Both the position numbers and the translations under genes were made by a program. The notes below the pieces were generated by a model, which was not told where the DNA came from, searched no databases, and saw only the letters and a program-made list of their open reading frames with translations. Below, in pieces: positions 1 to 64,000 of a stretch of 64,000 nucleotides of DNA. Positions within the stretch are counted from its first letter, which is position 1; every line of letters begins with the position of its first letter. The stretch comes from Ianthella basta (taxonomy: Eukaryota; Porifera; Demospongiae; Verongiida; Ianthellidae). Location of the stretch: the NCBI GenBank assembly GCA_964019415.1, contig OZ025882.1, forward strand, positions 2,230,927 to 2,294,926, given 5' to 3'.

Positions 1-1675
1 ACTCTGTGAGTGTGTGGTATTGTAGACTAGTGTTAGTGGAAGTGTATAATTTTATGCAATTATGTATATCTCCATTGTGGTGAATGAATGTGTGTGATAC
101 TACCTGTTACTATGGTAACTGGAGGATGGATGGTTTAAATTTCACTGTGTACAAGCCATCCTCTGCCATACATTTTACCCCCTTTGTGTGTCATCTGTTG
201 TTGTAGCCACCTCCGCTACCTCCAGCTATAAGTCATTGACTGAGGCAGTGAGACCCGCCCAACCCACCACTGCTGGCGGTGACTCTTCTACTAATGATAG
301 GGTCAAACCCGTTGCCACCATCCAAGAGGGTGAGGGTGAGTTGGCTGGAGATGAGGCATCCAGCATCCCAAATGAGGTCACAGACAACACCGACAGCTTG
401 AAGGACCAGGTAAGTGATTGAAGTGGTCTTCAGATGTAGTGGAATAAGGTATACTGTATAGAGGGAATATTTCATACAAGAATATTTCATGAACTCCACA
501 ATTGAGCTCAAACAGGATTTGTGAGGACATTTCGTGAAGATAAGCCACGCCCCCTGTACAATGGTGGTATTTCGACAACATGCACACTACTTTCCTTGAA
601 AGGACAACCAGTATTGAGATAATGCTTTGTAAAAGAAATGCAAGGACTAGTGCTGTCATTGTGCTCCATGGCTCATGTCCCATGCAATGTGAGCCCTCTC
701 CTTTGGTAAAGTGCTAGCTATTATGAGTGGGCTACAAACAGATTTCCTTTAACTATATCACTATATTGCTGTTGATTACCTTCTTCACTGCTTCATTGAC
801 AGCTGTGATAGTGGACACCAGTATACTACTGTTCACAGTGAAGTAGCTTGCTCAAAGTGGTTGTACCGTGACCTTGATCACAGACTCCCCCATGTCAGTG
901 AGATCAAGAGCATGAGGCACACTGAGCCTTCTGAGTATGCACAGCTAGTCAGCTGCTGCATTTCTGACCATCATTCTGTCTATGTTTGCCACCCAATGTA
1001 TGAGCATTGGATTAATGCAGAAGTTTTGCTGAGACAATTTTGGCAAATCTTAAACTATCCGCAGAGTTTGTAATATTCTCCTGTGAAAATTTCCAGCTTT
1101 ACAGTATAAGTTTGTCTTGTGGCATTATACATGGCCATTTATTTAATACAAACTAACACTCTATTGACTAGCCTACCAAACTGTAAGGAGGTGTCCACTC
1201 TGTCCCACACATCTCTCTCTCTACTACAGAATGCTCTTGGTCAGCGTTACAAGAAGCAGCTTGTTTGTCGCATGAGAGGTCGGAAGGAGAGGAGGGAGGT
1301 CTACTCTGAGATTGACCTCAAGTCCACACAGAGGTTTGGAGCAATCTGCTCACCATTCCAAGCACTGCAGCTCACAGTAAGTGGTCTACTCTTACAGAAT
1401 GTGTAGCTGTGTTTGTACAACGACTGTATGGTATATATGGTGTGTGAGGTGCTAGTCTCTCATAGCCTGACGGCCATTTTGTTAAGACTCCACCCTCTCT
1501 TTGTGAAGGCAGAGTCAGATCTGGACAAAATGGCCGTCTGGCTACACAAGACTAGCTAGCTGTTTGCATCTCTACCCCCACCCCTCAGTCAGTAGATGAC
1601 CATCCTGTGATGTCAGACAAGGGGAGAAAGGTGGTGCACACTATAAAGAATGCAGTAAAACTTCAGCTGAACTGA
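1..1675 (+). CDS. WDR49-like WD40 protein, copy 1, 3' end only
   Basis: Only the last exons are inside the window. They are the final 5 bases of exon 12 (1-5), exon 13 (207-409), exon 14 (1230-1376) and exon 15 (1589-1675, TGA stop). All junctions are GT-AG and phases agree with the complete copies. Exon 13 is a Ser/Thr/Asp-rich linker. Exon 14 is basic and holds the motif FGAICSPFQALQL, which resembles the C-terminal end of WDR49-type proteins from memory. Exon 15 encodes a short tail ending VKLQLN. No disablement is visible in this part. The propeller exons lie before base 1. Confidence 0.8.
1463..1544. repeat. Hairpin element in last WD40 intron, copy 1
   Basis: The ends form an inverted repeat: TAGCCTGACGGCCATTTTGT at the left, and its near-complement ending in CGTCTGGCTA at the right. 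Weaker pairing continues inward. It looks like a small foldback MITE inside intron 14. Copies lie at 17260-17341, 44657-44738 and 59411-59492; unit 3 keeps only one arm near 30832-30845. Confidence 0.6.
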
Positions 1676-2038
1676 TCCGGCCATTGATGATTCCATTTTC
1701 AATAATGTTACTGAACTCACAGGATCAGACATTATATGCAATTTTACTGTCCATAGATGCAAGAAATATGCATGAAACGTTTTTATTAGAAGCAATTACA
1801 TAAGCATACAACACCTTGATCATTACTATAAATTACTATTAAAGTACATGTCTATATAGAGATACTGTGCATGTGTACATAATAGTAAATACAGCTAGCC
1901 CAAATGTGTATACAGCCATAGATACTGTGTAGTAGCTATGATACAGCGAACAAGCAATTAAATTTAATGCTATACTCTAAAATCTTAATACATGTGTTGC
2001 TCATATGAAAGGACAGTAAAGTGGACTGGGTTTGATTG
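1676..2038. promoter_or_regulatory. Convergent 3' ends with candidate poly(A) signals, unit 1
   Basis: This 363-base gap separates the WD40 stop (+) from the TRIM stop (-). A minus-strand AATAAA lies at 1782-1787, about 250 bases past the TRIM stop. A plus-strand ATTAAA lies at 1838-1843, about 165 bases past the WD40 stop. If both are used the two mRNAs overlap by several tens of bases. The arrangement recurs in the other units. Signal use is inferred. Confidence 0.45.
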
Positions 2039-4418
2039 TTAGTAGATCTCAACTTGATAGGCTCCAGTAACTACCAGCAGGTCTCCATTTTGATCAAAGC
2101 TCACAGAACGAGGAGCGTTCACATTAAGTGTATGCACCAGTTGTCCCTCTTGGTTGAAAATGGACACACAACTGTTGCCATTTCTTGCTACCACAACATT
2201 CCCCTCTGTGGTGAAGGTAAGGCCAATAGGGCTATTGAATTGGCCTTGTCCAAACTCCCTGACATATGTGCCATCAGCAGTGAAGACTTGCACTCGTGAA
2301 TTGTTGTAATCACTGACATACAACTGTCCATCTGGTGAGATGGCAATGCCATTGGGAGAACTAAACTGTCCAGCACCACTGCCATATGATCCAAAGGTGC
2401 GAACCAGCTGACCATTCTGAGTGAGCACTGCTACACGATGGTTGTTGGTGTCTGCCACATAGACCTGGCCATTTGTATGGACTGTCACGTCTAAAGGGAA
2501 TTGTATCTGGCCTTGACCAATTCGTCTGACAAAAGTGCCATCTTCTCTGAAGGTGTCTACACAGTTGTTTTGGTTGGCAACAAACAGCAGACCATCAGCA
2601 CTGGAGGCAAGGCCTCTAGGGTTGGACAGCTGACCTGGTCCTGTCCCTTGTCCACTAAATGTCTTAACGTGGTTCCTTTGAGCATCAAACACATGGATTT
2701 GGTGGGTATTGCAATCACACACAAAGATATTGCCAATTGGAGACACAGCTATACCCCATGAATTGGTTTGCTGTGGAAACTGAAGGGCCCCTTTGCTGGC
2801 CTTCAATTTCTGAATATCTCCAGTGACCTTCTTGGACACCCATTGACCCTGCAGGAATACAGCTGGTGGCTCATACTCAAAACCTCACTGCAAACGGGCT
2901 GCCCTTGATGTGGTCCCCATTCACCAGTACAGTAAGCTCACACTTCCCAGTGTACACTGCATTGAAGGACACCTGGTACTGCCCACCACCACTGTCCTCC
3001 ACCTCAGCTCTAATGGCCACACTGGGAAGTGGGCGAGCTGGACGAAGGAAGGCCTGCACTCTCTCCCCACTACCACTGCACGCCACTCTGCTACTGTCCT
3101 TGGTGGTCAGAGTGAAAGCCACTGGTTTGGGGTCTAACTGCTCTTCCACTCCATCTAAGGTGCACTCTTTAGGGCTTGCTCCTTGCTGGACGTGGCCAAA
3201 CACTTTGATGGCTGAGAGGAGAGCCTGCTCATTGAGAGGGACAATACGCACCACAGGAGACACGCAAGGATGGAGTTGCTGCCCTCGCACCTTGATGGTG
3301 GTAGCTGATGCCCTCACTTGGACCACACTCTGACTGGAGATGACCTCATGGTGGCTGCTTTGGGCACAGAGGAGAGACAGGGCAGTGTGAGCAGTGGAGA
3401 GTGCAATCTCTTCATCGCTGCAGTTCTTGACACTGTTGATTATGAGGTCTTTCTTCTGGTTGCAAGCTGCTGTGATCTCCTCACACAACTCCTCCTCACG
3501 CTGCTTGATGGCAGTGCAAACTCGCTCAAACAAGTGATGTGCATCCTCCAGTGCCTTCTCCCTTGATTGATCCAATGTGGTGTTCTGAGCCTCAAGTCCC
3601 TCCTTCCTCCTCTGGTGGGCCTTCCTGGCAGTGCCCACCACTTGCTGGGCCACCTTCAGTGACTGCCTGTGTCTCTGGGACACACTGGGATCCAGGTACT
3701 TGGGGCTGTGAGGGCCCTTGTCCAGAGCACAGGCATGGCACATCAGAGTGTCACACCCCTCGCAGTACCACTTCAGGATCTCATCACCATGTTGGGGGCA
3801 GCTGTGGGGGACAGCCTTCTTCATGAATACTGCTGCTGGGTTGGATGTCTGGTCTAGATCAAGAGAGGCTAGCTCTTTGATGGATTTTACAGTGTGTCCA
3901 CCCGTAAAGTCGCTCATAAGCTGATGCCCATCAAGGCAGGCAGAGCAGAAGAACTTCCAACAGTCCGTGCAGAAGGCAACTGCTTTTGCACCACTAGTCT
4001 TGCAAGACGTGTTACCACACACCACAGGTGGGCTATCCCTTCTAACCATTTGTACAATCTTTCGACCTTCGATGTACCGACGCAGTGGTCCATTGCGTAC
4101 TGGAGCACACAGGGCCTCAACTACTTTACAGGCCTTCACACTTCGAGGTTGCTCTTGAGGTGCACATGTTGCATTGTCGTTGCACTTAGGGCATTGTAGG
4201 CGGCCATCTTGCCGCTTGACGGCTAGCAGGCACTCCCTGCACACAGAGTGCATGCAGCAGAGAAAGTGGGGGTCACACAGCTCATTCTTGCACTGCACAC
4301 ATGAGGTGTCAGGGGCAACAAGGAATGCATCTTCCTCTTTTGTTTTTGCTGCCTTCTGTTTCTCATTAGAAATTGCTTCATTCTCTTTCACTGGTTTCTC
4401 AGCTGGTCCTGCTGCCAT
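2039..4418 (-). pseudogene. TRIM-NHL protein, copy 1, frameshifted
   Basis: The N-terminal part (2877-4418, 513 codons) carries RING, two B-boxes, coiled coil and the filamin-type repeat. The C-terminal NHL propeller (2039-2839) continues in another frame. Against the intact copies there is one extra A in an A-run at about 2879-2882, exactly between filamin repeat and propeller, so the predicted product stops after the motif SPFAVRF. The RING cysteines and histidine are all present. The NHL part also lacks one codon in blade 2. A LINE sits 100 bases upstream of the start codon and cuts the gene off from its normal upstream spacer. Loss of function is likely but a sequencing or assembly error at the A-run is not excluded. 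A truncated RING/B-box/filamin protein could still be made. Confidence 0.85.
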
Positions 4419-4506
4419 GGTGATGAATACTACAGGAAGAGATCAGCTATTAATACCTTAACTATTGTCATATGCCTATAATGTGCATTTTGCATTATGC
4501 ATTTGT

Positions 4507-4516
4507 TTCATGAATG

Positions 4517-4518
<2 letters not shown>
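4507..4518. repeat. LINE target-site duplication, left copy
   Basis: TTCATGAATGCA occurs here and again at 7588-7599, bracketing the LINE. Uninterrupted units contain it once in the same context (for example near 33811), so it is a true 12-bp target duplication. Confidence 0.9.
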
Positions 4519-4547
<29 letters not shown>

Positions 4548-7500
4548 ACACAGCTTTGTCTCCAATGCTGGAGGTCGCTGGAATTATTTTCTACCAGTTC
4601 TGTGCAAGAAATAGTTCACATCATGCTGTACTAAATAGTTCAATAATTAACTGTTCAATTTACTTTCAGATCATCAGCCCATCTTTTCCTTGGTCTTCCC
4701 CTCGGTCGCTTTCCGGGCACATTCTCCATATACACCTTCTTTACCATCCTGTCATCTGTCATTTCTTCCATCTTCTTTAACCATTCTGTCTTCTTGTTCT
4801 CTACTCTTGATACCACTGCCACCTGTCCCAGTCTTGATCTAATATCAACATTCCTCACTTTGTCCAACATAGTCACTCCTTCCACTCTCCTCAGGCATCT
4901 CATTTCAAGGGCTTGTATTCTGCTCTTGTGTCTCTCTAGCAGGGTCCAGGTCTCACATGCATACAACAGAGTTGGCATCACCGTGGCATTGATCACTCTA
5001 AGTTTTGTTGCCTTGCTCAGTTCTCTTCGATCAATTATCTCTTTTCTCATAGCTCCAATCACTTTGGATGCTGCTCCTATTCTGTGGTCTACCTCTGCTT
5101 CACATGATCCCTCTTCATCTAACATGGCTCCTAGATACTTCATTGTCTTCACATTTTCTATCTCCACTCCATTTACTGTAATGTTGCATGTGCCTCCTCC
5201 TCTCTTCACCACCATTACCTTTGTCTTTCCCCAATTGATTGTCATTCTCCATTTCATCATCACTTCATCCAGCACCTTCACATTTCTTTCTGCATCCTCA
5301 TCTCTTTCTGTCACTAACATTAGGTCATCGGCAAACAAGAGAAGCTGTATTATGACTGTTTCCATCTCAACTCCTCCTTCAAACCTCTGTTTTGCCTCCC
5401 TCACAATGTTGTCCATAAAGATGTTAAATAGCCATGGTGACATAGTGCATCCCTGTCTCACTCCTTGTCCTACTCCAAACCAGTCTGATTTCTGACCTTG
5501 AACCCTGACACATGCCTTACCATCATCATATAGTGACCTCACTGCTCTTATCAGCTCACCATTCACTCCATATGCCCTAAGCACTCTCCACAATAACTCC
5601 CTGTCTACCCTGTCGTATGCTTTCTCTAAGTCCACACAGACCATCAGCATCCTCTTGTTCTTTTCAATAATCTTCTCTCCTAACTGCCTGACAGTAAACA
5701 ACTGGTCTACACAGCTCCTCCCTCTTCGGAATGCCCCCTGCTCTTCCAGCACTTTCCCTTCGGTGATTGTCCTCATCCTCTTCTCCAACACACTGGCATA
5801 CACCTTGCCAGGTATACTCAGCAAGCTGATGCCCCGGTAATTCTCGCATTGGGTTCTGCTTCCTTTCTTGTGGATCGGGACAATCAGTGCCCTTCGCCAG
5901 TCCATTGGGACACTCCCACTCCTCCATGCCAGGTCCATGATTTTGTGCAGCCACTCTACCACTACCCCTCCACCTGCTTTCAGCATTTCTCCAGTGACCC
6001 CACATACTCCAGGTGCTTTCCTATTCTTCAGTCTCAAGATGCTTGAGCACACTTCCTCCATACTTATCCTCTCATGTCTAGTCCCCTCTACTCGTTCTTC
6101 TTCTCTGCTTGCAATTTTGCATTCATTCTGTTGAACTCCTTCACCCTGTAACAGTGATGCAAAGTACTCTTTCCACCTATTCCTAACCTCTTCCTCCTCA
6201 CACAGCACCTGTCCACTTTCATCACATACTCTTCCCACTTCACTGCTACCCTTTGTCCTATCTCTTATCTTCGCCCAAAACCTCCTCTGATTGTGTTGGA
6301 AATCTCCCTGCAATGTCTCGCCAATTTTCTTCCATTCCTCATTTTTCGCTTTCCTCACTGTATGACTTGCTGCCCTTTTGGCCTTCAGGTAAACTTCCTT
6401 TGCATTCTCAGTCTTCACTTGTAGCCACCTCTTATATGCCTCCTTCTTGCTTTTCACTGCCACTTCAACCTCCTTGCTCCACCATGCAGTCCTCTTCTCT
6501 TTTCTGACTTTCTTTCTTCCACACACTACTTCAGCTACCTCCTTAACGTCACTCTTAAATTCATTCCATGCCGCTTCCACATCATCCCCATTCACACACT
6601 TTGCTTCCCTCATTTTTTGGCTCAGTTTTGCACAATATTTCGTCTTTCCCTCTTTAGTTCGCAGTCTCTCACTTCTCAGCTGACTCTTCTTTTCTGTCTT
6701 CTTAGTCTGCTTTCTACCCCTCACTTTCATCTTCATCAGCACCAGGTGGTGATCGCTACCAATCTCAGCCCCGTGTACCACTCTCACATCATTCACATCT
6801 TTTCTCAGATCTGATCTTACTAAAAAGTAGTCTATGATGGACCGAAGTTGTCTTCCTGGACACTTCCAGGTGAACTTATGAATTTCTTTGTGCTCAAAGT
6901 GGGTATTCATTATGCTGAATTCATTTTCTGCACTAAACCTGAGTAACCTGCTTCCACTATCATTCTTCACCCTTTCACCATGCTTCCCAATCACACCAAT
7001 CCATTCTTCCACATCATTGCCGACCCTTGCATTAAAATCTCCCAGTACTACCACCTTGTCCCCTCTAGGTACTCTATCTACCACTTCCTGAAGTTGTGCA
7101 TAGAACCCATCTTTGGTTTCGTTGTCCCTGTCATCCGTTGGGGCATACACCTGCACGAGCGTCATCCACACTCCCGCGACCCGTAGCCTAATCATTACGC
7201 ACCTTTCACTTACGCACCTCCAGCTTCTGACGCAGTCCGCCAAGCGCTCTGCTACGATTATCCCCACACCGCACTTCGCTCGCCCTTCTGTCACTCCAGC
7301 GTAGACATACCTCGCTCCATCTATTTCTGTCATGCCATTTCCTCTCGCTTTAGTTTCACTGAGACCGAGGACATCGATGTTGTAACGCGCCATTTCCCGA
7401 ACCACTTCTTCTTCTCTCGATCTTAATGTTCTAACGTTCCAGGTACCTATTCTATAGATATTACTTGCCTCCTCAGTTGGCGATACCATCATTGGTGCTT

Positions 7501-7587
7501 CGGTGGGTTGTCAAATCGTAGACAAGGAGCCCGACGCGAAGGCTAATCTGCCGCCATTTTCTCTCACGTGTCAATTGTTTCACACAC
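4519..7587 (-). mobile_element. Full-length-looking LINE (RTE-like architecture), 3.07 kb
   Basis: The element reads right to left: about 95 bases of 5' leader (7493-7587), a single long ORF (4655-7492), a short 3' UTR and a (TGAT)n-type tail (4519-4547, seven ATCA units on the + strand). The 12-bp target duplications fit exactly. One ORF, about 3 kb length, and a very short 3' UTR ending in tetranucleotide repeats recall RTE elements, but L2/CR1 relatives also end in microsatellites and I could not place the reverse transcriptase in a clade. The intact ORF and perfect duplications suggest a recent insertion. It is absent from the other four equivalent positions in the array. Confidence 0.92.
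4655..7492 (-). CDS. LINE endonuclease/reverse transcriptase ORF (945 codons)
   Basis: An APE-type endonuclease occupies about residues 14-255. Its signature residues are visible: N19 in GTWNVRTL, E46 in LGLSETK, D152 and N154 in GDFNARVG, and D247-H248 in GSDHHLV. A basic linker follows (255-400). The reverse transcriptase spans about 480-765, with NYRGISLLS (551-559), VCVDLEKAYDRVD (618-630), GVRQGCTMSPWLFN (677-690) and the catalytic FADD at 720-723. The C-terminal region (830-945) has the LYACETW and GRPRKRW motifs common in such elements, and no zinc knuckle that I can see. No stop or frameshift interrupts it, so it may be competent for target-primed reverse transcription. The first ATG at 7492 is chosen because the endonuclease fold begins about 12 residues later. 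Confidence 0.93.
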   Translation of the reverse strand: MMVSPTEEASNIYRIGTWNVRTLRSREEEVVREMARYNIDVLGLSETKARGNGMTEIDGARYVYAGVTEGRAKCGVGIIVAERLADCVRSWRCVSERCVMIRLRVAGVWMTLVQVYAPTDDRDNETKDGFYAQLQEVVDRVPRGDKVVVLGDFNARVGNDVEEWIGVIGKHGERVKNDSGSRLLRFSAENEFSIMNTHFEHKEIHKFTWKCPGRQLRSIIDYFLVRSDLRKDVNDVRVVHGAEIGSDHHLVLMKMKVRGRKQTKKTEKKSQLRSERLRTKEGKTKYCAKLSQKMREAKCVNGDDVEAAWNEFKSDVKEVAEVVCGRKKVRKEKRTAWWSKEVEVAVKSKKEAYKRWLQVKTENAKEVYLKAKRAASHTVRKAKNEEWKKIGETLQGDFQHNQRRFWAKIRDRTKGSSEVGRVCDESGQVLCEEEEVRNRWKEYFASLLQGEGVQQNECKIASREEERVEGTRHERISMEEVCSSILRLKNRKAPGVCGVTGEMLKAGGGVVVEWLHKIMDLAWRSGSVPMDWRRALIVPIHKKGSRTQCENYRGISLLSIPGKVYASVLEKRMRTITEGKVLEEQGAFRRGRSCVDQLFTVRQLGEKIIEKNKRMLMVCVDLEKAYDRVDRELLWRVLRAYGVNGELIRAVRSLYDDGKACVRVQGQKSDWFGVGQGVRQGCTMSPWLFNIFMDNIVREAKQRFEGGVEMETVIIQLLLFADDLMLVTERDEDAERNVKVLDEVMMKWRMTINWGKTKVMVVKRGGGTCNITVNGVEIENVKTMKYLGAMLDEEGSCEAEVDHRIGAASKVIGAMRKEIIDRRELSKATKLRVINATVMPTLLYACETWTLLERHKSRIQALEMRCLRRVEGVTMLDKVRNVDIRSRLGQVAVVSRVENKKTEWLKKMEEMTDDRMVKKVYMENVPGKRPRGRPRKRWADDLKVN

Positions 7588-7599
7588 TTCATGAATGCA
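7588..7599. repeat. LINE target-site duplication, right copy
   Basis: Second copy of TTCATGAATGCA; see 4507-4518. Sequence to the right resumes the normal spacer. Confidence 0.9.
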
Positions 7600-7628
7600 C
7601 ATATCTATATACGTACATATTCACATAA

Positions 7629-8210
7629 GTACCATATCTGTTCCTAAATAATAGAAGCCATGGTCAAATAGAGGCTGGGCCTCCAATAGAAGCCTAGGGT
7701 CAAAGCAGCAATTCTTTAATTGAGGCTGCATGGGTCTGAATTGAAACTGGGTCTGCATGGAATTCACATGCTGGAACTCTTCAACATTTGCGGTGCAGGC
7801 TGGAGGTATGAATCGATTGCAATGTGAACTGAAGTGACTAAGAGGAGTGCCCGCAGTAGTAAGAATGCCCAAGAGAAGTCGCAATACGTATTTATTCCTC
7901 CAGTTGAAGGTATACAAAATAGAGGGCATGGACTAGCCACAAAAATGTTGCGAGAGAGATGAGTGTCGCAAGACCAGTCTGAATTGTGAATGTGGCGATT
8001 TCTCACAACTCACGCCTTCCTGAAAGAGCTCAGCACACAGACTCAACAGGAATCTATGTGCATGTAGTCATAGAGTTTATAAAGGAAACATGGCTGGGGA
8101 TCAGTTCATTTCGTACTTGTTTAATAGAAGCCGAGCTCAGTAAGAGGCCGGGTCATAAACCTCTGGGAAGAAATACAGGTCCGGGTCTCTATTTGGACAA
8201 ATATGGTATA
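7629..8210. mobile_element. TIR element A, spacer 1 (non-autonomous, ~0.58 kb)
   Basis: The left end TACCATATCTGTTCC is mirrored by the right end GGACAAATATGGTA. Inside, both arms continue with imperfect pairing around 'AATAGAAGCC'-like stretches. No protein is encoded. The same element, at the same place, occurs at 33845-34391, 47741-48140 and 62495-62898, so it was in the ancestral unit. It is missing from spacer 2. Confidence 0.65.
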
Positions 8211-8650
8211 CTGCCCTAGGCACTGGGGAATTCGTGAGCTTGGTACCAGTTATTTGTGAATAATGTGATTTGTACAGCTGCTTCACTGTTTATTGTCTAA
8301 CAGCACTTTAGTACTCTGCAGTAAATCATGTGAGTATCACATTAGAACAACAAACTCTATGGGGACAGTTTCACACTGCAATGTGACTATGTGCTGACTG
8401 AATGGGGTAATGAATGAGCAGATGTTTGAGTGCAATAGCTAGGAGATCATGATGATTGCATCCACTGATTCTCATTTTAAGCAGCCCATGCAGGCAATGC
8501 CTATATATAAATCACACCAATTTGATCTGAGGCTGTAGTGCAGTTCACAAGACCTTCAGCCAATACGATTCTAGGGTACAAGGTACGGATGTCACTTGCC
8601 AGTTATGGCCAATATAATTTCACTTGAGTGAGTGGTAGCTATAGAGAGAA
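8211..8650. other. Spacer 1, no gene seen
   Basis: I see no credible exon. The stretch aligns with the other spacers (34392-34830, 48141-48590, 62899-63345) and is ancestral spacer sequence. Confidence 0.6.
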
Positions 8651-9247
8651 TACCGTATAATTTCTAATATAGGCGCCACCCCAATTAAAGCGCCCCCTTA
8701 GGCGTACCCCATTTCTTCCCGTTCCAATTGTAAGCGCCCTTGGGCATTGGAAATAATATCAGGCGGCGCCTAAATTATTGGAGCGGAATATATTATTCTG
8801 CACTATACCGCATGTGCTGAACGTGAGACAGCAAAATGGCGGCCCTGATGGAATATTTCAACCGCGTCACTGCTTCATTTACGTCCACAGAACGTGGGAA
8901 GAAGATGGGTAAGCGGGTCAAGCGACCATTGAGGAGACCAAGGAAGCGCCCACTGGAACCGAGTGGTGCAGGCTGACAAAGAAATGTCTAGGTGGCACCT
9001 GTATTTGCTGATAGCGAGGAGCCTACAAGTGCCAAGTCCAGTTGATGCCAGTACACCGCGAAACAAAAGCAGCGCACTGTTCTGTACGCAGGTGCTCAAA
9101 AGTACTATTCCGCTCTAATACACGTGCTAGGCGCCCTTCTAATTGAAGTGCCCCTTGGTCATTGCATATTTTTGGCCATTCTAATAAGAAGCGCCTTTCA
9201 GCGCTGGAATTATTTTTAAGGGGCACTATATTAGAAACTATACGGTA
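8651..9247. mobile_element. TIR element B (~0.6 kb), unique to spacer 1
   Basis: Ends TACCGTATAATTTCTAATAT and its near-complement ending TATACGGTA are inverted. Imperfect inverted pairing extends about 150 bases inward, including AGCGGAATA against TATTCCGCT. Equivalent positions in spacers 3-5 read straight through GAGAGAATAGTGCATG, so this is an insertion at a TA-containing site. Duplication length is ambiguous (TA or ATA). A TA duplication would fit a mariner-like MITE. No ORF of note lies inside; several CpG-rich GGCGCC segments do. Confidence 0.7.
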
Positions 9248-10433
9248 TATAGTGCATGCTCTCAATTCACTGCACCAGTCAGTGTGGCACTGCATGTGGA
9301 GGTCAATCACCAAATCTCTTGTTGTTCTTGGAAGCAGCGAATCCAGTTTATATTATATAGGTGACGTTATCAGCTAGCTAAACATGTGACATACCAAATG
9401 GCTGGAATGTTTAGAGGGACTATATTTTGAAGGATCAATGGTTTGAGAGCAATCCACCCATAGCTAAATCATTACACTGTCATAGCCAATATCATTGTGG
9501 CATAGGACTTGCCCAACCACCAAAGTAAAATCAGACAATTTGAGCAATCTGCCAAAATAGCTGGTTAGCTAGCTAGCTATACACCCCAAACTTTCCAGCC
9601 AGATGGTAGCTATGTATAGCGAGCTAGCTAATATGTTCATTCAGTAGATTAAATTGTCTACCAGTAATGCACAAACTCCATGTAATAGCATTGTATTGAG
9701 TCACATTGAACATGTTATTATATAGCTCCAGCAACAGGCGACGGGCCCGCGCAAGGCCAAGGTAGCTAGCTAGCTATTCCCAGCATTTACAGCTAGCTAG
9801 CTCTCTCTGTCCAGATCTTACTATGTAGCCTGAAGCAGACACCATGGAGACTTACGGCAGGTACTGTCTCTTGAGATATCTAGATGGCTGATCACAAAGA
9901 TACGGGGCGTAGACACAGTAGAGCGCGTCTGTAGCGAAGCGCAAGGCAAGGCGATCACGTGCTGGCTTTTATGCCGCGCCCAATAAAATGGCCTCTCAGA
10001 AATCTGACTGGAGATCGAGAGAACAGTCATTTACTGCAAATGCTGGTCTGAACATATTCCAAGTGTACCACTTACTTTGTGTAACTCAGGTGTACTGTCC
10101 ATTGAAACTATGTAGCGGATAGGCGGCAAAGAGCTACCGCTTCGATGCAACTGACACCCTCTTGTGGCAGTTGTGAAGGTATTAGCTAGCTATAGCTAAA
10201 GGCCGCCACCACCTCAGCCATCACATCCTCTGCAGTGTACACTACTGTAAATAGGACATGTACAGTATGAATGTGACTGCCCAGATATAGAGTGTTCTGT
10301 ACTCTCTTGACTCCTATGTATATGCCCCTAGGGAAAGATATGAAGTAGATTTTAGCATTGAAATGCAAAACCAAAACCAAAAAAATTGGGACTGGCAATG
10401 GATACATGTAATGATGATACTCTGGAGAAGTCA
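9248..10433. promoter_or_regulatory. Spacer 1 proximal part with candidate CpG-rich promoter block
   Basis: No clear gene. It contains GCTAGC-rich runs and a conserved block (about 9720-10030) with ACGGGCCCGCGCAAGG, CACGTG and GCGCCCAATAAAATGG. This block recurs in every spacer and is much richer in CpG than its surroundings. On the + strand it holds ACCATGGAGACTTACGGCAG followed by GTACTG, which could be a tiny first exon with a donor (ATG at 9844). Because the region lies between divergent gene starts it may serve either gene. Promoter and exon roles are inferred only. Confidence 0.3.
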
Positions 10434-10540
10434 CTAGCCAAAGATTTGATTCTTTACCAAATGTTTCATCAGCTGACTGCTGCCTTCTTTAGTGGAGGCT
10501 GCTGCAGAAACATTCGGTAAAGAATCAGATCTTTGGCTAG
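10434..10540. repeat. 34-bp-arm inverted repeat upstream of WD40 copy 2
   Basis: The left arm (10434-10467) and right arm (10507-10540) are complementary over 34 bases with two mismatches and a 39-base spacer. The arms read CTAGCCAAAGAT-(T/C)-TGATTC and onward. It recurs at the same place in units 3, 4 and 5. It may be a fixed small hairpin MITE or a functional RNA/DNA hairpin. Confidence 0.75.
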
Positions 10541-10704
10541 CAACTTCCGAAAGGACTACCAGTGATGCAACCTTGCCAGATGAGCTTCTACCCCTTTACA
10601 TTACATTACCTGTCACACAAGAGATAGGCACAGTGCAGCATGAGCTGCGTGTTCTCTCAAGGACCCTCTGCACTCTCTTCCTCTTTCTGTACCTACGTAT
10701 GTAG
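10492..10704 (+). other. Conserved 70-codon open frame upstream of WD40 copy 2, unassigned
   Basis: An open frame beginning in the hairpin's right arm is kept at similar length in units 3 (23331-23543) and 5 (49831-50043) but is frameshifted in unit 4 by a 5-base loss near 36212. The product is unlike anything I recognise. A further 40 bases on, a segment ending TGTGTGTAAG followed by GTGAGTG looks like an exon end. These could be 5' exons of the WD40 gene or merely conserved by recent duplication. I do not assign a function. Confidence 0.2.
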
Positions 10705-11678
10705 GAGACCATTTGTAGGGTGCTCTCCATCAGTGGACCAGCTAGGGTTCTGTCTGTGTGTAAGGTGAGTGTACAGTATAAGTGTGTGCGTCCCTGAGTG
10801 TGATGATGCATCATGTACTTACTAATGTGCATGCAATGCATGCTAGTACATGTGTGCATAGTGTAATGTATATGTACAATACATACTGTACTGTATGGGC
10901 ACATAAATGACATTTTACAGTAGAGTATGTGGTGCTTATGTATAATACTTAGTCTGTGGTGTGTGTGTTATGAAGTAGCTGTAGTCATTGTGATGTGCTC
11001 CTCCATCAACGAGATCACCAAACCCTGCACCGTATGTACGTATGTGTGTAGCTTGTGCTAAGATTTGTTGCCTGTGAGGAAGATGTGGCCCCTGCATCCT
11101 CCCTCTACGCTGCTGGTGGAGGTGGAGGGCAGAGGAAGCGTAAGTCACTAAGTGACTGTGTGAGCCGTCCTGTAGTGTGAGTGTGTGGCTGCATGTGTCA
11201 CACCACTGTTTGTCCCTCAGGTCCAAGGAGAGCCGTCACATCTGCTGTATGGTGACGAGAGTGGTGACGTCCATGTACTGACATTTGCGAACTCCTGTAC
11301 TCATCTGTTTGGAATGGAGACTAGAAAATCCAGTGGAGTCACACCACGGATTAGCTACAATGTAAGTGTTAATGTCAGTACACTTACACATGTGAATGCC
11401 CACGTCAGTACAACTAGAATGTAGTGATTGTTCTGCATACATACAGTTATGTACGTAGATGCACCAAGTCTCCCTCCTCCCTCACTTCTCTCTCATCCCC
11501 TCACTTCTCTCATCCCCTTCCCTCATTTCTCTCTCTACTTCCCTCCCCATACTTCTCTCTCCCTCCCCATACTTCTCTTTCCCTCCCCTCACTTCTCTCT
11601 CCTCATCTCTGTTCCTCCTCCCTCCTTTCCCTTCCCAGCTCCTTCAGGCCCAGGCTCCCCAAGTGCTCCATCAAGGGA

Positions 11679-11734
11679 CTTCATCAGCTGCTAAGACTGC
11701 CAAGACTCATTCAGTCTTTAACAGCTGATGAAAG
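11679..11734. repeat. Hairpin in WD40 intron, copy 2
   Basis: CTTCATCAGCTG at 11679-11690 pairs with CAGCTGATGAAAG at 11722-11734. Inner pairing between AAGACT and AGTCTT extends the stem. The same sequence is in unit 5 (53323-53378) but not in units 3 or 4. In unit 2 it is fused to exon 4 by a deletion. Confidence 0.55.
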
Positions 11735-14700
11735 CCTCAGCCTCAAATGTCCCGTTCTGTTTCCTGTTTCATTATCTGCTATGTATGTCCCTTGCTCCGA
11801 AGTCTCAATCTCTTTCATTGACGGTATGTAACAACACGCTTCTACAGCAGTACAAACATACATTCATGTCAGCAGTACTTTGTGGGACACTACCATGCTG
11901 TTTAGATAGGGATGGTAACGGTTGTTTGTACGTATATGCTGTAATGAAGAAGTGAAATACTAAAAGTAAGTAGAGTTGGTTCTCCTGACACACTGCTGGC
12001 CCCTCCCACTGTTCAGGGTGTGGAGTGCTGTGCGGCTCTGGAACCCTTACGTCACGTCCAAGCCCATTGCCTACCTCCAGCAGCATAACACCACAATCCT
12101 GGACCTTGTCATCTATAGGGAACTTGGGCTCCTCTTCAGCTATTCACAAGATGGGGTAGGTGGACAGTGACAACACACAGACACATGTACACACACAGGC
12201 CAATACAGTCACACACACAAACACATTTACATGTGTTCATGTCATGTTGAATCTGTGCCTGTGTTGTACATGTGTATGTGTGCACACTAAAGTTGTTGGG
12301 GACTAGCGAACACACATACGTAGTACAACCCACGCCACACCCACATCACTGTAGTGTACGTGTGGCCATCCCATGCACTGTGTGAATGCTCCATGGCACA
12401 CTCATCCTCCCCACTCTCTCTCTTAGATCATGTGTGCATGGGACCTGTATGAGCACAGCCTGGTCCAGGTGATCTCTGTCAAGTTCCCCTTCATCCAGCG
12501 CCACCTGGACCACGGCAGCAGGCCGATCGTCAGAGGGTTCAGGTCCCTTTCACCTTCCCTCATTGTCACCTCCAATGAGTTCCTGGCAGAATATGAGCTT
12601 GGCACACTGGTTGGCACCAACACTGGGGGCGTGGTGACAACACACCCCGCCCCCATCACTGCTGCAGTGTACAGCCCACTATTCAGACAGGTACTAGACA
12701 TACGTACAACGTATGAGCCCATTGTGTGCTGCACCACATGAAGAATGGTGTGTGTAGTATTTAGTTGCTAGCCTCATCTTTCTCATTCAACAACTCCACA
12801 TGATGAGACAGGATGGAGCTGGTGGCTAAAGTAGAAACAGTGCTATTCCGATATTCGATACTGTAATCCACATTTGAGACAGCACAACTGTCGATATGAA
12901 AGTCCCGCAGCATCACAACTCCAACATACGTACAGCTATGATTGAGCTGACATGTTACAACATGCACTGTGTAACAGTTTTAAAGCACTCCATTGTACGT
13001 ATAATACGTATGTATATTTTTAGGAGTGACGTAGAACCCCACAAAATATGTATGCAAAACCTCTATTAACTCTGAACTGTCAATCACATATTTATGCCCT
13101 ACATAAATGTGTAGGGTTGCTGCATGTTGTGAAGGCACATTCATAGTCCATTGCTGCTCTCCTCAGGTTATTGTTGGATGTGAAGGTTCCACCGTGACAG
13201 TGTGGGACATTGACAGTGGAAACAAGGTCCTCCATTTTCCTTGCTGCCATGGCAACGCCGAGATTACCTGTCTACAGTTGGATTCTAGTGGGCGGAGACT
13301 AATCACTGGCTCTCGCTACGGTGGAGTGAAGGTGTGGAACTACCACACGGGGGAGTGCCTCAAGACACTCCACCACAACCACAAGACAGAAGTGACTGGT
13401 GTAGTCAGCATTGCTGACAAGGGTCTCTTGTTCACTGTGGGCTGGAGCAAGCAGATCACAGCCTTCCCAGATGAGGAAGATGTGAGCCAACAACAGCACT
13501 CATGCACACATCCCAGTGGTTGTTCTGTAGGCCACTGAATTTGTCTCCTGTATATGTAAATGTGGTTGTACATGTACAGTGAGGGTTGTGGGATAGCTAC
13601 ATACGTACAATACGTATGTACATAGTGTGTATATGTTTACGGTCATTGGGCTAACTCAAGTATGTACATGTGCATAGACAGTAGCTTTTTGTGCTATCTC
13701 TCAACCATTGACTCTACTACTGTACATTGTGTCATTTTCAGATAATGACCTTAATACAGCTCTGTCCTCTCCGTTTATGCATTAGCTCAGCCTTGTTTCT
13801 CCATTCACCTTCTTCAGGTCTTTGATGCCACTCCTCTGGGTGGCTGGGAGGGGAGAGGCAAGCACAGTGAGGATATCCTCTGTCTCAGCTACCTCCCTCC
13901 GCAGTTCCTGGCCACTGGGAGCTTTGATGGGGTGATCAAGGTGTGGAACTTTGAGAGCACACAGCTGGTCAGGCAGTTCAGCTCTCCATCCCCTGCTCTG
14001 CCCATCTTTGACCCCATGTACGTAAGTGTGGCTACTGGCAGTAGTGTGCATGCACACACACCTTACACATGCACAACACACGTTGCAGTATTGTTATTTA
14101 AGATACGTGCATAGCTGAATGGATTTGTGCTGTAGCTATGATCAGCTTACGTCATATTCCTTTACTGACACAGAGCACTGTGCTACTGCCTACTGTTATA
14201 CAGTACATCTGGTGCTTCCCCAAAGCTAATGTTTGTTGCAAGCGTCTATTTAACTGATATAGTACATGTCAACTCTCCCCCACTCCCCCAACCCTCATTC
14301 CCCACCCTCCTCCCCCTCCCATGTAGGAGGAACCTGAGAAAGTCCAGCTGTGCCTCTTTCAGAGTGGGCGCTGGTTCAGTGAACAGCAGCCACCTCTCAG
14401 TCCCAGCCTCCCGACCAGCTAGCAGGAGGATGTCCTCATACAGATTGAAACTGGCATCGTGAGTCAGCACACCTCTGGAGTGATCAATAGACGTACTGTA
14501 CACATACACCATGAATAGCTGTGAATGGATTGTATGTATGTGCATGATATAGACACATGTTTTAGTTTAGATGACACCTGTGGGATTCTATGTGTAAAGT
14601 GCTGTCCCATCAACCCAACAATGGTTAGGAGGTCTTCACTGTGTGACTCCTCCATGGCAGTAACTTGATGCAGACAGTACTAGTGGCTAGTCAGTGCAGC

Positions 14701-17259
14701 ACTTGCTCTCCATCCCCTCCCTTGCTGTGTAGGATGCAGTTCAAGCGAGCACCAATGGACCAGATCCTCTTCCTCCGCAATCGTGCATGTACTAAACTAC
14801 GGGGCTGTGGCACCTTGGTAACTAGCGACCATGGGGAGGCTAGATTCTGGGATCTTTTTGGCCCAGATGACCCCCTGGGATCCTTTCCCCTGACCCAGAA
14901 CCCCGAGGAGCAGGTAGTTGCCCTGTCCACTGACAGGGAGAACCATGTGCTGGTGGCTGGAGACACTGCTGGTATGATAGCAGTGTTTGACATCAAGGAC
15001 TATTGCATGGTGACAGGAAAGGTGGGCAGCACTAACACTCCTCCATTGCTACTACGTACAAGTAGGATTGGTGCAATGTCGCACCTGCTTCTCTTTTCTC
15101 TGCTCTGCTACAAGTTGCTGAGTTTCTGTATGACTTTATGTCAGTTTTAGTGTTTCACATATTGTGATAAATAGCCTTTTTCAATGCTCACCTCATCATC
15201 ACATTGTTTGAGCTATATACTTTTTGCCACGCTTGCCTCACTAGACCCAGCTGTAGATTGCCACATCTGTTGTCACTCCCTCTCACCCCAGTACACCCTC
15301 CCTCCCACCCCAGTGCACCCTCTCTCTCACCCCAGTGCACCCTCCCTCTCACCTCCCTCCCTTGCAGTCGTACAGCCCCCTCATCCCCACCCGCAGCTGG
15401 TTGGCACACAGTGCAGAGGTGACCTCCCTACAGCTGATCTGCCAGGAGAGGGAGCCACTGGTCCTCTCGTCCTCAGCGGATGCCACTGTACGTCTCTGGA
15501 CACTGAAGGGACACTATATTGGCACCTTTGGTCAGGACAAGGCCTGGGACCTGGACCAGCCCTCCACCTTCCACCATCCAAAGTGAGAAGTGAAACGCAT
15601 GCATGTTAATGCCGACAGTTGGTGATTGTACTATCACAAAATTCCTGTATTGTCTCCTGTTACACATGGAAACTGATACTATAATCATATTATGGGTTGC
15701 ATGTGTTTTATGTCTACATTGGTAGTGCCACTGCTGATGTACACATGTGTATGCGCTGCATGTTTGTCTTTGCTCCATAGGACTCCATGGGGAGACATGC
15801 AGCGATCAAGACTAGCAGTGTCCAGGCTCTGTGAGTGTGGGGTATTGTAGACTAGTGTTAGTGGAAGTGTATAATTTTATGCAATTATGTATATCTTCAT
15901 TGTGATGAATGAATGTGTGTGATACTACCTGTTACTATGGTAACTGGAGGATGTATGGTTTGAATTTCACTGTGTACAAGCCATCCTCTGCTATACATTT
16001 TACCCTTTGTGTGTCATCTGCTGTTGTAGCCACCTCAGCCACCTCCAGCTACAAGTCATTGACTGAGGCTGTGAGACCCGCCAAACCCACCACTGCTGGC
16101 GGAGACTCCTCTGCTAATGACAGGGTCAAACCCGTTGCCACCATCCAAGAGGGTGAGGGTGAGTTGGCTGGAGATGAGGCATCCAACATCCCAAATGAGG
16201 TCACAGACAACACTGCCAGCTTGAAGGAACAGGTCAGTGATTGAAGTGGTCTTCAGTTGTAGTGGAATAAGGCATACTGTATAGATGGAAATTTTCATGA
16301 GGGAGTATTTCATGAACTCCAAAATTTGGCTCAAACAGGATTTGTGAGGACATGTTATGAAGATAAGCCACGCCCCTGTGCAATGGTGGTATTTTGACAA
16401 CATGCACACTACTTTCCTTGAAAGGACAGCCAGTATTGAGATAATGTTCTGTAAAAGCATGCCATTGTGCTCCATGGCTCATGTCCCATGCAACGTGAGC
16501 CCCTTCCTTTGGTAAAGTGCTAGCTATTATGAGTGGGCTACAAGCAGATTTTCTTTAACCATATTGCTGTTGATTACCTTCTTCACTGCTTCATTGACAG
16601 CTGTGATAGTGGACACCGGTATACTACTGTTCACAGTGAAGTAGCTTGCTCAAAGCAGTTGTACAGTGACCTTGATCACAGACTCACCCATGTCAGTGAG
16701 ATCAAGAGCATGAGGCACACTGAGCCTTCTGAGTATGCACAGCTAGTCAGCTGCTGCATTTCTGACCACAATTCTGTCTAAGTTTGCCACCCAATGTATG
16801 AGCGTTGGATTAATGCAGAAGTTTTGCTGAGACAATTTTGGCAAATCTTAATTAAACTATCCGCAGAGTTTGTAATATTCTCCTGTGGAAATTTCTAGCT
16901 TTACAGTATAAGCTTGTCTTGTGGCATTATACATGGCCATTGAAACAAACTAACACTCCATTGACTAGCCTACCAAACTGTTAGGATGTGTCCACTCTGT
17001 CCCACATATCTCTCTCTCTACTATAGAATGCTCTTGGTCAGCGTTACAAGAAGCAGCTTGTTTGTCGCATGAGAGGTCGGAAGGAGAGGAGGGAGGTCTA
17101 CTCTGAGATTGACCTCAAGTCCACACAGAGGTTTGGAGCAATCTGCTCACCATTCCAAGCACTGCAGCTCACAGTAAGTGGTCTACTCTTACAGAATGTG
17201 TAGCTGTGTTTGTACAATGACTGTATGGTATATATGGAGTGTGAGGTGTTAGTCTCTCA

Positions 17260-17341
17260 TAGCCAGACGGCCATTTTGTTCAGACTCCACCCTCTCTTTG
17301 TGAAGGCAGAGTCAGATCTGGACAAAATGGCCATCTGGCTA
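17260..17341. repeat. Hairpin element in last WD40 intron, copy 2
   Basis: Same foldback as at 1463-1544, with arms AGCCAGACGGCCATTTTGT and ACAAAATGGCCATCTGGCTA. Confidence 0.6.
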
Positions 17342-17468
17342 CACAAGACAAGCTGTTTGCATCCCTCACCCCACCCCTCAGTCAGTAGATGACCATCCTG
17401 TGATGTCAGACAAGGGGAGAAAGGTGGAACACACTACAAAGAATGCAGTGAAACTTCAGCTGAACTGA

Positions 17469-17831
17469 TCCGGCCATTGATGATTCCATTTTCAATAATG
17501 TTACTGAACTCACAGGATCAGACATTATGCAATTTTACTGTCCACAGATGCAAGAAATATGCATGAAACATTTTTATTAGAAGCAATTACATAAGCATAC
17601 AACACCTTGATCATTACTATAAATTACTATTAAAGTACATGTCTATATAGAATTCGATATACTATGAATGTGTACATAATAGTAAATACAGCTAGCCCAA
17701 ACGTGTATACAGCCATAGATACTGTGTAGTAGCTATGATACAGCGAACAAGCAGTTAAATTTAATGCTATATGCCAAAACCTTAATGTGTTGTTCATATA
17801 AAAGAACAGTAAAGTGGACTGGGTTTGGTTG
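17469..17831. promoter_or_regulatory. Convergent 3' ends with candidate poly(A) signals, unit 2
   Basis: Minus-strand AATAAA at 17573-17578 (for TRIM) and plus-strand ATTAAA at 17629-17634 (for the WD40 copy). They cross over as in unit 1. Confidence 0.45.
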
Positions 17832-20225
17832 TTAGTAGATCTCAACTTGATTAGCTCCATATCTAGCTACCAGCAGGTCTCCATTTTGATCAAAGCTCAC
17901 AAAACGAGGTTTGTTCACATTAAGTGTATGCACCAGTTGCCCCTCTTGGTTGAAAATGGACACACGACTGTTGCCATAACTTGCTACCACAACATTCCCC
18001 TCTGTGGTGAAGGTAAGGCCCATAGGGCTACTGAGTTGGCCTTGTCCAAACTCCCTGACATACGTGCCATCAGCAGTGAAGACTTGCACTTGTGAATTGC
18101 TGTGATCACTGACATACAACTGTCCGTCTGGTGAGATGGCAATGTCATGGGGAGAACTAAACTGTCCAGCACCACTGCCTTTTGATCCAAAGGTGCGAAC
18201 CAGCTGACCATTCTGAGTGAGCACTGCTACACGATGGTTGCTGCTGTCTGCCACATAGACCTGGCCATTTGTATGGACTGTCACATCTAAAGGGCCTTGT
18301 ATCTGACCTTGTCCAATTCGTCTGACAAAGGTGCCATCTTCTCTGAAGATGTCTACACAGCCGTTGCTGTAGTTGGCAACAAACAGCAGACCATCTGCAC
18401 TGGTAGCAAGGCCTCTGGGGCTGAACAGCTGACCTGGTCCTGTCCCTTGTCCGCCAAATGTCTTAACATGCTTCCTTTGAGCATCAAAAACATGGATTTG
18501 GTGGGTATTACAATCAAATACAAAAATAGTGCCATTGGGAGACACAGCCATGCCCCAGAGATACTTAGGCTGCTGTGGACACTGAAGGACCCCTTTGCTG
18601 GCCTGCAATTTCTGAATATCTCCAGTGACCTTCTTGGACACCCACTGACCTTGCAGGAATACAGCTGGTGGCCCATCCTCAAACCTCACTGCAAACGGGC
18701 TGCCCTTGATGTGGTCCCCATTCACCAGTACAGTAAGCTCACACTTCCCAGTGTACACTGCATTGAAGGCCACCTGGTACTTCCCACCACCACTGTCCTC
18801 CACATCAGCTCTAATGGCCACACCGGGAAGTGGGCGGGCTGGACGAAGGAAGGCCTGCACTCTCTCCCCACCATCACTGCAGGCCACCCTGCTACTGTCC
18901 TTGGTGGTCAGAGTGAAAGCCACTGGTTTGGGGTCTAACTGCTCTTCCACTCCAGCTAAAGTGCACTCTTTAGGGCTTGCTCCTTGCTGGACATGGCCAA
19001 ACTCCTTGATGGCTGAGAGGAGAGCCTGCTCATTGAGAGGGACAATACGCACTACAGGAGACACACAAGGATGGACTTGCTGCCCTTGCACCTTGATGGT
19101 GGTAGCTGATGCCTTCACCTGGACCACACTCTGACTGGAGATGACCTCATGTTGGCTGCCTTGGGAACAGAGGAGAGACAGAGCAGTGTGAGCAGTGGAG
19201 AGTGCATCCTCTTCATCACTGCAGTTCTTGACACTGTTGGTTATGAGGTCCTTCTTCTGGTTGCAAGCTGCTGTGATCTCCTCACACACCTCCTCCTCAC
19301 GCTGTTTGATGGCAGTGCAAACTCGCTCAAACAAGCGATGTGCGTCCTCCAGTGCCTTCTCCCTTGATTGATCCAAAGTGGTGCTCTGAGCCTCAAGCCC
19401 CTCCTTCCTCCTCTGGTGGGCCTTCCTGGCAGTGCCCACCACTTGCTGGGCCACCTTCAGTGACTGCCTGTGTCTCTGGGACACACTGGGATCCAGGTAC
19501 TCAGGACGGTGAGGACCCTTGTTCAGAGCACAGGCGTGGCACATCAGAGTGTCACACCCTTCACAGTACCACTTTAGGACCTCATCGCCATGCCGGGGGC
19601 AGCTTTGGGGGACAGTCTTCTTCATGAAGACTGCCGCTGGGTTGGATGTCTGGTCAAGATCAAGAGAGGCTAGCTCTTCGACGGGTTTGACAGTGTGGCT
19701 ACCAGTAAGGTCACCCATGACCTGATGGCTTTCATGGCAAGCGGGGCAAAAGAATTTCCAGCAATCAATGCAAAATGCAACTGCCTTTGTGTTGTGGTTC
19801 TTGCACAAAGTGTTACCACACACCACAGGTGGGCTATCCCTTCCAACCATTTGTACAATCTTTCGACCTTCGATGTACCGACCCAGTGGTCCATTGTGTA
19901 CTGGAGCACACTGGGCCTCAACTACTTTACAGGCCTTCACATCTCGAAGTTGCTCTTGAGGTGCACATGTTGCATTGTTGTTGCACTTGGGGCATTGTAG
20001 GCGGCCATCTTGCTGCTTGACGGCTAGCAGGCACTCCCTGCACACAGAGTGCATGCAGCAGAGGAGGTGGGGGTCACACAGCTCCTTCTTGCACTGCACA
20101 CATGAGGTGTCAGGAGCAACAAAGAATGCATCTTCATCTTCCTCTTTTGTTTTTGCTGCCTTATGTTTCTCATTAGAAATTGCTTCATTCTCTTTTACTT
20201 GTTTCTTAGCTGGGCCTGTTGCCAT
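17832..20225 (-). CDS. TRIM-NHL protein, copy 2 (797 codons)
   Basis: Probable cytoplasmic RING-type E3 ubiquitin ligase of the TRIM2/TRIM3/TRIM71 layout. RING at about 42-81 (C42, C45, C57, H59, C62, C65, C78, C81); B-box 1 about 136-177; B-box 2 about 209-240 (C209, H212, C221, C224, C229, C232); coiled coil about 250-350; filamin-type repeat about 395-515; six NHL blades about 550-797. In known relatives the RING transfers ubiquitin and the NHL face binds RNA or protein; the ligand here is unknown. The coding region is one exon. The start has a good context (CACCATGGC), and TCTTCCTGTAG 11 bases upstream looks like an acceptor for a 5'-UTR intron. B-box 1 (about 19708-19815) differs sharply from the other copies while flanks match, suggesting gene conversion. 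NHL loop residues also differ between copies. No disablement seen. Confidence 0.94.
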   Translation of the reverse strand: MATGPAKKQVKENEAISNEKHKAAKTKEEDEDAFFVAPDTSCVQCKKELCDPHLLCCMHSVCRECLLAVKQQDGRLQCPKCNNNATCAPQEQLRDVKACKVVEAQCAPVHNGPLGRYIEGRKIVQMVGRDSPPVVCGNTLCKNHNTKAVAFCIDCWKFFCPACHESHQVMGDLTGSHTVKPVEELASLDLDQTSNPAAVFMKKTVPQSCPRHGDEVLKWYCEGCDTLMCHACALNKGPHRPEYLDPSVSQRHRQSLKVAQQVVGTARKAHQRRKEGLEAQSTTLDQSREKALEDAHRLFERVCTAIKQREEEVCEEITAACNQKKDLITNSVKNCSDEEDALSTAHTALSLLCSQGSQHEVISSQSVVQVKASATTIKVQGQQVHPCVSPVVRIVPLNEQALLSAIKEFGHVQQGASPKECTLAGVEEQLDPKPVAFTLTTKDSSRVACSDGGERVQAFLRPARPLPGVAIRADVEDSGGGKYQVAFNAVYTGKCELTVLVNGDHIKGSPFAVRFEDGPPAVFLQGQWVSKKVTGDIQKLQASKGVLQCPQQPKYLWGMAVSPNGTIFVFDCNTHQIHVFDAQRKHVKTFGGQGTGPGQLFSPRGLATSADGLLFVANYSNGCVDIFREDGTFVRRIGQGQIQGPLDVTVHTNGQVYVADSSNHRVAVLTQNGQLVRTFGSKGSGAGQFSSPHDIAISPDGQLYVSDHSNSQVQVFTADGTYVREFGQGQLSSPMGLTFTTEGNVVVASYGNSRVSIFNQEGQLVHTLNVNKPRFVSFDQNGDLLVARYGANQVEIY

Positions 20226-20433
20226 GGTGACAAAACTACAGGAAGAGATCAGTTAAAATTAATACCTTAACTAATGTCGAATGCCTTATAATGTGCATTT
20301 TGCATTATATGTTTGTTTCATGAATGCACACATCTACATAACTACATAATTACCTCTCAGCTAGGCTAGCTGTCATTCTTGTATTTAAACAGTGTTTAAT
20401 GCCCTCCTTCCTTTTGCTCTGTTCAAGTATTAG

Positions 20434-20549
20434 TTATAACACCTCCTTGAGGGATGTCGCTGATTTATAAGCACGAGGCCCGAGGGCACAAAGCGCCCGA
20501 GGGGGGAGTGCTTATAAATCAGTAACGTCCCGAAAAGGAGGTGTTATAA
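20434..20549. mobile_element. Foldback/MITE-like hairpin, ~116 bp
   Basis: Left end TTATAACACCTCCTT and right end AAGGAGGTGTTATAA are inverted; pairing continues through GATTTATAAGCAC against GTGCTTATAAATC and an inner GCCCGAGGGC-type segment. Almost the whole stretch folds back on itself. Unique to this spacer. Confidence 0.65.
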
Positions 20550-21683
20550 GTGATTTATTTGCCGAACAAAGGGAAGCGTGGGCGAATGTTAATTGGTTTC
20601 TTGCCAAATAAGGAAAGCAAAGGAAAGGTAGTGCGGGCGAATTCAATGCATTTTTATTCATTACGAGAGCTAGCTAGTGAGGAGCCAAGCGAGTCAGGCA
20701 GAAACGTCGGTATGCTACACCTCCAGAAACCTCTTCCTCTACAGAGGAGACGTCTTGCCCCACTCCTGCAACGTGATCGAAGGCGCCAACAAGACTTGGC
20801 TGGTGAATTGTGGTCGGTGGAAGGTGCGCCCGACGGCATTGGAGGCAGAGGGAGCCAAGCTGGCTCAGAGGAATCTGACAGTGGGACAGCACGATGGATC
20901 GGTGATCAGCTGCGTCGGAACTGACCGTGATCTGAGACTCTATGTTCGTTCAGTAGTTTGCTAGCTAGCTACGTACTTGAGATGTCTTTTCGACTGGGTC
21001 CTTTTGTGCGGAAGAATCGGCCACCATTGACGCACAAATTTCGTCGAATCGACAGCTGTAGTACGGTAGAACGGCAGTAATCAGTTTGTTCAGTGCTTCC
21101 AATAGGATGAAGCTTAAGCTTTTTGCGCCCTTTTCCATGACTGAAGCTACAGTGGCACCATAGATATTCAATACCCAACCATATTAATGGTTGAGTAGTG
21201 TAGAGTACTGTATGCTTCATTGAACTGTTCTTGTGTTTTGATCTGAATGCAAGCACTTGCATGTGAAGTGTTGCTGCTATTGATTGAACCACACTGAACC
21301 TGATTAGATATTTTCGTGAACCCGATTAGATATTCTTGCTCTCCAATAAGATATAATCACTCTCCTATAAGATATCGCTGTCTGATAACAAATTGTCACC
21401 TCTCACTGCAAGTAGCACTTTTATAGGCACTCAATAAACATAGTAACCACCTAGCAACGGCAAATAATTATATAATTATATATACTCTTGTGCATGGAAG
21501 TATATATAATTGTGCATAATCATTTATGCACTAGCTAAACTGTTACATGTGACATACCAAATGGCTGGAAAGTTTGGAGGGATTATATTTTGGTGGATTG
21601 ATTTGAGAGCAATCCACCCATAGCTAAATTATTACACTGTCATAGCTAATATCATTGTAGCATAGGGCTTGCCCAACCACCAA
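20550..21683. other. Spacer 2 segment, mostly unique to this unit
   Basis: From about 20350 to 21535 spacer 2 does not align with spacers 1, 3, 4 and 5 and lacks TIR element A. It includes the hairpin above, a possible exon-like frame (20677-20964) and AT-rich stretches with several ATTAGATAT/ATAAGATAT words near 21300-21390. From about 21536 ancestral spacer sequence resumes (ACATACCAAATGGCTGG). The source of the replaced segment is not visible. Confidence 0.6.
20677..20964 (+). other. Exon-like open frame, possible Ig-like domain fragment
   Basis: The frame is GC-richer than its surroundings. Its translation contains LFLYRGDVLPHSCNV, WLVNCGRWKV and, near the end, DGSVISCVGTDRDLRLYV. The last piece resembles the D-G-x-Y/V-x-C region of Ig-like domains. 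No clear acceptor or donor brackets it, and only part of a domain is present. It could be a captured gene fragment or chance. I do not recognise a family with confidence. Confidence 0.25.
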
Positions 21684-22342
21684 AGTAAAATCAGACAATT
21701 TGAGCAATCTGCCAAAATAGCTAGTTAGCTAGCTATATTAATTTCCAGCCATAATTATGGTAGTTATGAGCCAGTTAATATGTTCATTCAGTAGATTAAA
21801 TTATTTACCAGCAATGCACAAACTCCATGGAATAGCATCGTATTGAGTCACATTGAACATGTTATTATATAGCTCAAACTGCAGGCGACGGGCCCACGCA
21901 AGGCCAAGGTAGCTAGCTAGCTAATCCCAGCATTTAGCTACAGCTAGCTAGCTCTCTGTCTAGATCTTACTATGTAGCCTGAAACAGACACCATGGAGAC
22001 TTACGGCAGGTACTGTCTCTTGAGATGTCTAGATGGCTGATCACAAGATATGAGGCGTAGACACAGTAGTGCATGTCTGTAGTGAAGCGTGGGGCGAGAA
22101 GGAGATCACGTGCTGACTTTTATGCCACGCCCAATAAAATGACCTCTCAGAAATATGGCTGGAGAGAACAGTCATGATCATTTACTGCGAATGCTCGTCT
22201 GAACATAATCCAAGTGTACCATTTGCTATGTGTAACTCGGTGTACTGTCCATTGAAACTATGAAGCGCATAGGCAGCAAAGAGCTACTGTTTCGATCCAC
22301 CTGACACCCTCTTGTGACAGCTGTGAAGGTAATAGCTAAAGG
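21684..22342. repeat. Tandem duplication in spacer 2, first copy
   Basis: Begins GTAAAATCAGACAATTTG and ends at GAAGGTAATAGCTAAAGG; repeats at 22367-23046 with a 683-base period. It includes the candidate promoter block. This copy is the more diverged of the two from other spacers. Confidence 0.8.
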
Positions 22343-22366
22343 ACTAGCTACAAGGTCTGGGGACAC

Positions 22367-23046
22367 GTAAAATCAGACAATTTGAGCAATCTGCCAAAAT
22401 AGCTAGTTAGCTAGCTAGCTACACACCCAAAATTTCCAGTCATATGGTAGCTATGTATAGCGAGCTAGCTAATATGCTCATTCAGTAGATTAAATTGTTT
22501 ACCAGCAATGCACAAACTCCGTGTAATAGCATTGTATTGAGTCACATTGAACATGTTATTATATAGCTCCAGTTGCAGGCGACGGGCCCGCGCAAGGCCA
22601 AGGTATATAGCTAGCTATTCCCAGCATTTACAGCTAGCTAGCTCTCTCTGTCTAGATCTTACTATGTAGCCTGAAGCAGACACCATGGAAACTTACGGCA
22701 GGTACTGTCTCTTGAGATATCTAGATGGCTGATCACAAGATATGGGGCGTAAACACAGTAGAGCGCGTCTGTAGCGAAGCACGGGGCGAGAAGGAGATCA
22801 CGTGCTGACTTTTATGCCGCGCCCAATAAAATGGCCTCTCAGAAATCTGGCTGGAGATCGAGAGAACAGTTATTCACTGCAAATGCACGTCTGAACATAT
22901 TCCAAGTGTACCATTTGCTTTGTGTAACTCAGGCGTACTGTCCATTGAAACTATGTAGCGGATAGGCGACAAAGAGCTATCGCTTCGATGCAACTGACAC
23001 CCTCTTGTGACAGTTGTGAAGGTATTAGCTAGCTATAGCTAAAGGC
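22367..23046. repeat. Tandem duplication in spacer 2, second copy
   Basis: Closer to the other spacers than the first copy. Carries the CpG-rich block with GCGCCCAATAAAATGG; its counterpart of the possible ATG exon reads CCATGGAAACTTACGGCAG. Spacer 2 therefore has two candidate promoter blocks. Confidence 0.8.
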
Positions 23047-23272
23047 CGCCACCACCTCAGCCATCACATCCTCTGCAGTGTACACTACTGTAAATAGGAC
23101 ATGTACAGTATGAATGTGACTGCCCAGATATAGAGTGTTCTGTACTCTCTTGACTCCTACGTATATGCCCCTAGGGGAAGATATGAAGTAGATTTTAGCA
23201 TTGAAATGCAAAAACTGATGTAAATTTGGACTGGCAATGGATACATGTAATGATGGTACTCTGGAGAAGTCA

Positions 23273-23543
23273 CTAGCCAAAGATTTGATTCTTTACCAAA
23301 TGTTTCATCAGCTGACTGCTGCCTTCTTCAGTGGAGGCTGCTGTAGAAACATTTGGTAAAGAATCAGATCTTTGGCTAGCAACTTCCGAGAGGACTACCA
23401 GTGATGCAACCTTGCTGGACGAGCTTCTACCCCTTTACATTACATTACCAGTCACACAAGAGATAGGCACAGTGCAGCATGAGCCGCGTGCTCTCTCAAG
23501 GACCCTCTGCACTCTCTTCCTCTTTCTGTACCTACGTATGTAG
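23273..23543. repeat. Inverted repeat and conserved open frame, unit 3
   Basis: Arms at 23273-23306 and 23346-23379 pair over 34 bases with a single mismatch, the best of the four copies. The 70-codon frame (23331-23543) starts inside the hairpin. As in unit 2, no family is recognised. Confidence 0.6.
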
Positions 23544-23998
23544 GAGACCATTTGTAGGGTGCTCTCCATCAGTGGACCAGCTAGGGTTCTGTCTGTGTGT
23601 AAGGTGAGTGGACAGTACAAGTGTGAGCAAGTACCACCTGTGCATGTGCTGTGTGCGTCCCTGAGTGTGATGATGCATCATGTACAGTACGTACTAATGT
23701 GCATGCAATACATGCTAGTACATGTGTGCATTGTGTGGTGTATATGTACAATACATACTGCACTGTATGGGCACATAAATGACATTTTACAGTAAAGTGT
23801 GTGGTGCTTATGTATAATACTTTGTCTGTGGTGTGTGTGTTATGAAGTAGCTGTAGTCAATGTGATGTGCTCCTCCATCAACGAGATCACCAAACCCTGC
23901 ACTGTATGTACGTATGTGTGTAGCTTGTGCTAAGAGTGCATGCTGTAGCTGGTCCATGGTCTCGCCCCTTCCCTTTCCTATCCATTGTTGTCGCTCAG

Positions 23999-25266
23999 GA
24001 TGCATCCGTCGGTGTGTGGTCGCCCTCCCTCCAGTTCCAGCAAGGATTTGTTGCCTGTGAGGAAGATGTGGCCGCTGCATCCTCCCTCTACACTGCTGGT
24101 GGAGGTGGAGGGCGGAGGAACAAGGTGATGGTGACTGACTGTGTGCTGATGGAGAACTGCTCTAAGCTGGTGTTGGCAGTCACCAAGCGAGAGCTGCAGT
24201 TCCATGACGTCCCTTCGGGGTCCAACAGTGGACAGACCCTGAGGATCAAGGTGTTTGGTACGTCAGTGTACACACTGTACTGCAACTCTGTCTGGATTGG
24301 TGTTCTCTCCAGTAGTATTCTAGTGACACATTATACAAGTGTGATACAGTTACATACAGTATGTAATGAATACTAAATGAATGTATGTGTTGCTGTGTTA
24401 CTGTGGAGGTGATTTCTTACAAATCATTCTTTGTCCTTGTTGCTTCATGCTAGACTCCTTTAAATGTATTCTACTACACTACACTATACTACACAACACA
24501 TACATACATACATACCTATATACCATACATGCACATACATACACACATATATATGCATTGCATCTCATTCTAGATCTCCCCTATGTGCCACTGTGTCTGG
24601 ATTACTATGGAAACGTAAGTCACTAAGCGACTGTGTGAGCCGTCCTGTAGTGTGAGTGTGTGGCTGCATATGTCACACCACTGTTTTTCCCTCAGGTCCA
24701 AGGAGAGCTGTCACATCTGCTGTATGGTGACGAGAGTGGTGACGTCCATGTACTGACATTTGCGAACCCCTGTACTCATCTGTTTGGAATGGAGACTAGA
24801 AAATCCAGTGGAGTCACACCACGGATTAGCTACAATGTAAGTGTTAATGTCAGTACATTTACACATGTGAATGCCCATGTCAGTACAACTAAAATGTAGT
24901 GATTGTTCTGCATACATGCAGTTATGATAATGCACCAAGTCTTCCTCCTTCCTTCACTTCTCTCTCATCCCCTTCCCTCATTTCTCTCTCTACTCTCCTC
25001 CCCATACTTCTCTTTCCCTCCCTTCACTTCTCTCTCCTCGTCTCCGTCCCTCCTCCCCTCCTTACCCTTCCCAGCTCCTTCAGGACCAGGCTCCCCAAGT
25101 GCTCCATCAAGTGGTGTCAGGGCTACATGTGGACTGGGTCCACCGAGTGCAGTACCTCCCTGAGAACCATGGCTTCCTGTCCTGCTCCTCTAGTCAGCCT
25201 TCACTGGTCATCAAAGACCTCCTCTCTCGGCAGAAGGCCTACACCTTTAGGATAAGGAAGGTGAGG

Positions 25267-25308
<42 letters not shown>

Positions 25309-28300
25309 GTGTGCTGTGTGTGCGTGTGTGTGTGTGCGCGCATGTGCGCGTGCCTGTTTATGTCACTTATGTAATAACACGCTTCTACAGCAGTACCAAA
25401 ATACGTACATTCATGTCAGCAGTACTTTGTGGGACACTACCGTGCTGTCTATGTAGGGATGGTGACGGTTGTTTGTACGTATATGCTGTAATGTGGAAGC
25501 AAAGTACTAAAAGTAAGTAGAGTTGGTTCTGCTGACACACTGCCAGCCCCTCCCACTGTTCAGGGTGTGGAGTGCTTTGCCTATGACTCTGACCTGACTG
25601 TGCTGGCCACTGGAGGCATGGATCACGCTGTGAGGCTCTGGAACCCTTACGTCACGTCCAAGCCCATTGCCTACCTCCAGCAGCATAACACCACAATCCT
25701 GGACCTTGTCATCTATAGGGAACTTGGGCTCCTCTTCAGCTATTCACAAGATGGGGTAGGTGGACGGTGACAACACACAGACACATGTACACACACACAC
25801 CAATACAGTCACACACACAAACACATTTACATGTGTTCATGTCATGTTGAATCTGTGCCTGTGTTGTACATGTGTACTTGTGCACACTAAAGATGTTGGG
25901 GACTAGTGTACACACATACGTAGTACAACCTACGCCACACCCACATCACTGTAGTGTACGTGTGGCCATCCCATGCAGTGTGTGAATGCTCCATGGCACA
26001 CTCATCCTCCCCACTCTCTCTCTTAGATCATGTGTGCATGGGACCTGTATGAGCACAGCCTGGTCCAGGTGATCTCTGTCAAGTTCCCCTTCATCCAGCG
26101 CCACCTGGACCACGGCAGCAGGCCGATCGTCAGAGGGTTCAGGTCCCTTTCACCTTCCCTCATTGTCACCTCCAATGAGTTCCTGGCAGAATATGAGCTT
26201 GGCACACTGGCTGGCACCAACACTGGGGGCGTGGTGACAACACACCCCGCCCCCGTCACTGCTGCAGTGTACAGCCCACTATTCAGACAGGTACTAGACA
26301 TACGTACAACATATGAGCCCATTGTGTGCTGCACCACATGAAGAACGGTGTGCGTAGTATTTATTTGCTAGCCTCATCTGTCTCAATCATTCAACAACTT
26401 CACATGATGAGACAGGATGGAGCTGGTGGCTAGAGTAGAAACAGTGCTATTCCGATATTCGATATTGTAATCCACATTTGAGACAGCACAACTGTCGATG
26501 AAAGTCCCGCAGCATCACAACTCCAACATACGTACAGCTATGATTGAGCTGACATGTTACAACATGCACTGTGTAACAGTTTTGAAGTGCTCCATTGTAC
26601 GTATGTACCTTGTAACTCTGAACTGGCAATTGCATATTACTACCTTACATAAATGTGTAGGGTTGCTGCATGTTGTGAAGGCACATTCATAGTCCATTGC
26701 TGCTCTCCTCAGGTTATTGTTGGATGTGAAGGTTCCACCGTGACAGTGTGGGACATTGACAGTGGAAACAAGGTCCTCCATTTTCCTTGCTGCCATGGCG
26801 ACACCGAGATTACCTGCCTGCAGTTGGATTCTAGTAGGCGGAGACTAATCACTGGCTCTCGCTACGGTGGAGTGAAGGTGTGGAACTACCACACGGGGGA
26901 GTGCCTCAAGACGCTCCACCACAACCACAAGACAGAAGTGACTGGTGTAGTCAGCATTGCTGACAAGGGTCTCTTGTTCACTGTGGGCTGGAGCAAGCAG
27001 ATCACAGCCTTCCCAGATGAGGAAGATGTGAGCCAACAACAGCACTCATGCACACATCCCAGTGGTTGTTCTGTAGGCCACTAAATTTGTCTCCTGTATA
27101 CGTATGTAAATGTGGTTGTACATGTACAATGAGGGTTGTGGGATAGCCACATACGTACAATATGTATGTGGATAGTGTGTATATGTTTACGGTCATTGGG
27201 CTACCTCAAGTATGTACATGTGCATAGACAGTAGCTTTTTGTGCTATCTCTCAACCATTGACTCTACTACTGTACATTGTGCCATTTTCAGATAATGACC
27301 TGAATACAGCTCTGTCCTCTCCCTTTATGCATTAGCTCAGCCTTGTTTCTTCCATTCACCTTCTTCAGGTCTTTGATGCCACTCCTCTGGGTGGCTGGGA
27401 GGGGAGAGGCAAGCACAGTGAGGATATCCTCTGTCTCAACTACCTCCCTCCACGGTTCCTGGCCACTGGGAGCTTTGATGGGGTGATCAAGGTGTGGAAC
27501 TTTGAGAGCACACAGCTGGTCAGGCAGTTCAGCTCTCCATCCCCTGCTCTGCCCATCTTTGACCCCATGTACGTAAGTGTGGCTACTGGCAGTAGTGTGC
27601 ATGCACACACACCTTTACACATGCACAACACACGTTGCAGTACTGGTATTCAAGATACGTGAATGGATTTGTGCTGTAGCTGTGATCAGCTTACGTCATA
27701 TTCCTTTACTGACACAGAGCACTGTGATACTGTCTATTATTATACAGTACATCTGGTGCCTCCACAAAGCTAATGTTGTTGCAAGCGTCTATTTAACTGA
27801 TATAGTACATGTCAAACTCCCCCCCCCCCCCCCTCCCCACCCAACCCTTATACCTCCCATGTAGGAGGAACCTGAGAAAGTCCAGCTGTGCCTCTTTCAG
27901 AGTGGGCACTGGTTCAGTGAACAGCAGCCACCTCTCAGTCCCAGCCTCCCGACCAGCTAGCAGGAGGATGTCCTCATACAGATTGAAACTGGCATCGTGA
28001 GTCAGCACACCTCCATACTGTACACATACACCATGAATAGCTGTGAATGGGGTACGTACAGTATGTGCTAATGCATTGTATGTATGTGCATGATATAGAC
28101 ACATGTTTAGTTTAGATGACATCTGTGGGATTCTATGTGTAAAGTGCTGTCCCATCAACCCAACAATGGTTAGGAGGTCTTCACTGTGTGACTCCTCCAT
28201 GGCAGTAACTTGATGCAGACAGTACTATTGGCTAGTCAGTGCAGCACTTGCTCTCCATCCCCCTCCCTTGCTGTGTAGGATGCAGTTCAAGCGAGCACCA

Positions 28301-30972
28301 GTGGACCAGATCCTCTTCCTCCATAATCGTGCATGTACTAAACTACGGGGCTGTGGCACCTTGGTAACTAGCGACCATGGGGAGGCGAGATTCTGGGATC
28401 TTTTTGGCCCAGATGATCCCCTGGGGTCCTTTCCCCTGACCCAGAACCCCGAGGAGCAGGTAGTTGCCTTGTCCACTGACAGGGAGAACCATGTGCTGGT
28501 GGCTGGAGACACTGCTGGTATGATAGCAGTGTTTGACATCAAGGACTACTGCATGGTGACAGGAAAGGTGGGCAGCACTAACATTCCACCATTGCTACTA
28601 CGTACTAGTAGGATTGGTGCAATGTTGCACCTGCTGCCTGCATCTTTTCTCTGCTCTGCTGCAAGTTGCTGAGTTTCTGTATGACTTTATGTCAGTTTTA
28701 GTGTTTCACATATTGTGATAAATAGCCTTCTTCAGTGCTCACCTCATTACCACATTGTGTGGGCTATATACGTTTTGGCATACATGCCTCACTAGACCCA
28801 GCTGTACGTAGATCGCCACATCTGTTGTCACTCCCTCTCACCCCAGTACACCCTCCCTCCCACCCCAGTCACCCTCCCTCTCACCCCAGTGCACCTTCCC
28901 TCCCACCCCAGTGTACCCTCCCTCTCACCTCTCTCCCTTGCAGTCGTACAGCCCCCTCATCCCCACCCGCAGCTGGTTGGCACACAGTGCAGAGGTGACC
29001 TCCCTACAGCTGATCTGCCAGGAGAGGGAGCCACTGGTCCTCTCGTCCTCAGCGGATGCCACCGTACGTCTTTGGACTCTGAAGGGACACTATATTGGCA
29101 CCTTTGGTCAGGACAAGGCCTGGGACCTGGACCAGCCCTCCACCTTCCACCATCCAAAGTGAGAAGTGAAACGCATGCATGTTAATGCCGACAGTTGGTG
29201 ATTGTACCGTCGTAAAATTCCTGTGTTGTATCCTGTTACACATGGAAACTGATACTATAATCATATTATGGGTTGCATGTGTTTTATATCTACATTGGTA
29301 GTGCCACTGCTGATGTGTACATGTGTATGCACTGCATGTCTGTCTTTGTTCCAAAGGACTCCATGGGGAGACATGCAGCGATCAAGACTAGCAGTGTCCA
29401 GACTCTGTGAGTGTGTAGCATTGTAGACTAGTGTTAGTGGAAGTGTATAATTTTATGCAATTATGTATATCTCCATTGTGGTGAATGAATGTGTGTGATA
29501 CTACCTGTTACTATGGTAACTGGAGGATGTATGGTTTGAATTTCACTGTGTACAAGCCATCCTCTGCCATACATTATACCCTTTGTGTGTCATCTGCTGT
29601 TGTAGCCACCTCAGCCACCTCCAGCTACAAGTCATTGACTGAGGCAGTGAGACCAGCCCAACCCACCACTGCTGGTGGAGACTCCTCTACTAATGACAGG
29701 GTTAAACCCGTTGCCACTATCCAAGAGGGTGAGGGTGAGTTGGGTGGAGATGAGGCATCCAACATCTCAAATGAGGCCACAGACAACACCGATAGCTTGA
29801 AGGACCAGGTCAGTGACTGAAGTGGTTTTCAGATGTAGTGGAATAAGGTATACTGTATAGAGGGATATTTTCAAGAGAAAATGTCTCATGAACCAATTTA
29901 AACTTGAGCTCAAACAGGATTTGTGAGGACATTTTGTGATGATAAGCCACGCCCCCTGTACAATGGTGGTATTTCGACAACATGCACACTACTTTCCTTG
30001 AAAGGACAACCAGTATTCAGATAATGCTTTGTAAAAGAAATGCAAGGACTAGTGCTGTCATTGTGCTCCATGGCTCATGTCCCATGCAATGTGAGCCCTC
30101 TCCTTTGGTAAAGTGCTAGCTATTATGAGTGGGCTACAAACAGATTTCCTTTAACTATATCACTATATTGCTGTTGATTACCTTCTTCACTGCTTCATTG
30201 ACAGCTGTGATAGTGGACACCAGTACTACTGTTCACAGTGAAGTAGCTTGCTCAAGTGGTTGTACAGTGACCTTGATCACAGACTCACCCTATGTCAGTG
30301 AGATCAAGAGCATGAGGCACACTGAGCCTTCTGAGTATGCACAGCTAGTCAGCTGCTGTGTTTCTGACCATCATTCTGTCTAAGTTTGTCACCCAATGTA
30401 TAAGCATTGGATTAATGCAGAAGTTTTGCTGAGACAATTTTGGCAAATCTTAAACTATCCGCAGAATTTGTAATATTCTCCTGTGAAAATTTCCAGCTTT
30501 ACAGTATAAGTTTGTTGTGTGGCATTGTACATGGCCATTAAAACAAACTAGAACTCTATTGACTAGCCTACCAAACTGTAAGGAGGTGTCCACTCTGTCC
30601 CACATATCTCTCCCTCTACTACAGAATGCTCTTGGTCAGCGTTACAAGAAGCAGCTTGTTTGTCGCATGAGAGGTCGGAAGGAGAGGAGGGAGGTCTACT
30701 CTGAGATTGACCTCAAGTCCACACAGAGGTTTGGAGCAATCTGCTCACCATTCCAAGCACTGCAGCTCACAGTAAGTGGTCTACTCTTACAGAATGTGTA
30801 GCTGTGTTTGTACAATGACTGTATGGTATATATGGCCGTCTGGCTACACAAGACAAGCTGTTTGCATCCCTCCCCCACCCCTCAGTCAGTAGATGACCAT
30901 CCTGTGATGTCAGACAAGGGGAGAAAGGTGGAACACACTACAAAGAATGCAGTGAAACTTCAGCTGAACTGA
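23999..30972 (+). CDS. WDR49-like WD40 protein, copy 3 (906 aa in 15 exons, N-terminus not found)
   Basis: Exons: 23999-24257, 24574-24614, 24696-24836, 25075-25260, 25564-25755, 26027-26290, 26713-27027, 27369-27568, 27865-27996, 28279-28567, 28944-29158, 29357-29406, 29606-29808, 30625-30771, 30886-30972. Every junction is GT-AG, phases join, and the sum is 2721 bases with one stop at the end. The product is a run of WD40 blades with marks such as VRLWNPYVT, MCAWDLYEH, VTVWDIDSG, VKVWNYHTG, IKVWNFEST, ARFWDLFGP and VRLWTLKGH, then a Ser/Thr linker and a basic tail with FGAICSPFQAL. From memory, VTDCVLMENCSKL and LWNPYVTSKPI match WDR49/WDR64 closely. The family's function is poorly known; scaffold roles are typical of WD40 proteins. 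Exon 1 starts mid-protein, so upstream exons are missing or unrecognised; a possible one lies at 23855-23913. Confidence 0.87.
25268..25352. repeat. (GT)n microsatellite in WD40 intron 4, copy 3
   Basis: An impure GT run starts seven bases after the exon 4 donor (AAG/GTGAGGC). Length differs greatly between copies: 85 bases here, 102 in copy 4, about 16 in copy 5. Confidence 0.9.
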
Positions 30973-31334
30973 TCCGGCCATTGATGATTCCATTTTCAAT
31001 GATGTTACTAAACTCACAGGATCAGACATTATGCAATTTTACTGTCCACAGATGCAAGAAATATGCATGAAACATTTTTATTAGAAGCAATTACATAAGC
31101 ATACAACACCTTGATCATTACTATAAATTACTATTAAAGTACATGTCTATATAGAATTCGATATACTGTGCATGTGTACATAATAGTAAATACAGCTAGC
31201 CCAAATGTGTATACAGCCATAGATACTGTGTAGTAGCTATGATACAGCGAACAAGCAGTTTAAATTTAATGCTATATGCAAAAACCTAGTAGTTGCTCAT
31301 ATAAAAGGACAGTAAAGTGGACTGGGTTTGGTTG
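30973..31334. promoter_or_regulatory. Convergent 3' ends with candidate poly(A) signals, unit 3
   Basis: Minus-strand AATAAA at 31077-31082 and plus-strand ATTAAA at 31133-31138, crossing as in unit 1. Upstream, the intron 14 hairpin has collapsed to one arm. Confidence 0.45.
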
Positions 31335-33719
31335 TTAGTAGATCTCAACTTGTTTGGCTCCATAACTAGCTACCAGCAGGTCTCCATTTTGATCAAAGCT
31401 CACAGAACGAGGAGTGTTCACATTAAGTGTATGCACCAGTTGTCCCTCTTGGTTGAAAATGGACACACGACTGTTGCTATAACTTGCTACCACAACATTC
31501 CCCTCTGTGGTGAAGGTAAGGCCAATAGGGCTACTGAGTTGGCCTTGTCCAAACTCCCTGACATACGTGCCATCAGCAGTGAAGACTTGCACTCGTGAAT
31601 TGTTGTAATCACTGACATACAACTGTCCGTCTGGTGAGATGGCAATGCCACGGGGACAACTAAACTGTCCAGCACCACTGCCGTATGATCCAAAGGTGCG
31701 AACCAGCTGACCATTCTGAGTGAGCACTGCTACACATTGGTTGCTGTTGTCTGCCACATAGACCTGGCCATTTGTATGGACTGTCATGTCTAAAGGGCCT
31801 TGTATCTGACCTTGACCAATTCGCCTGACAAAAGTGCCATCTTCTCTGAAGATGTCTACACATTGGTTCCTTTGGTTGGCAACAAACACCAGACCATCAG
31901 CACTGGTGGCAAGGCCTCCAGGGTAGTACAGCTGACCTGGTCTTGTCCCTAGTCCACCAAATGTCTTAACATGGTTCCTTTGAGCATCAAACACATGGAT
32001 TTGGTGGGTATTACAATTAGACACAAAAATAATGCCATTTGGAGACACAGCTATGCCCCATGAATTGGTTCGCTGTGGGAACTGAAGGATTCCTTTGCTG
32101 GCCTGCAATTTCTGAATATCTCCAGTGACCTTCTTGGACGCCCACTGACCCTGCAGGAATATAGCTGGTGGCTCATCCTCAAACCTCACTGCAAATGGGC
32201 TGCCCTTGATGTGGTCCCCATTCACCAGTGCAGTAAGCTCACACTTCCCAGTGTACACTACATTGAAGGCCACCTGGTACTGCCCACCACCACTGTCCTC
32301 CACCTCAGCTCTAATGGCCACACCGGGAAGTGGGCGAGCTGGACGAAGGAAGGCCTGCACTCTCTCTCCACCACCACTGCAGGCCACCCTGCTACTGTCC
32401 TTGGTGGTCAGAGTGAAAGCAACTGGTTTAGGGTCTAACTGCTCTTCCACTCCAGCTAAAGTGCACTCTTTAGGGCTTGCTCCTTGTTGGACATGGCCAA
32501 ACTCCTTGATGGCTGAGAGGAGAGCCTGTTCATTGAGAGGGACAATACGCACCACAGGAGACACACAAGGATGGACTTGCTGCCCTCGCACCTTGATGGT
32601 GGTGGCTGATGCCTTTAACTGGACCACACTCTGACTGGAGATGACCTCATGTTGGCTGCCTTGGGCACAGAGGAGAGACAGGGCAGTGTGAGCAGTGGAG
32701 AGTGCATCCTCTTCATTGCTGCAGGTCTTGACTCCGTTGGTTATGAGGTCCTTCTTCTGGTTGCAAGCTACTGTGATCTCCTCACACACCTCCTCCTCAC
32801 GCTGTGTGATGGCAGTGTGAGCTCGTTCAAACAAGCGATGTGCATCCTCCAGTGCCTTCTCTCTTGACTGATCTAATGTGGTGCTCTGAGCCTCAAGCCC
32901 CTCCTTCTTCCTCTGGTAGGCCTTCCTGGCAGTGCCCACCACTTGCTGGGCCACCTTCACTGACTGCCTGTGTCTCTGGGACACACTGGGATCCAGGTAC
33001 TCAGGATGGTTAGGACCCTTGTTCAGAGCACAGGCGTGGCACATCAGAGTGTCACACCCCTCACAGTACCACTTCAGGATCTCATCGCCATGTTGGGGGC
33101 AGCTGTGGGGGACAGCCTTCTTCATGAAGACTGCTGCTGGGTTGGATGTCTGGTCAAGATCAAGAGAGGCTAGCTCTTTGACGAATTTTACAGTGTGGCT
33201 ACCAGTAAGGTCACTCATAAGCTGATGCCCATCAAGGCAGGCAGAGCAGAAGAACTTCCAACAGTCTGTGCAGAAGGCAACTGCTTTAGCATCACTAGTC
33301 TTGCACGACGTGTTACCACACACCACAGGTGGGCTATCCCTTCTAACCATTTGTATGATCTTTCGACCTTCAATGTATCGACTCAGTGGTCCATTGCGTA
33401 CTGGAGCACACTGGGCCTCAACTACTTTACAGGCATTCACACCTTGAGGTTGCTCTTGAGGTGTACGTGTTGCATTGTCGTTGCACTTGGGGCATTGTAG
33501 GCGGCCATCTTGCTGCTTGACGGCTAGCAGGCACTCTCTGCACACAGAGTGCATACAGCACAGGAGGTGGGGGTCACACAGCTCCTTCTTGCACTGCACA
33601 CATGAGGTGTCAGGGGCAACAAGGAACACCTCTTCCTTTTCTGTTTTTGCTGCCTTCTGTTTCTCATTAGAAATTGTTTCATTCTCTTTCACTGGTTTCT
33701 CAGCTGGTCCTGCTGCCAT
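31335..33719 (-). CDS. TRIM-NHL protein, copy 3 (794 codons)
   Basis: Same layout as copy 2: RING with all eight ligands, two B-boxes, coiled coil, filamin-type repeat, six NHL blades. Three codons shorter near the N-terminus (KTEKEEVF instead of KTKEEDEDAF). Its NHL loops are the most divergent: SNCNTHQIHVF in blade 1, LYYPGG and ANQRNQCVDIF in blade 2, ADNSNQCVAVL in blade 3, SCPRG in blade 4, NTPRS in blade 6. The NQC variants replace the usual N-x-R of NHL repeats. Single exon, CACCATGGC start context and the upstream TCTTCCTGTAG acceptor-like site are kept. No disablement seen. Likely E3 ligase; ligand unknown. Confidence 0.94.
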   Translation of the reverse strand: MAAGPAEKPVKENETISNEKQKAAKTEKEEVFLVAPDTSCVQCKKELCDPHLLCCMHSVCRECLLAVKQQDGRLQCPKCNDNATRTPQEQPQGVNACKVVEAQCAPVRNGPLSRYIEGRKIIQMVRRDSPPVVCGNTSCKTSDAKAVAFCTDCWKFFCSACLDGHQLMSDLTGSHTVKFVKELASLDLDQTSNPAAVFMKKAVPHSCPQHGDEILKWYCEGCDTLMCHACALNKGPNHPEYLDPSVSQRHRQSVKVAQQVVGTARKAYQRKKEGLEAQSTTLDQSREKALEDAHRLFERAHTAITQREEEVCEEITVACNQKKDLITNGVKTCSNEEDALSTAHTALSLLCAQGSQHEVISSQSVVQLKASATTIKVRGQQVHPCVSPVVRIVPLNEQALLSAIKEFGHVQQGASPKECTLAGVEEQLDPKPVAFTLTTKDSSRVACSGGGERVQAFLRPARPLPGVAIRAEVEDSGGGQYQVAFNVVYTGKCELTALVNGDHIKGSPFAVRFEDEPPAIFLQGQWASKKVTGDIQKLQASKGILQFPQRTNSWGIAVSPNGIIFVSNCNTHQIHVFDAQRNHVKTFGGLGTRPGQLYYPGGLATSADGLVFVANQRNQCVDIFREDGTFVRRIGQGQIQGPLDMTVHTNGQVYVADNSNQCVAVLTQNGQLVRTFGSYGSGAGQFSCPRGIAISPDGQLYVSDYNNSRVQVFTADGTYVREFGQGQLSSPIGLTFTTEGNVVVASYSNSRVSIFNQEGQLVHTLNVNTPRSVSFDQNGDLLVASYGAKQVEIY

Positions 33720-33844
33720 GGTGATGAATACTACAGGAAGAGATCAGCTAAAATTAATACCTTAACTAATGGCATATGCCTATAATGTGCATTTTGCATT
33801 ATACGTTTGCTTCATGAATGCACACATCTACATATCCACATAAA

Positions 33845-34391
33845 TACCATATCTGTCCCTATATAATAGAAGCCTAGGGTCAAAGCAGCGATTCTTTAAT
33901 AGAGGCTGCATGGGTCTGAATTGAAACTGGGTCTGCATGGAATCCACATATACTGGAACTCTTCAACATTTGCGGTGCAGGCTGGAGGTATGAATCGATT
34001 GCAGTGTGAACTGCAGTGACTGACAGGAGTGCCTGCAGTAGTAAGAATGCCCAAGTAAAGTCGCAATACGTACTTGTTACTCCAGTTGAAGGTATACAAA
34101 ATAGAGGGCATGGATTAGCCACAAAAAATGTTGCGAGAGAGATGAGTGTCGCAAGACCAGTCTGAATTGTGAATGTGGCAATTTCTCACAACTCACGCCT
34201 TCCTGAAAGAGCTCAACACACAGACTCAACAGGAATGTATGTGCATGTAGTCATAGAGTTTATAAAGGAAACATGGCTGGGGATCAGTTCATTGCATACT
34301 TGTTTAATAGAAGCTGAGCTCAGTAAGAGGCCGGGTCATAAACCTCTGGAAAGAAATACAGGTGCGGTCCTCTATTTGGACAAATATGGTA
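33845..34391. mobile_element. TIR element A, spacer 3
   Basis: Ends TACCATATCTGTCCC and GGACAAATATGGTA; same element as 7629-8210, slightly shorter. The flanks here also show the uninterrupted LINE target site (TTCATGAATGCA at about 33811-33822). Confidence 0.65.
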
Positions 34392-36041
34392 TACTGCCCT
34401 AGGCACTGGAGAATCTGTGAGCTTGGTACCAGTTATCTATGAATAATGTGATTTGTACAGCTGCTTCACTGTTTATTGTCTAACAGCACTTTAGTACTCT
34501 GCAGTAAGTCATGTGAGTATCACATTAGAACAACAAACTCTATGGGGACAGTTTCACATATTGCATTGTGACTAGGTGCTGACTGAATGGGGGGACGTAA
34601 TGAAAGAGCAGAAGTTTGAGTGCAATAGCTAAGAGATCACAATGATTGCATCCACTGACTCTCATTATAAACAGCCCATGCAGGCAGTGCCTATAAATCA
34701 CACCAATTTGATCTGAGGCTGTAGCGCAGTTCACAAGACCTTCAGCCAATACGATTCTAGGGCACAAGGTACGGATGTCACTTGCCAGTTATGGCCAATA
34801 TAATTTCACTTGAGTGAGTGCTAGCTAGAGAGAATAGTGCATGCTCTCCACTCACTGCACCAGTCAGTGTGGCACTGCATGTGGAGGTCAATCACCAAAT
34901 CTCTTGTTGTTCTTGGAAGCAGCGAATCCAGTTTATTTTAAACAGGTGACGTTATCAGCTAGCTAAACACGTGACATACCAAATGGCTGGAAAGTTTGGA
35001 GGGATTATATTTTGGTGGATCGATGGTTTGAGAGCAATCCACCCATAGCTGAATCATTACACTGTCATAGCCAATATCATCATGGCATAGGGCTTGCCCA
35101 ACCACCAAAGTAAAATCAGAAATTTTGAGCAATCTACCAAAATAGCATAGCTAGCTAGTTAGATAGCTAGCTATAGCTACACGCCAAAGGTTCCAGCCAT
35201 ATGGTAGCTAGCTAGCTAGCTATGTATAGCGAGCTAGCTAATATGTTCATTCAGTAGATTAAATTGTCTACCAGTAATGCACAAACTCCATGTAATAGCA
35301 TTGTATTGAGTCACATTGAACATGTTATTATATAGCTCCAGCAACAGGCGACGGGCCCGCGCAAGGTCAAGGTAGATAGCTAGCTATTCCCAGCATTTAC
35401 AGCTAGCTAGCTCTCTCTGTCTAGATCTTACTATGTAGCCTGAAGCAGACACCATGGAGACTTACGGCAGGTACTGTCTCTTGAGATATCTAGATGGCTG
35501 ATCACAAGATACGGGGCGTAGACACAGTAGAGCGCGTCTGTAGCGAAGCACGGGGCGAGAAGGAGATCACGTGCTGGCTTTTATGCCGCGCCCAATAAAA
35601 TGGCCTCTCAGAAATCTGGCTGGAGATCGAGAGAACAGTTATTCACTGCAAATGCTCGTCTGAACATATTCCAAGTGTACCATTTGCTTTGTGTAACTCA
35701 GGCGTACTGTCCATTGAAACTATGTAGCGGATAGGCGGCAAAGAGCTATCGCTTCGATGCAACTGACACCCTCTTGTGGCAGTTGTGAAGGTATTAGCTA
35801 GCTATAGCTAAAGGCCGCCACCACCTCAGCCATCACATCCTCTGCAGTGTACAGTACTGTAAATAAGACATGTACAGTATGAATGTGACTGCCCAGATAT
35901 AGAGTGTTCTGTACTCTCTTGACTCCTACGTATATGCCCCTAGGGGAAGATATGAAGTAGATTTTAGCATTGAAATTCAAAAACTGATGTAAATTTGGAC
36001 TGGCAATGGATACATGTAATGATGGTACTCTGGAGAAGTCA
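34392..36041. promoter_or_regulatory. Spacer 3, no gene; candidate promoter block
   Basis: No credible coding region. GCTAGC runs occur at 35150-35230. The CpG-rich block (about 35340-35640) has ACGGGCCCGCGCAAGG, the possible ATG exon at 35454, AGAGCGCGTCTG, CACGTG and GCGCCCAATAAAATGG. Promoter activity is inferred from conservation and position. Confidence 0.3.
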
Positions 36042-36148
36042 CTAGCCAAAGATTTGATTCTTTACCAAATGTTTCATCAGCTGACTGCTGCCTTCTTCAG
36101 TGGAGGCTGCTGCAGAAATGTTTGGTAAAGAATTAGATCTTTGGCTAG
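36042..36148. repeat. Inverted repeat, unit 4
   Basis: Arms 36042-36075 and 36115-36148, a few more mismatches than in unit 3 (AAATGTTT in the right arm). The open frame that follows in other units is broken here. Confidence 0.65.
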
Positions 36149-36566
36149 CAACTTCCGAGAGGACTACCAGTGATGCAACCTTGCCGGACGAGCTTCTACC
36201 CCTTTACATTACCTGTTGCACAAGAGATAGGCACAGTGCAGCATGAGCTGCGTGTTCTCTCAAGGACCCTCTGCACTCTCTTCCTCTTTCTGTACCTACG
36301 TATGTAGGAGACCATTTGTAGGGTGCTCTCCATCAGTGGACCAGCTAGGGTTCTGTCTGTGTGTAAGGTGAGAGTACAGTACAAGTGTGAGCAAGTACCA
36401 CCTGTGCATGTGCTGTGCGTCCCTGAGTGTGATGATGCATCATGTACAGTACGTACTAATGTACATGCAATGCATGCTAGTACATGTGTGCATAGTGTAA
36501 TGTATATGTACAATACATACTGTACTGTATGGGCACATAAATGACATTTTACAGTAGAGTATGTGG

Positions 36567-37025
36567 TTGAAAGGGAAATCACTGGGTATTACGCCTAACC
36601 TACCAACTACACCAGTATTGGTGTCTCAGTTGGCAGGGGGCATGAAGCCCTATTGGATGGCAACCAGTGATTTCAATCTATTGCCTCGCAGTGGCTAACT
36701 GCAAAAGCAATTGCCTCCCTTTCGACAACGCTTCAGTTGCGATGACTGTAGCCTCCCTTGTCTGTTTTTGTTGAAACCACAAGTGTTTAACTTGTGGTGA
36801 GTACAGAAGCAGCCACTCATCCAACCATCAACCATCAGTATGTCACACTGATGAGCCCCAATTGGGGGGAAACAGCTGTCTGTGGCTCTTCCATCATTGT
36901 TGGATGACTGGGGGAGGCGATCACTGGTTGCCATCCAACAGGACTTCGTGCCCTCCTGCCAACTGAGACACCAATACTGGTGTAGTTGGTAGGTCAGGCG
37001 TAATATCCAGTGATTACCCTTTCAA
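36567..37025. mobile_element. Foldback element with ~110-bp inverted arms, unit 4
   Basis: The left arm (36567-36676) starts TTGAAAGGGAAATCACTGG; the right arm (36919-37025) is its complement ending CCAGTGATTACCCTTTCAA. The arms bracket about 240 bases that hold a short hairpin (CCACAAGT/ACTTGTGG) and a hammerhead-like motif. A 45-50-base segment beginning TCTATTGCCTCGCAGTGG follows both arms in the same orientation. Flanking TAGAGTATGTGG and TAGAGTATGCGG may be a target duplication of about 12 bases. Unit 3 has no insertion here. Family not recognised. Confidence 0.75.
36814..36910 (+). ncRNA. Candidate type I hammerhead ribozyme, unit 4
   Basis: Core order fits a hammerhead with open stem I. 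Stem I 5' strand GTCACA (36842-36847), then CTGATGA (36848-36854), stem II CCCC/AATT/GGGG (36856-36867), GAAA (36869-36872), a short palindromic stem III ACAG/CTGT (36872-36879), cleavage-site C at 36880 after GT, and the stem I 3' strand TGTGGC (36881-36886). Outer pairing CATCCAAC/GTTGGATG extends stem I. The one departure from consensus is G at position 11.1 (36868), facing G10.1 rather than C. A stem III this short is known from animal hammerheads that act as dimers. Activity is untested. Confidence 0.55.
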
Positions 37026-37096
37026 TCTATTGCCTCGCAGTGGCTAACTGCAAAAGCAATTGGCCCCCTTTAGAGTATGCGGTGCTTATGTATAAT

Positions 37097-37929
37097 TGGG
37101 GTGAGCCTGAGTGAGCCCCACTATGGCGTGGAGTGTAGGTGGAAGTCTCTGTTTCATTATCATGTATAGATGGTACGACCGTTTTGGCCCCTGTGCCGAT
37201 TTCGTCTAGGTCATAGCCCCAAGCATAAGACGTCTATGCCCCAAGCCGAGTCTCTTCGCCGGTGTAGAAGAACATGGCTGCATGCCGTTCACTTGCCATC
37301 CGCGCACACTCCGAAACAAAGACACCTTACCAACCGTGCAGACCAAGGACGCTCTCCCCTACCTTTGTTGTTGTAGCTATGAGAAAGCAGCGAGTCCCCA
37401 TGTCGTCTAGGGTGCCGATTTTTGATGCATGGCTTTTGCGTGAACTTCATGCTCAGGCGGCTACAGTCAACGTTTCACTGGAAGGACAGAGCGCTCCAGC
37501 CATTGTTCTAGCCAGGGACTAAATCTCTTCAGTGATCAAAGTTGGCTGCAGCGAGTTCCCTTCGAGCAGGCTGCTCATCTAGTGCATTCATGCTGATGCA
37601 ATGACGTTGTCAGTATATTTGTAGGCATGGGTAAGTGGTCCATCTGCCCCACTCCATGATATCACCTTGCATGTTACCATGGTGTCTAGCACATTTTGCT
37701 GAGGAAGACCGTCAGAGGAAAACTGGTATCAATGCAGTAACTTGCTATCTTATGCTCTGCATTTGGTACTCATGTGGAGGTGTGTCCGTCGTTAGTAGGC
37801 CTATCCACATTTCTTAATCTGTTTCATTCACCTACACCCATCATGCATGTGTGCTCCATTCCTGTCATCGCCCACTCTCTAGGCCACAATCACTGCAAGA
37901 GTACATGACACTCACTCAGGCTCGCCCCA
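37097..37929. mobile_element. TIR element C, 833 bp, unit 4
   Basis: Ends TGGGGTGAGCCTGAGTGAG and CTCACTCAGGCTCGCCCCA are inverted with one or two mismatches. No transposase. Inside is a small frame (37274-37522) of no recognised family, shortened in the unit 5 copy by an early stop. About 17 extra bases separate the right end from ancestral sequence, so the true terminus or target duplication is unclear. Absent from units 2 and 3. Confidence 0.65.
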
Positions 37930-38130
37930 CAATGCTTGCATTCGCCTAGTACTTTGTCTGCAGTGTGTGTGTTATGAAGTAGCTGTAGTCAATGTGATAT
38001 GCTCCTCCATCAACGAGATCACCAAACCCTGCACTGTATGTACGTATGTGTGTAGCTTGTGCTAAGAGTGCATGCTGTAGCTGGTCCATGTTCTCGCCCC
38101 TTCCCTTTCCTATCCATTGTTGTCGCTCAG

Positions 38131-44866
<6,736 letters not shown>

Positions 44867-45230
44867 TCCGGCCATTGATGATTCCATTTTCAATAATGTT
44901 ACTGAACTCACTGCAGGATCAGACATTATGCAATTTTACTGTCCACAGATGCAAGAATTATGCATGAAACATTCTTATTAGAAGCAATTACATAAGCATA
45001 CAACACCTTGATCATTACTATAAATTACTATTAAAGTACATGTCTATATAGAGATACTGTGCATGTGTACATAATAGTAAATACAGCTAGCCCAAATGTG
45101 TATACAGCCATAGATACTGTGTAGTAGCTATGATACAGCGAAGAAGCAGTTAAATTTAATGATATACCGCCAAAATCTTAATACGTATGTTGTTCATATA
45201 AAGGACAGTAAAGTGGACTGGGTTTGGTTG
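44867..45230. promoter_or_regulatory. Convergent 3' ends, unit 4; TRIM poly(A) signal altered
   Basis: Plus-strand ATTAAA at 45030-45035 is kept. The minus-strand AATAAA seen in other units is changed to AATAAG (near 44973-44980), so TRIM copy 4 may use another signal. Confidence 0.4.
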
Positions 45231-47615
45231 TTAGTAGATCACAACTTGATAGGCTCCAGTAACTACCAGCAGGTCTCCATTTTGATCAAAGCTCACAGAA
45301 CGAGGATAGTTCACATTAAGTGTATGCACCAGTTGTCCCTCTTGGTTGAAAATGGATACACGACTGTTGCCATAACTTGCTACCACAACATTCCCCTCTG
45401 TGGTGAAGGTAAGGCCCATAGGGTTACTGAGTTGGCCTTGTCCAAACTCCCTGACATACGTGCCATCAGCAGTGAAGACTTGCACTCGTGAATTGTTGTG
45501 GTCACTGACATACAACTGTCCGTCTGGTGAGATGGCAATGCCACGGGGACAACTAAACTGTCCAGCACCACTGCCTTGTGATCCAAAGGTGCGAACCAGC
45601 TGACCATTCTGAGTGAGCACTGCTACACGATGGTTGCTGTTGTCTGCCACATAGACCTGGCCATTTGTATGGACTGCTACATCCATAGGGTATTGGATCT
45701 GACCTTGTCCAATTTGTCTGACAAAGGTGCCATCTTCTCTGAAGATGTCTACACAGTGGTTGCTGTAGTTGGCAACAAACAGCAGACCATCAGCACTGGT
45801 GGCAAGGCCTCTAGGGCTGGACAGCTGACCTGGTCCTGTCCCTTGTCCACCAAATGTCTTTACATGCTTCCTTTGAACATCAAACACATGGATTTGGTGG
45901 GCATAAAGATCACATACAAAAATAGTGCTATTTGGAGACACAGCTATGCCCCAGAGATAATTAGGCTGCTGTGGGAACTGAAGGGTCCCTTTGCTGGCCT
46001 TCAATTTCTGAATATCTCCAGTGACCTTCTTGGACGCCCACTGACCCTGCAGGAATACAGCTGATGGCTCACACTGAAACCTCACTGCAAACGGGCTGCC
46101 CTTGATGTGGTCCCCATTCACCAGTACAGTAAGCTCACACTTCCCAGTGTACACTGCATTGAAGGCCACCTGGTACTGCCCACCACCACTGTCCTCCACC
46201 TCAGCTCTAATGGCCACACCGGGAAGTGGGCGAGCTGGACAAAGGAAGGCCTGCACTCTCTCTCCACCACCACTGCAGGCCACCCTGCTACTGTCCTTGG
46301 TGGTCAGAGTGAAAGCCACTGGTTTGGGATCCAATCTCTCTTCCACTCCAGCTAAGGTGCACTCTTTAGGGCTTGCTCCTTGCTGGACATGGCCAAACTC
46401 CTTGATGGCTGAGAGGAGAGCCTGCTCATTGAGAGGGACAATACGCACCACAGGAGACACACAAGGATGGACTTGCTGCCCTCGCACCTTAATGGTGGTA
46501 GCTGATGCTTTCACCTGGACCACACTCTGACAGGAGATGACCTCGTGTTGGCTGCCTTGGGCACAGAGGTGAGACAGGGCAGTGTGAGCAGTGGAGAGTG
46601 CATCCTCTTCATCGCTGCAGGCCTTGATGCTCTTGGTTATGAGGTCCTTCTTTTGGTTGCAAGCTGCTGTGATCTCCTCACACACCTCCTCCTCACACTG
46701 TGTGATGGCAGTGCGAGCTCGTTCAAACAAGCAATGTGCATCCTCCAGTGCCTTCTCCCTTGATTGATCCAAAGTAGTGCTCTGAGCCTCAAGCCCTTCC
46801 TTTCTCCTCTGGTAGGCCTTCCTGGCAGTGCCCACCACTTGCTGGGCCACCTTCAGCGACTGCCTGTGTCTCTGGGGCACACTGGGATCCAGGTACTCAG
46901 GACGGTGAGGGCCCTTGTTCAGAGCACAGGCGTGGCACATCAGAGTGTCACACCCCTCACAGTACCACTTTAGGACCTCATCGCCATGTTGGGGGCAGCT
47001 GTGGGGGACAGCCTTCTTCATGAATACTGCTGCTGGGTTGGATGTCTGGTCAAGATCAAGGGAGGCTAGCTCTTTGACGGATTTTACAGTGTGGCTACCA
47101 GTAAAGTCACTCATAAGCTGATGCCCATCAAGGCAGGCAGAGCAGAAGAACTTCCAACAGTCCATGCAGAAGGCAACTGCTTTTGCACCACTAGTCTTGC
47201 AAGACGTGTTACCACACACCACAGGTGGGCTATCCCTTCTAACCATTTGAACGATCTTCTGACCTTCAATGTACCGACCCAGTGGTCCATTACGTACTGG
47301 AGCACACGGGGCCTCCACTACTTTACAGGCCTTCACACCTCGAGGTTGCTCTTGAGGTGCACGTGTTGCATTGTCATTGCACTTGGGACATTGCAGGCGG
47401 CCATCTTGCTGTTTGACAGCTAGCAGGCACTCCCTGCACACAGAGTGCATGCAGCAGAGGAGGTGAGGGTCACACAGCTCCTTCTTGCACTCCACACATG
47501 AGGTGTCAGGGGCAACAAGGAACACCTCTTCCTCTTCTGTTTTTGCTGCCTTCTGTTTCTCATTAGAAAATGCTTCATTCTCTTTCACTGGTTTCTCAGC
47601 TGGTCCTGTTGCCAT
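45231..47615 (-). CDS. TRIM-NHL protein, copy 4 (794 codons)
   Basis: Intact RING, two B-boxes, coiled coil, filamin-type repeat and six NHL blades; single exon. It pairs with copy 5: both have AFSNEKQ, CVECKKELC, VEAPCAP, EGQKIVQ and VEERLDPK. Blade 1 has the DLYAHQIHVF loop, shared in form only with copy 5, where copies 1-3 have CNTHQ. Blade 4 has the SCPRG loop of copy 3, so the loops look shuffled between copies. The filamin-NHL junction reads RFQCEPSA instead of RFEDEPPA. The C-terminus ends GAYQVVIY. Same start context and acceptor-like site upstream. Likely E3 ligase; ligand unknown. Confidence 0.94.
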   Translation of the reverse strand: MATGPAEKPVKENEAFSNEKQKAAKTEEEEVFLVAPDTSCVECKKELCDPHLLCCMHSVCRECLLAVKQQDGRLQCPKCNDNATRAPQEQPRGVKACKVVEAPCAPVRNGPLGRYIEGQKIVQMVRRDSPPVVCGNTSCKTSGAKAVAFCMDCWKFFCSACLDGHQLMSDFTGSHTVKSVKELASLDLDQTSNPAAVFMKKAVPHSCPQHGDEVLKWYCEGCDTLMCHACALNKGPHRPEYLDPSVPQRHRQSLKVAQQVVGTARKAYQRRKEGLEAQSTTLDQSREKALEDAHCLFERARTAITQCEEEVCEEITAACNQKKDLITKSIKACSDEEDALSTAHTALSHLCAQGSQHEVISCQSVVQVKASATTIKVRGQQVHPCVSPVVRIVPLNEQALLSAIKEFGHVQQGASPKECTLAGVEERLDPKPVAFTLTTKDSSRVACSGGGERVQAFLCPARPLPGVAIRAEVEDSGGGQYQVAFNAVYTGKCELTVLVNGDHIKGSPFAVRFQCEPSAVFLQGQWASKKVTGDIQKLKASKGTLQFPQQPNYLWGIAVSPNSTIFVCDLYAHQIHVFDVQRKHVKTFGGQGTGPGQLSSPRGLATSADGLLFVANYSNHCVDIFREDGTFVRQIGQGQIQYPMDVAVHTNGQVYVADNSNHRVAVLTQNGQLVRTFGSQGSGAGQFSCPRGIAISPDGQLYVSDHNNSRVQVFTADGTYVREFGQGQLSNPMGLTFTTEGNVVVASYGNSRVSIFNQEGQLVHTLNVNYPRSVSFDQNGDLLVVTGAYQVVIY

Positions 47616-47740
47616 GGTGATGAATACTACAGGAAGAGATCAGCTAAAATTAATACCTTAACTATCGTCATATGCCTATAATGTGCATTTTGCATTATGC
47701 ATTTGTTTCATGAATGCACACATCTATATATCCACATAAA

Positions 47741-48140
47741 TACCATATCTGTCCCTATATAATAGAAGCCTAGGGTCAAAGCAGCGATTCTTTAATAGAG
47801 GCTGCATGCATGGAATCCAAATACTGGAACTCTTCAACATTTGCGGTGCAGGCTGGAGGTATGAATCGATTGCAGTGTGAACTGCAGTGACTAACAGGCA
47901 TGCCTGCAGTAGTAAGAATGCCCAAGAGAAGTCGCAATAAGTACTTGTTCCTCCAGTTGAAGGTATACAAAATAGAGGGCATGGATTAGCCACAAAAAAT
48001 GTTGCGAGAGATGAGTGTCGCAAGACCAGCTGAATTGTGATTTTTTTGCATACTTGTAGAAGCCGAGTTCAATAAGAGGCCGGGTCATAAACCTCTGGAA
48101 AGAAATACAGGTCCGGTTCTCTATTTGGACAAATATGGTA
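47741..48140. mobile_element. TIR element A, spacer 4 (internally deleted, ~0.4 kb)
   Basis: Ends match those at 33845-34391. About 110 bases are missing between AATTGTGA and GCATACTTG, a deletion shared with spacer 5. Confidence 0.65.
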
Positions 48141-49772
48141 TACTGCCCTAGGGACAGGGGAATTCGTGAGCTTGGTACCAGTTATTTGTGAATAATGTGA
48201 TTTGTACAGCTGCTTCACTGTTTACTGTCTAACAGCACTTTAGTACTCTGCAGTAAGTCATGTGAGTATCACATTAGAACAACAAACTCTATGGGGACAG
48301 TTTCACACTGCAATGTGACTAGGTGCTGACTGAATGGGGAGAGGTAATGAATGAGCAGAAGCTTGAGTGTAATAGCTAGGAGATCACAATGATGATTGCA
48401 TCCACTGACTCTCATTTCAAACAGCCCATGCAGGCAGTGCCTATAAATCACACCAATTTGATCTGAGGTTGTAGTGCAGTTCACAAGACCTTCAGCCAAT
48501 ACGATTCAGGGCACAAGGTACGGGTGTCACTTGCCAGTTATGGCCAATATAATTTCACTTGAGTGAGTGCTAGCTATAGAGAGAATAGTGCATGCTCTCA
48601 ATTCACTGCACCAGTCAGTGTGGCACATCATATGGAGGTCAATCACCAAATCTCTTGTTGTTCTTGGAAGCAGCGAATCCAGCTTATATTAAATAGGTGG
48701 CGTTATCAACTAGCTAAACATGTGACATACCAAATGGCTGGAAAGTTTGGAGGGATTTTATTTTGGTGGATCGATGGTTTGAGAGCAATCCACCCATAGA
48801 TAAATCATTACACTGTCATAGCCAATATCATTGTGGCAGAGGGCTTTCCCAACCACCAAAGTAAAATCAGACAATTTGAGCAATCTGTGCCAAAATAGCT
48901 AGTTAGCTAGCTAGCTAGCTATACACCCCAAAATTTCCAGCCATATGGTAGCTATGTATAGCGAGCTAGCTAATACGTTCATTCAGTAGATTAAATTGTC
49001 TACCAGCAATGCACAAACTCCATGTAATAGCATTGTATTGAGTCACATTGAACATGTTATTATATAGCTCCGGCAACAGGCGACGGGCCCGCGCAAGGCC
49101 AAGGTAGCTAGGTAGCTAGTCCAGCATTTACAGCTAGCTAGCTCTCTCTGTCCAGATCTTACTATGTAGCCTGAAGCAGACACCACGGAGACTTACGGCA
49201 GGTACTGTCTCTTGAGATATCTAGATGGCTGATCACAAGATACGGGGCGTAGACACAGTAGTGCGCGTCTGTAGCGAAGCACGGGGCGCGAAGGAGATCA
49301 CGTGCTGGCTTTTATGCCGCGCCCAATAAAATGGCCTCTCAGAAATCTGACTGGAGATCGAGAGAACAGTTATTCACTGCAAATGCTCGTCTGAACATAT
49401 TCCAAGTGTACCATTTGCTTTGTGTAACTCAGGTGTACTGTCCATTGAAACTATGTAGCGGATAGGCGACAAAGAGCTACCGCTTCGATGCAACTGACAC
49501 CCTCTTGTGACAGTTGTGAAGGTATTAGCTAGCTATAGCTAAAGGCCGCCACCACCTCAGCCATCACATCATCTGCAGTGTACAGTACTGTAAACAAGAC
49601 ATGTACAGTATGAATGTGACTGCCCAGATATAGAGTGTTCTGTACTCTCTTGACTCCTATGTATATGCCCCTAGAGGAAGATATGAAGTAGATTTTAGCA
49701 CTGAAATGCAAAAACTGATGTAAATTTGGACTGGCAATGGATACATGTAATGATGGTACTCTGGAGAAGTCA
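48141..49772. promoter_or_regulatory. Spacer 4, no gene; candidate promoter block
   Basis: Aligns with the other spacers. The CpG-rich block lies at about 49070-49380. The possible first-exon ATG of other spacers is ACG here (CACCACGGAGACTTACGGCAG near 49191), which weakens the idea that it is a start codon or means this copy lost it. Confidence 0.3.
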
Positions 49773-50043
49773 CTAGCCAAAGATTTGATTCTTTACCAAA
49801 TGTTTCATCAGCTGACTGCTGCCTTCTTCAGTGGAGGCTACTGCAGAAATGTTTGGTAAAGAATTAGATCTTTGGCTAGCAACTTCCGAGAGGACTACCA
49901 GTGATGCAACCTTGCTGGACGAGCTTCTACCCCTTTACATTACATTACCAGTCACACAAGAGATAGGCACAGTGCAGCATGAGCCGTGTGTTCTCTCAAG
50001 GACCCTCTGCACTCTCTTCCTCTTTCTGTACCTACGTATGTAG
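49773..50043. repeat. Inverted repeat and conserved open frame, unit 5
   Basis: Arms 49773-49806 and 49846-49879; the 70-codon frame (49831-50043) is open. See 10434-10704. Confidence 0.6.
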
Positions 50044-50304
50044 GAGACCATTTGTAGGGTGCTCTCCATCAGTGGACCAGCTAGGGTTCTGTCTGTGTGT
50101 AAGGTGAGTGGACAGTACAAGTGTGAGCAAGTACCACCTGTGCATGTGCTGTGTGTGTCCCTGAGTGTGATGATGCATCATGTACAGTACGTACTAATGT
50201 ACATGCAATACATGCTAGTACATGTGTGCATAGTGTAATTTATATGTACAATACATACTGTACTGTATGGACACATAAATGACATTTTACAGTAGAGTAC
50301 GTGG

Positions 50305-50766
50305 TTGAAAGGGAAATCACTGGATATTACGCCTAACCTACCAACTACACCAGTATTGGTGTCTCAGTTGGCAGGGGGCATGGAGCCCTATTGGATGGCA
50401 ACCAGTGATTTCAATCTATTGCCTCGCAGTGGCTATAACTGCAAAAGCAATTGCCTCCCTTTTGACAACGCTTCAGTCGTGGTGACTGTAGCCTCCTTTG
50501 TCTGTTTTTGTTGAAACCACAAGTGTTTAACTTGTGGTGGATACAGAAGCAGCCAGTCATCCAACCATCAACCATCAGTATGTCACACTGATGAGCCCTA
50601 ATTGGGGGGAAACAGCTGTCTGTGGCTCTTCCATCATTGTTGGATGACTGGGGGAGGCGATCACTGGTTGCCATCCAATAGGGCTTCGTGCCCCCCCTGC
50701 CAACTGAGACACCAATACTGGTGTAGTTGGTAGGTTAGGCGTAATACCCAGTGATTACCCTTTCAA
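50305..50766. mobile_element. Foldback element with ~110-bp inverted arms, unit 5
   Basis: Left arm 50305-50414, right arm 50659-50766; same insertion point as in unit 4, so it was copied with the unit. Confidence 0.75.
50554..50650 (+). ncRNA. Candidate type I hammerhead ribozyme, unit 5
   Basis: Same core as in unit 4 (CTGATGA at 50588-50594, cleavage-site C at 50620, stem I 50582-50587 with 50621-50626). Stem II is CCCT/GGGG, keeping pairing through a U-G wobble. The outer helix CAGTCATCCAAC/GTTGGATGACTG (50554-50565 with 50639-50650) is perfect over 12 bases, one pair better than in unit 4. Confidence 0.55.
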
Positions 50767-50837
50767 TATATTGCTTCACAGTGGCTAACTGCAAAAGCAA
50801 TTGGCCCCCTTTAGAGTATGCAGTGCTTATGTATAAT

Positions 50838-51671
50838 TAGGGCGAGCCTGAGTGAGCCCCACTCTGGCGTGGAGTGTAGGCGGAAGTCTCTGTTTCAGTA
50901 TCATGTATAGATGGTACAACTGTTTTAGCCCCCAGGGTCGATTTTGTCTAGATCATAGCCCCAAGCGTAAGAAATCTATGCCCCAAGCCAAGTCTCTTCG
51001 CCGGTGTAGAAGAACATGGCTGCATGCCGTTCACTTGCCATCCGCGCACACTCCGAAACAAAGATGCCTTACCAACCGTGCAGACCAAGGACGCTCTCCC
51101 CTACCTTTGTTGTTGTAGCTATGAGAAAGCAGCGAGTCCCCATGTCGTCTAGGGTGCCGATTTTTGATGCATGGCTTTTGCGTGAACTTCATGCTCAGGC
51201 GGCTACAGTCAACGTTTCACTGGAAGGATAGCGCGCTCCAGCCATTGTTCTAGCCAGGGACTAGATCTCTTCAGTGATCAAAGTTGGCTGCAGCGAGTTC
51301 CCTTCCAGCAGGCTGCTCATCTAGTGCATTCATGCTGATGCAATGACGTTGTCAGTATATTTGTGGGCATGGGTAAGTGGTCCGTCTGCCCCACTCCATG
51401 ATATCACCTTGCATGTTACCATGGTGTCTAGCACATTTTGCTGAGGAAGACAGTCAGAGGAAAACTGGTATCAATGCAGTAACTTGCTGTCTTATGCTCT
51501 GCATTTGGTACTCATGTGGAGGTGTGTCCGTTGTCAGTAGGTCTATCCACATTTCTTAACCTGTTTCATTTACCTACACCCATCATACATGTGTGCTCCA
51601 TTCCTGTCATCGCCCACTCTCTAGGCCACAATCACTGCAAGAGTATGTGACGCTCGCTCAGGCTCGCCCCA
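50838..51671. mobile_element. TIR element C, 834 bp, unit 5
   Basis: Counterpart of 37097-37929, with left end TAGGGCGAGCCTGAGTGAG. Same position as in unit 4. Confidence 0.65.
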
Positions 51672-51872
51672 CAATGCTTTCATTCGCCTAATACTTTGTC
51701 TGTGGTGTGTGTGTTATGAAGCAGCTGTAGTCAATGTGGTGTGCTCCTCCATCAACGAGATCACCAAACCCTGCACTGTATGTACGTATGTGTGTAGCTT
51801 GTGCTAAGAGTGCATGCTGTAGCTGGTCCATGGTCTCGCCCCTTCCCTTTCCTATCCATTGTTGTCGCTCAG

Positions 51873-54800
51873 GATGCATCTGTCGGTGTGTGGTCGCCCT
51901 CCCTCCAGTTCCAGCAAGGATTTGTTGCCTGCGAGGAAGATGTGGCCGCTGCATCCTCCCTCTACGCTGCTGGTGGAGGTGGAGGGCGGAGGAACAAGGT
52001 GATGGTGACTGACTGTGTGCTGATGGAGAACTGCTCTAAGCTGGTGTTGGCAGTCACCAAGCGAGAGCTGCAGTTCCATGACGTCCCTTCGGGGTCCAAC
52101 AGTGGACAGACTCTGAGGATCAAGGTGTTTGGTACGTCAGTGTACGCACTGTACTGCAACTCTGTCTGGAATGGTGTTCTCTCCAGTAGTTTTCTAGTGA
52201 CACATTATACAAGTGTGATACAGTTTATGCATCGCATCTCATTGTAGATCTCCCCTATGTGCCGTTGTGTCTGGATTACTATGGAAATGTAAGTCATTAA
52301 GGGACTGTGTGAGCCGTCCTGTAGTGTGAGTGTGAGGCTGCATATGTCACACCACTGTTTGTCCCTCAGGTCCAAGGAGAGCCGTCACATCTGCTGTATG
52401 GTGACGAGAGTGGTGACGTCCATGTACTGACATTTGCAAACCCCTGTACTCATCTGTTTGGAATGGAGACTAGAAAATCCAGTGGAGTCACACCACGGAT
52501 TAGCTACAATGTAAGTGTTAATGTCAGTACACTTACACATGTGAATGCCCATGTCAGTACAACTAGAATGTAGTGATTGTTCTGCATACATACAGCTATG
52601 TACGTAGATGCACCAAGTCTTCCTCCACCCTCCCCTCTCCTCACTTCTTTCTCCTCCCCTCTCTTCACTTCTCTCTCATCCCCTCTCCTCACTTCTCTCA
52701 CCTCCCCTCCCCTCACTTCTCTTTCCCTCCCCTCTCCTCACTTCTCTATCTACTCCCCTCCCTATACTTCTCTCTTACTCCCCATACTTCTCTTTCCCTC
52801 CCTTCACTTCTCTCTCCTCGTCTCTGTCCCTCCTCCCTCCTTTCCCTTCCCAGCTCCTTCAGGACCAGGCTCCCCAAGTGCTCCATCAAATGGTGTCAGG
52901 GCTACATGTGGACTGGGTCCACCGAGTGCAGTACCTCCCTGAGAACCATGGCTTCCTGTCCTGCTCCTCTAGTCAGCCTTCACTGGTCATCAAAGACCTT
53001 CTCTCTCGGCAAAAGGCCTACACCTTTAGGATAAGGAAGGTGAGGCTGTGTGTGTGTGTGTGTTTCGAGTTGTCTTGGTGAGTCATTGTACTAGTGAAAA
53101 GTGACAGTGGCAGTGTTACCAAAACAATGGTTACCCTTCTATCAAGTACTGTGTACGTATGTACAGTGTGAGCATGTCTGTCTTTCTGACACAGATTGAC
53201 AGAAGGATTGGAGGCAGTTGTAAAGAGTGTTGTTAGTTATTGTGGTATTGAATAAGTATTGACATGTTGCTACAGACTTACATGAAAGAGAATGAAACTT
53301 TGGAGCAAGGGAGGCCAAGGGACTTCATCAGCTGCTAAGACTGCCAAGACTCATTCAGTCTTTAACAGCTGATGAAAGCCTCAACCTCAAATGTCCCGTT
53401 CTGTTTCCTGTTTCATTATCTGCTGTGTATGTCCCTTGCTCCAAAGTCTCATTCTCTTTTATTGACAGTATGTAACAACACACTTCTACAGCAGTGCCAA
53501 CATACGTACATTCATGTATGTACTTTGTGGGACATTACCGTGCTGTCTATGTAGGGATGGTGACGGTTGTTTGTACGTATATGCTGTAATGAAGAAGTGA
53601 AATGCTAAAAGTAAGTAGAGTTGGTTCTCCTGACACACTGCCAGCCCCTCCCACTGTTCAGGGTGTGGAGTGCTTTGCCTATGACTCTGACCTGACTGTG
53701 CTGGCCACCGGAGGCATGGATCACGCTGTGAGGCTCTGGAACCCTTACGTCACGTCCAAGCCCATTGCCTACCTCCAGCAGCATAACACCACAATCCTGG
53801 ACCTTGTCATCTATAGGGAACTTGGGCTACTCTTCAGCTATTCACAAGATGGGGTAGGTGGACAGTGACAACACACAGACACATGTACACACACACACCA
53901 ATACAGTCACACACACAAACACATTTACATGTGTTCATGTCATGTTGAATCTGTGCCTGTGTTGTACATGTGTACTTGTGCACACTAAAGTTGTTAGGGA
54001 CTAGCGAACACACATACGTAGTACAACCCACGCCACACCCACATCACTGTAGTGTACGTGTGGCCATCCCATGCAGTGTGTGAATGCTCCATGGCACACT
54101 CATCCTCCCCCCTCTCTCTCTCTCTTAGATCATGTGTGCATGGGACCTGTATGAGCACAGCCTGGTCCAGGTGATCTCTGTCAAATTCCCCTTCATCCAG
54201 CGCCACCTGGACCACGGCAGCAGGCCAATCGTCAGAGGGTTCAGGTCCCTTTCACCTTCCCTCATTGTCACCTCCAATGAGTTCCTGGCAGAATATGAGC
54301 TTGGCACACTGGCTGGCACCAACACTGGGGGTGTGGTGACAACACACCCCGCCCCCATCACTGCTGCAGTGTACAGCCCACTATTCAGACAGGTACTAGA
54401 CATACGTACAACATATGAGCCCATTGTGTGCTGCACCACATGAAGAACGGTGTTTGTAGTATTTAGTTGCTAGCCTCATCTGTCTCATTCAACAACTCCA
54501 CATGATGAGACAGGATGGAGCTGGTGACTAGAGTAGAAACAGTGCTATTCCGATATTCGATATTGTAATCCACATTTGAGACAGCACAACTGTCGATGAA
54601 AGTCCCGCAGCATCACAACTCCAACATACGTACAGCTATGATTGAGCTGACATGTTACAACATGCACTGTGTAACAGTTTTGAAGTGCTCCATTGTACGT
54701 ATGTACCTTGTAACTCTGAACTGGCAATCACATATTATTACCTTACATAAATGTGCAGGGTTGCATGTTGTGAAGGCACATTCATAGTCCCTTGCTGCTC

Positions 54801-57800
54801 TCCTCAGGTTATTGTTGGATGTGAAGGTTCCACCGTGACAGTGTGGGACATTGACAGTGGAAACAAGGTCCTCCATTTTCCTTGCTGCCATGGCGACACC
54901 GAGATTACCTGCCTGCAGTTGGATTCTAGTGGGCGGAGACTAATCACTGGCTCTCGCTATGGTGGAGTGAAGGTGTGGAACTACCACACGGGAGAGTGCC
55001 TCAAGACGCTCCACCACAACCACAAGACAGAGGTGACTGGTGTAGTCAGCATTGCTGACAAGGGGCTCTTGTTCACTGTGGGCTGGAGCAAGCAGATCAC
55101 GGCCTTCCCAGATGAGGAAGATGTGAGCCAACAACAGCACTCATGCACACATCCCAGAGGTTGTTCTGTAGGCCACTGAATTTGTCTCCTGTATATGTAA
55201 ATGTGGATGTACATGTACAATGAGTGTTGTGGGATAGCTACATACATACAATATGTATGTACATAGTATGTATATGTTTACGGTCATTGGGCTAACTCAA
55301 GTATGTACATGTGCTTAGACAGTAGCTTATAGTGTTATCTCTCAACCATTGACTCTACTACTGTACATTGTGTCATTTTCAGATAATGACCTGAATACAG
55401 CTCTGTCCTCTCCCTTTGTGCATTAGCTCAGCCTTGTTTCTCACATTCACCTTCTTCAGGTCTTCGATGCCACTCCTCTGGGTGGCTGGGAGGGGAGAGG
55501 CAAGCACAGTGAGGATATCCTCTGTCTCAGCTACCTCCCTCCGCGGTTCTTGGCCACTGAGAGCTTTGATGGGGTGATCAAGGTGTGGAACTTTGAGAGC
55601 ACACAGCTGGTCAGGCAGTTCAGCTCTCCATCCCCTGCTCTGCCCATCTTTGACCCCATGTACGTAAGTGTGGCTACTGGCAGTAGTCTGTATACCTTTA
55701 CACATGCACAACACACGTTGCAGTACTGGTATTCATGATATGTGCATAGCTGAATAAATTTGTGCTGTAGCTATGATCTTACGTCGTATTCCTTTATTGA
55801 CACAGAGCACTGTGCTACTGCCTATTGTTATACAGTACATCTGGTGCTTCCACAAAGATAACATTGTTGCAAGCATCTATTTAACGGATATAGTACATGT
55901 CAAACTTTCCCCCACTCCCCCAACCCTTATTCCCCCCCCCCCCCCCTTCCTCCTCCCCTCCCCATGTAGGAGGAACCTGAGAAAGTCTAGCTGTGCCTCT
56001 TTCAGAGTGGGCGCTGGTTCAGTGAACAGCAGCCACCTCTCAGTCCCAGCCTCCCGACCGGCTAGCAGGAGGATGTCCACATACAGACTGAAACTGGCAT
56101 CGTGAGTCAGTACACCTCTGGAGTGATCAATAGACATACTGTACACATACACCATGAATAGCTGTGAATGGGGTGCATACGTATGTGCTAATGCATTGTA
56201 TGTATGTGCATGATATAGACACATGTTTTAGTTTAGATGACATCTGTGGGATTCTATGTGTAAAGTGCTGTCCCATCAACCCAACAATGGTTAGGAGGTC
56301 TTCACTGTGTGACTCCTCCATGGCAGTAACTTGATGCAGACAGTACTAGTGGCTAGTCAGTGCAGCACTTGCTCTCCATCCCCTCCCTTGCTGTGTAGTA
56401 TGCAGTTCAAGCGAGCACCAGTGGACCAGATCCTCTTCCTCCGTAATCGTGCATGTACTAAACTACGGGGCTGTGGCACCTTGGTAACTAGCGACCACGG
56501 GGAGGCGAGATTCTGGGATCTTTTTGGCCCAGACGATCCCCTGGGGTCCTTTCCCCTGACCCAGAACCCCGAGAAGCAGGTAGTTGCCCTGTCCACTGAC
56601 AGGGAGAACCATGTGCTGGTGGCTGGAGACACTGCTGGTATGATAGCAGTGTTTGACATCAAGGACTACTGCATGGTGACAGGAAAGGTGGGCAGCACCA
56701 ACACTCCACCATTGCTACTACGTACAAGTAGGATTGGTACAATATTGCACCTGCTTCTCTTTTCTCTGCTCTGCTGCAAGTTGCTGAGTTACTTCATGAC
56801 TTTATGTCAGTTTTAGTGTTTCACATCTTGTGATAAATAGCCTTTTTCAATGCTCACCTCATCACCACATTGTTTGAGCTATATACGTTTTGGCACGCAT
56901 GCCTCACTAGACCCAGCCGTAGATTGCCACATCTGTTGTCACTCCCTCCCACCCCAGTGCACACTCCCTCACACCCCAGTGCACACTCCCTCCCACCCCA
57001 GTGCACACTCCCTCCCACCCCAGTGCACCCTCTCTCTCACCCCAGTCCACCTTCCCTCTCACCCCAGTACACCCCTCCCACCCCAGTGCACACTCCCTCC
57101 CACCCCAGTGCACCCTCCCTACCACCCCAGTGCACCCTCCCTCACACCCCAGTGCACCCTCCCTACCACCCCAGTGCACCCTCCCTCTCACCCCAGTGCA
57201 CCCTCCCTCTCACCCCAGTGCACACTCCCTCCCACCCCAGTGCACCCTCCCTACCACCCCAGTGCACCCTCCCTCACACCCCAGTGCACCCTCCCTACCA
57301 CCCCAGTGCACACTCCCTCCCACCCCAGTGCACCCTCTCTCTAGCTCACCCCAGTGCACCCTCCCTCTCACCCCAGTGCACCCTCCCTCCCACCCCAGTG
57401 CACCCTCCCTACCACCCCAGTGCACCCTCCCTCACACCCCAGTGCACCCTTCCTACCACCCCAGTACACCCTCCCTCTCACTTCTCTCCCTTGCAGTCGT
57501 ACAACCCCCTCATCCCCACCCGCAGCTGGTTGGCACACACTGCAGAGGTGACCTCCCTACAGCTGATCTGCCAGGAGAGGGAGCCACTGGTCCTCTCATC
57601 CTCAGCGGATGCCACTGTACGTCTTTGGACTCTGAAGGGACACTATATTGGCACCTTTGGTCAGGACAAGGCCTGGGACCTGGACCAGCCCTCCACCTTC
57701 CACCATCCAAAGTGAGAAGTGAAACGCATGCATGTTAATGCCGACAGTTGGTGATTGTACCGTCGTAAAATTCCTGTATTGTCTCCTGTTACACATGGAA

Positions 57801-59620
57801 ACTGATACTATAATCATATTATGGGTTGCCTGTGTGTTATATCTACATTGGTAGTGCCACTGCTGATGTACACATGTGTATGCGCTGCATGTCTGTCTTT
57901 GTTCCAAAGGACTCCATGGGGAGACATGCAGCGATCAAGACTAGCAGTGTCCAGACTCTGTGAGTGTGTGGTATTGTAGACTAGTGTTAGTGGAAGTGTA
58001 TAATTTTATGCAATTATGTATATCTCCATTGTGGTGAATGAATGTGTGTGATACTACCTGTTACTATGGTAACTGGAGGATGTATGGTTTGAATTTCACT
58101 GTGTACAAGCCATCCTCTGCCATACATTATACCCTTTGTGTGTCATCTGCTGTTGTAGCCACCTCAGCCACCTCCAGCTACAAGTCATTGACTGAGGCTG
58201 TGAGACCTGCCCAACCCACCACTGCTGGTGGAGACTCCTCTACTAATGATAGGGTTAAACCCGTTGCCACCATTCAAGAGGGTGAGGGTGAGTTGGCTGG
58301 AGATGAGGTATCCAACATCCCAAATGAGGCCACAGACAACACCGACAGCTTGAAGGACCAGGTAAGTGATTGAAGTGGCCTTCAGATGTAGTGGAATAAG
58401 GTATACTGTATAGAGGGAATATTTCATACAAGAATATTTCATGAACTCCAGAATTGAGCTCAAACAGGATTTGTGAGGACATTTCGTGAAGATAAGCCAT
58501 GCCCCCTGTACAATGGTGGTATTTCGACAACATGCACACTACTTTCCTTGAAAGGACAACCAGTATTGAGATAATGCTTTGTAAAAGAAATGCAATGACT
58601 AGTGCTGTCATTGTGCTCCACTGCTCATGTCCCAATGTGAGCCCTCTCCTTTGGTAAAGTGCTAGCTATTATGAGTGGGCTACAAACAGATTTCCTTTAA
58701 CTATATCACTATATTGCTGTTGATTACCTTCTTCACTGCTTCATTGACAGCTGTGATAGTGGACACCAGTATACTACTGTTCACAGTGAAGTAGCTTGCT
58801 CAAAGCAGTTGTACAGTGACCTTGATCACAGACTCACCCATGTCAGTGAGATCAAGAGCATGAGGCACACTGAACCTTCTGAGTATGCACAGCTATAGTC
58901 AGCCAAAGTGTTTCTGACCACAATTCTGTCTAAGTTTGCCACCCAATGTATAAGCATTGGGTTAATGCAGAAGCTTTGCTGAGACAATTTTGGCAAATCT
59001 TAAACTATCCGCAGAGTTTGTAATATTCTCCTGTGAAAATTTCCAGCTTTACAGTATAAGTTTGTCGTGTGGCATTATACATGGCCATTAAACAAACTAG
59101 CACTCCATTGACTAGCCTACCAAACTGTAAGGAGGTGTCCACTCTGTCCCACATATCTCTCCCTCTACTACAGAATGCTCTTGGTCAGCGTTACAAGAAG
59201 CAGCTTGTTTGTCGCATGAGAGGTCGGAAGGAGAGGAGGGAGGTCTACTCTGAGATTGACCTCAAGACCACACAGAGGTTTGGTGCAATCTGCTCACCAT
59301 TCCAAGCACTGCAGCTCACAGTAAGTGATCTACTCTTACAGAATGTGTAGCTGTGTTTGTACAACGACTGTATGGTACGTATATATGGTGTGTGAGGTGT
59401 TAGTCTCTCATAGCCTGACGGCCATTTTGTTCAGACTCCACCCTCTCTTTGTGAAGGCAGAGTCAGATCTGGACAAAATGGCCATCTGGCTAAACAAGAC
59501 AAGCTGTTTGCATCTCTCCCCCCACCCCCTCAGTCAGTAGATGACCATCCTGTGATGTCAGACAAGGGGAGAAAGGTGGAGCACACTATAAAGAATGCAG
59601 TGAAACTTCAGCTGAACTGA
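51873..59620 (+). CDS. WDR49-like WD40 protein, copy 5 (906 aa in 15 exons, N-terminus not found)
   Basis: Exons: 51873-52131, 52248-52288, 52370-52510, 52854-53039, 53662-53853, 54129-54392, 54808-55122, 55460-55659, 55970-56101, 56399-56687, 57497-57711, 57910-57959, 58159-58361, 59174-59320, 59534-59620. Open throughout, same exon lengths as copies 3 and 4, same WD motifs. Intron 4 is longer (53040-53661) and holds a hairpin also found in unit 2. Intron 10 holds an expanded minisatellite of about 540 bases directly before the exon 11 acceptor. Exon 10 begins after TGTGTAG with T instead of G, a silent change in a split serine codon. As in the other copies, exons before exon 1 are not identified. 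Confidence 0.87.
53323..53378. repeat. Hairpin in WD40 intron 4, copy 5
   Basis: CTTCATCAGCTG pairs with CAGCTGATGAAAG around a partly paired interior; see 11679-11734. Confidence 0.55.
56941..57480. repeat. Minisatellite of ~21-22 bp units in WD40 intron 10, copy 5
   Basis: About 25 units of the form CTCCCT-(C/A)-(C/T)-CACCCCAGTGCAC fill the intron up to the exon 11 acceptor. Units 2, 3 and 4 carry only about three to four units in the same intron (15280-15350, 28840-28925, 42655-42730). Each unit resembles a pyrimidine tract followed by CAG. The minus strand has closely spaced runs of three or four G and may form quadruplexes. Confidence 0.93.
59411..59492. repeat. Hairpin element in last WD40 intron, copy 5
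   Basis: Same foldback as 1463-1544. Confidence 0.6.
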
Positions 59621-59981
59621 TCCGGCCATTGATGATTCCATTTTCAATAATGTTACTGAACTCACAGGATCAGACATTATGCAATTTTACTGTCCACAGA
59701 TGCAAGAAATATGCATGAAACATTTTTATTAGAAGCAATTACATAAGCATACAACACCTTGATCATTACTATAAATTACTATTAAAGTACATGTCTATAT
59801 AGAAATACTGTGCATGTGTACATAATAGTAAATACAGCTAGCCCAAATGTGTATACAGCCATAGATACTGTGTAGTAGCTATGATACAGCGAACAAGCAG
59901 TTAAATTTAATGATATACGCCAAAATCTTAATACGTGTGTTGTTCATATGAAAGGACAGTAAAGTGGACTGGGTTTGGTTG
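59621..59981. promoter_or_regulatory. Convergent 3' ends with candidate poly(A) signals, unit 5
   Basis: Minus-strand AATAAA at 59725-59730 and plus-strand ATTAAA at 59781-59786, crossing as in unit 1. Confidence 0.45.
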
Positions 59982-62369
59982 TTAGTAGATCTCAACTTGT
60001 TTGGCTCCATAACTAACTACCAGCAGGTCTCCATTTTGATCAAAGCTCACAGAACGAGGTTTGTTCACATTAAGTGTATGCACCAGTTGTCCCTCTTGGT
60101 TGAAAATGGACACACGGTTGTTGCTATAACTTGCTACCACAACATTCCCCTCTGTGGTGAAGGTAAGGCCCATAGGGCGACTGAGTTGGCCTTGTCCAAA
60201 CTCCCTGACATATGTGCCATCAGCAGTGAAGACTTGCACTCGTGAATTGCTGTAATCACTGACATACAACTGTCCATCTGGTGAGATGGCAATGCCATGG
60301 GGAGAACTAAACTGTCCAGCACCACTGCCTTGTGATCCAAAGGTGCAAACCAGCTGACCATTCTGAGTAAGCACTGCCACACGATGGTTGCTGTTGTCTG
60401 CCACATAGACCTGGCCATTTGTATGGACTGCTACATCTATAGGGTATTGGATCTGACCTTGTCCAATTCGTCTGACAAAAGTGCCATCTTCTCTGAAGAT
60501 GTCTACACAGCTGTTGATGTAGTTGGCAACAAACAGCAGACCATCAGCACTGGTGGCAAGGCCTCTAGGGCTGGACAGCTGACCTGGTCCTGTCCCTTGT
60601 CCACCAAATGTCTTAACATGCTTCCTTTGAACATCAAACACATGGATTTGGTTGGCATAAAGATCACATACAAAAATTGTGCCATTTGGAGACACAGCTA
60701 TGCCCCAGAGATTATTAGGCTGCTGTGGAAACTGAAGGATTCCTTTGCTGGCCTGCAATTTCTGAATATCTCCAGTGACCTTCTTGGACACCCATTGACC
60801 CTGCAGGAATACAGCTGATGGCTCATCCTCAAACCTCACTGCAAATGGGCTGCCCTTGATGTGGTCCCCATTCACCAGTACAGTAAGCTCACACTTCCCA
60901 GTGTACACTACATTGAAGACCACCTGGTACCGCCCACCACCACTGTCCTCCACCTCAGCTCTAATGGCCACACCGGGAAGTGGGCGAGCTGGACGAAGGA
61001 AGGCCTGCACTCTCTCCCCACCACCACTGCAGGCCACCCTGCTACTGTCCTTGGTGGTCAGAGTGAAAGCCACTGGTTTGGGATCCAATCTCTCTTCCAC
61101 TCCAGCTAAGGTGCACTCTTTAGGGCTTGCTCCTTGTTGGACATGGCCAAACTCCTTGATGGCTGAGAGGAGAGCCTGCTCATTGAGAGGGACAATACGC
61201 ACCACAGGAGACACACAAGGATGGACTTGCTGCCCTCGCACCTTAATGGTGGTAGCTGATGCCTTTACCTGGACCACACTCTGACTGGACATGACCTCGT
61301 GTTGGCTGCCTTGGGCACAGAGGTGAGACAGGGCAGTGTGAGCAGTGGAGAGTGCATCCTCTTCATCGCTGCAGGTCTTGATGCTCTTGGTTATGAGGTC
61401 CTTCTTCTGGTTGCAAGCTGCTGTGATCTCCTCACACACCTCCTCCTCACGCTGTGTGATGGCAGTGCGAGCTCGTTCAAACAAGCAATGTGCATCCTCC
61501 AGTGCCTTCTCCCTTGATTGATCCAAAGTGGTGCTCTGAACCTCAAGCCCTTCCTTTTTCCTCTGGTAGGCCTTCCTGGCAGTGCCCACCACTTGCTGGG
61601 CCACCTTCAGCGACTGCCTGTGTCTCTGGGACACACTGGGATCCAGGTACTCAGGACGGTGAGGGCCCTTGTTCAGAGCACAGGCGTGGCACATCAGAGT
61701 GTCACACCCCTCACAGTACCACTTTAGGACCTCATCGCCATGTTGGGGGCAGCTGTGGGGGACAGCCTTCTTCATGAATACTGCTGCTGGGTTGGATGTC
61801 TGGTCAAGATCAAGAGAGGCTAGCTCTTTGACGGATTTTACAGTGTGGCTACCAGTAAGGTCACTCATAAGCTGATGCCCATCAAGGCAGGCAGAGCAGA
61901 AGAACTTCCAACAGTCTGTGCAGAAGGCAACTGCTTTAGCACCACTAGTCTTGCAAGACGTGTTACCACACACCACAGGTGGGCTATCCCTTCTAACCAT
62001 TTGAACGATCTTCTGACCTTCGATGTACCGACCTAGTGGTCCATTGCGTACTGGAGCACACGGGGCCTCAACTACTTTACAGGCCTTCACACCTCGAGGT
62101 TGCTCTTGAGGTGTACGTGTTGCATTGTCATTGCACTTGGGACATTGCAGGCGGCCATCTTGCTGCTTGACAGCTAGCAGGCACTCCTTGCACACAGAGT
62201 GCATGCAGCAGAGGAGGTGAGGGTCACACAGCTCCTTCTTGCACTCCACACATGAGGTGTCAGGGGCAACAAGGAACACCTCTTCCTCTTCTGTTTTTGC
62301 TGCCTTCTGTTTCTCATTAGAAAATGCTTCATTCTCTTTCACTGGTTTCTCAGCTGGTCCTGTTGCCAT
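59982..62369 (-). CDS. TRIM-NHL protein, copy 5 (795 codons)
   Basis: Intact RING, B-boxes, coiled coil, filamin-type repeat and six NHL blades in one exon. Closest to copy 4 in the first 500 residues. NHL loops form a new combination: QQPNNLW and DLYANQIHVF in blade 1, ANYINSCVDIF in blade 2, SSPHG in blade 4, LSRPMG in blade 5, ASYSNNRVSIF and NKPRS in blades 5-6. Arginine before TFGS in blade 3 is cysteine (LVCTFGS). Start context and the upstream acceptor-like TCTTCCTGTAG are kept. No disablement seen. Likely E3 ligase; ligand unknown. Confidence 0.94.
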   Translation of the reverse strand: MATGPAEKPVKENEAFSNEKQKAAKTEEEEVFLVAPDTSCVECKKELCDPHLLCCMHSVCKECLLAVKQQDGRLQCPKCNDNATRTPQEQPRGVKACKVVEAPCAPVRNGPLGRYIEGQKIVQMVRRDSPPVVCGNTSCKTSGAKAVAFCTDCWKFFCSACLDGHQLMSDLTGSHTVKSVKELASLDLDQTSNPAAVFMKKAVPHSCPQHGDEVLKWYCEGCDTLMCHACALNKGPHRPEYLDPSVSQRHRQSLKVAQQVVGTARKAYQRKKEGLEVQSTTLDQSREKALEDAHCLFERARTAITQREEEVCEEITAACNQKKDLITKSIKTCSDEEDALSTAHTALSHLCAQGSQHEVMSSQSVVQVKASATTIKVRGQQVHPCVSPVVRIVPLNEQALLSAIKEFGHVQQGASPKECTLAGVEERLDPKPVAFTLTTKDSSRVACSGGGERVQAFLRPARPLPGVAIRAEVEDSGGGRYQVVFNVVYTGKCELTVLVNGDHIKGSPFAVRFEDEPSAVFLQGQWVSKKVTGDIQKLQASKGILQFPQQPNNLWGIAVSPNGTIFVCDLYANQIHVFDVQRKHVKTFGGQGTGPGQLSSPRGLATSADGLLFVANYINSCVDIFREDGTFVRRIGQGQIQYPIDVAVHTNGQVYVADNSNHRVAVLTQNGQLVCTFGSQGSGAGQFSSPHGIAISPDGQLYVSDYSNSRVQVFTADGTYVREFGQGQLSRPMGLTFTTEGNVVVASYSNNRVSIFNQEGQLVHTLNVNKPRSVSFDQNGDLLVVSYGAKQVEIY

Positions 62370-62494
62370 GGTGATGAATACTACAGGAAGAGATCAGCTA
62401 AAATTAATACCTTAACTATTGTCATATGCCTATAATGTGCATTTTGCATTATGCATTTGTTTCATGAATGCACACATCTATATATCCACATAAA

Positions 62495-62898
62495 TACCAT
62501 ATCTGTCCCTATATAATAGAAGCCTAGGGTCAAAGCAGCGATTCTTTAATAGAGGCTGCATGCATGGAATCCAAATACTGGAACTCTTCAACATTTGCGG
62601 TGCACGCTGGAGGTATGAATCGATTGCAGTGTGAACTGCAGTGACTAACAGGCATGCCTGCAGTAGTAAGAATGCCCAAGAGAAGTCGCAATACGTACTT
62701 GTTCCTCCAGTTGAAGGTATACAAAATAGAGGGCATGAATTAGCCACAAAAAAATGTTGCGAGAGAGATGAGTGTCGCAAGACCAGCTGAATTGTGAATT
62801 TTTTGCATACTTGTAGAAGCCGAGTTCAATAAGAGGCCGGGTCATAAACCTCTGGAAAGAAATACAGGTCCGGTTCTCTATTTGGACAAATACGTTAT
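62495..62898. mobile_element. TIR element A, spacer 5 (internally deleted)
   Basis: Same deletion as spacer 4. The right end is mutated (TACGTTA for TATGGTA). Confidence 0.6.
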
Positions 62899-64000
62899 AC
62901 TGCCCTAGGGATAGGGGAATTCGTGAGCTTGGTACCAGTTATTTGTGAATAATGTGATTTGTACAGCTGCTTCACTGTTTATTGTCTAACAGCACTTTAG
63001 TACTCTGCAGTAAGTCATGTGAGTATAGGATTAGAACAACAAACTCTATGAGGACAGTTTCACACTGCAATGTGACTATGTGCTGACTGAATGGGGAGAG
63101 GTAATGAATGAGCAGAAGCTTGAGTGTAATAGCTAGGAGATCACAATGATGATTGCATCCACTGACTCTCATTTCAAACAGCCCATGCAGGCAGTGCCTA
63201 TAAATCACACCAATTTGATCTGAGGTTGTAGTGCAGTTCACAAGACCTTCAGCCAATACGATTCAGGGCACAAGGTACGGGTGTCACTTGCCAGTTATGG
63301 CCAATATAATTTCACTTGAGTGAGTGCTAGCTATAGAGAGAATAGTGCATGCTCTCAATTCACTGCACCAGTCAGTGTGGCACATCATATGGAGGTCAAT
63401 CACCAAATCTCTTGTTGTTCTTGGAAGCAGCGAATCCAGCTTATATTAAATAGGTGGCGTTATCAACTAGCTAAACATGTGACATACCAAATGGCTGGAA
63501 AGTTTGGAGGGATTTTATTTTGGTGGATCGATGGTTTGAGAGCAATCCACCCATAGATAAATCATTACACTGTCATAGCCAATATCATTGTGGCAGAGGG
63601 CTTTCCCAACCACCAAAGTAAAATCAGACAATTTGAGCAATCTGTGCCAAAATAGCTAGTTAGCTAGCTAGCTAGCTATACACCCCAAAATTTCCAGCCA
63701 TATGGTAGCTATGTATAGCGAGCTAGCTAATACGTTCATTCAGTAGATTAAATTGTCTACCAGCAATGCACAAACTCCATGTAATAGCATTGTATTGAGT
63801 CACATTGAACATGTTATTATATAGCTCCGGCAACAGGCGACGGGCCCGCGCAAGGCCAAGGTAGCTAGGTAGCTAGTCCAGCATTTACAGCTAGCTAGCT
63901 CTCTCTGTCCAGATCTTACTATGTAGCCTGAAGCAGACACCACGGAGACTTACGGCAGGTACTGTCTCTTGAGATATCTAGATGGCTGATCACAAGATAC
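62899..64000. other. Spacer 5, no gene; window ends inside candidate promoter block
   Basis: Nearly identical to spacer 4 over its whole visible length, including ACG in place of the possible start codon (CACCACGGAGAC near 63941). A further unit is expected beyond 64000. Confidence 0.6.

Follow-up and report, generated by a model that had tools for sequence, protein, structure and literature searches.

Recognition repertoires in animals are mostly built on immunoglobulin, LRR, C-type lectin, SRCR or B30.2 folds. The class VII TRIM-NHL proteins (TRIM71/LIN-41, TRIM2/3, Brat, Mei-P26 and Thin) are known from few, conserved genes. Amplified TRIM genes with positively selected loops in the C-terminal domain occur in class IV, as fish finTRIM/btr/hltr and primate TRIM5/TRIM22, according to PMC3137616. 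In the fungal het-d/het-e (NWD) genes, positive selection acts on one residue pair in the D-A loop and another in the B-C turn, both on the propeller top; each pair flanks a conserved residue, and repeats are exchanged among family members (PMC1805685).

The window analyzed here, a stretch of 64,000 nucleotides from the sponge Ianthella basta, contains five TRIM-NHL copies, four intact and one frameshifted, that belong to an array (C15) with 10 intact members and 3 broken ones. As judged from its sequence, the genome holds large tandem families of predicted ubiquitin ligases and a second family of predicted kinase genes. The interval that the initial annotation had assigned to all five window copies is correct for the four intact ones, and copy 1 (2039-2884) falls outside it. 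The genomic row of copy 1 (C15:2233797-2235344) carries 2 TGA; this copy was kept as found and excluded from the selection tests. Coordinates of the window features are collected below.

Features of the window, with residue numbers (aa) and loop sites counted on copy 3
Feature	Position	Strand	Remarks
TRIM-NHL copy 1, broken	2039..4442	-	two overlapping frames: NHL frame 2039-2884, RING-to-filamin frame 2877-4442
TRIM-NHL copy 2	17832..20225 (translated frame 17832-20252)	-	intact single-exon ORF, 797 aa; Pfam B-box, filamin, NHL
TRIM-NHL copy 3	31335..33719 (translated frame 31335-33743)	-	intact, 794 aa; residue-number reference
TRIM-NHL copy 4	45231..47615 (translated frame 45231-47639)	-	intact, 794 aa
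TRIM-NHL copy 5	59982..62369 (translated frame 59982-62393)	-	intact, 795 aa
Duplication unit, ~14 kb	20226..33719	.	+ strand WD-repeat gene exons, - strand TRIM
Copy 3 RING, aa 40-79	33483..33602	-	8 zinc ligands
Copy 3 second B-box, aa 205-231	33027..33107	-	Pfam
Copy 3 filamin domain, aa 415-509	32193..32477	-	Pfam
Copy 3 NHL six-bladed propeller, aa 516-794	31338..32174	-	
Blade 1 D-A loop, aa 551-554	32058..32069	-	site 552 posterior > 0.9 in C15
Blade 1 B-C loop, aa 569-572	32004..32015	-	site 569 posterior > 0.9 in C15
Blade 2 D-A loop, aa 598-601	31917..31928	-	sites 598, 599 posterior > 0.9 in C15
Blade 2 B-C loop, aa 616-619	31863..31874	-	sites 616, 617, 619 posterior > 0.9 in C15
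Blade 3 D-A loop, aa 640-643	31791..31802	-	sites 641, 643 posterior > 0.9 in C15
Blade 3 B-C loop, aa 658-661	31737..31748	-	sites 658, 659, 661 posterior > 0.9 in C15
Blade 4 D-A loop, aa 687-690	31650..31661	-	sites 688, 690 posterior > 0.9 in C15
Blade 4 B-C loop, aa 705-708	31596..31607	-	sites 705, 706 posterior > 0.9 in C15
Blade 5 D-A loop, aa 729-732	31524..31535	-	site 730 posterior > 0.9 in C15
Blade 5 B-C loop, aa 747-750	31470..31481	-	site 748 posterior > 0.9 in C15
Blade 6 D-A loop, aa 768-771	31407..31418	-	site 769 posterior > 0.9 in C15
Blade 6 B-C loop, aa 786-789	31353..31364	-	site 789 posterior > 0.9 in C15

The encoded protein has the RING with C3HC4 ligands and the B-box zinc fingers of a TRIM (RBCC) protein, and the filamin domain and C-terminal NHL propeller of class VII. 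All eight zinc ligands of the RING are kept in 42 of 42 readable copies (44 examined), and the RING region (aa 37-84) has an ω (dN/dS) of 0.15. This region is matched by the TRIM56 RING chain (E 4e-5), and Pfam RING models score below their own cut-off on it. The B-box model PF00643 is above cut-off in both window copies scanned. Residues 246-400 sit where a coiled coil would be expected, and the TRIM3 chain 8amr aligns at 197-363. Of 36 candidate stretches from a scan of prokaryotic contigs for relatives, a single one (L064) yielded a 25% match, which was dropped from the fold because its alignment is out of register; in viral contigs, none of 23 candidate stretches was confirmed.

The initial annotation described strands that hardly change and loops that differ between copies in every blade, and the translations bear this out. 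They contain all of the reported loop strings in the order of copies 1-5: SPNG/SPHD/CPRG/CPRG/SPHG, YN/HS/YN/HN/YS after VSD, and FGSY/FGSK/FGSY/FGSQ/FGSQ, as well as NQNN/NYSNG/NQRNQ/NYSNH/NYINS, CNTHQ versus LYAHQ/LYANQ, and NAPR/NKPR/NTPR/NYPR/NKPR. Differences concentrate at the x-P-x-G motif of the D-A loop and the D-x-x-N-x motif of the B-C loop in every blade, and strand residues are near-constant (strand dN 0.03-0.06 in C15). This concentration is greater than chance would give. Repeat positions -2, -1, +1, +16, +17 and +19 are the six that vary most in each of four families, namely the TRIM-NHL families C15, C16 and C13 and the kinase-linked family C11. When a mask of the 48 top-loop codons is slid along the domain through 46 offsets, offset 0 gives the top nonsynonymous rate in C15, C16 and C13 and ranks first, first and third, respectively, by dN/dS. 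Variable sites are rich in S/Y/N/H/R/G/W/C; the share of F/W/Y/H is 26-28%, versus 0-3% in bottom loops. Within each family the strings formed by the variable sites are all distinct (10/10 in C15, 25/25 in C16, 9/9 in C13 and 23/23 in C11).

Selection was measured on 44 of the 56 TRIM-type places in the genome (57 rows, some broken): 10 from C15, 25 from C16 (one C14 included) and 9 from C13. Six places were aligned only (C7, two on C9, C1, C21 and C16:1354331) and six were unused (three broken C15 copies, C16:5567192 with a stop, C1:8973548 and C16:1229162). Of the C11-type NHL places, at least 139 in number, 23 were tested. By likelihood on whole-NHL trees, top-loop ω is 4.3 in C15, 2.5 in C16 and 1.5 in C13; departure from ω = 1 is significant in C15 (p 1e-8) and C16 (p 2e-13) and borderline in C13 (p 0.05). 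Over three trees C15 ranges from 3.6 to 4.3, and likelihood estimates span 1.5-2.0 in C13 and 2.9-3.1 in the 23 C11 exons. Blade-wise trees give 3.9 for C15, 2.65 for C16, 2.0 for C13 and 2.8 for C11, with p at most 0.003. Bottom loops (0.39-0.70) and strands (0.50-0.67) stay below 1 in C15, C16 and C13 over the same three trees. Pairwise counting is significant in C15 only (1.63, bootstrap 1.03-3.16), with 1.23 in C16 (interval 0.85-1.70), 0.99 in C13 and 0.92 for C13 sister pairs. Recombination between copies can inflate these tests. The prediction of dN/dS above 1 on one face only holds in C15 by both likelihood and counting, since the bottom loops, the strands and the remainder of the protein all stay under 1. 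It holds in C16 and C11 by likelihood, and is weakest in C13.

Individual sites follow the same division. Those with posteriors above 0.9 number 20 of 48 in top loops versus 9 of 231 elsewhere in the NHL domain of C15, 23 of 48 versus 8 of 231 in C16, and 4 of 48 versus 1 of 231 in C13; outside the NHL domain of C16, 17 of 515 sites also exceed 0.9.

Noncoding DNA of the duplication unit provides a neutral yardstick, formed by two stretches that were picked for clean alignment and diverge by 0.038 and 0.041 between units. Left out of it are the first three 500-base bins, where indels disturb the alignment (0.14-0.26), and a further bin that is empty; mean divergence in the remaining bins is 0.022 to 0.087. 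When the four intact copies of the window are compared, their top loops diverge at nonsynonymous sites 4.9 times as much as noncoding DNA does in the same units. Scatter of the variable sites over all faces, which the initial annotation had named as evidence against its reading, is ruled out by the loop-class rates, the mask offsets and this ratio. Synonymous divergence of the TRIM genes (0.07-0.12) exceeds the yardstick of 0.04, and the flanks and the gene therefore do not have one common history. Loop states had also seemed reshuffled between copies. This view is partly upheld by a PHI test that is significant in the C15 full coding sequence and NHL domain (0/500 permutations), but not at C15 synonymous sites alone (p 0.12 for 59 full-length sites, 0.71 for 11 NHL sites). 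Taken together, codon comparisons indicate that diversifying selection acts on the D-A and B-C loops lining the top face of all six blades, both in three TRIM-NHL families and in one kinase-linked NHL family, and that the propeller scaffold and RING are nearly constant between copies. By analogy, a near-constant propeller with one face forced to change would resemble immune or self/non-self recognition proteins.

No fewer than 139 NHL exons make up the kinase-linked family, most of them on C11 (7 of 142 rows contain stops). A kinase match lies on the same strand within 5 kb upstream at 84 or more of the 139 places; the corresponding counts are 38 downstream and 0 upstream on the opposite strand. 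Among the matches listed, 55 of the 139 places have no kinase within 5 kb upstream. Inspection upstream of eight C11-type exons found a kinase in five and none within ~1.9 kb of the other three (L085, L086 and L087), one of which (C11:765896) has a kinase 3.1 kb upstream. At L065, SH2 and kinase matches lie on one strand of a C11 gene. The best solved kinase sequence is CTR1, and we take this SH2-kinase to be TKL-type. The link between kinase and NHL is one of genomic adjacency.

We consider it probable that these genes form a germline-encoded, tandemly amplified recognition repertoire, in which the NHL top face is a putative variable binding site that would act through either a ubiquitin ligase or a kinase. 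The original suggestion of selection for different ligands in a possible recognition or defence family is thereby supported, as a reasonable reading of the selection pattern. Each copy may bind a different ligand through its top face; the ligand would most likely be a protein that is non-self or changes rapidly, and less likely RNA. In the TRIM form, a bound ligand would be presented to the RING E3 ligase for ubiquitylation; in the kinase form, binding would trigger the kinase. New loop combinations would come from tandem duplication and probably also from copies exchanging sequence. If true, this would be an NHL recognition system with a binding site legible directly from sequence, the selected face coinciding with the LIN41 contact residues, and it would make testable how an antibody-free animal could distinguish many ligands. 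A more ambitious and distinctly tentative reading is a two-armed propeller receptor system to which no fewer than 195 NHL places belong (56 TRIM-type and 139 C11-type, some broken). Here a shared variable face, to which each of the six blades contributes five to six contact residues, would be coupled to either a ubiquitin ligase or an SH2-type kinase, be renewed by tandem duplication and exchange, and could serve as the principal non-self or allorecognition repertoire of the species.

The strongest competing view, possible but doubtful, is that RNA is the ligand of the top face, as it is for LIN41 and Brat, and that copies diversified for different motifs in viral, transposon or own mRNAs. The variable face does correspond to the RNA-binding face of LIN41, as the initial annotation proposed: all 14 zebrafish contacts listed in PMC5908797 map to variable positions, namely five of the six. 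Acidic residues are also scarce at variable sites of C15 and C13 (0-1%), the net charge is mostly positive, and aromatic residues can stack on bases. However, Lys and Arg make up just 8-17% of variable sites and net charge runs from -1 to +5 per copy, weaker than a LIN41-like basic pocket would be expected to show, and the Arg/Lys positions of LIN41 are freely replaced. PMC5908797 also describes the TRIM2 and TRIM3 NHL domains as having no known RNA surface in common with LIN41 or Brat. Conserved RNA binding of the LIN41 type, as in a TRIM71/LIN-41 orthologue, is rejected, given that contact positions are among the most variable and Lys and Arg so few.

Less probable still is self/non-self recognition within the species instead of defence, in the manner of fungal het genes. 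Sessile colonial animals need fusion control, and the same two loops, as a D-A pair and a B-C pair, are selected in the WD40 domain of HET-E (PMC1805685); the present data do not separate allorecognition from pathogen recognition.

It is quite unlikely that the loop codons are mutational hot spots or gene conversion tracts free of protein-level selection. Variable codons are mostly NRY (0.54-0.64 versus 0.26-0.27 elsewhere), and serine codons favor AGY over TCN in C13 (30 vs 2) and C15 (42 vs 16), with no bias in C16 (34 vs 34). Single-step paths among Y/N/S/H/C/R/D/G would, however, already yield NRY codons. Synonymous change as high as the nonsynonymous at these codons was the other sign against selection named initially: the synonymous rate is raised in C13 (p ~0.002), which is why the signal is weakest there, and weakly in C11 (p 0.006, 0.05), but not in C15 (p 0.72-0.89) or C16 (p 0.16-0.22). 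Hot spots would further have to exist in twelve short loops apart from one another, each time at the same places of the repeat, and the Pro, Asp and Asn that stand between variable codons have largely been retained. Relaxed constraint on a tolerant surface after duplication, the least credible account, fits exposed loops of nearly constant length and the counting result in C13, but is rejected because top-loop rates exceed neutral (ω above 1 by likelihood in four families, and the excess over noncoding DNA) while bottom loops, RING, scaffold and the WD gene in the same duplication unit (exon dN 0.0097, dS 0.055) are conserved.

Neither an expansion nor a diversification of TRIM-NHL or kinase-NHL genes in sponges or other animals, nor an SH2/TKL kinase with a C-terminal hypervariable NHL, appeared among the matches listed from titles and abstract openings of the open-licence literature. 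Unlike the known class VII genes, these are present as tandem copies by the tens, and their contact face has diversified. TKL-type kinases with SH2 share the SH2 and kinase matches of the C11 gene, which would differ from them by its C-terminal hypervariable NHL propeller. The array is like finTRIM, TRIM5 and TRIM22 in its amplified TRIM genes with selected C-terminal loops (PMC3137616), but the finTRIM recognition domain is a B30.2 sandwich, in place of NHL and filamin. A class IV identity is rejected: no B30.2/SPRY is among the families listed for five full-length copies at E 0.5 (for P0001, the best 25 of 27), and none of 40 genome SPRY matches falls in the C15 array. Identity with fungal NWD proteins is likewise rejected, as no NACHT is among those families (again the best 25 of 27 for P0001) and the propeller scores best as NHL. 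Het-d/het-e combine a NACHT NTPase with WD40, whereas here an E3 ligase or kinase is combined with NHL; the likeness lies in selection on the same D-A and B-C loops of the propeller top (PMC1805685). That the same six positions are most variable across four families whose effectors are of two types or more, together with the match to the HET-E loops, suggests that propellers have repeatedly been recruited as variable binding sites.

The variable residues of these NHL propellers fall at a few fixed places in each blade. The loop strings quoted in the initial annotation are all present in the window translations. With the x-P-x-G Pro of each blade repeat set as position 0, variation is found at -2, -1 and +1 in the D-A loop and at +16, +17 and +19, the x's of D-x-x-N-x, in the B-C loop; position +37 also varies, in blades 1 and 3. 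The six most variable positions are the same in three TRIM-NHL families (C15, which includes the window copies, C16 and C13) and in the kinase-linked NHL family C11. In the structural model, all six B-C stretches are predicted to sit between strands B and C, and those of the D-A loops to run up to the start of strand A in each blade. From propeller topology, both loops presumably open on one common face. In 4 of 12 C16 copies compared (L026, L029, L030 and L035), and in the 9 C13 copies, the B-C loop of blade 2 is shorter by two residues.

The proposal that dN/dS exceeds 1 on one face only was borne out in C15 by counting and codon models, in C16 and C11 by codon models, and most weakly in C13, again by codon models. 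An MG94-type model (own implementation; separate synonymous and nonsynonymous rates for each codon class; three trees for every family) gave dN/dS at the 48 D-A and B-C codons (top loops) of 3.6-4.3 in C15, 2.4-2.65 in C16 and 1.5-1.6 in C13 (p 0.017-0.05), with 0.39-0.70 for bottom loops and 0.50-0.67 for strands across these families. The 23 C11 NHL exons analysed gave 2.9-3.1 (p below 1e-16), 0.58-0.59 and 0.56-0.58, respectively. Equally high synonymous change at the same codons would offer another explanation; this is refuted for C15 and C16, where the top-loop synonymous rate is not raised, but the rate is raised in C13. For C11, one tree shows a raised rate (p 0.006) and a second a borderline one. 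Separate trees for each blade, which allow for recombination, gave 3.9 (C15), 2.65 (C16), 2.0 (C13) and 2.8 (C11), with p at most 0.003. Sites with posterior above 0.9 comprised 20/48 top codons, 9/231 other NHL codons and 3/515 upstream codons in C15, 23/48, 8/231 and 17/515 in C16, and 4/48, 1/231 and 0/515 in C13. When the mask was slid over 46 offsets, the nonsynonymous rate peaked at offset 0 in each of the three TRIM families, and this offset ranked 1 (C15), 1 (C16) and 3 (C13) by dN/dS. All sequences come from one assembly. The p values look over-exact, since the compared sequences are recombining paralogues; the case for selection rests on the restriction of the signal to one face, on the controls and on its recurrence in four families.

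Pairwise counting (NG86) gave a C15 dN/dS of 0.78 (0.56-1.07) for the whole NHL region versus 0.15-0.61 in the remaining segments. Split by structure, C15 top loops reached 1.63 (1.03-3.16), with 0.32 in bottom loops, 0.44 in non-top NHL and 0.31 in aa 1-515. Top-loop intervals span 1 in C16 (1.23, 0.85-1.70) and C13 (0.99, 0.65-1.65); C15 is therefore the only family in which counting by itself reaches significance. When the 28 most variable sites were picked in one family and measured in another, dN/dS was 2.4-2.8 in C15, 1.5 in C16 and 1.2-1.3 in C13. Pooling 22 sister pairs from four families gave 1.35 for top loops versus 0.56 elsewhere (Fisher p 2e-23 on counts); C13 pairs alone gave 0.92.

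The duplication unit supplies a neutral yardstick. TRIM copies were co-duplicated with a plus-strand WD-repeat gene, one pair per unit, the TRIM gene lying among or beside the WD exons on the opposite strand (table). The WD-repeat gene is under purifying selection (dN 0.0097, dS 0.055, dN/dS 0.18 between units). Mean noncoding divergence between units is 0.038 and 0.041 in two cleanly aligned stretches. In the four intact copies of the window, pN at top loops is 0.195 (0.139-0.252), 4.9 times noncoding, with 0.019 in bottom loops, 0.033 in strands and 0.039 in aa 1-515. TRIM synonymous divergence (0.07-0.12) exceeds noncoding divergence, so gene and flanks have partly different histories. A LINE-type retrotransposon ORF (endonuclease and reverse transcriptase) lies upstream of broken TRIM copy 1, and a tandem repeat between the unit 4 WD exons yields Pro/Ser-rich reading frames in several frames.

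Features of the window other than the TRIM copies
Feature	Window positions	Strand
WD-repeat gene exons	14734-15583, 23942-24235, 25066-25260, 28280-29159, 38074-38367, 39047-39241, 42106-42959, 51816-52109, 52845-53039, 56400-57712	+
LINE-type ORF	4655-7510	-
Pro/Ser-rich frames (tandem repeat)	56837-57500	

Loop states had also been described as reshuffled between copies, a view that stands in part. PHI is significant over the full CDS in all three TRIM families; for the NHL region it is significant in C15 (0/500 permutations, as for its full CDS), gives p 0.03 in C13 (full CDS 0/500) and is not significant in C16 (p 0.56). Against this, 7 of 9 PHI tests on synonymous sites alone were not significant. 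The nearest relative of C15 copies often switches along the gene, and exchange between copies is likely; it may account for part of the loop states. The first C15 B-box (aa 126-186) has a synonymous divergence of 0.53 versus 0.10-0.30 in the remaining segments. Its two types (SHNTKAV..CPACHESHQVM and TSGAKAV..CSACLDGHQLM) are common to non-neighbouring copies, a pattern as after exchange.

The C11-type NHL is a separate family with at least 139 places (142 rows), at least 126 of them on C11. One gene, L065, combines on one strand matches to SH2 (E 2.6e-6) and kinase (E 1e-33) domains with an NHL exon; a candidate phase-0 junction (donor AAG|GTGAAT, acceptor CTGCAG|GTGAAG), located by eye, would fit in-frame. 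Its kinase finds at least 102 places in the genome. Among the matches listed, a kinase lies upstream, within 5 kb and on the same strand, at 84/139 NHL places (controls: 38 downstream, none upstream on the other strand), and 86/102 kinases have a same-strand NHL within 5 kb downstream. The kinase is a predicted second effector joined to the NHL propeller. Kinase/NHL places at 2.139/2.142 and 2.303/2.306 Mb (regions ~2.14-2.15 and 2.30-2.31 Mb of C11) have equal scores ~164 kb apart, the result of either a large, recent duplication or a duplicate in the assembly.

Within each TRIM family no two copies are alike at the variable sites, the mean pairwise difference being 17-23 of 32 positions. These sites are enriched in Ser, Tyr, Asn, His, Arg, Gly, Trp and Cys; F/W/Y/H make up 26-28% versus 0-3% in bottom loops, acidic residues 0-9% and Lys+Arg 8-17%, with a net charge of -1 to +5 per copy. 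RNA is compatible as a ligand: the 14 zebrafish LIN41 RNA contacts listed in section 8 of PMC5908797 all fall at -2, -1, +1, +16 or +17, and their letters agree with the human TRIM71 chain (14/14). By composition, the variable surface would be closer to protein-binding loops than to a basic pocket of the LIN41 kind.

Such diversity suggests that the NHL repertoire may serve in non-self recognition. Among the titles and abstract openings listed from the open-licence literature, none described a diversified NHL family. Elsewhere in the genome, 14 SPRY matches cluster on a single strand (C2, 9.05-9.17 Mb), possibly another recognition-type expansion. Among TRIMs, the nearest functional parallel is the fish B30.2 TRIMs (PMC3137616). 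The nearest propeller parallel is the fungal HET-E/HET-D WD40 domain, for which PMC1805685 reports positive selection on the propeller top at codons 7 and 9 (D-A loop) and 25 and 27 (B-C turn), the same two loops as in these NHL families.
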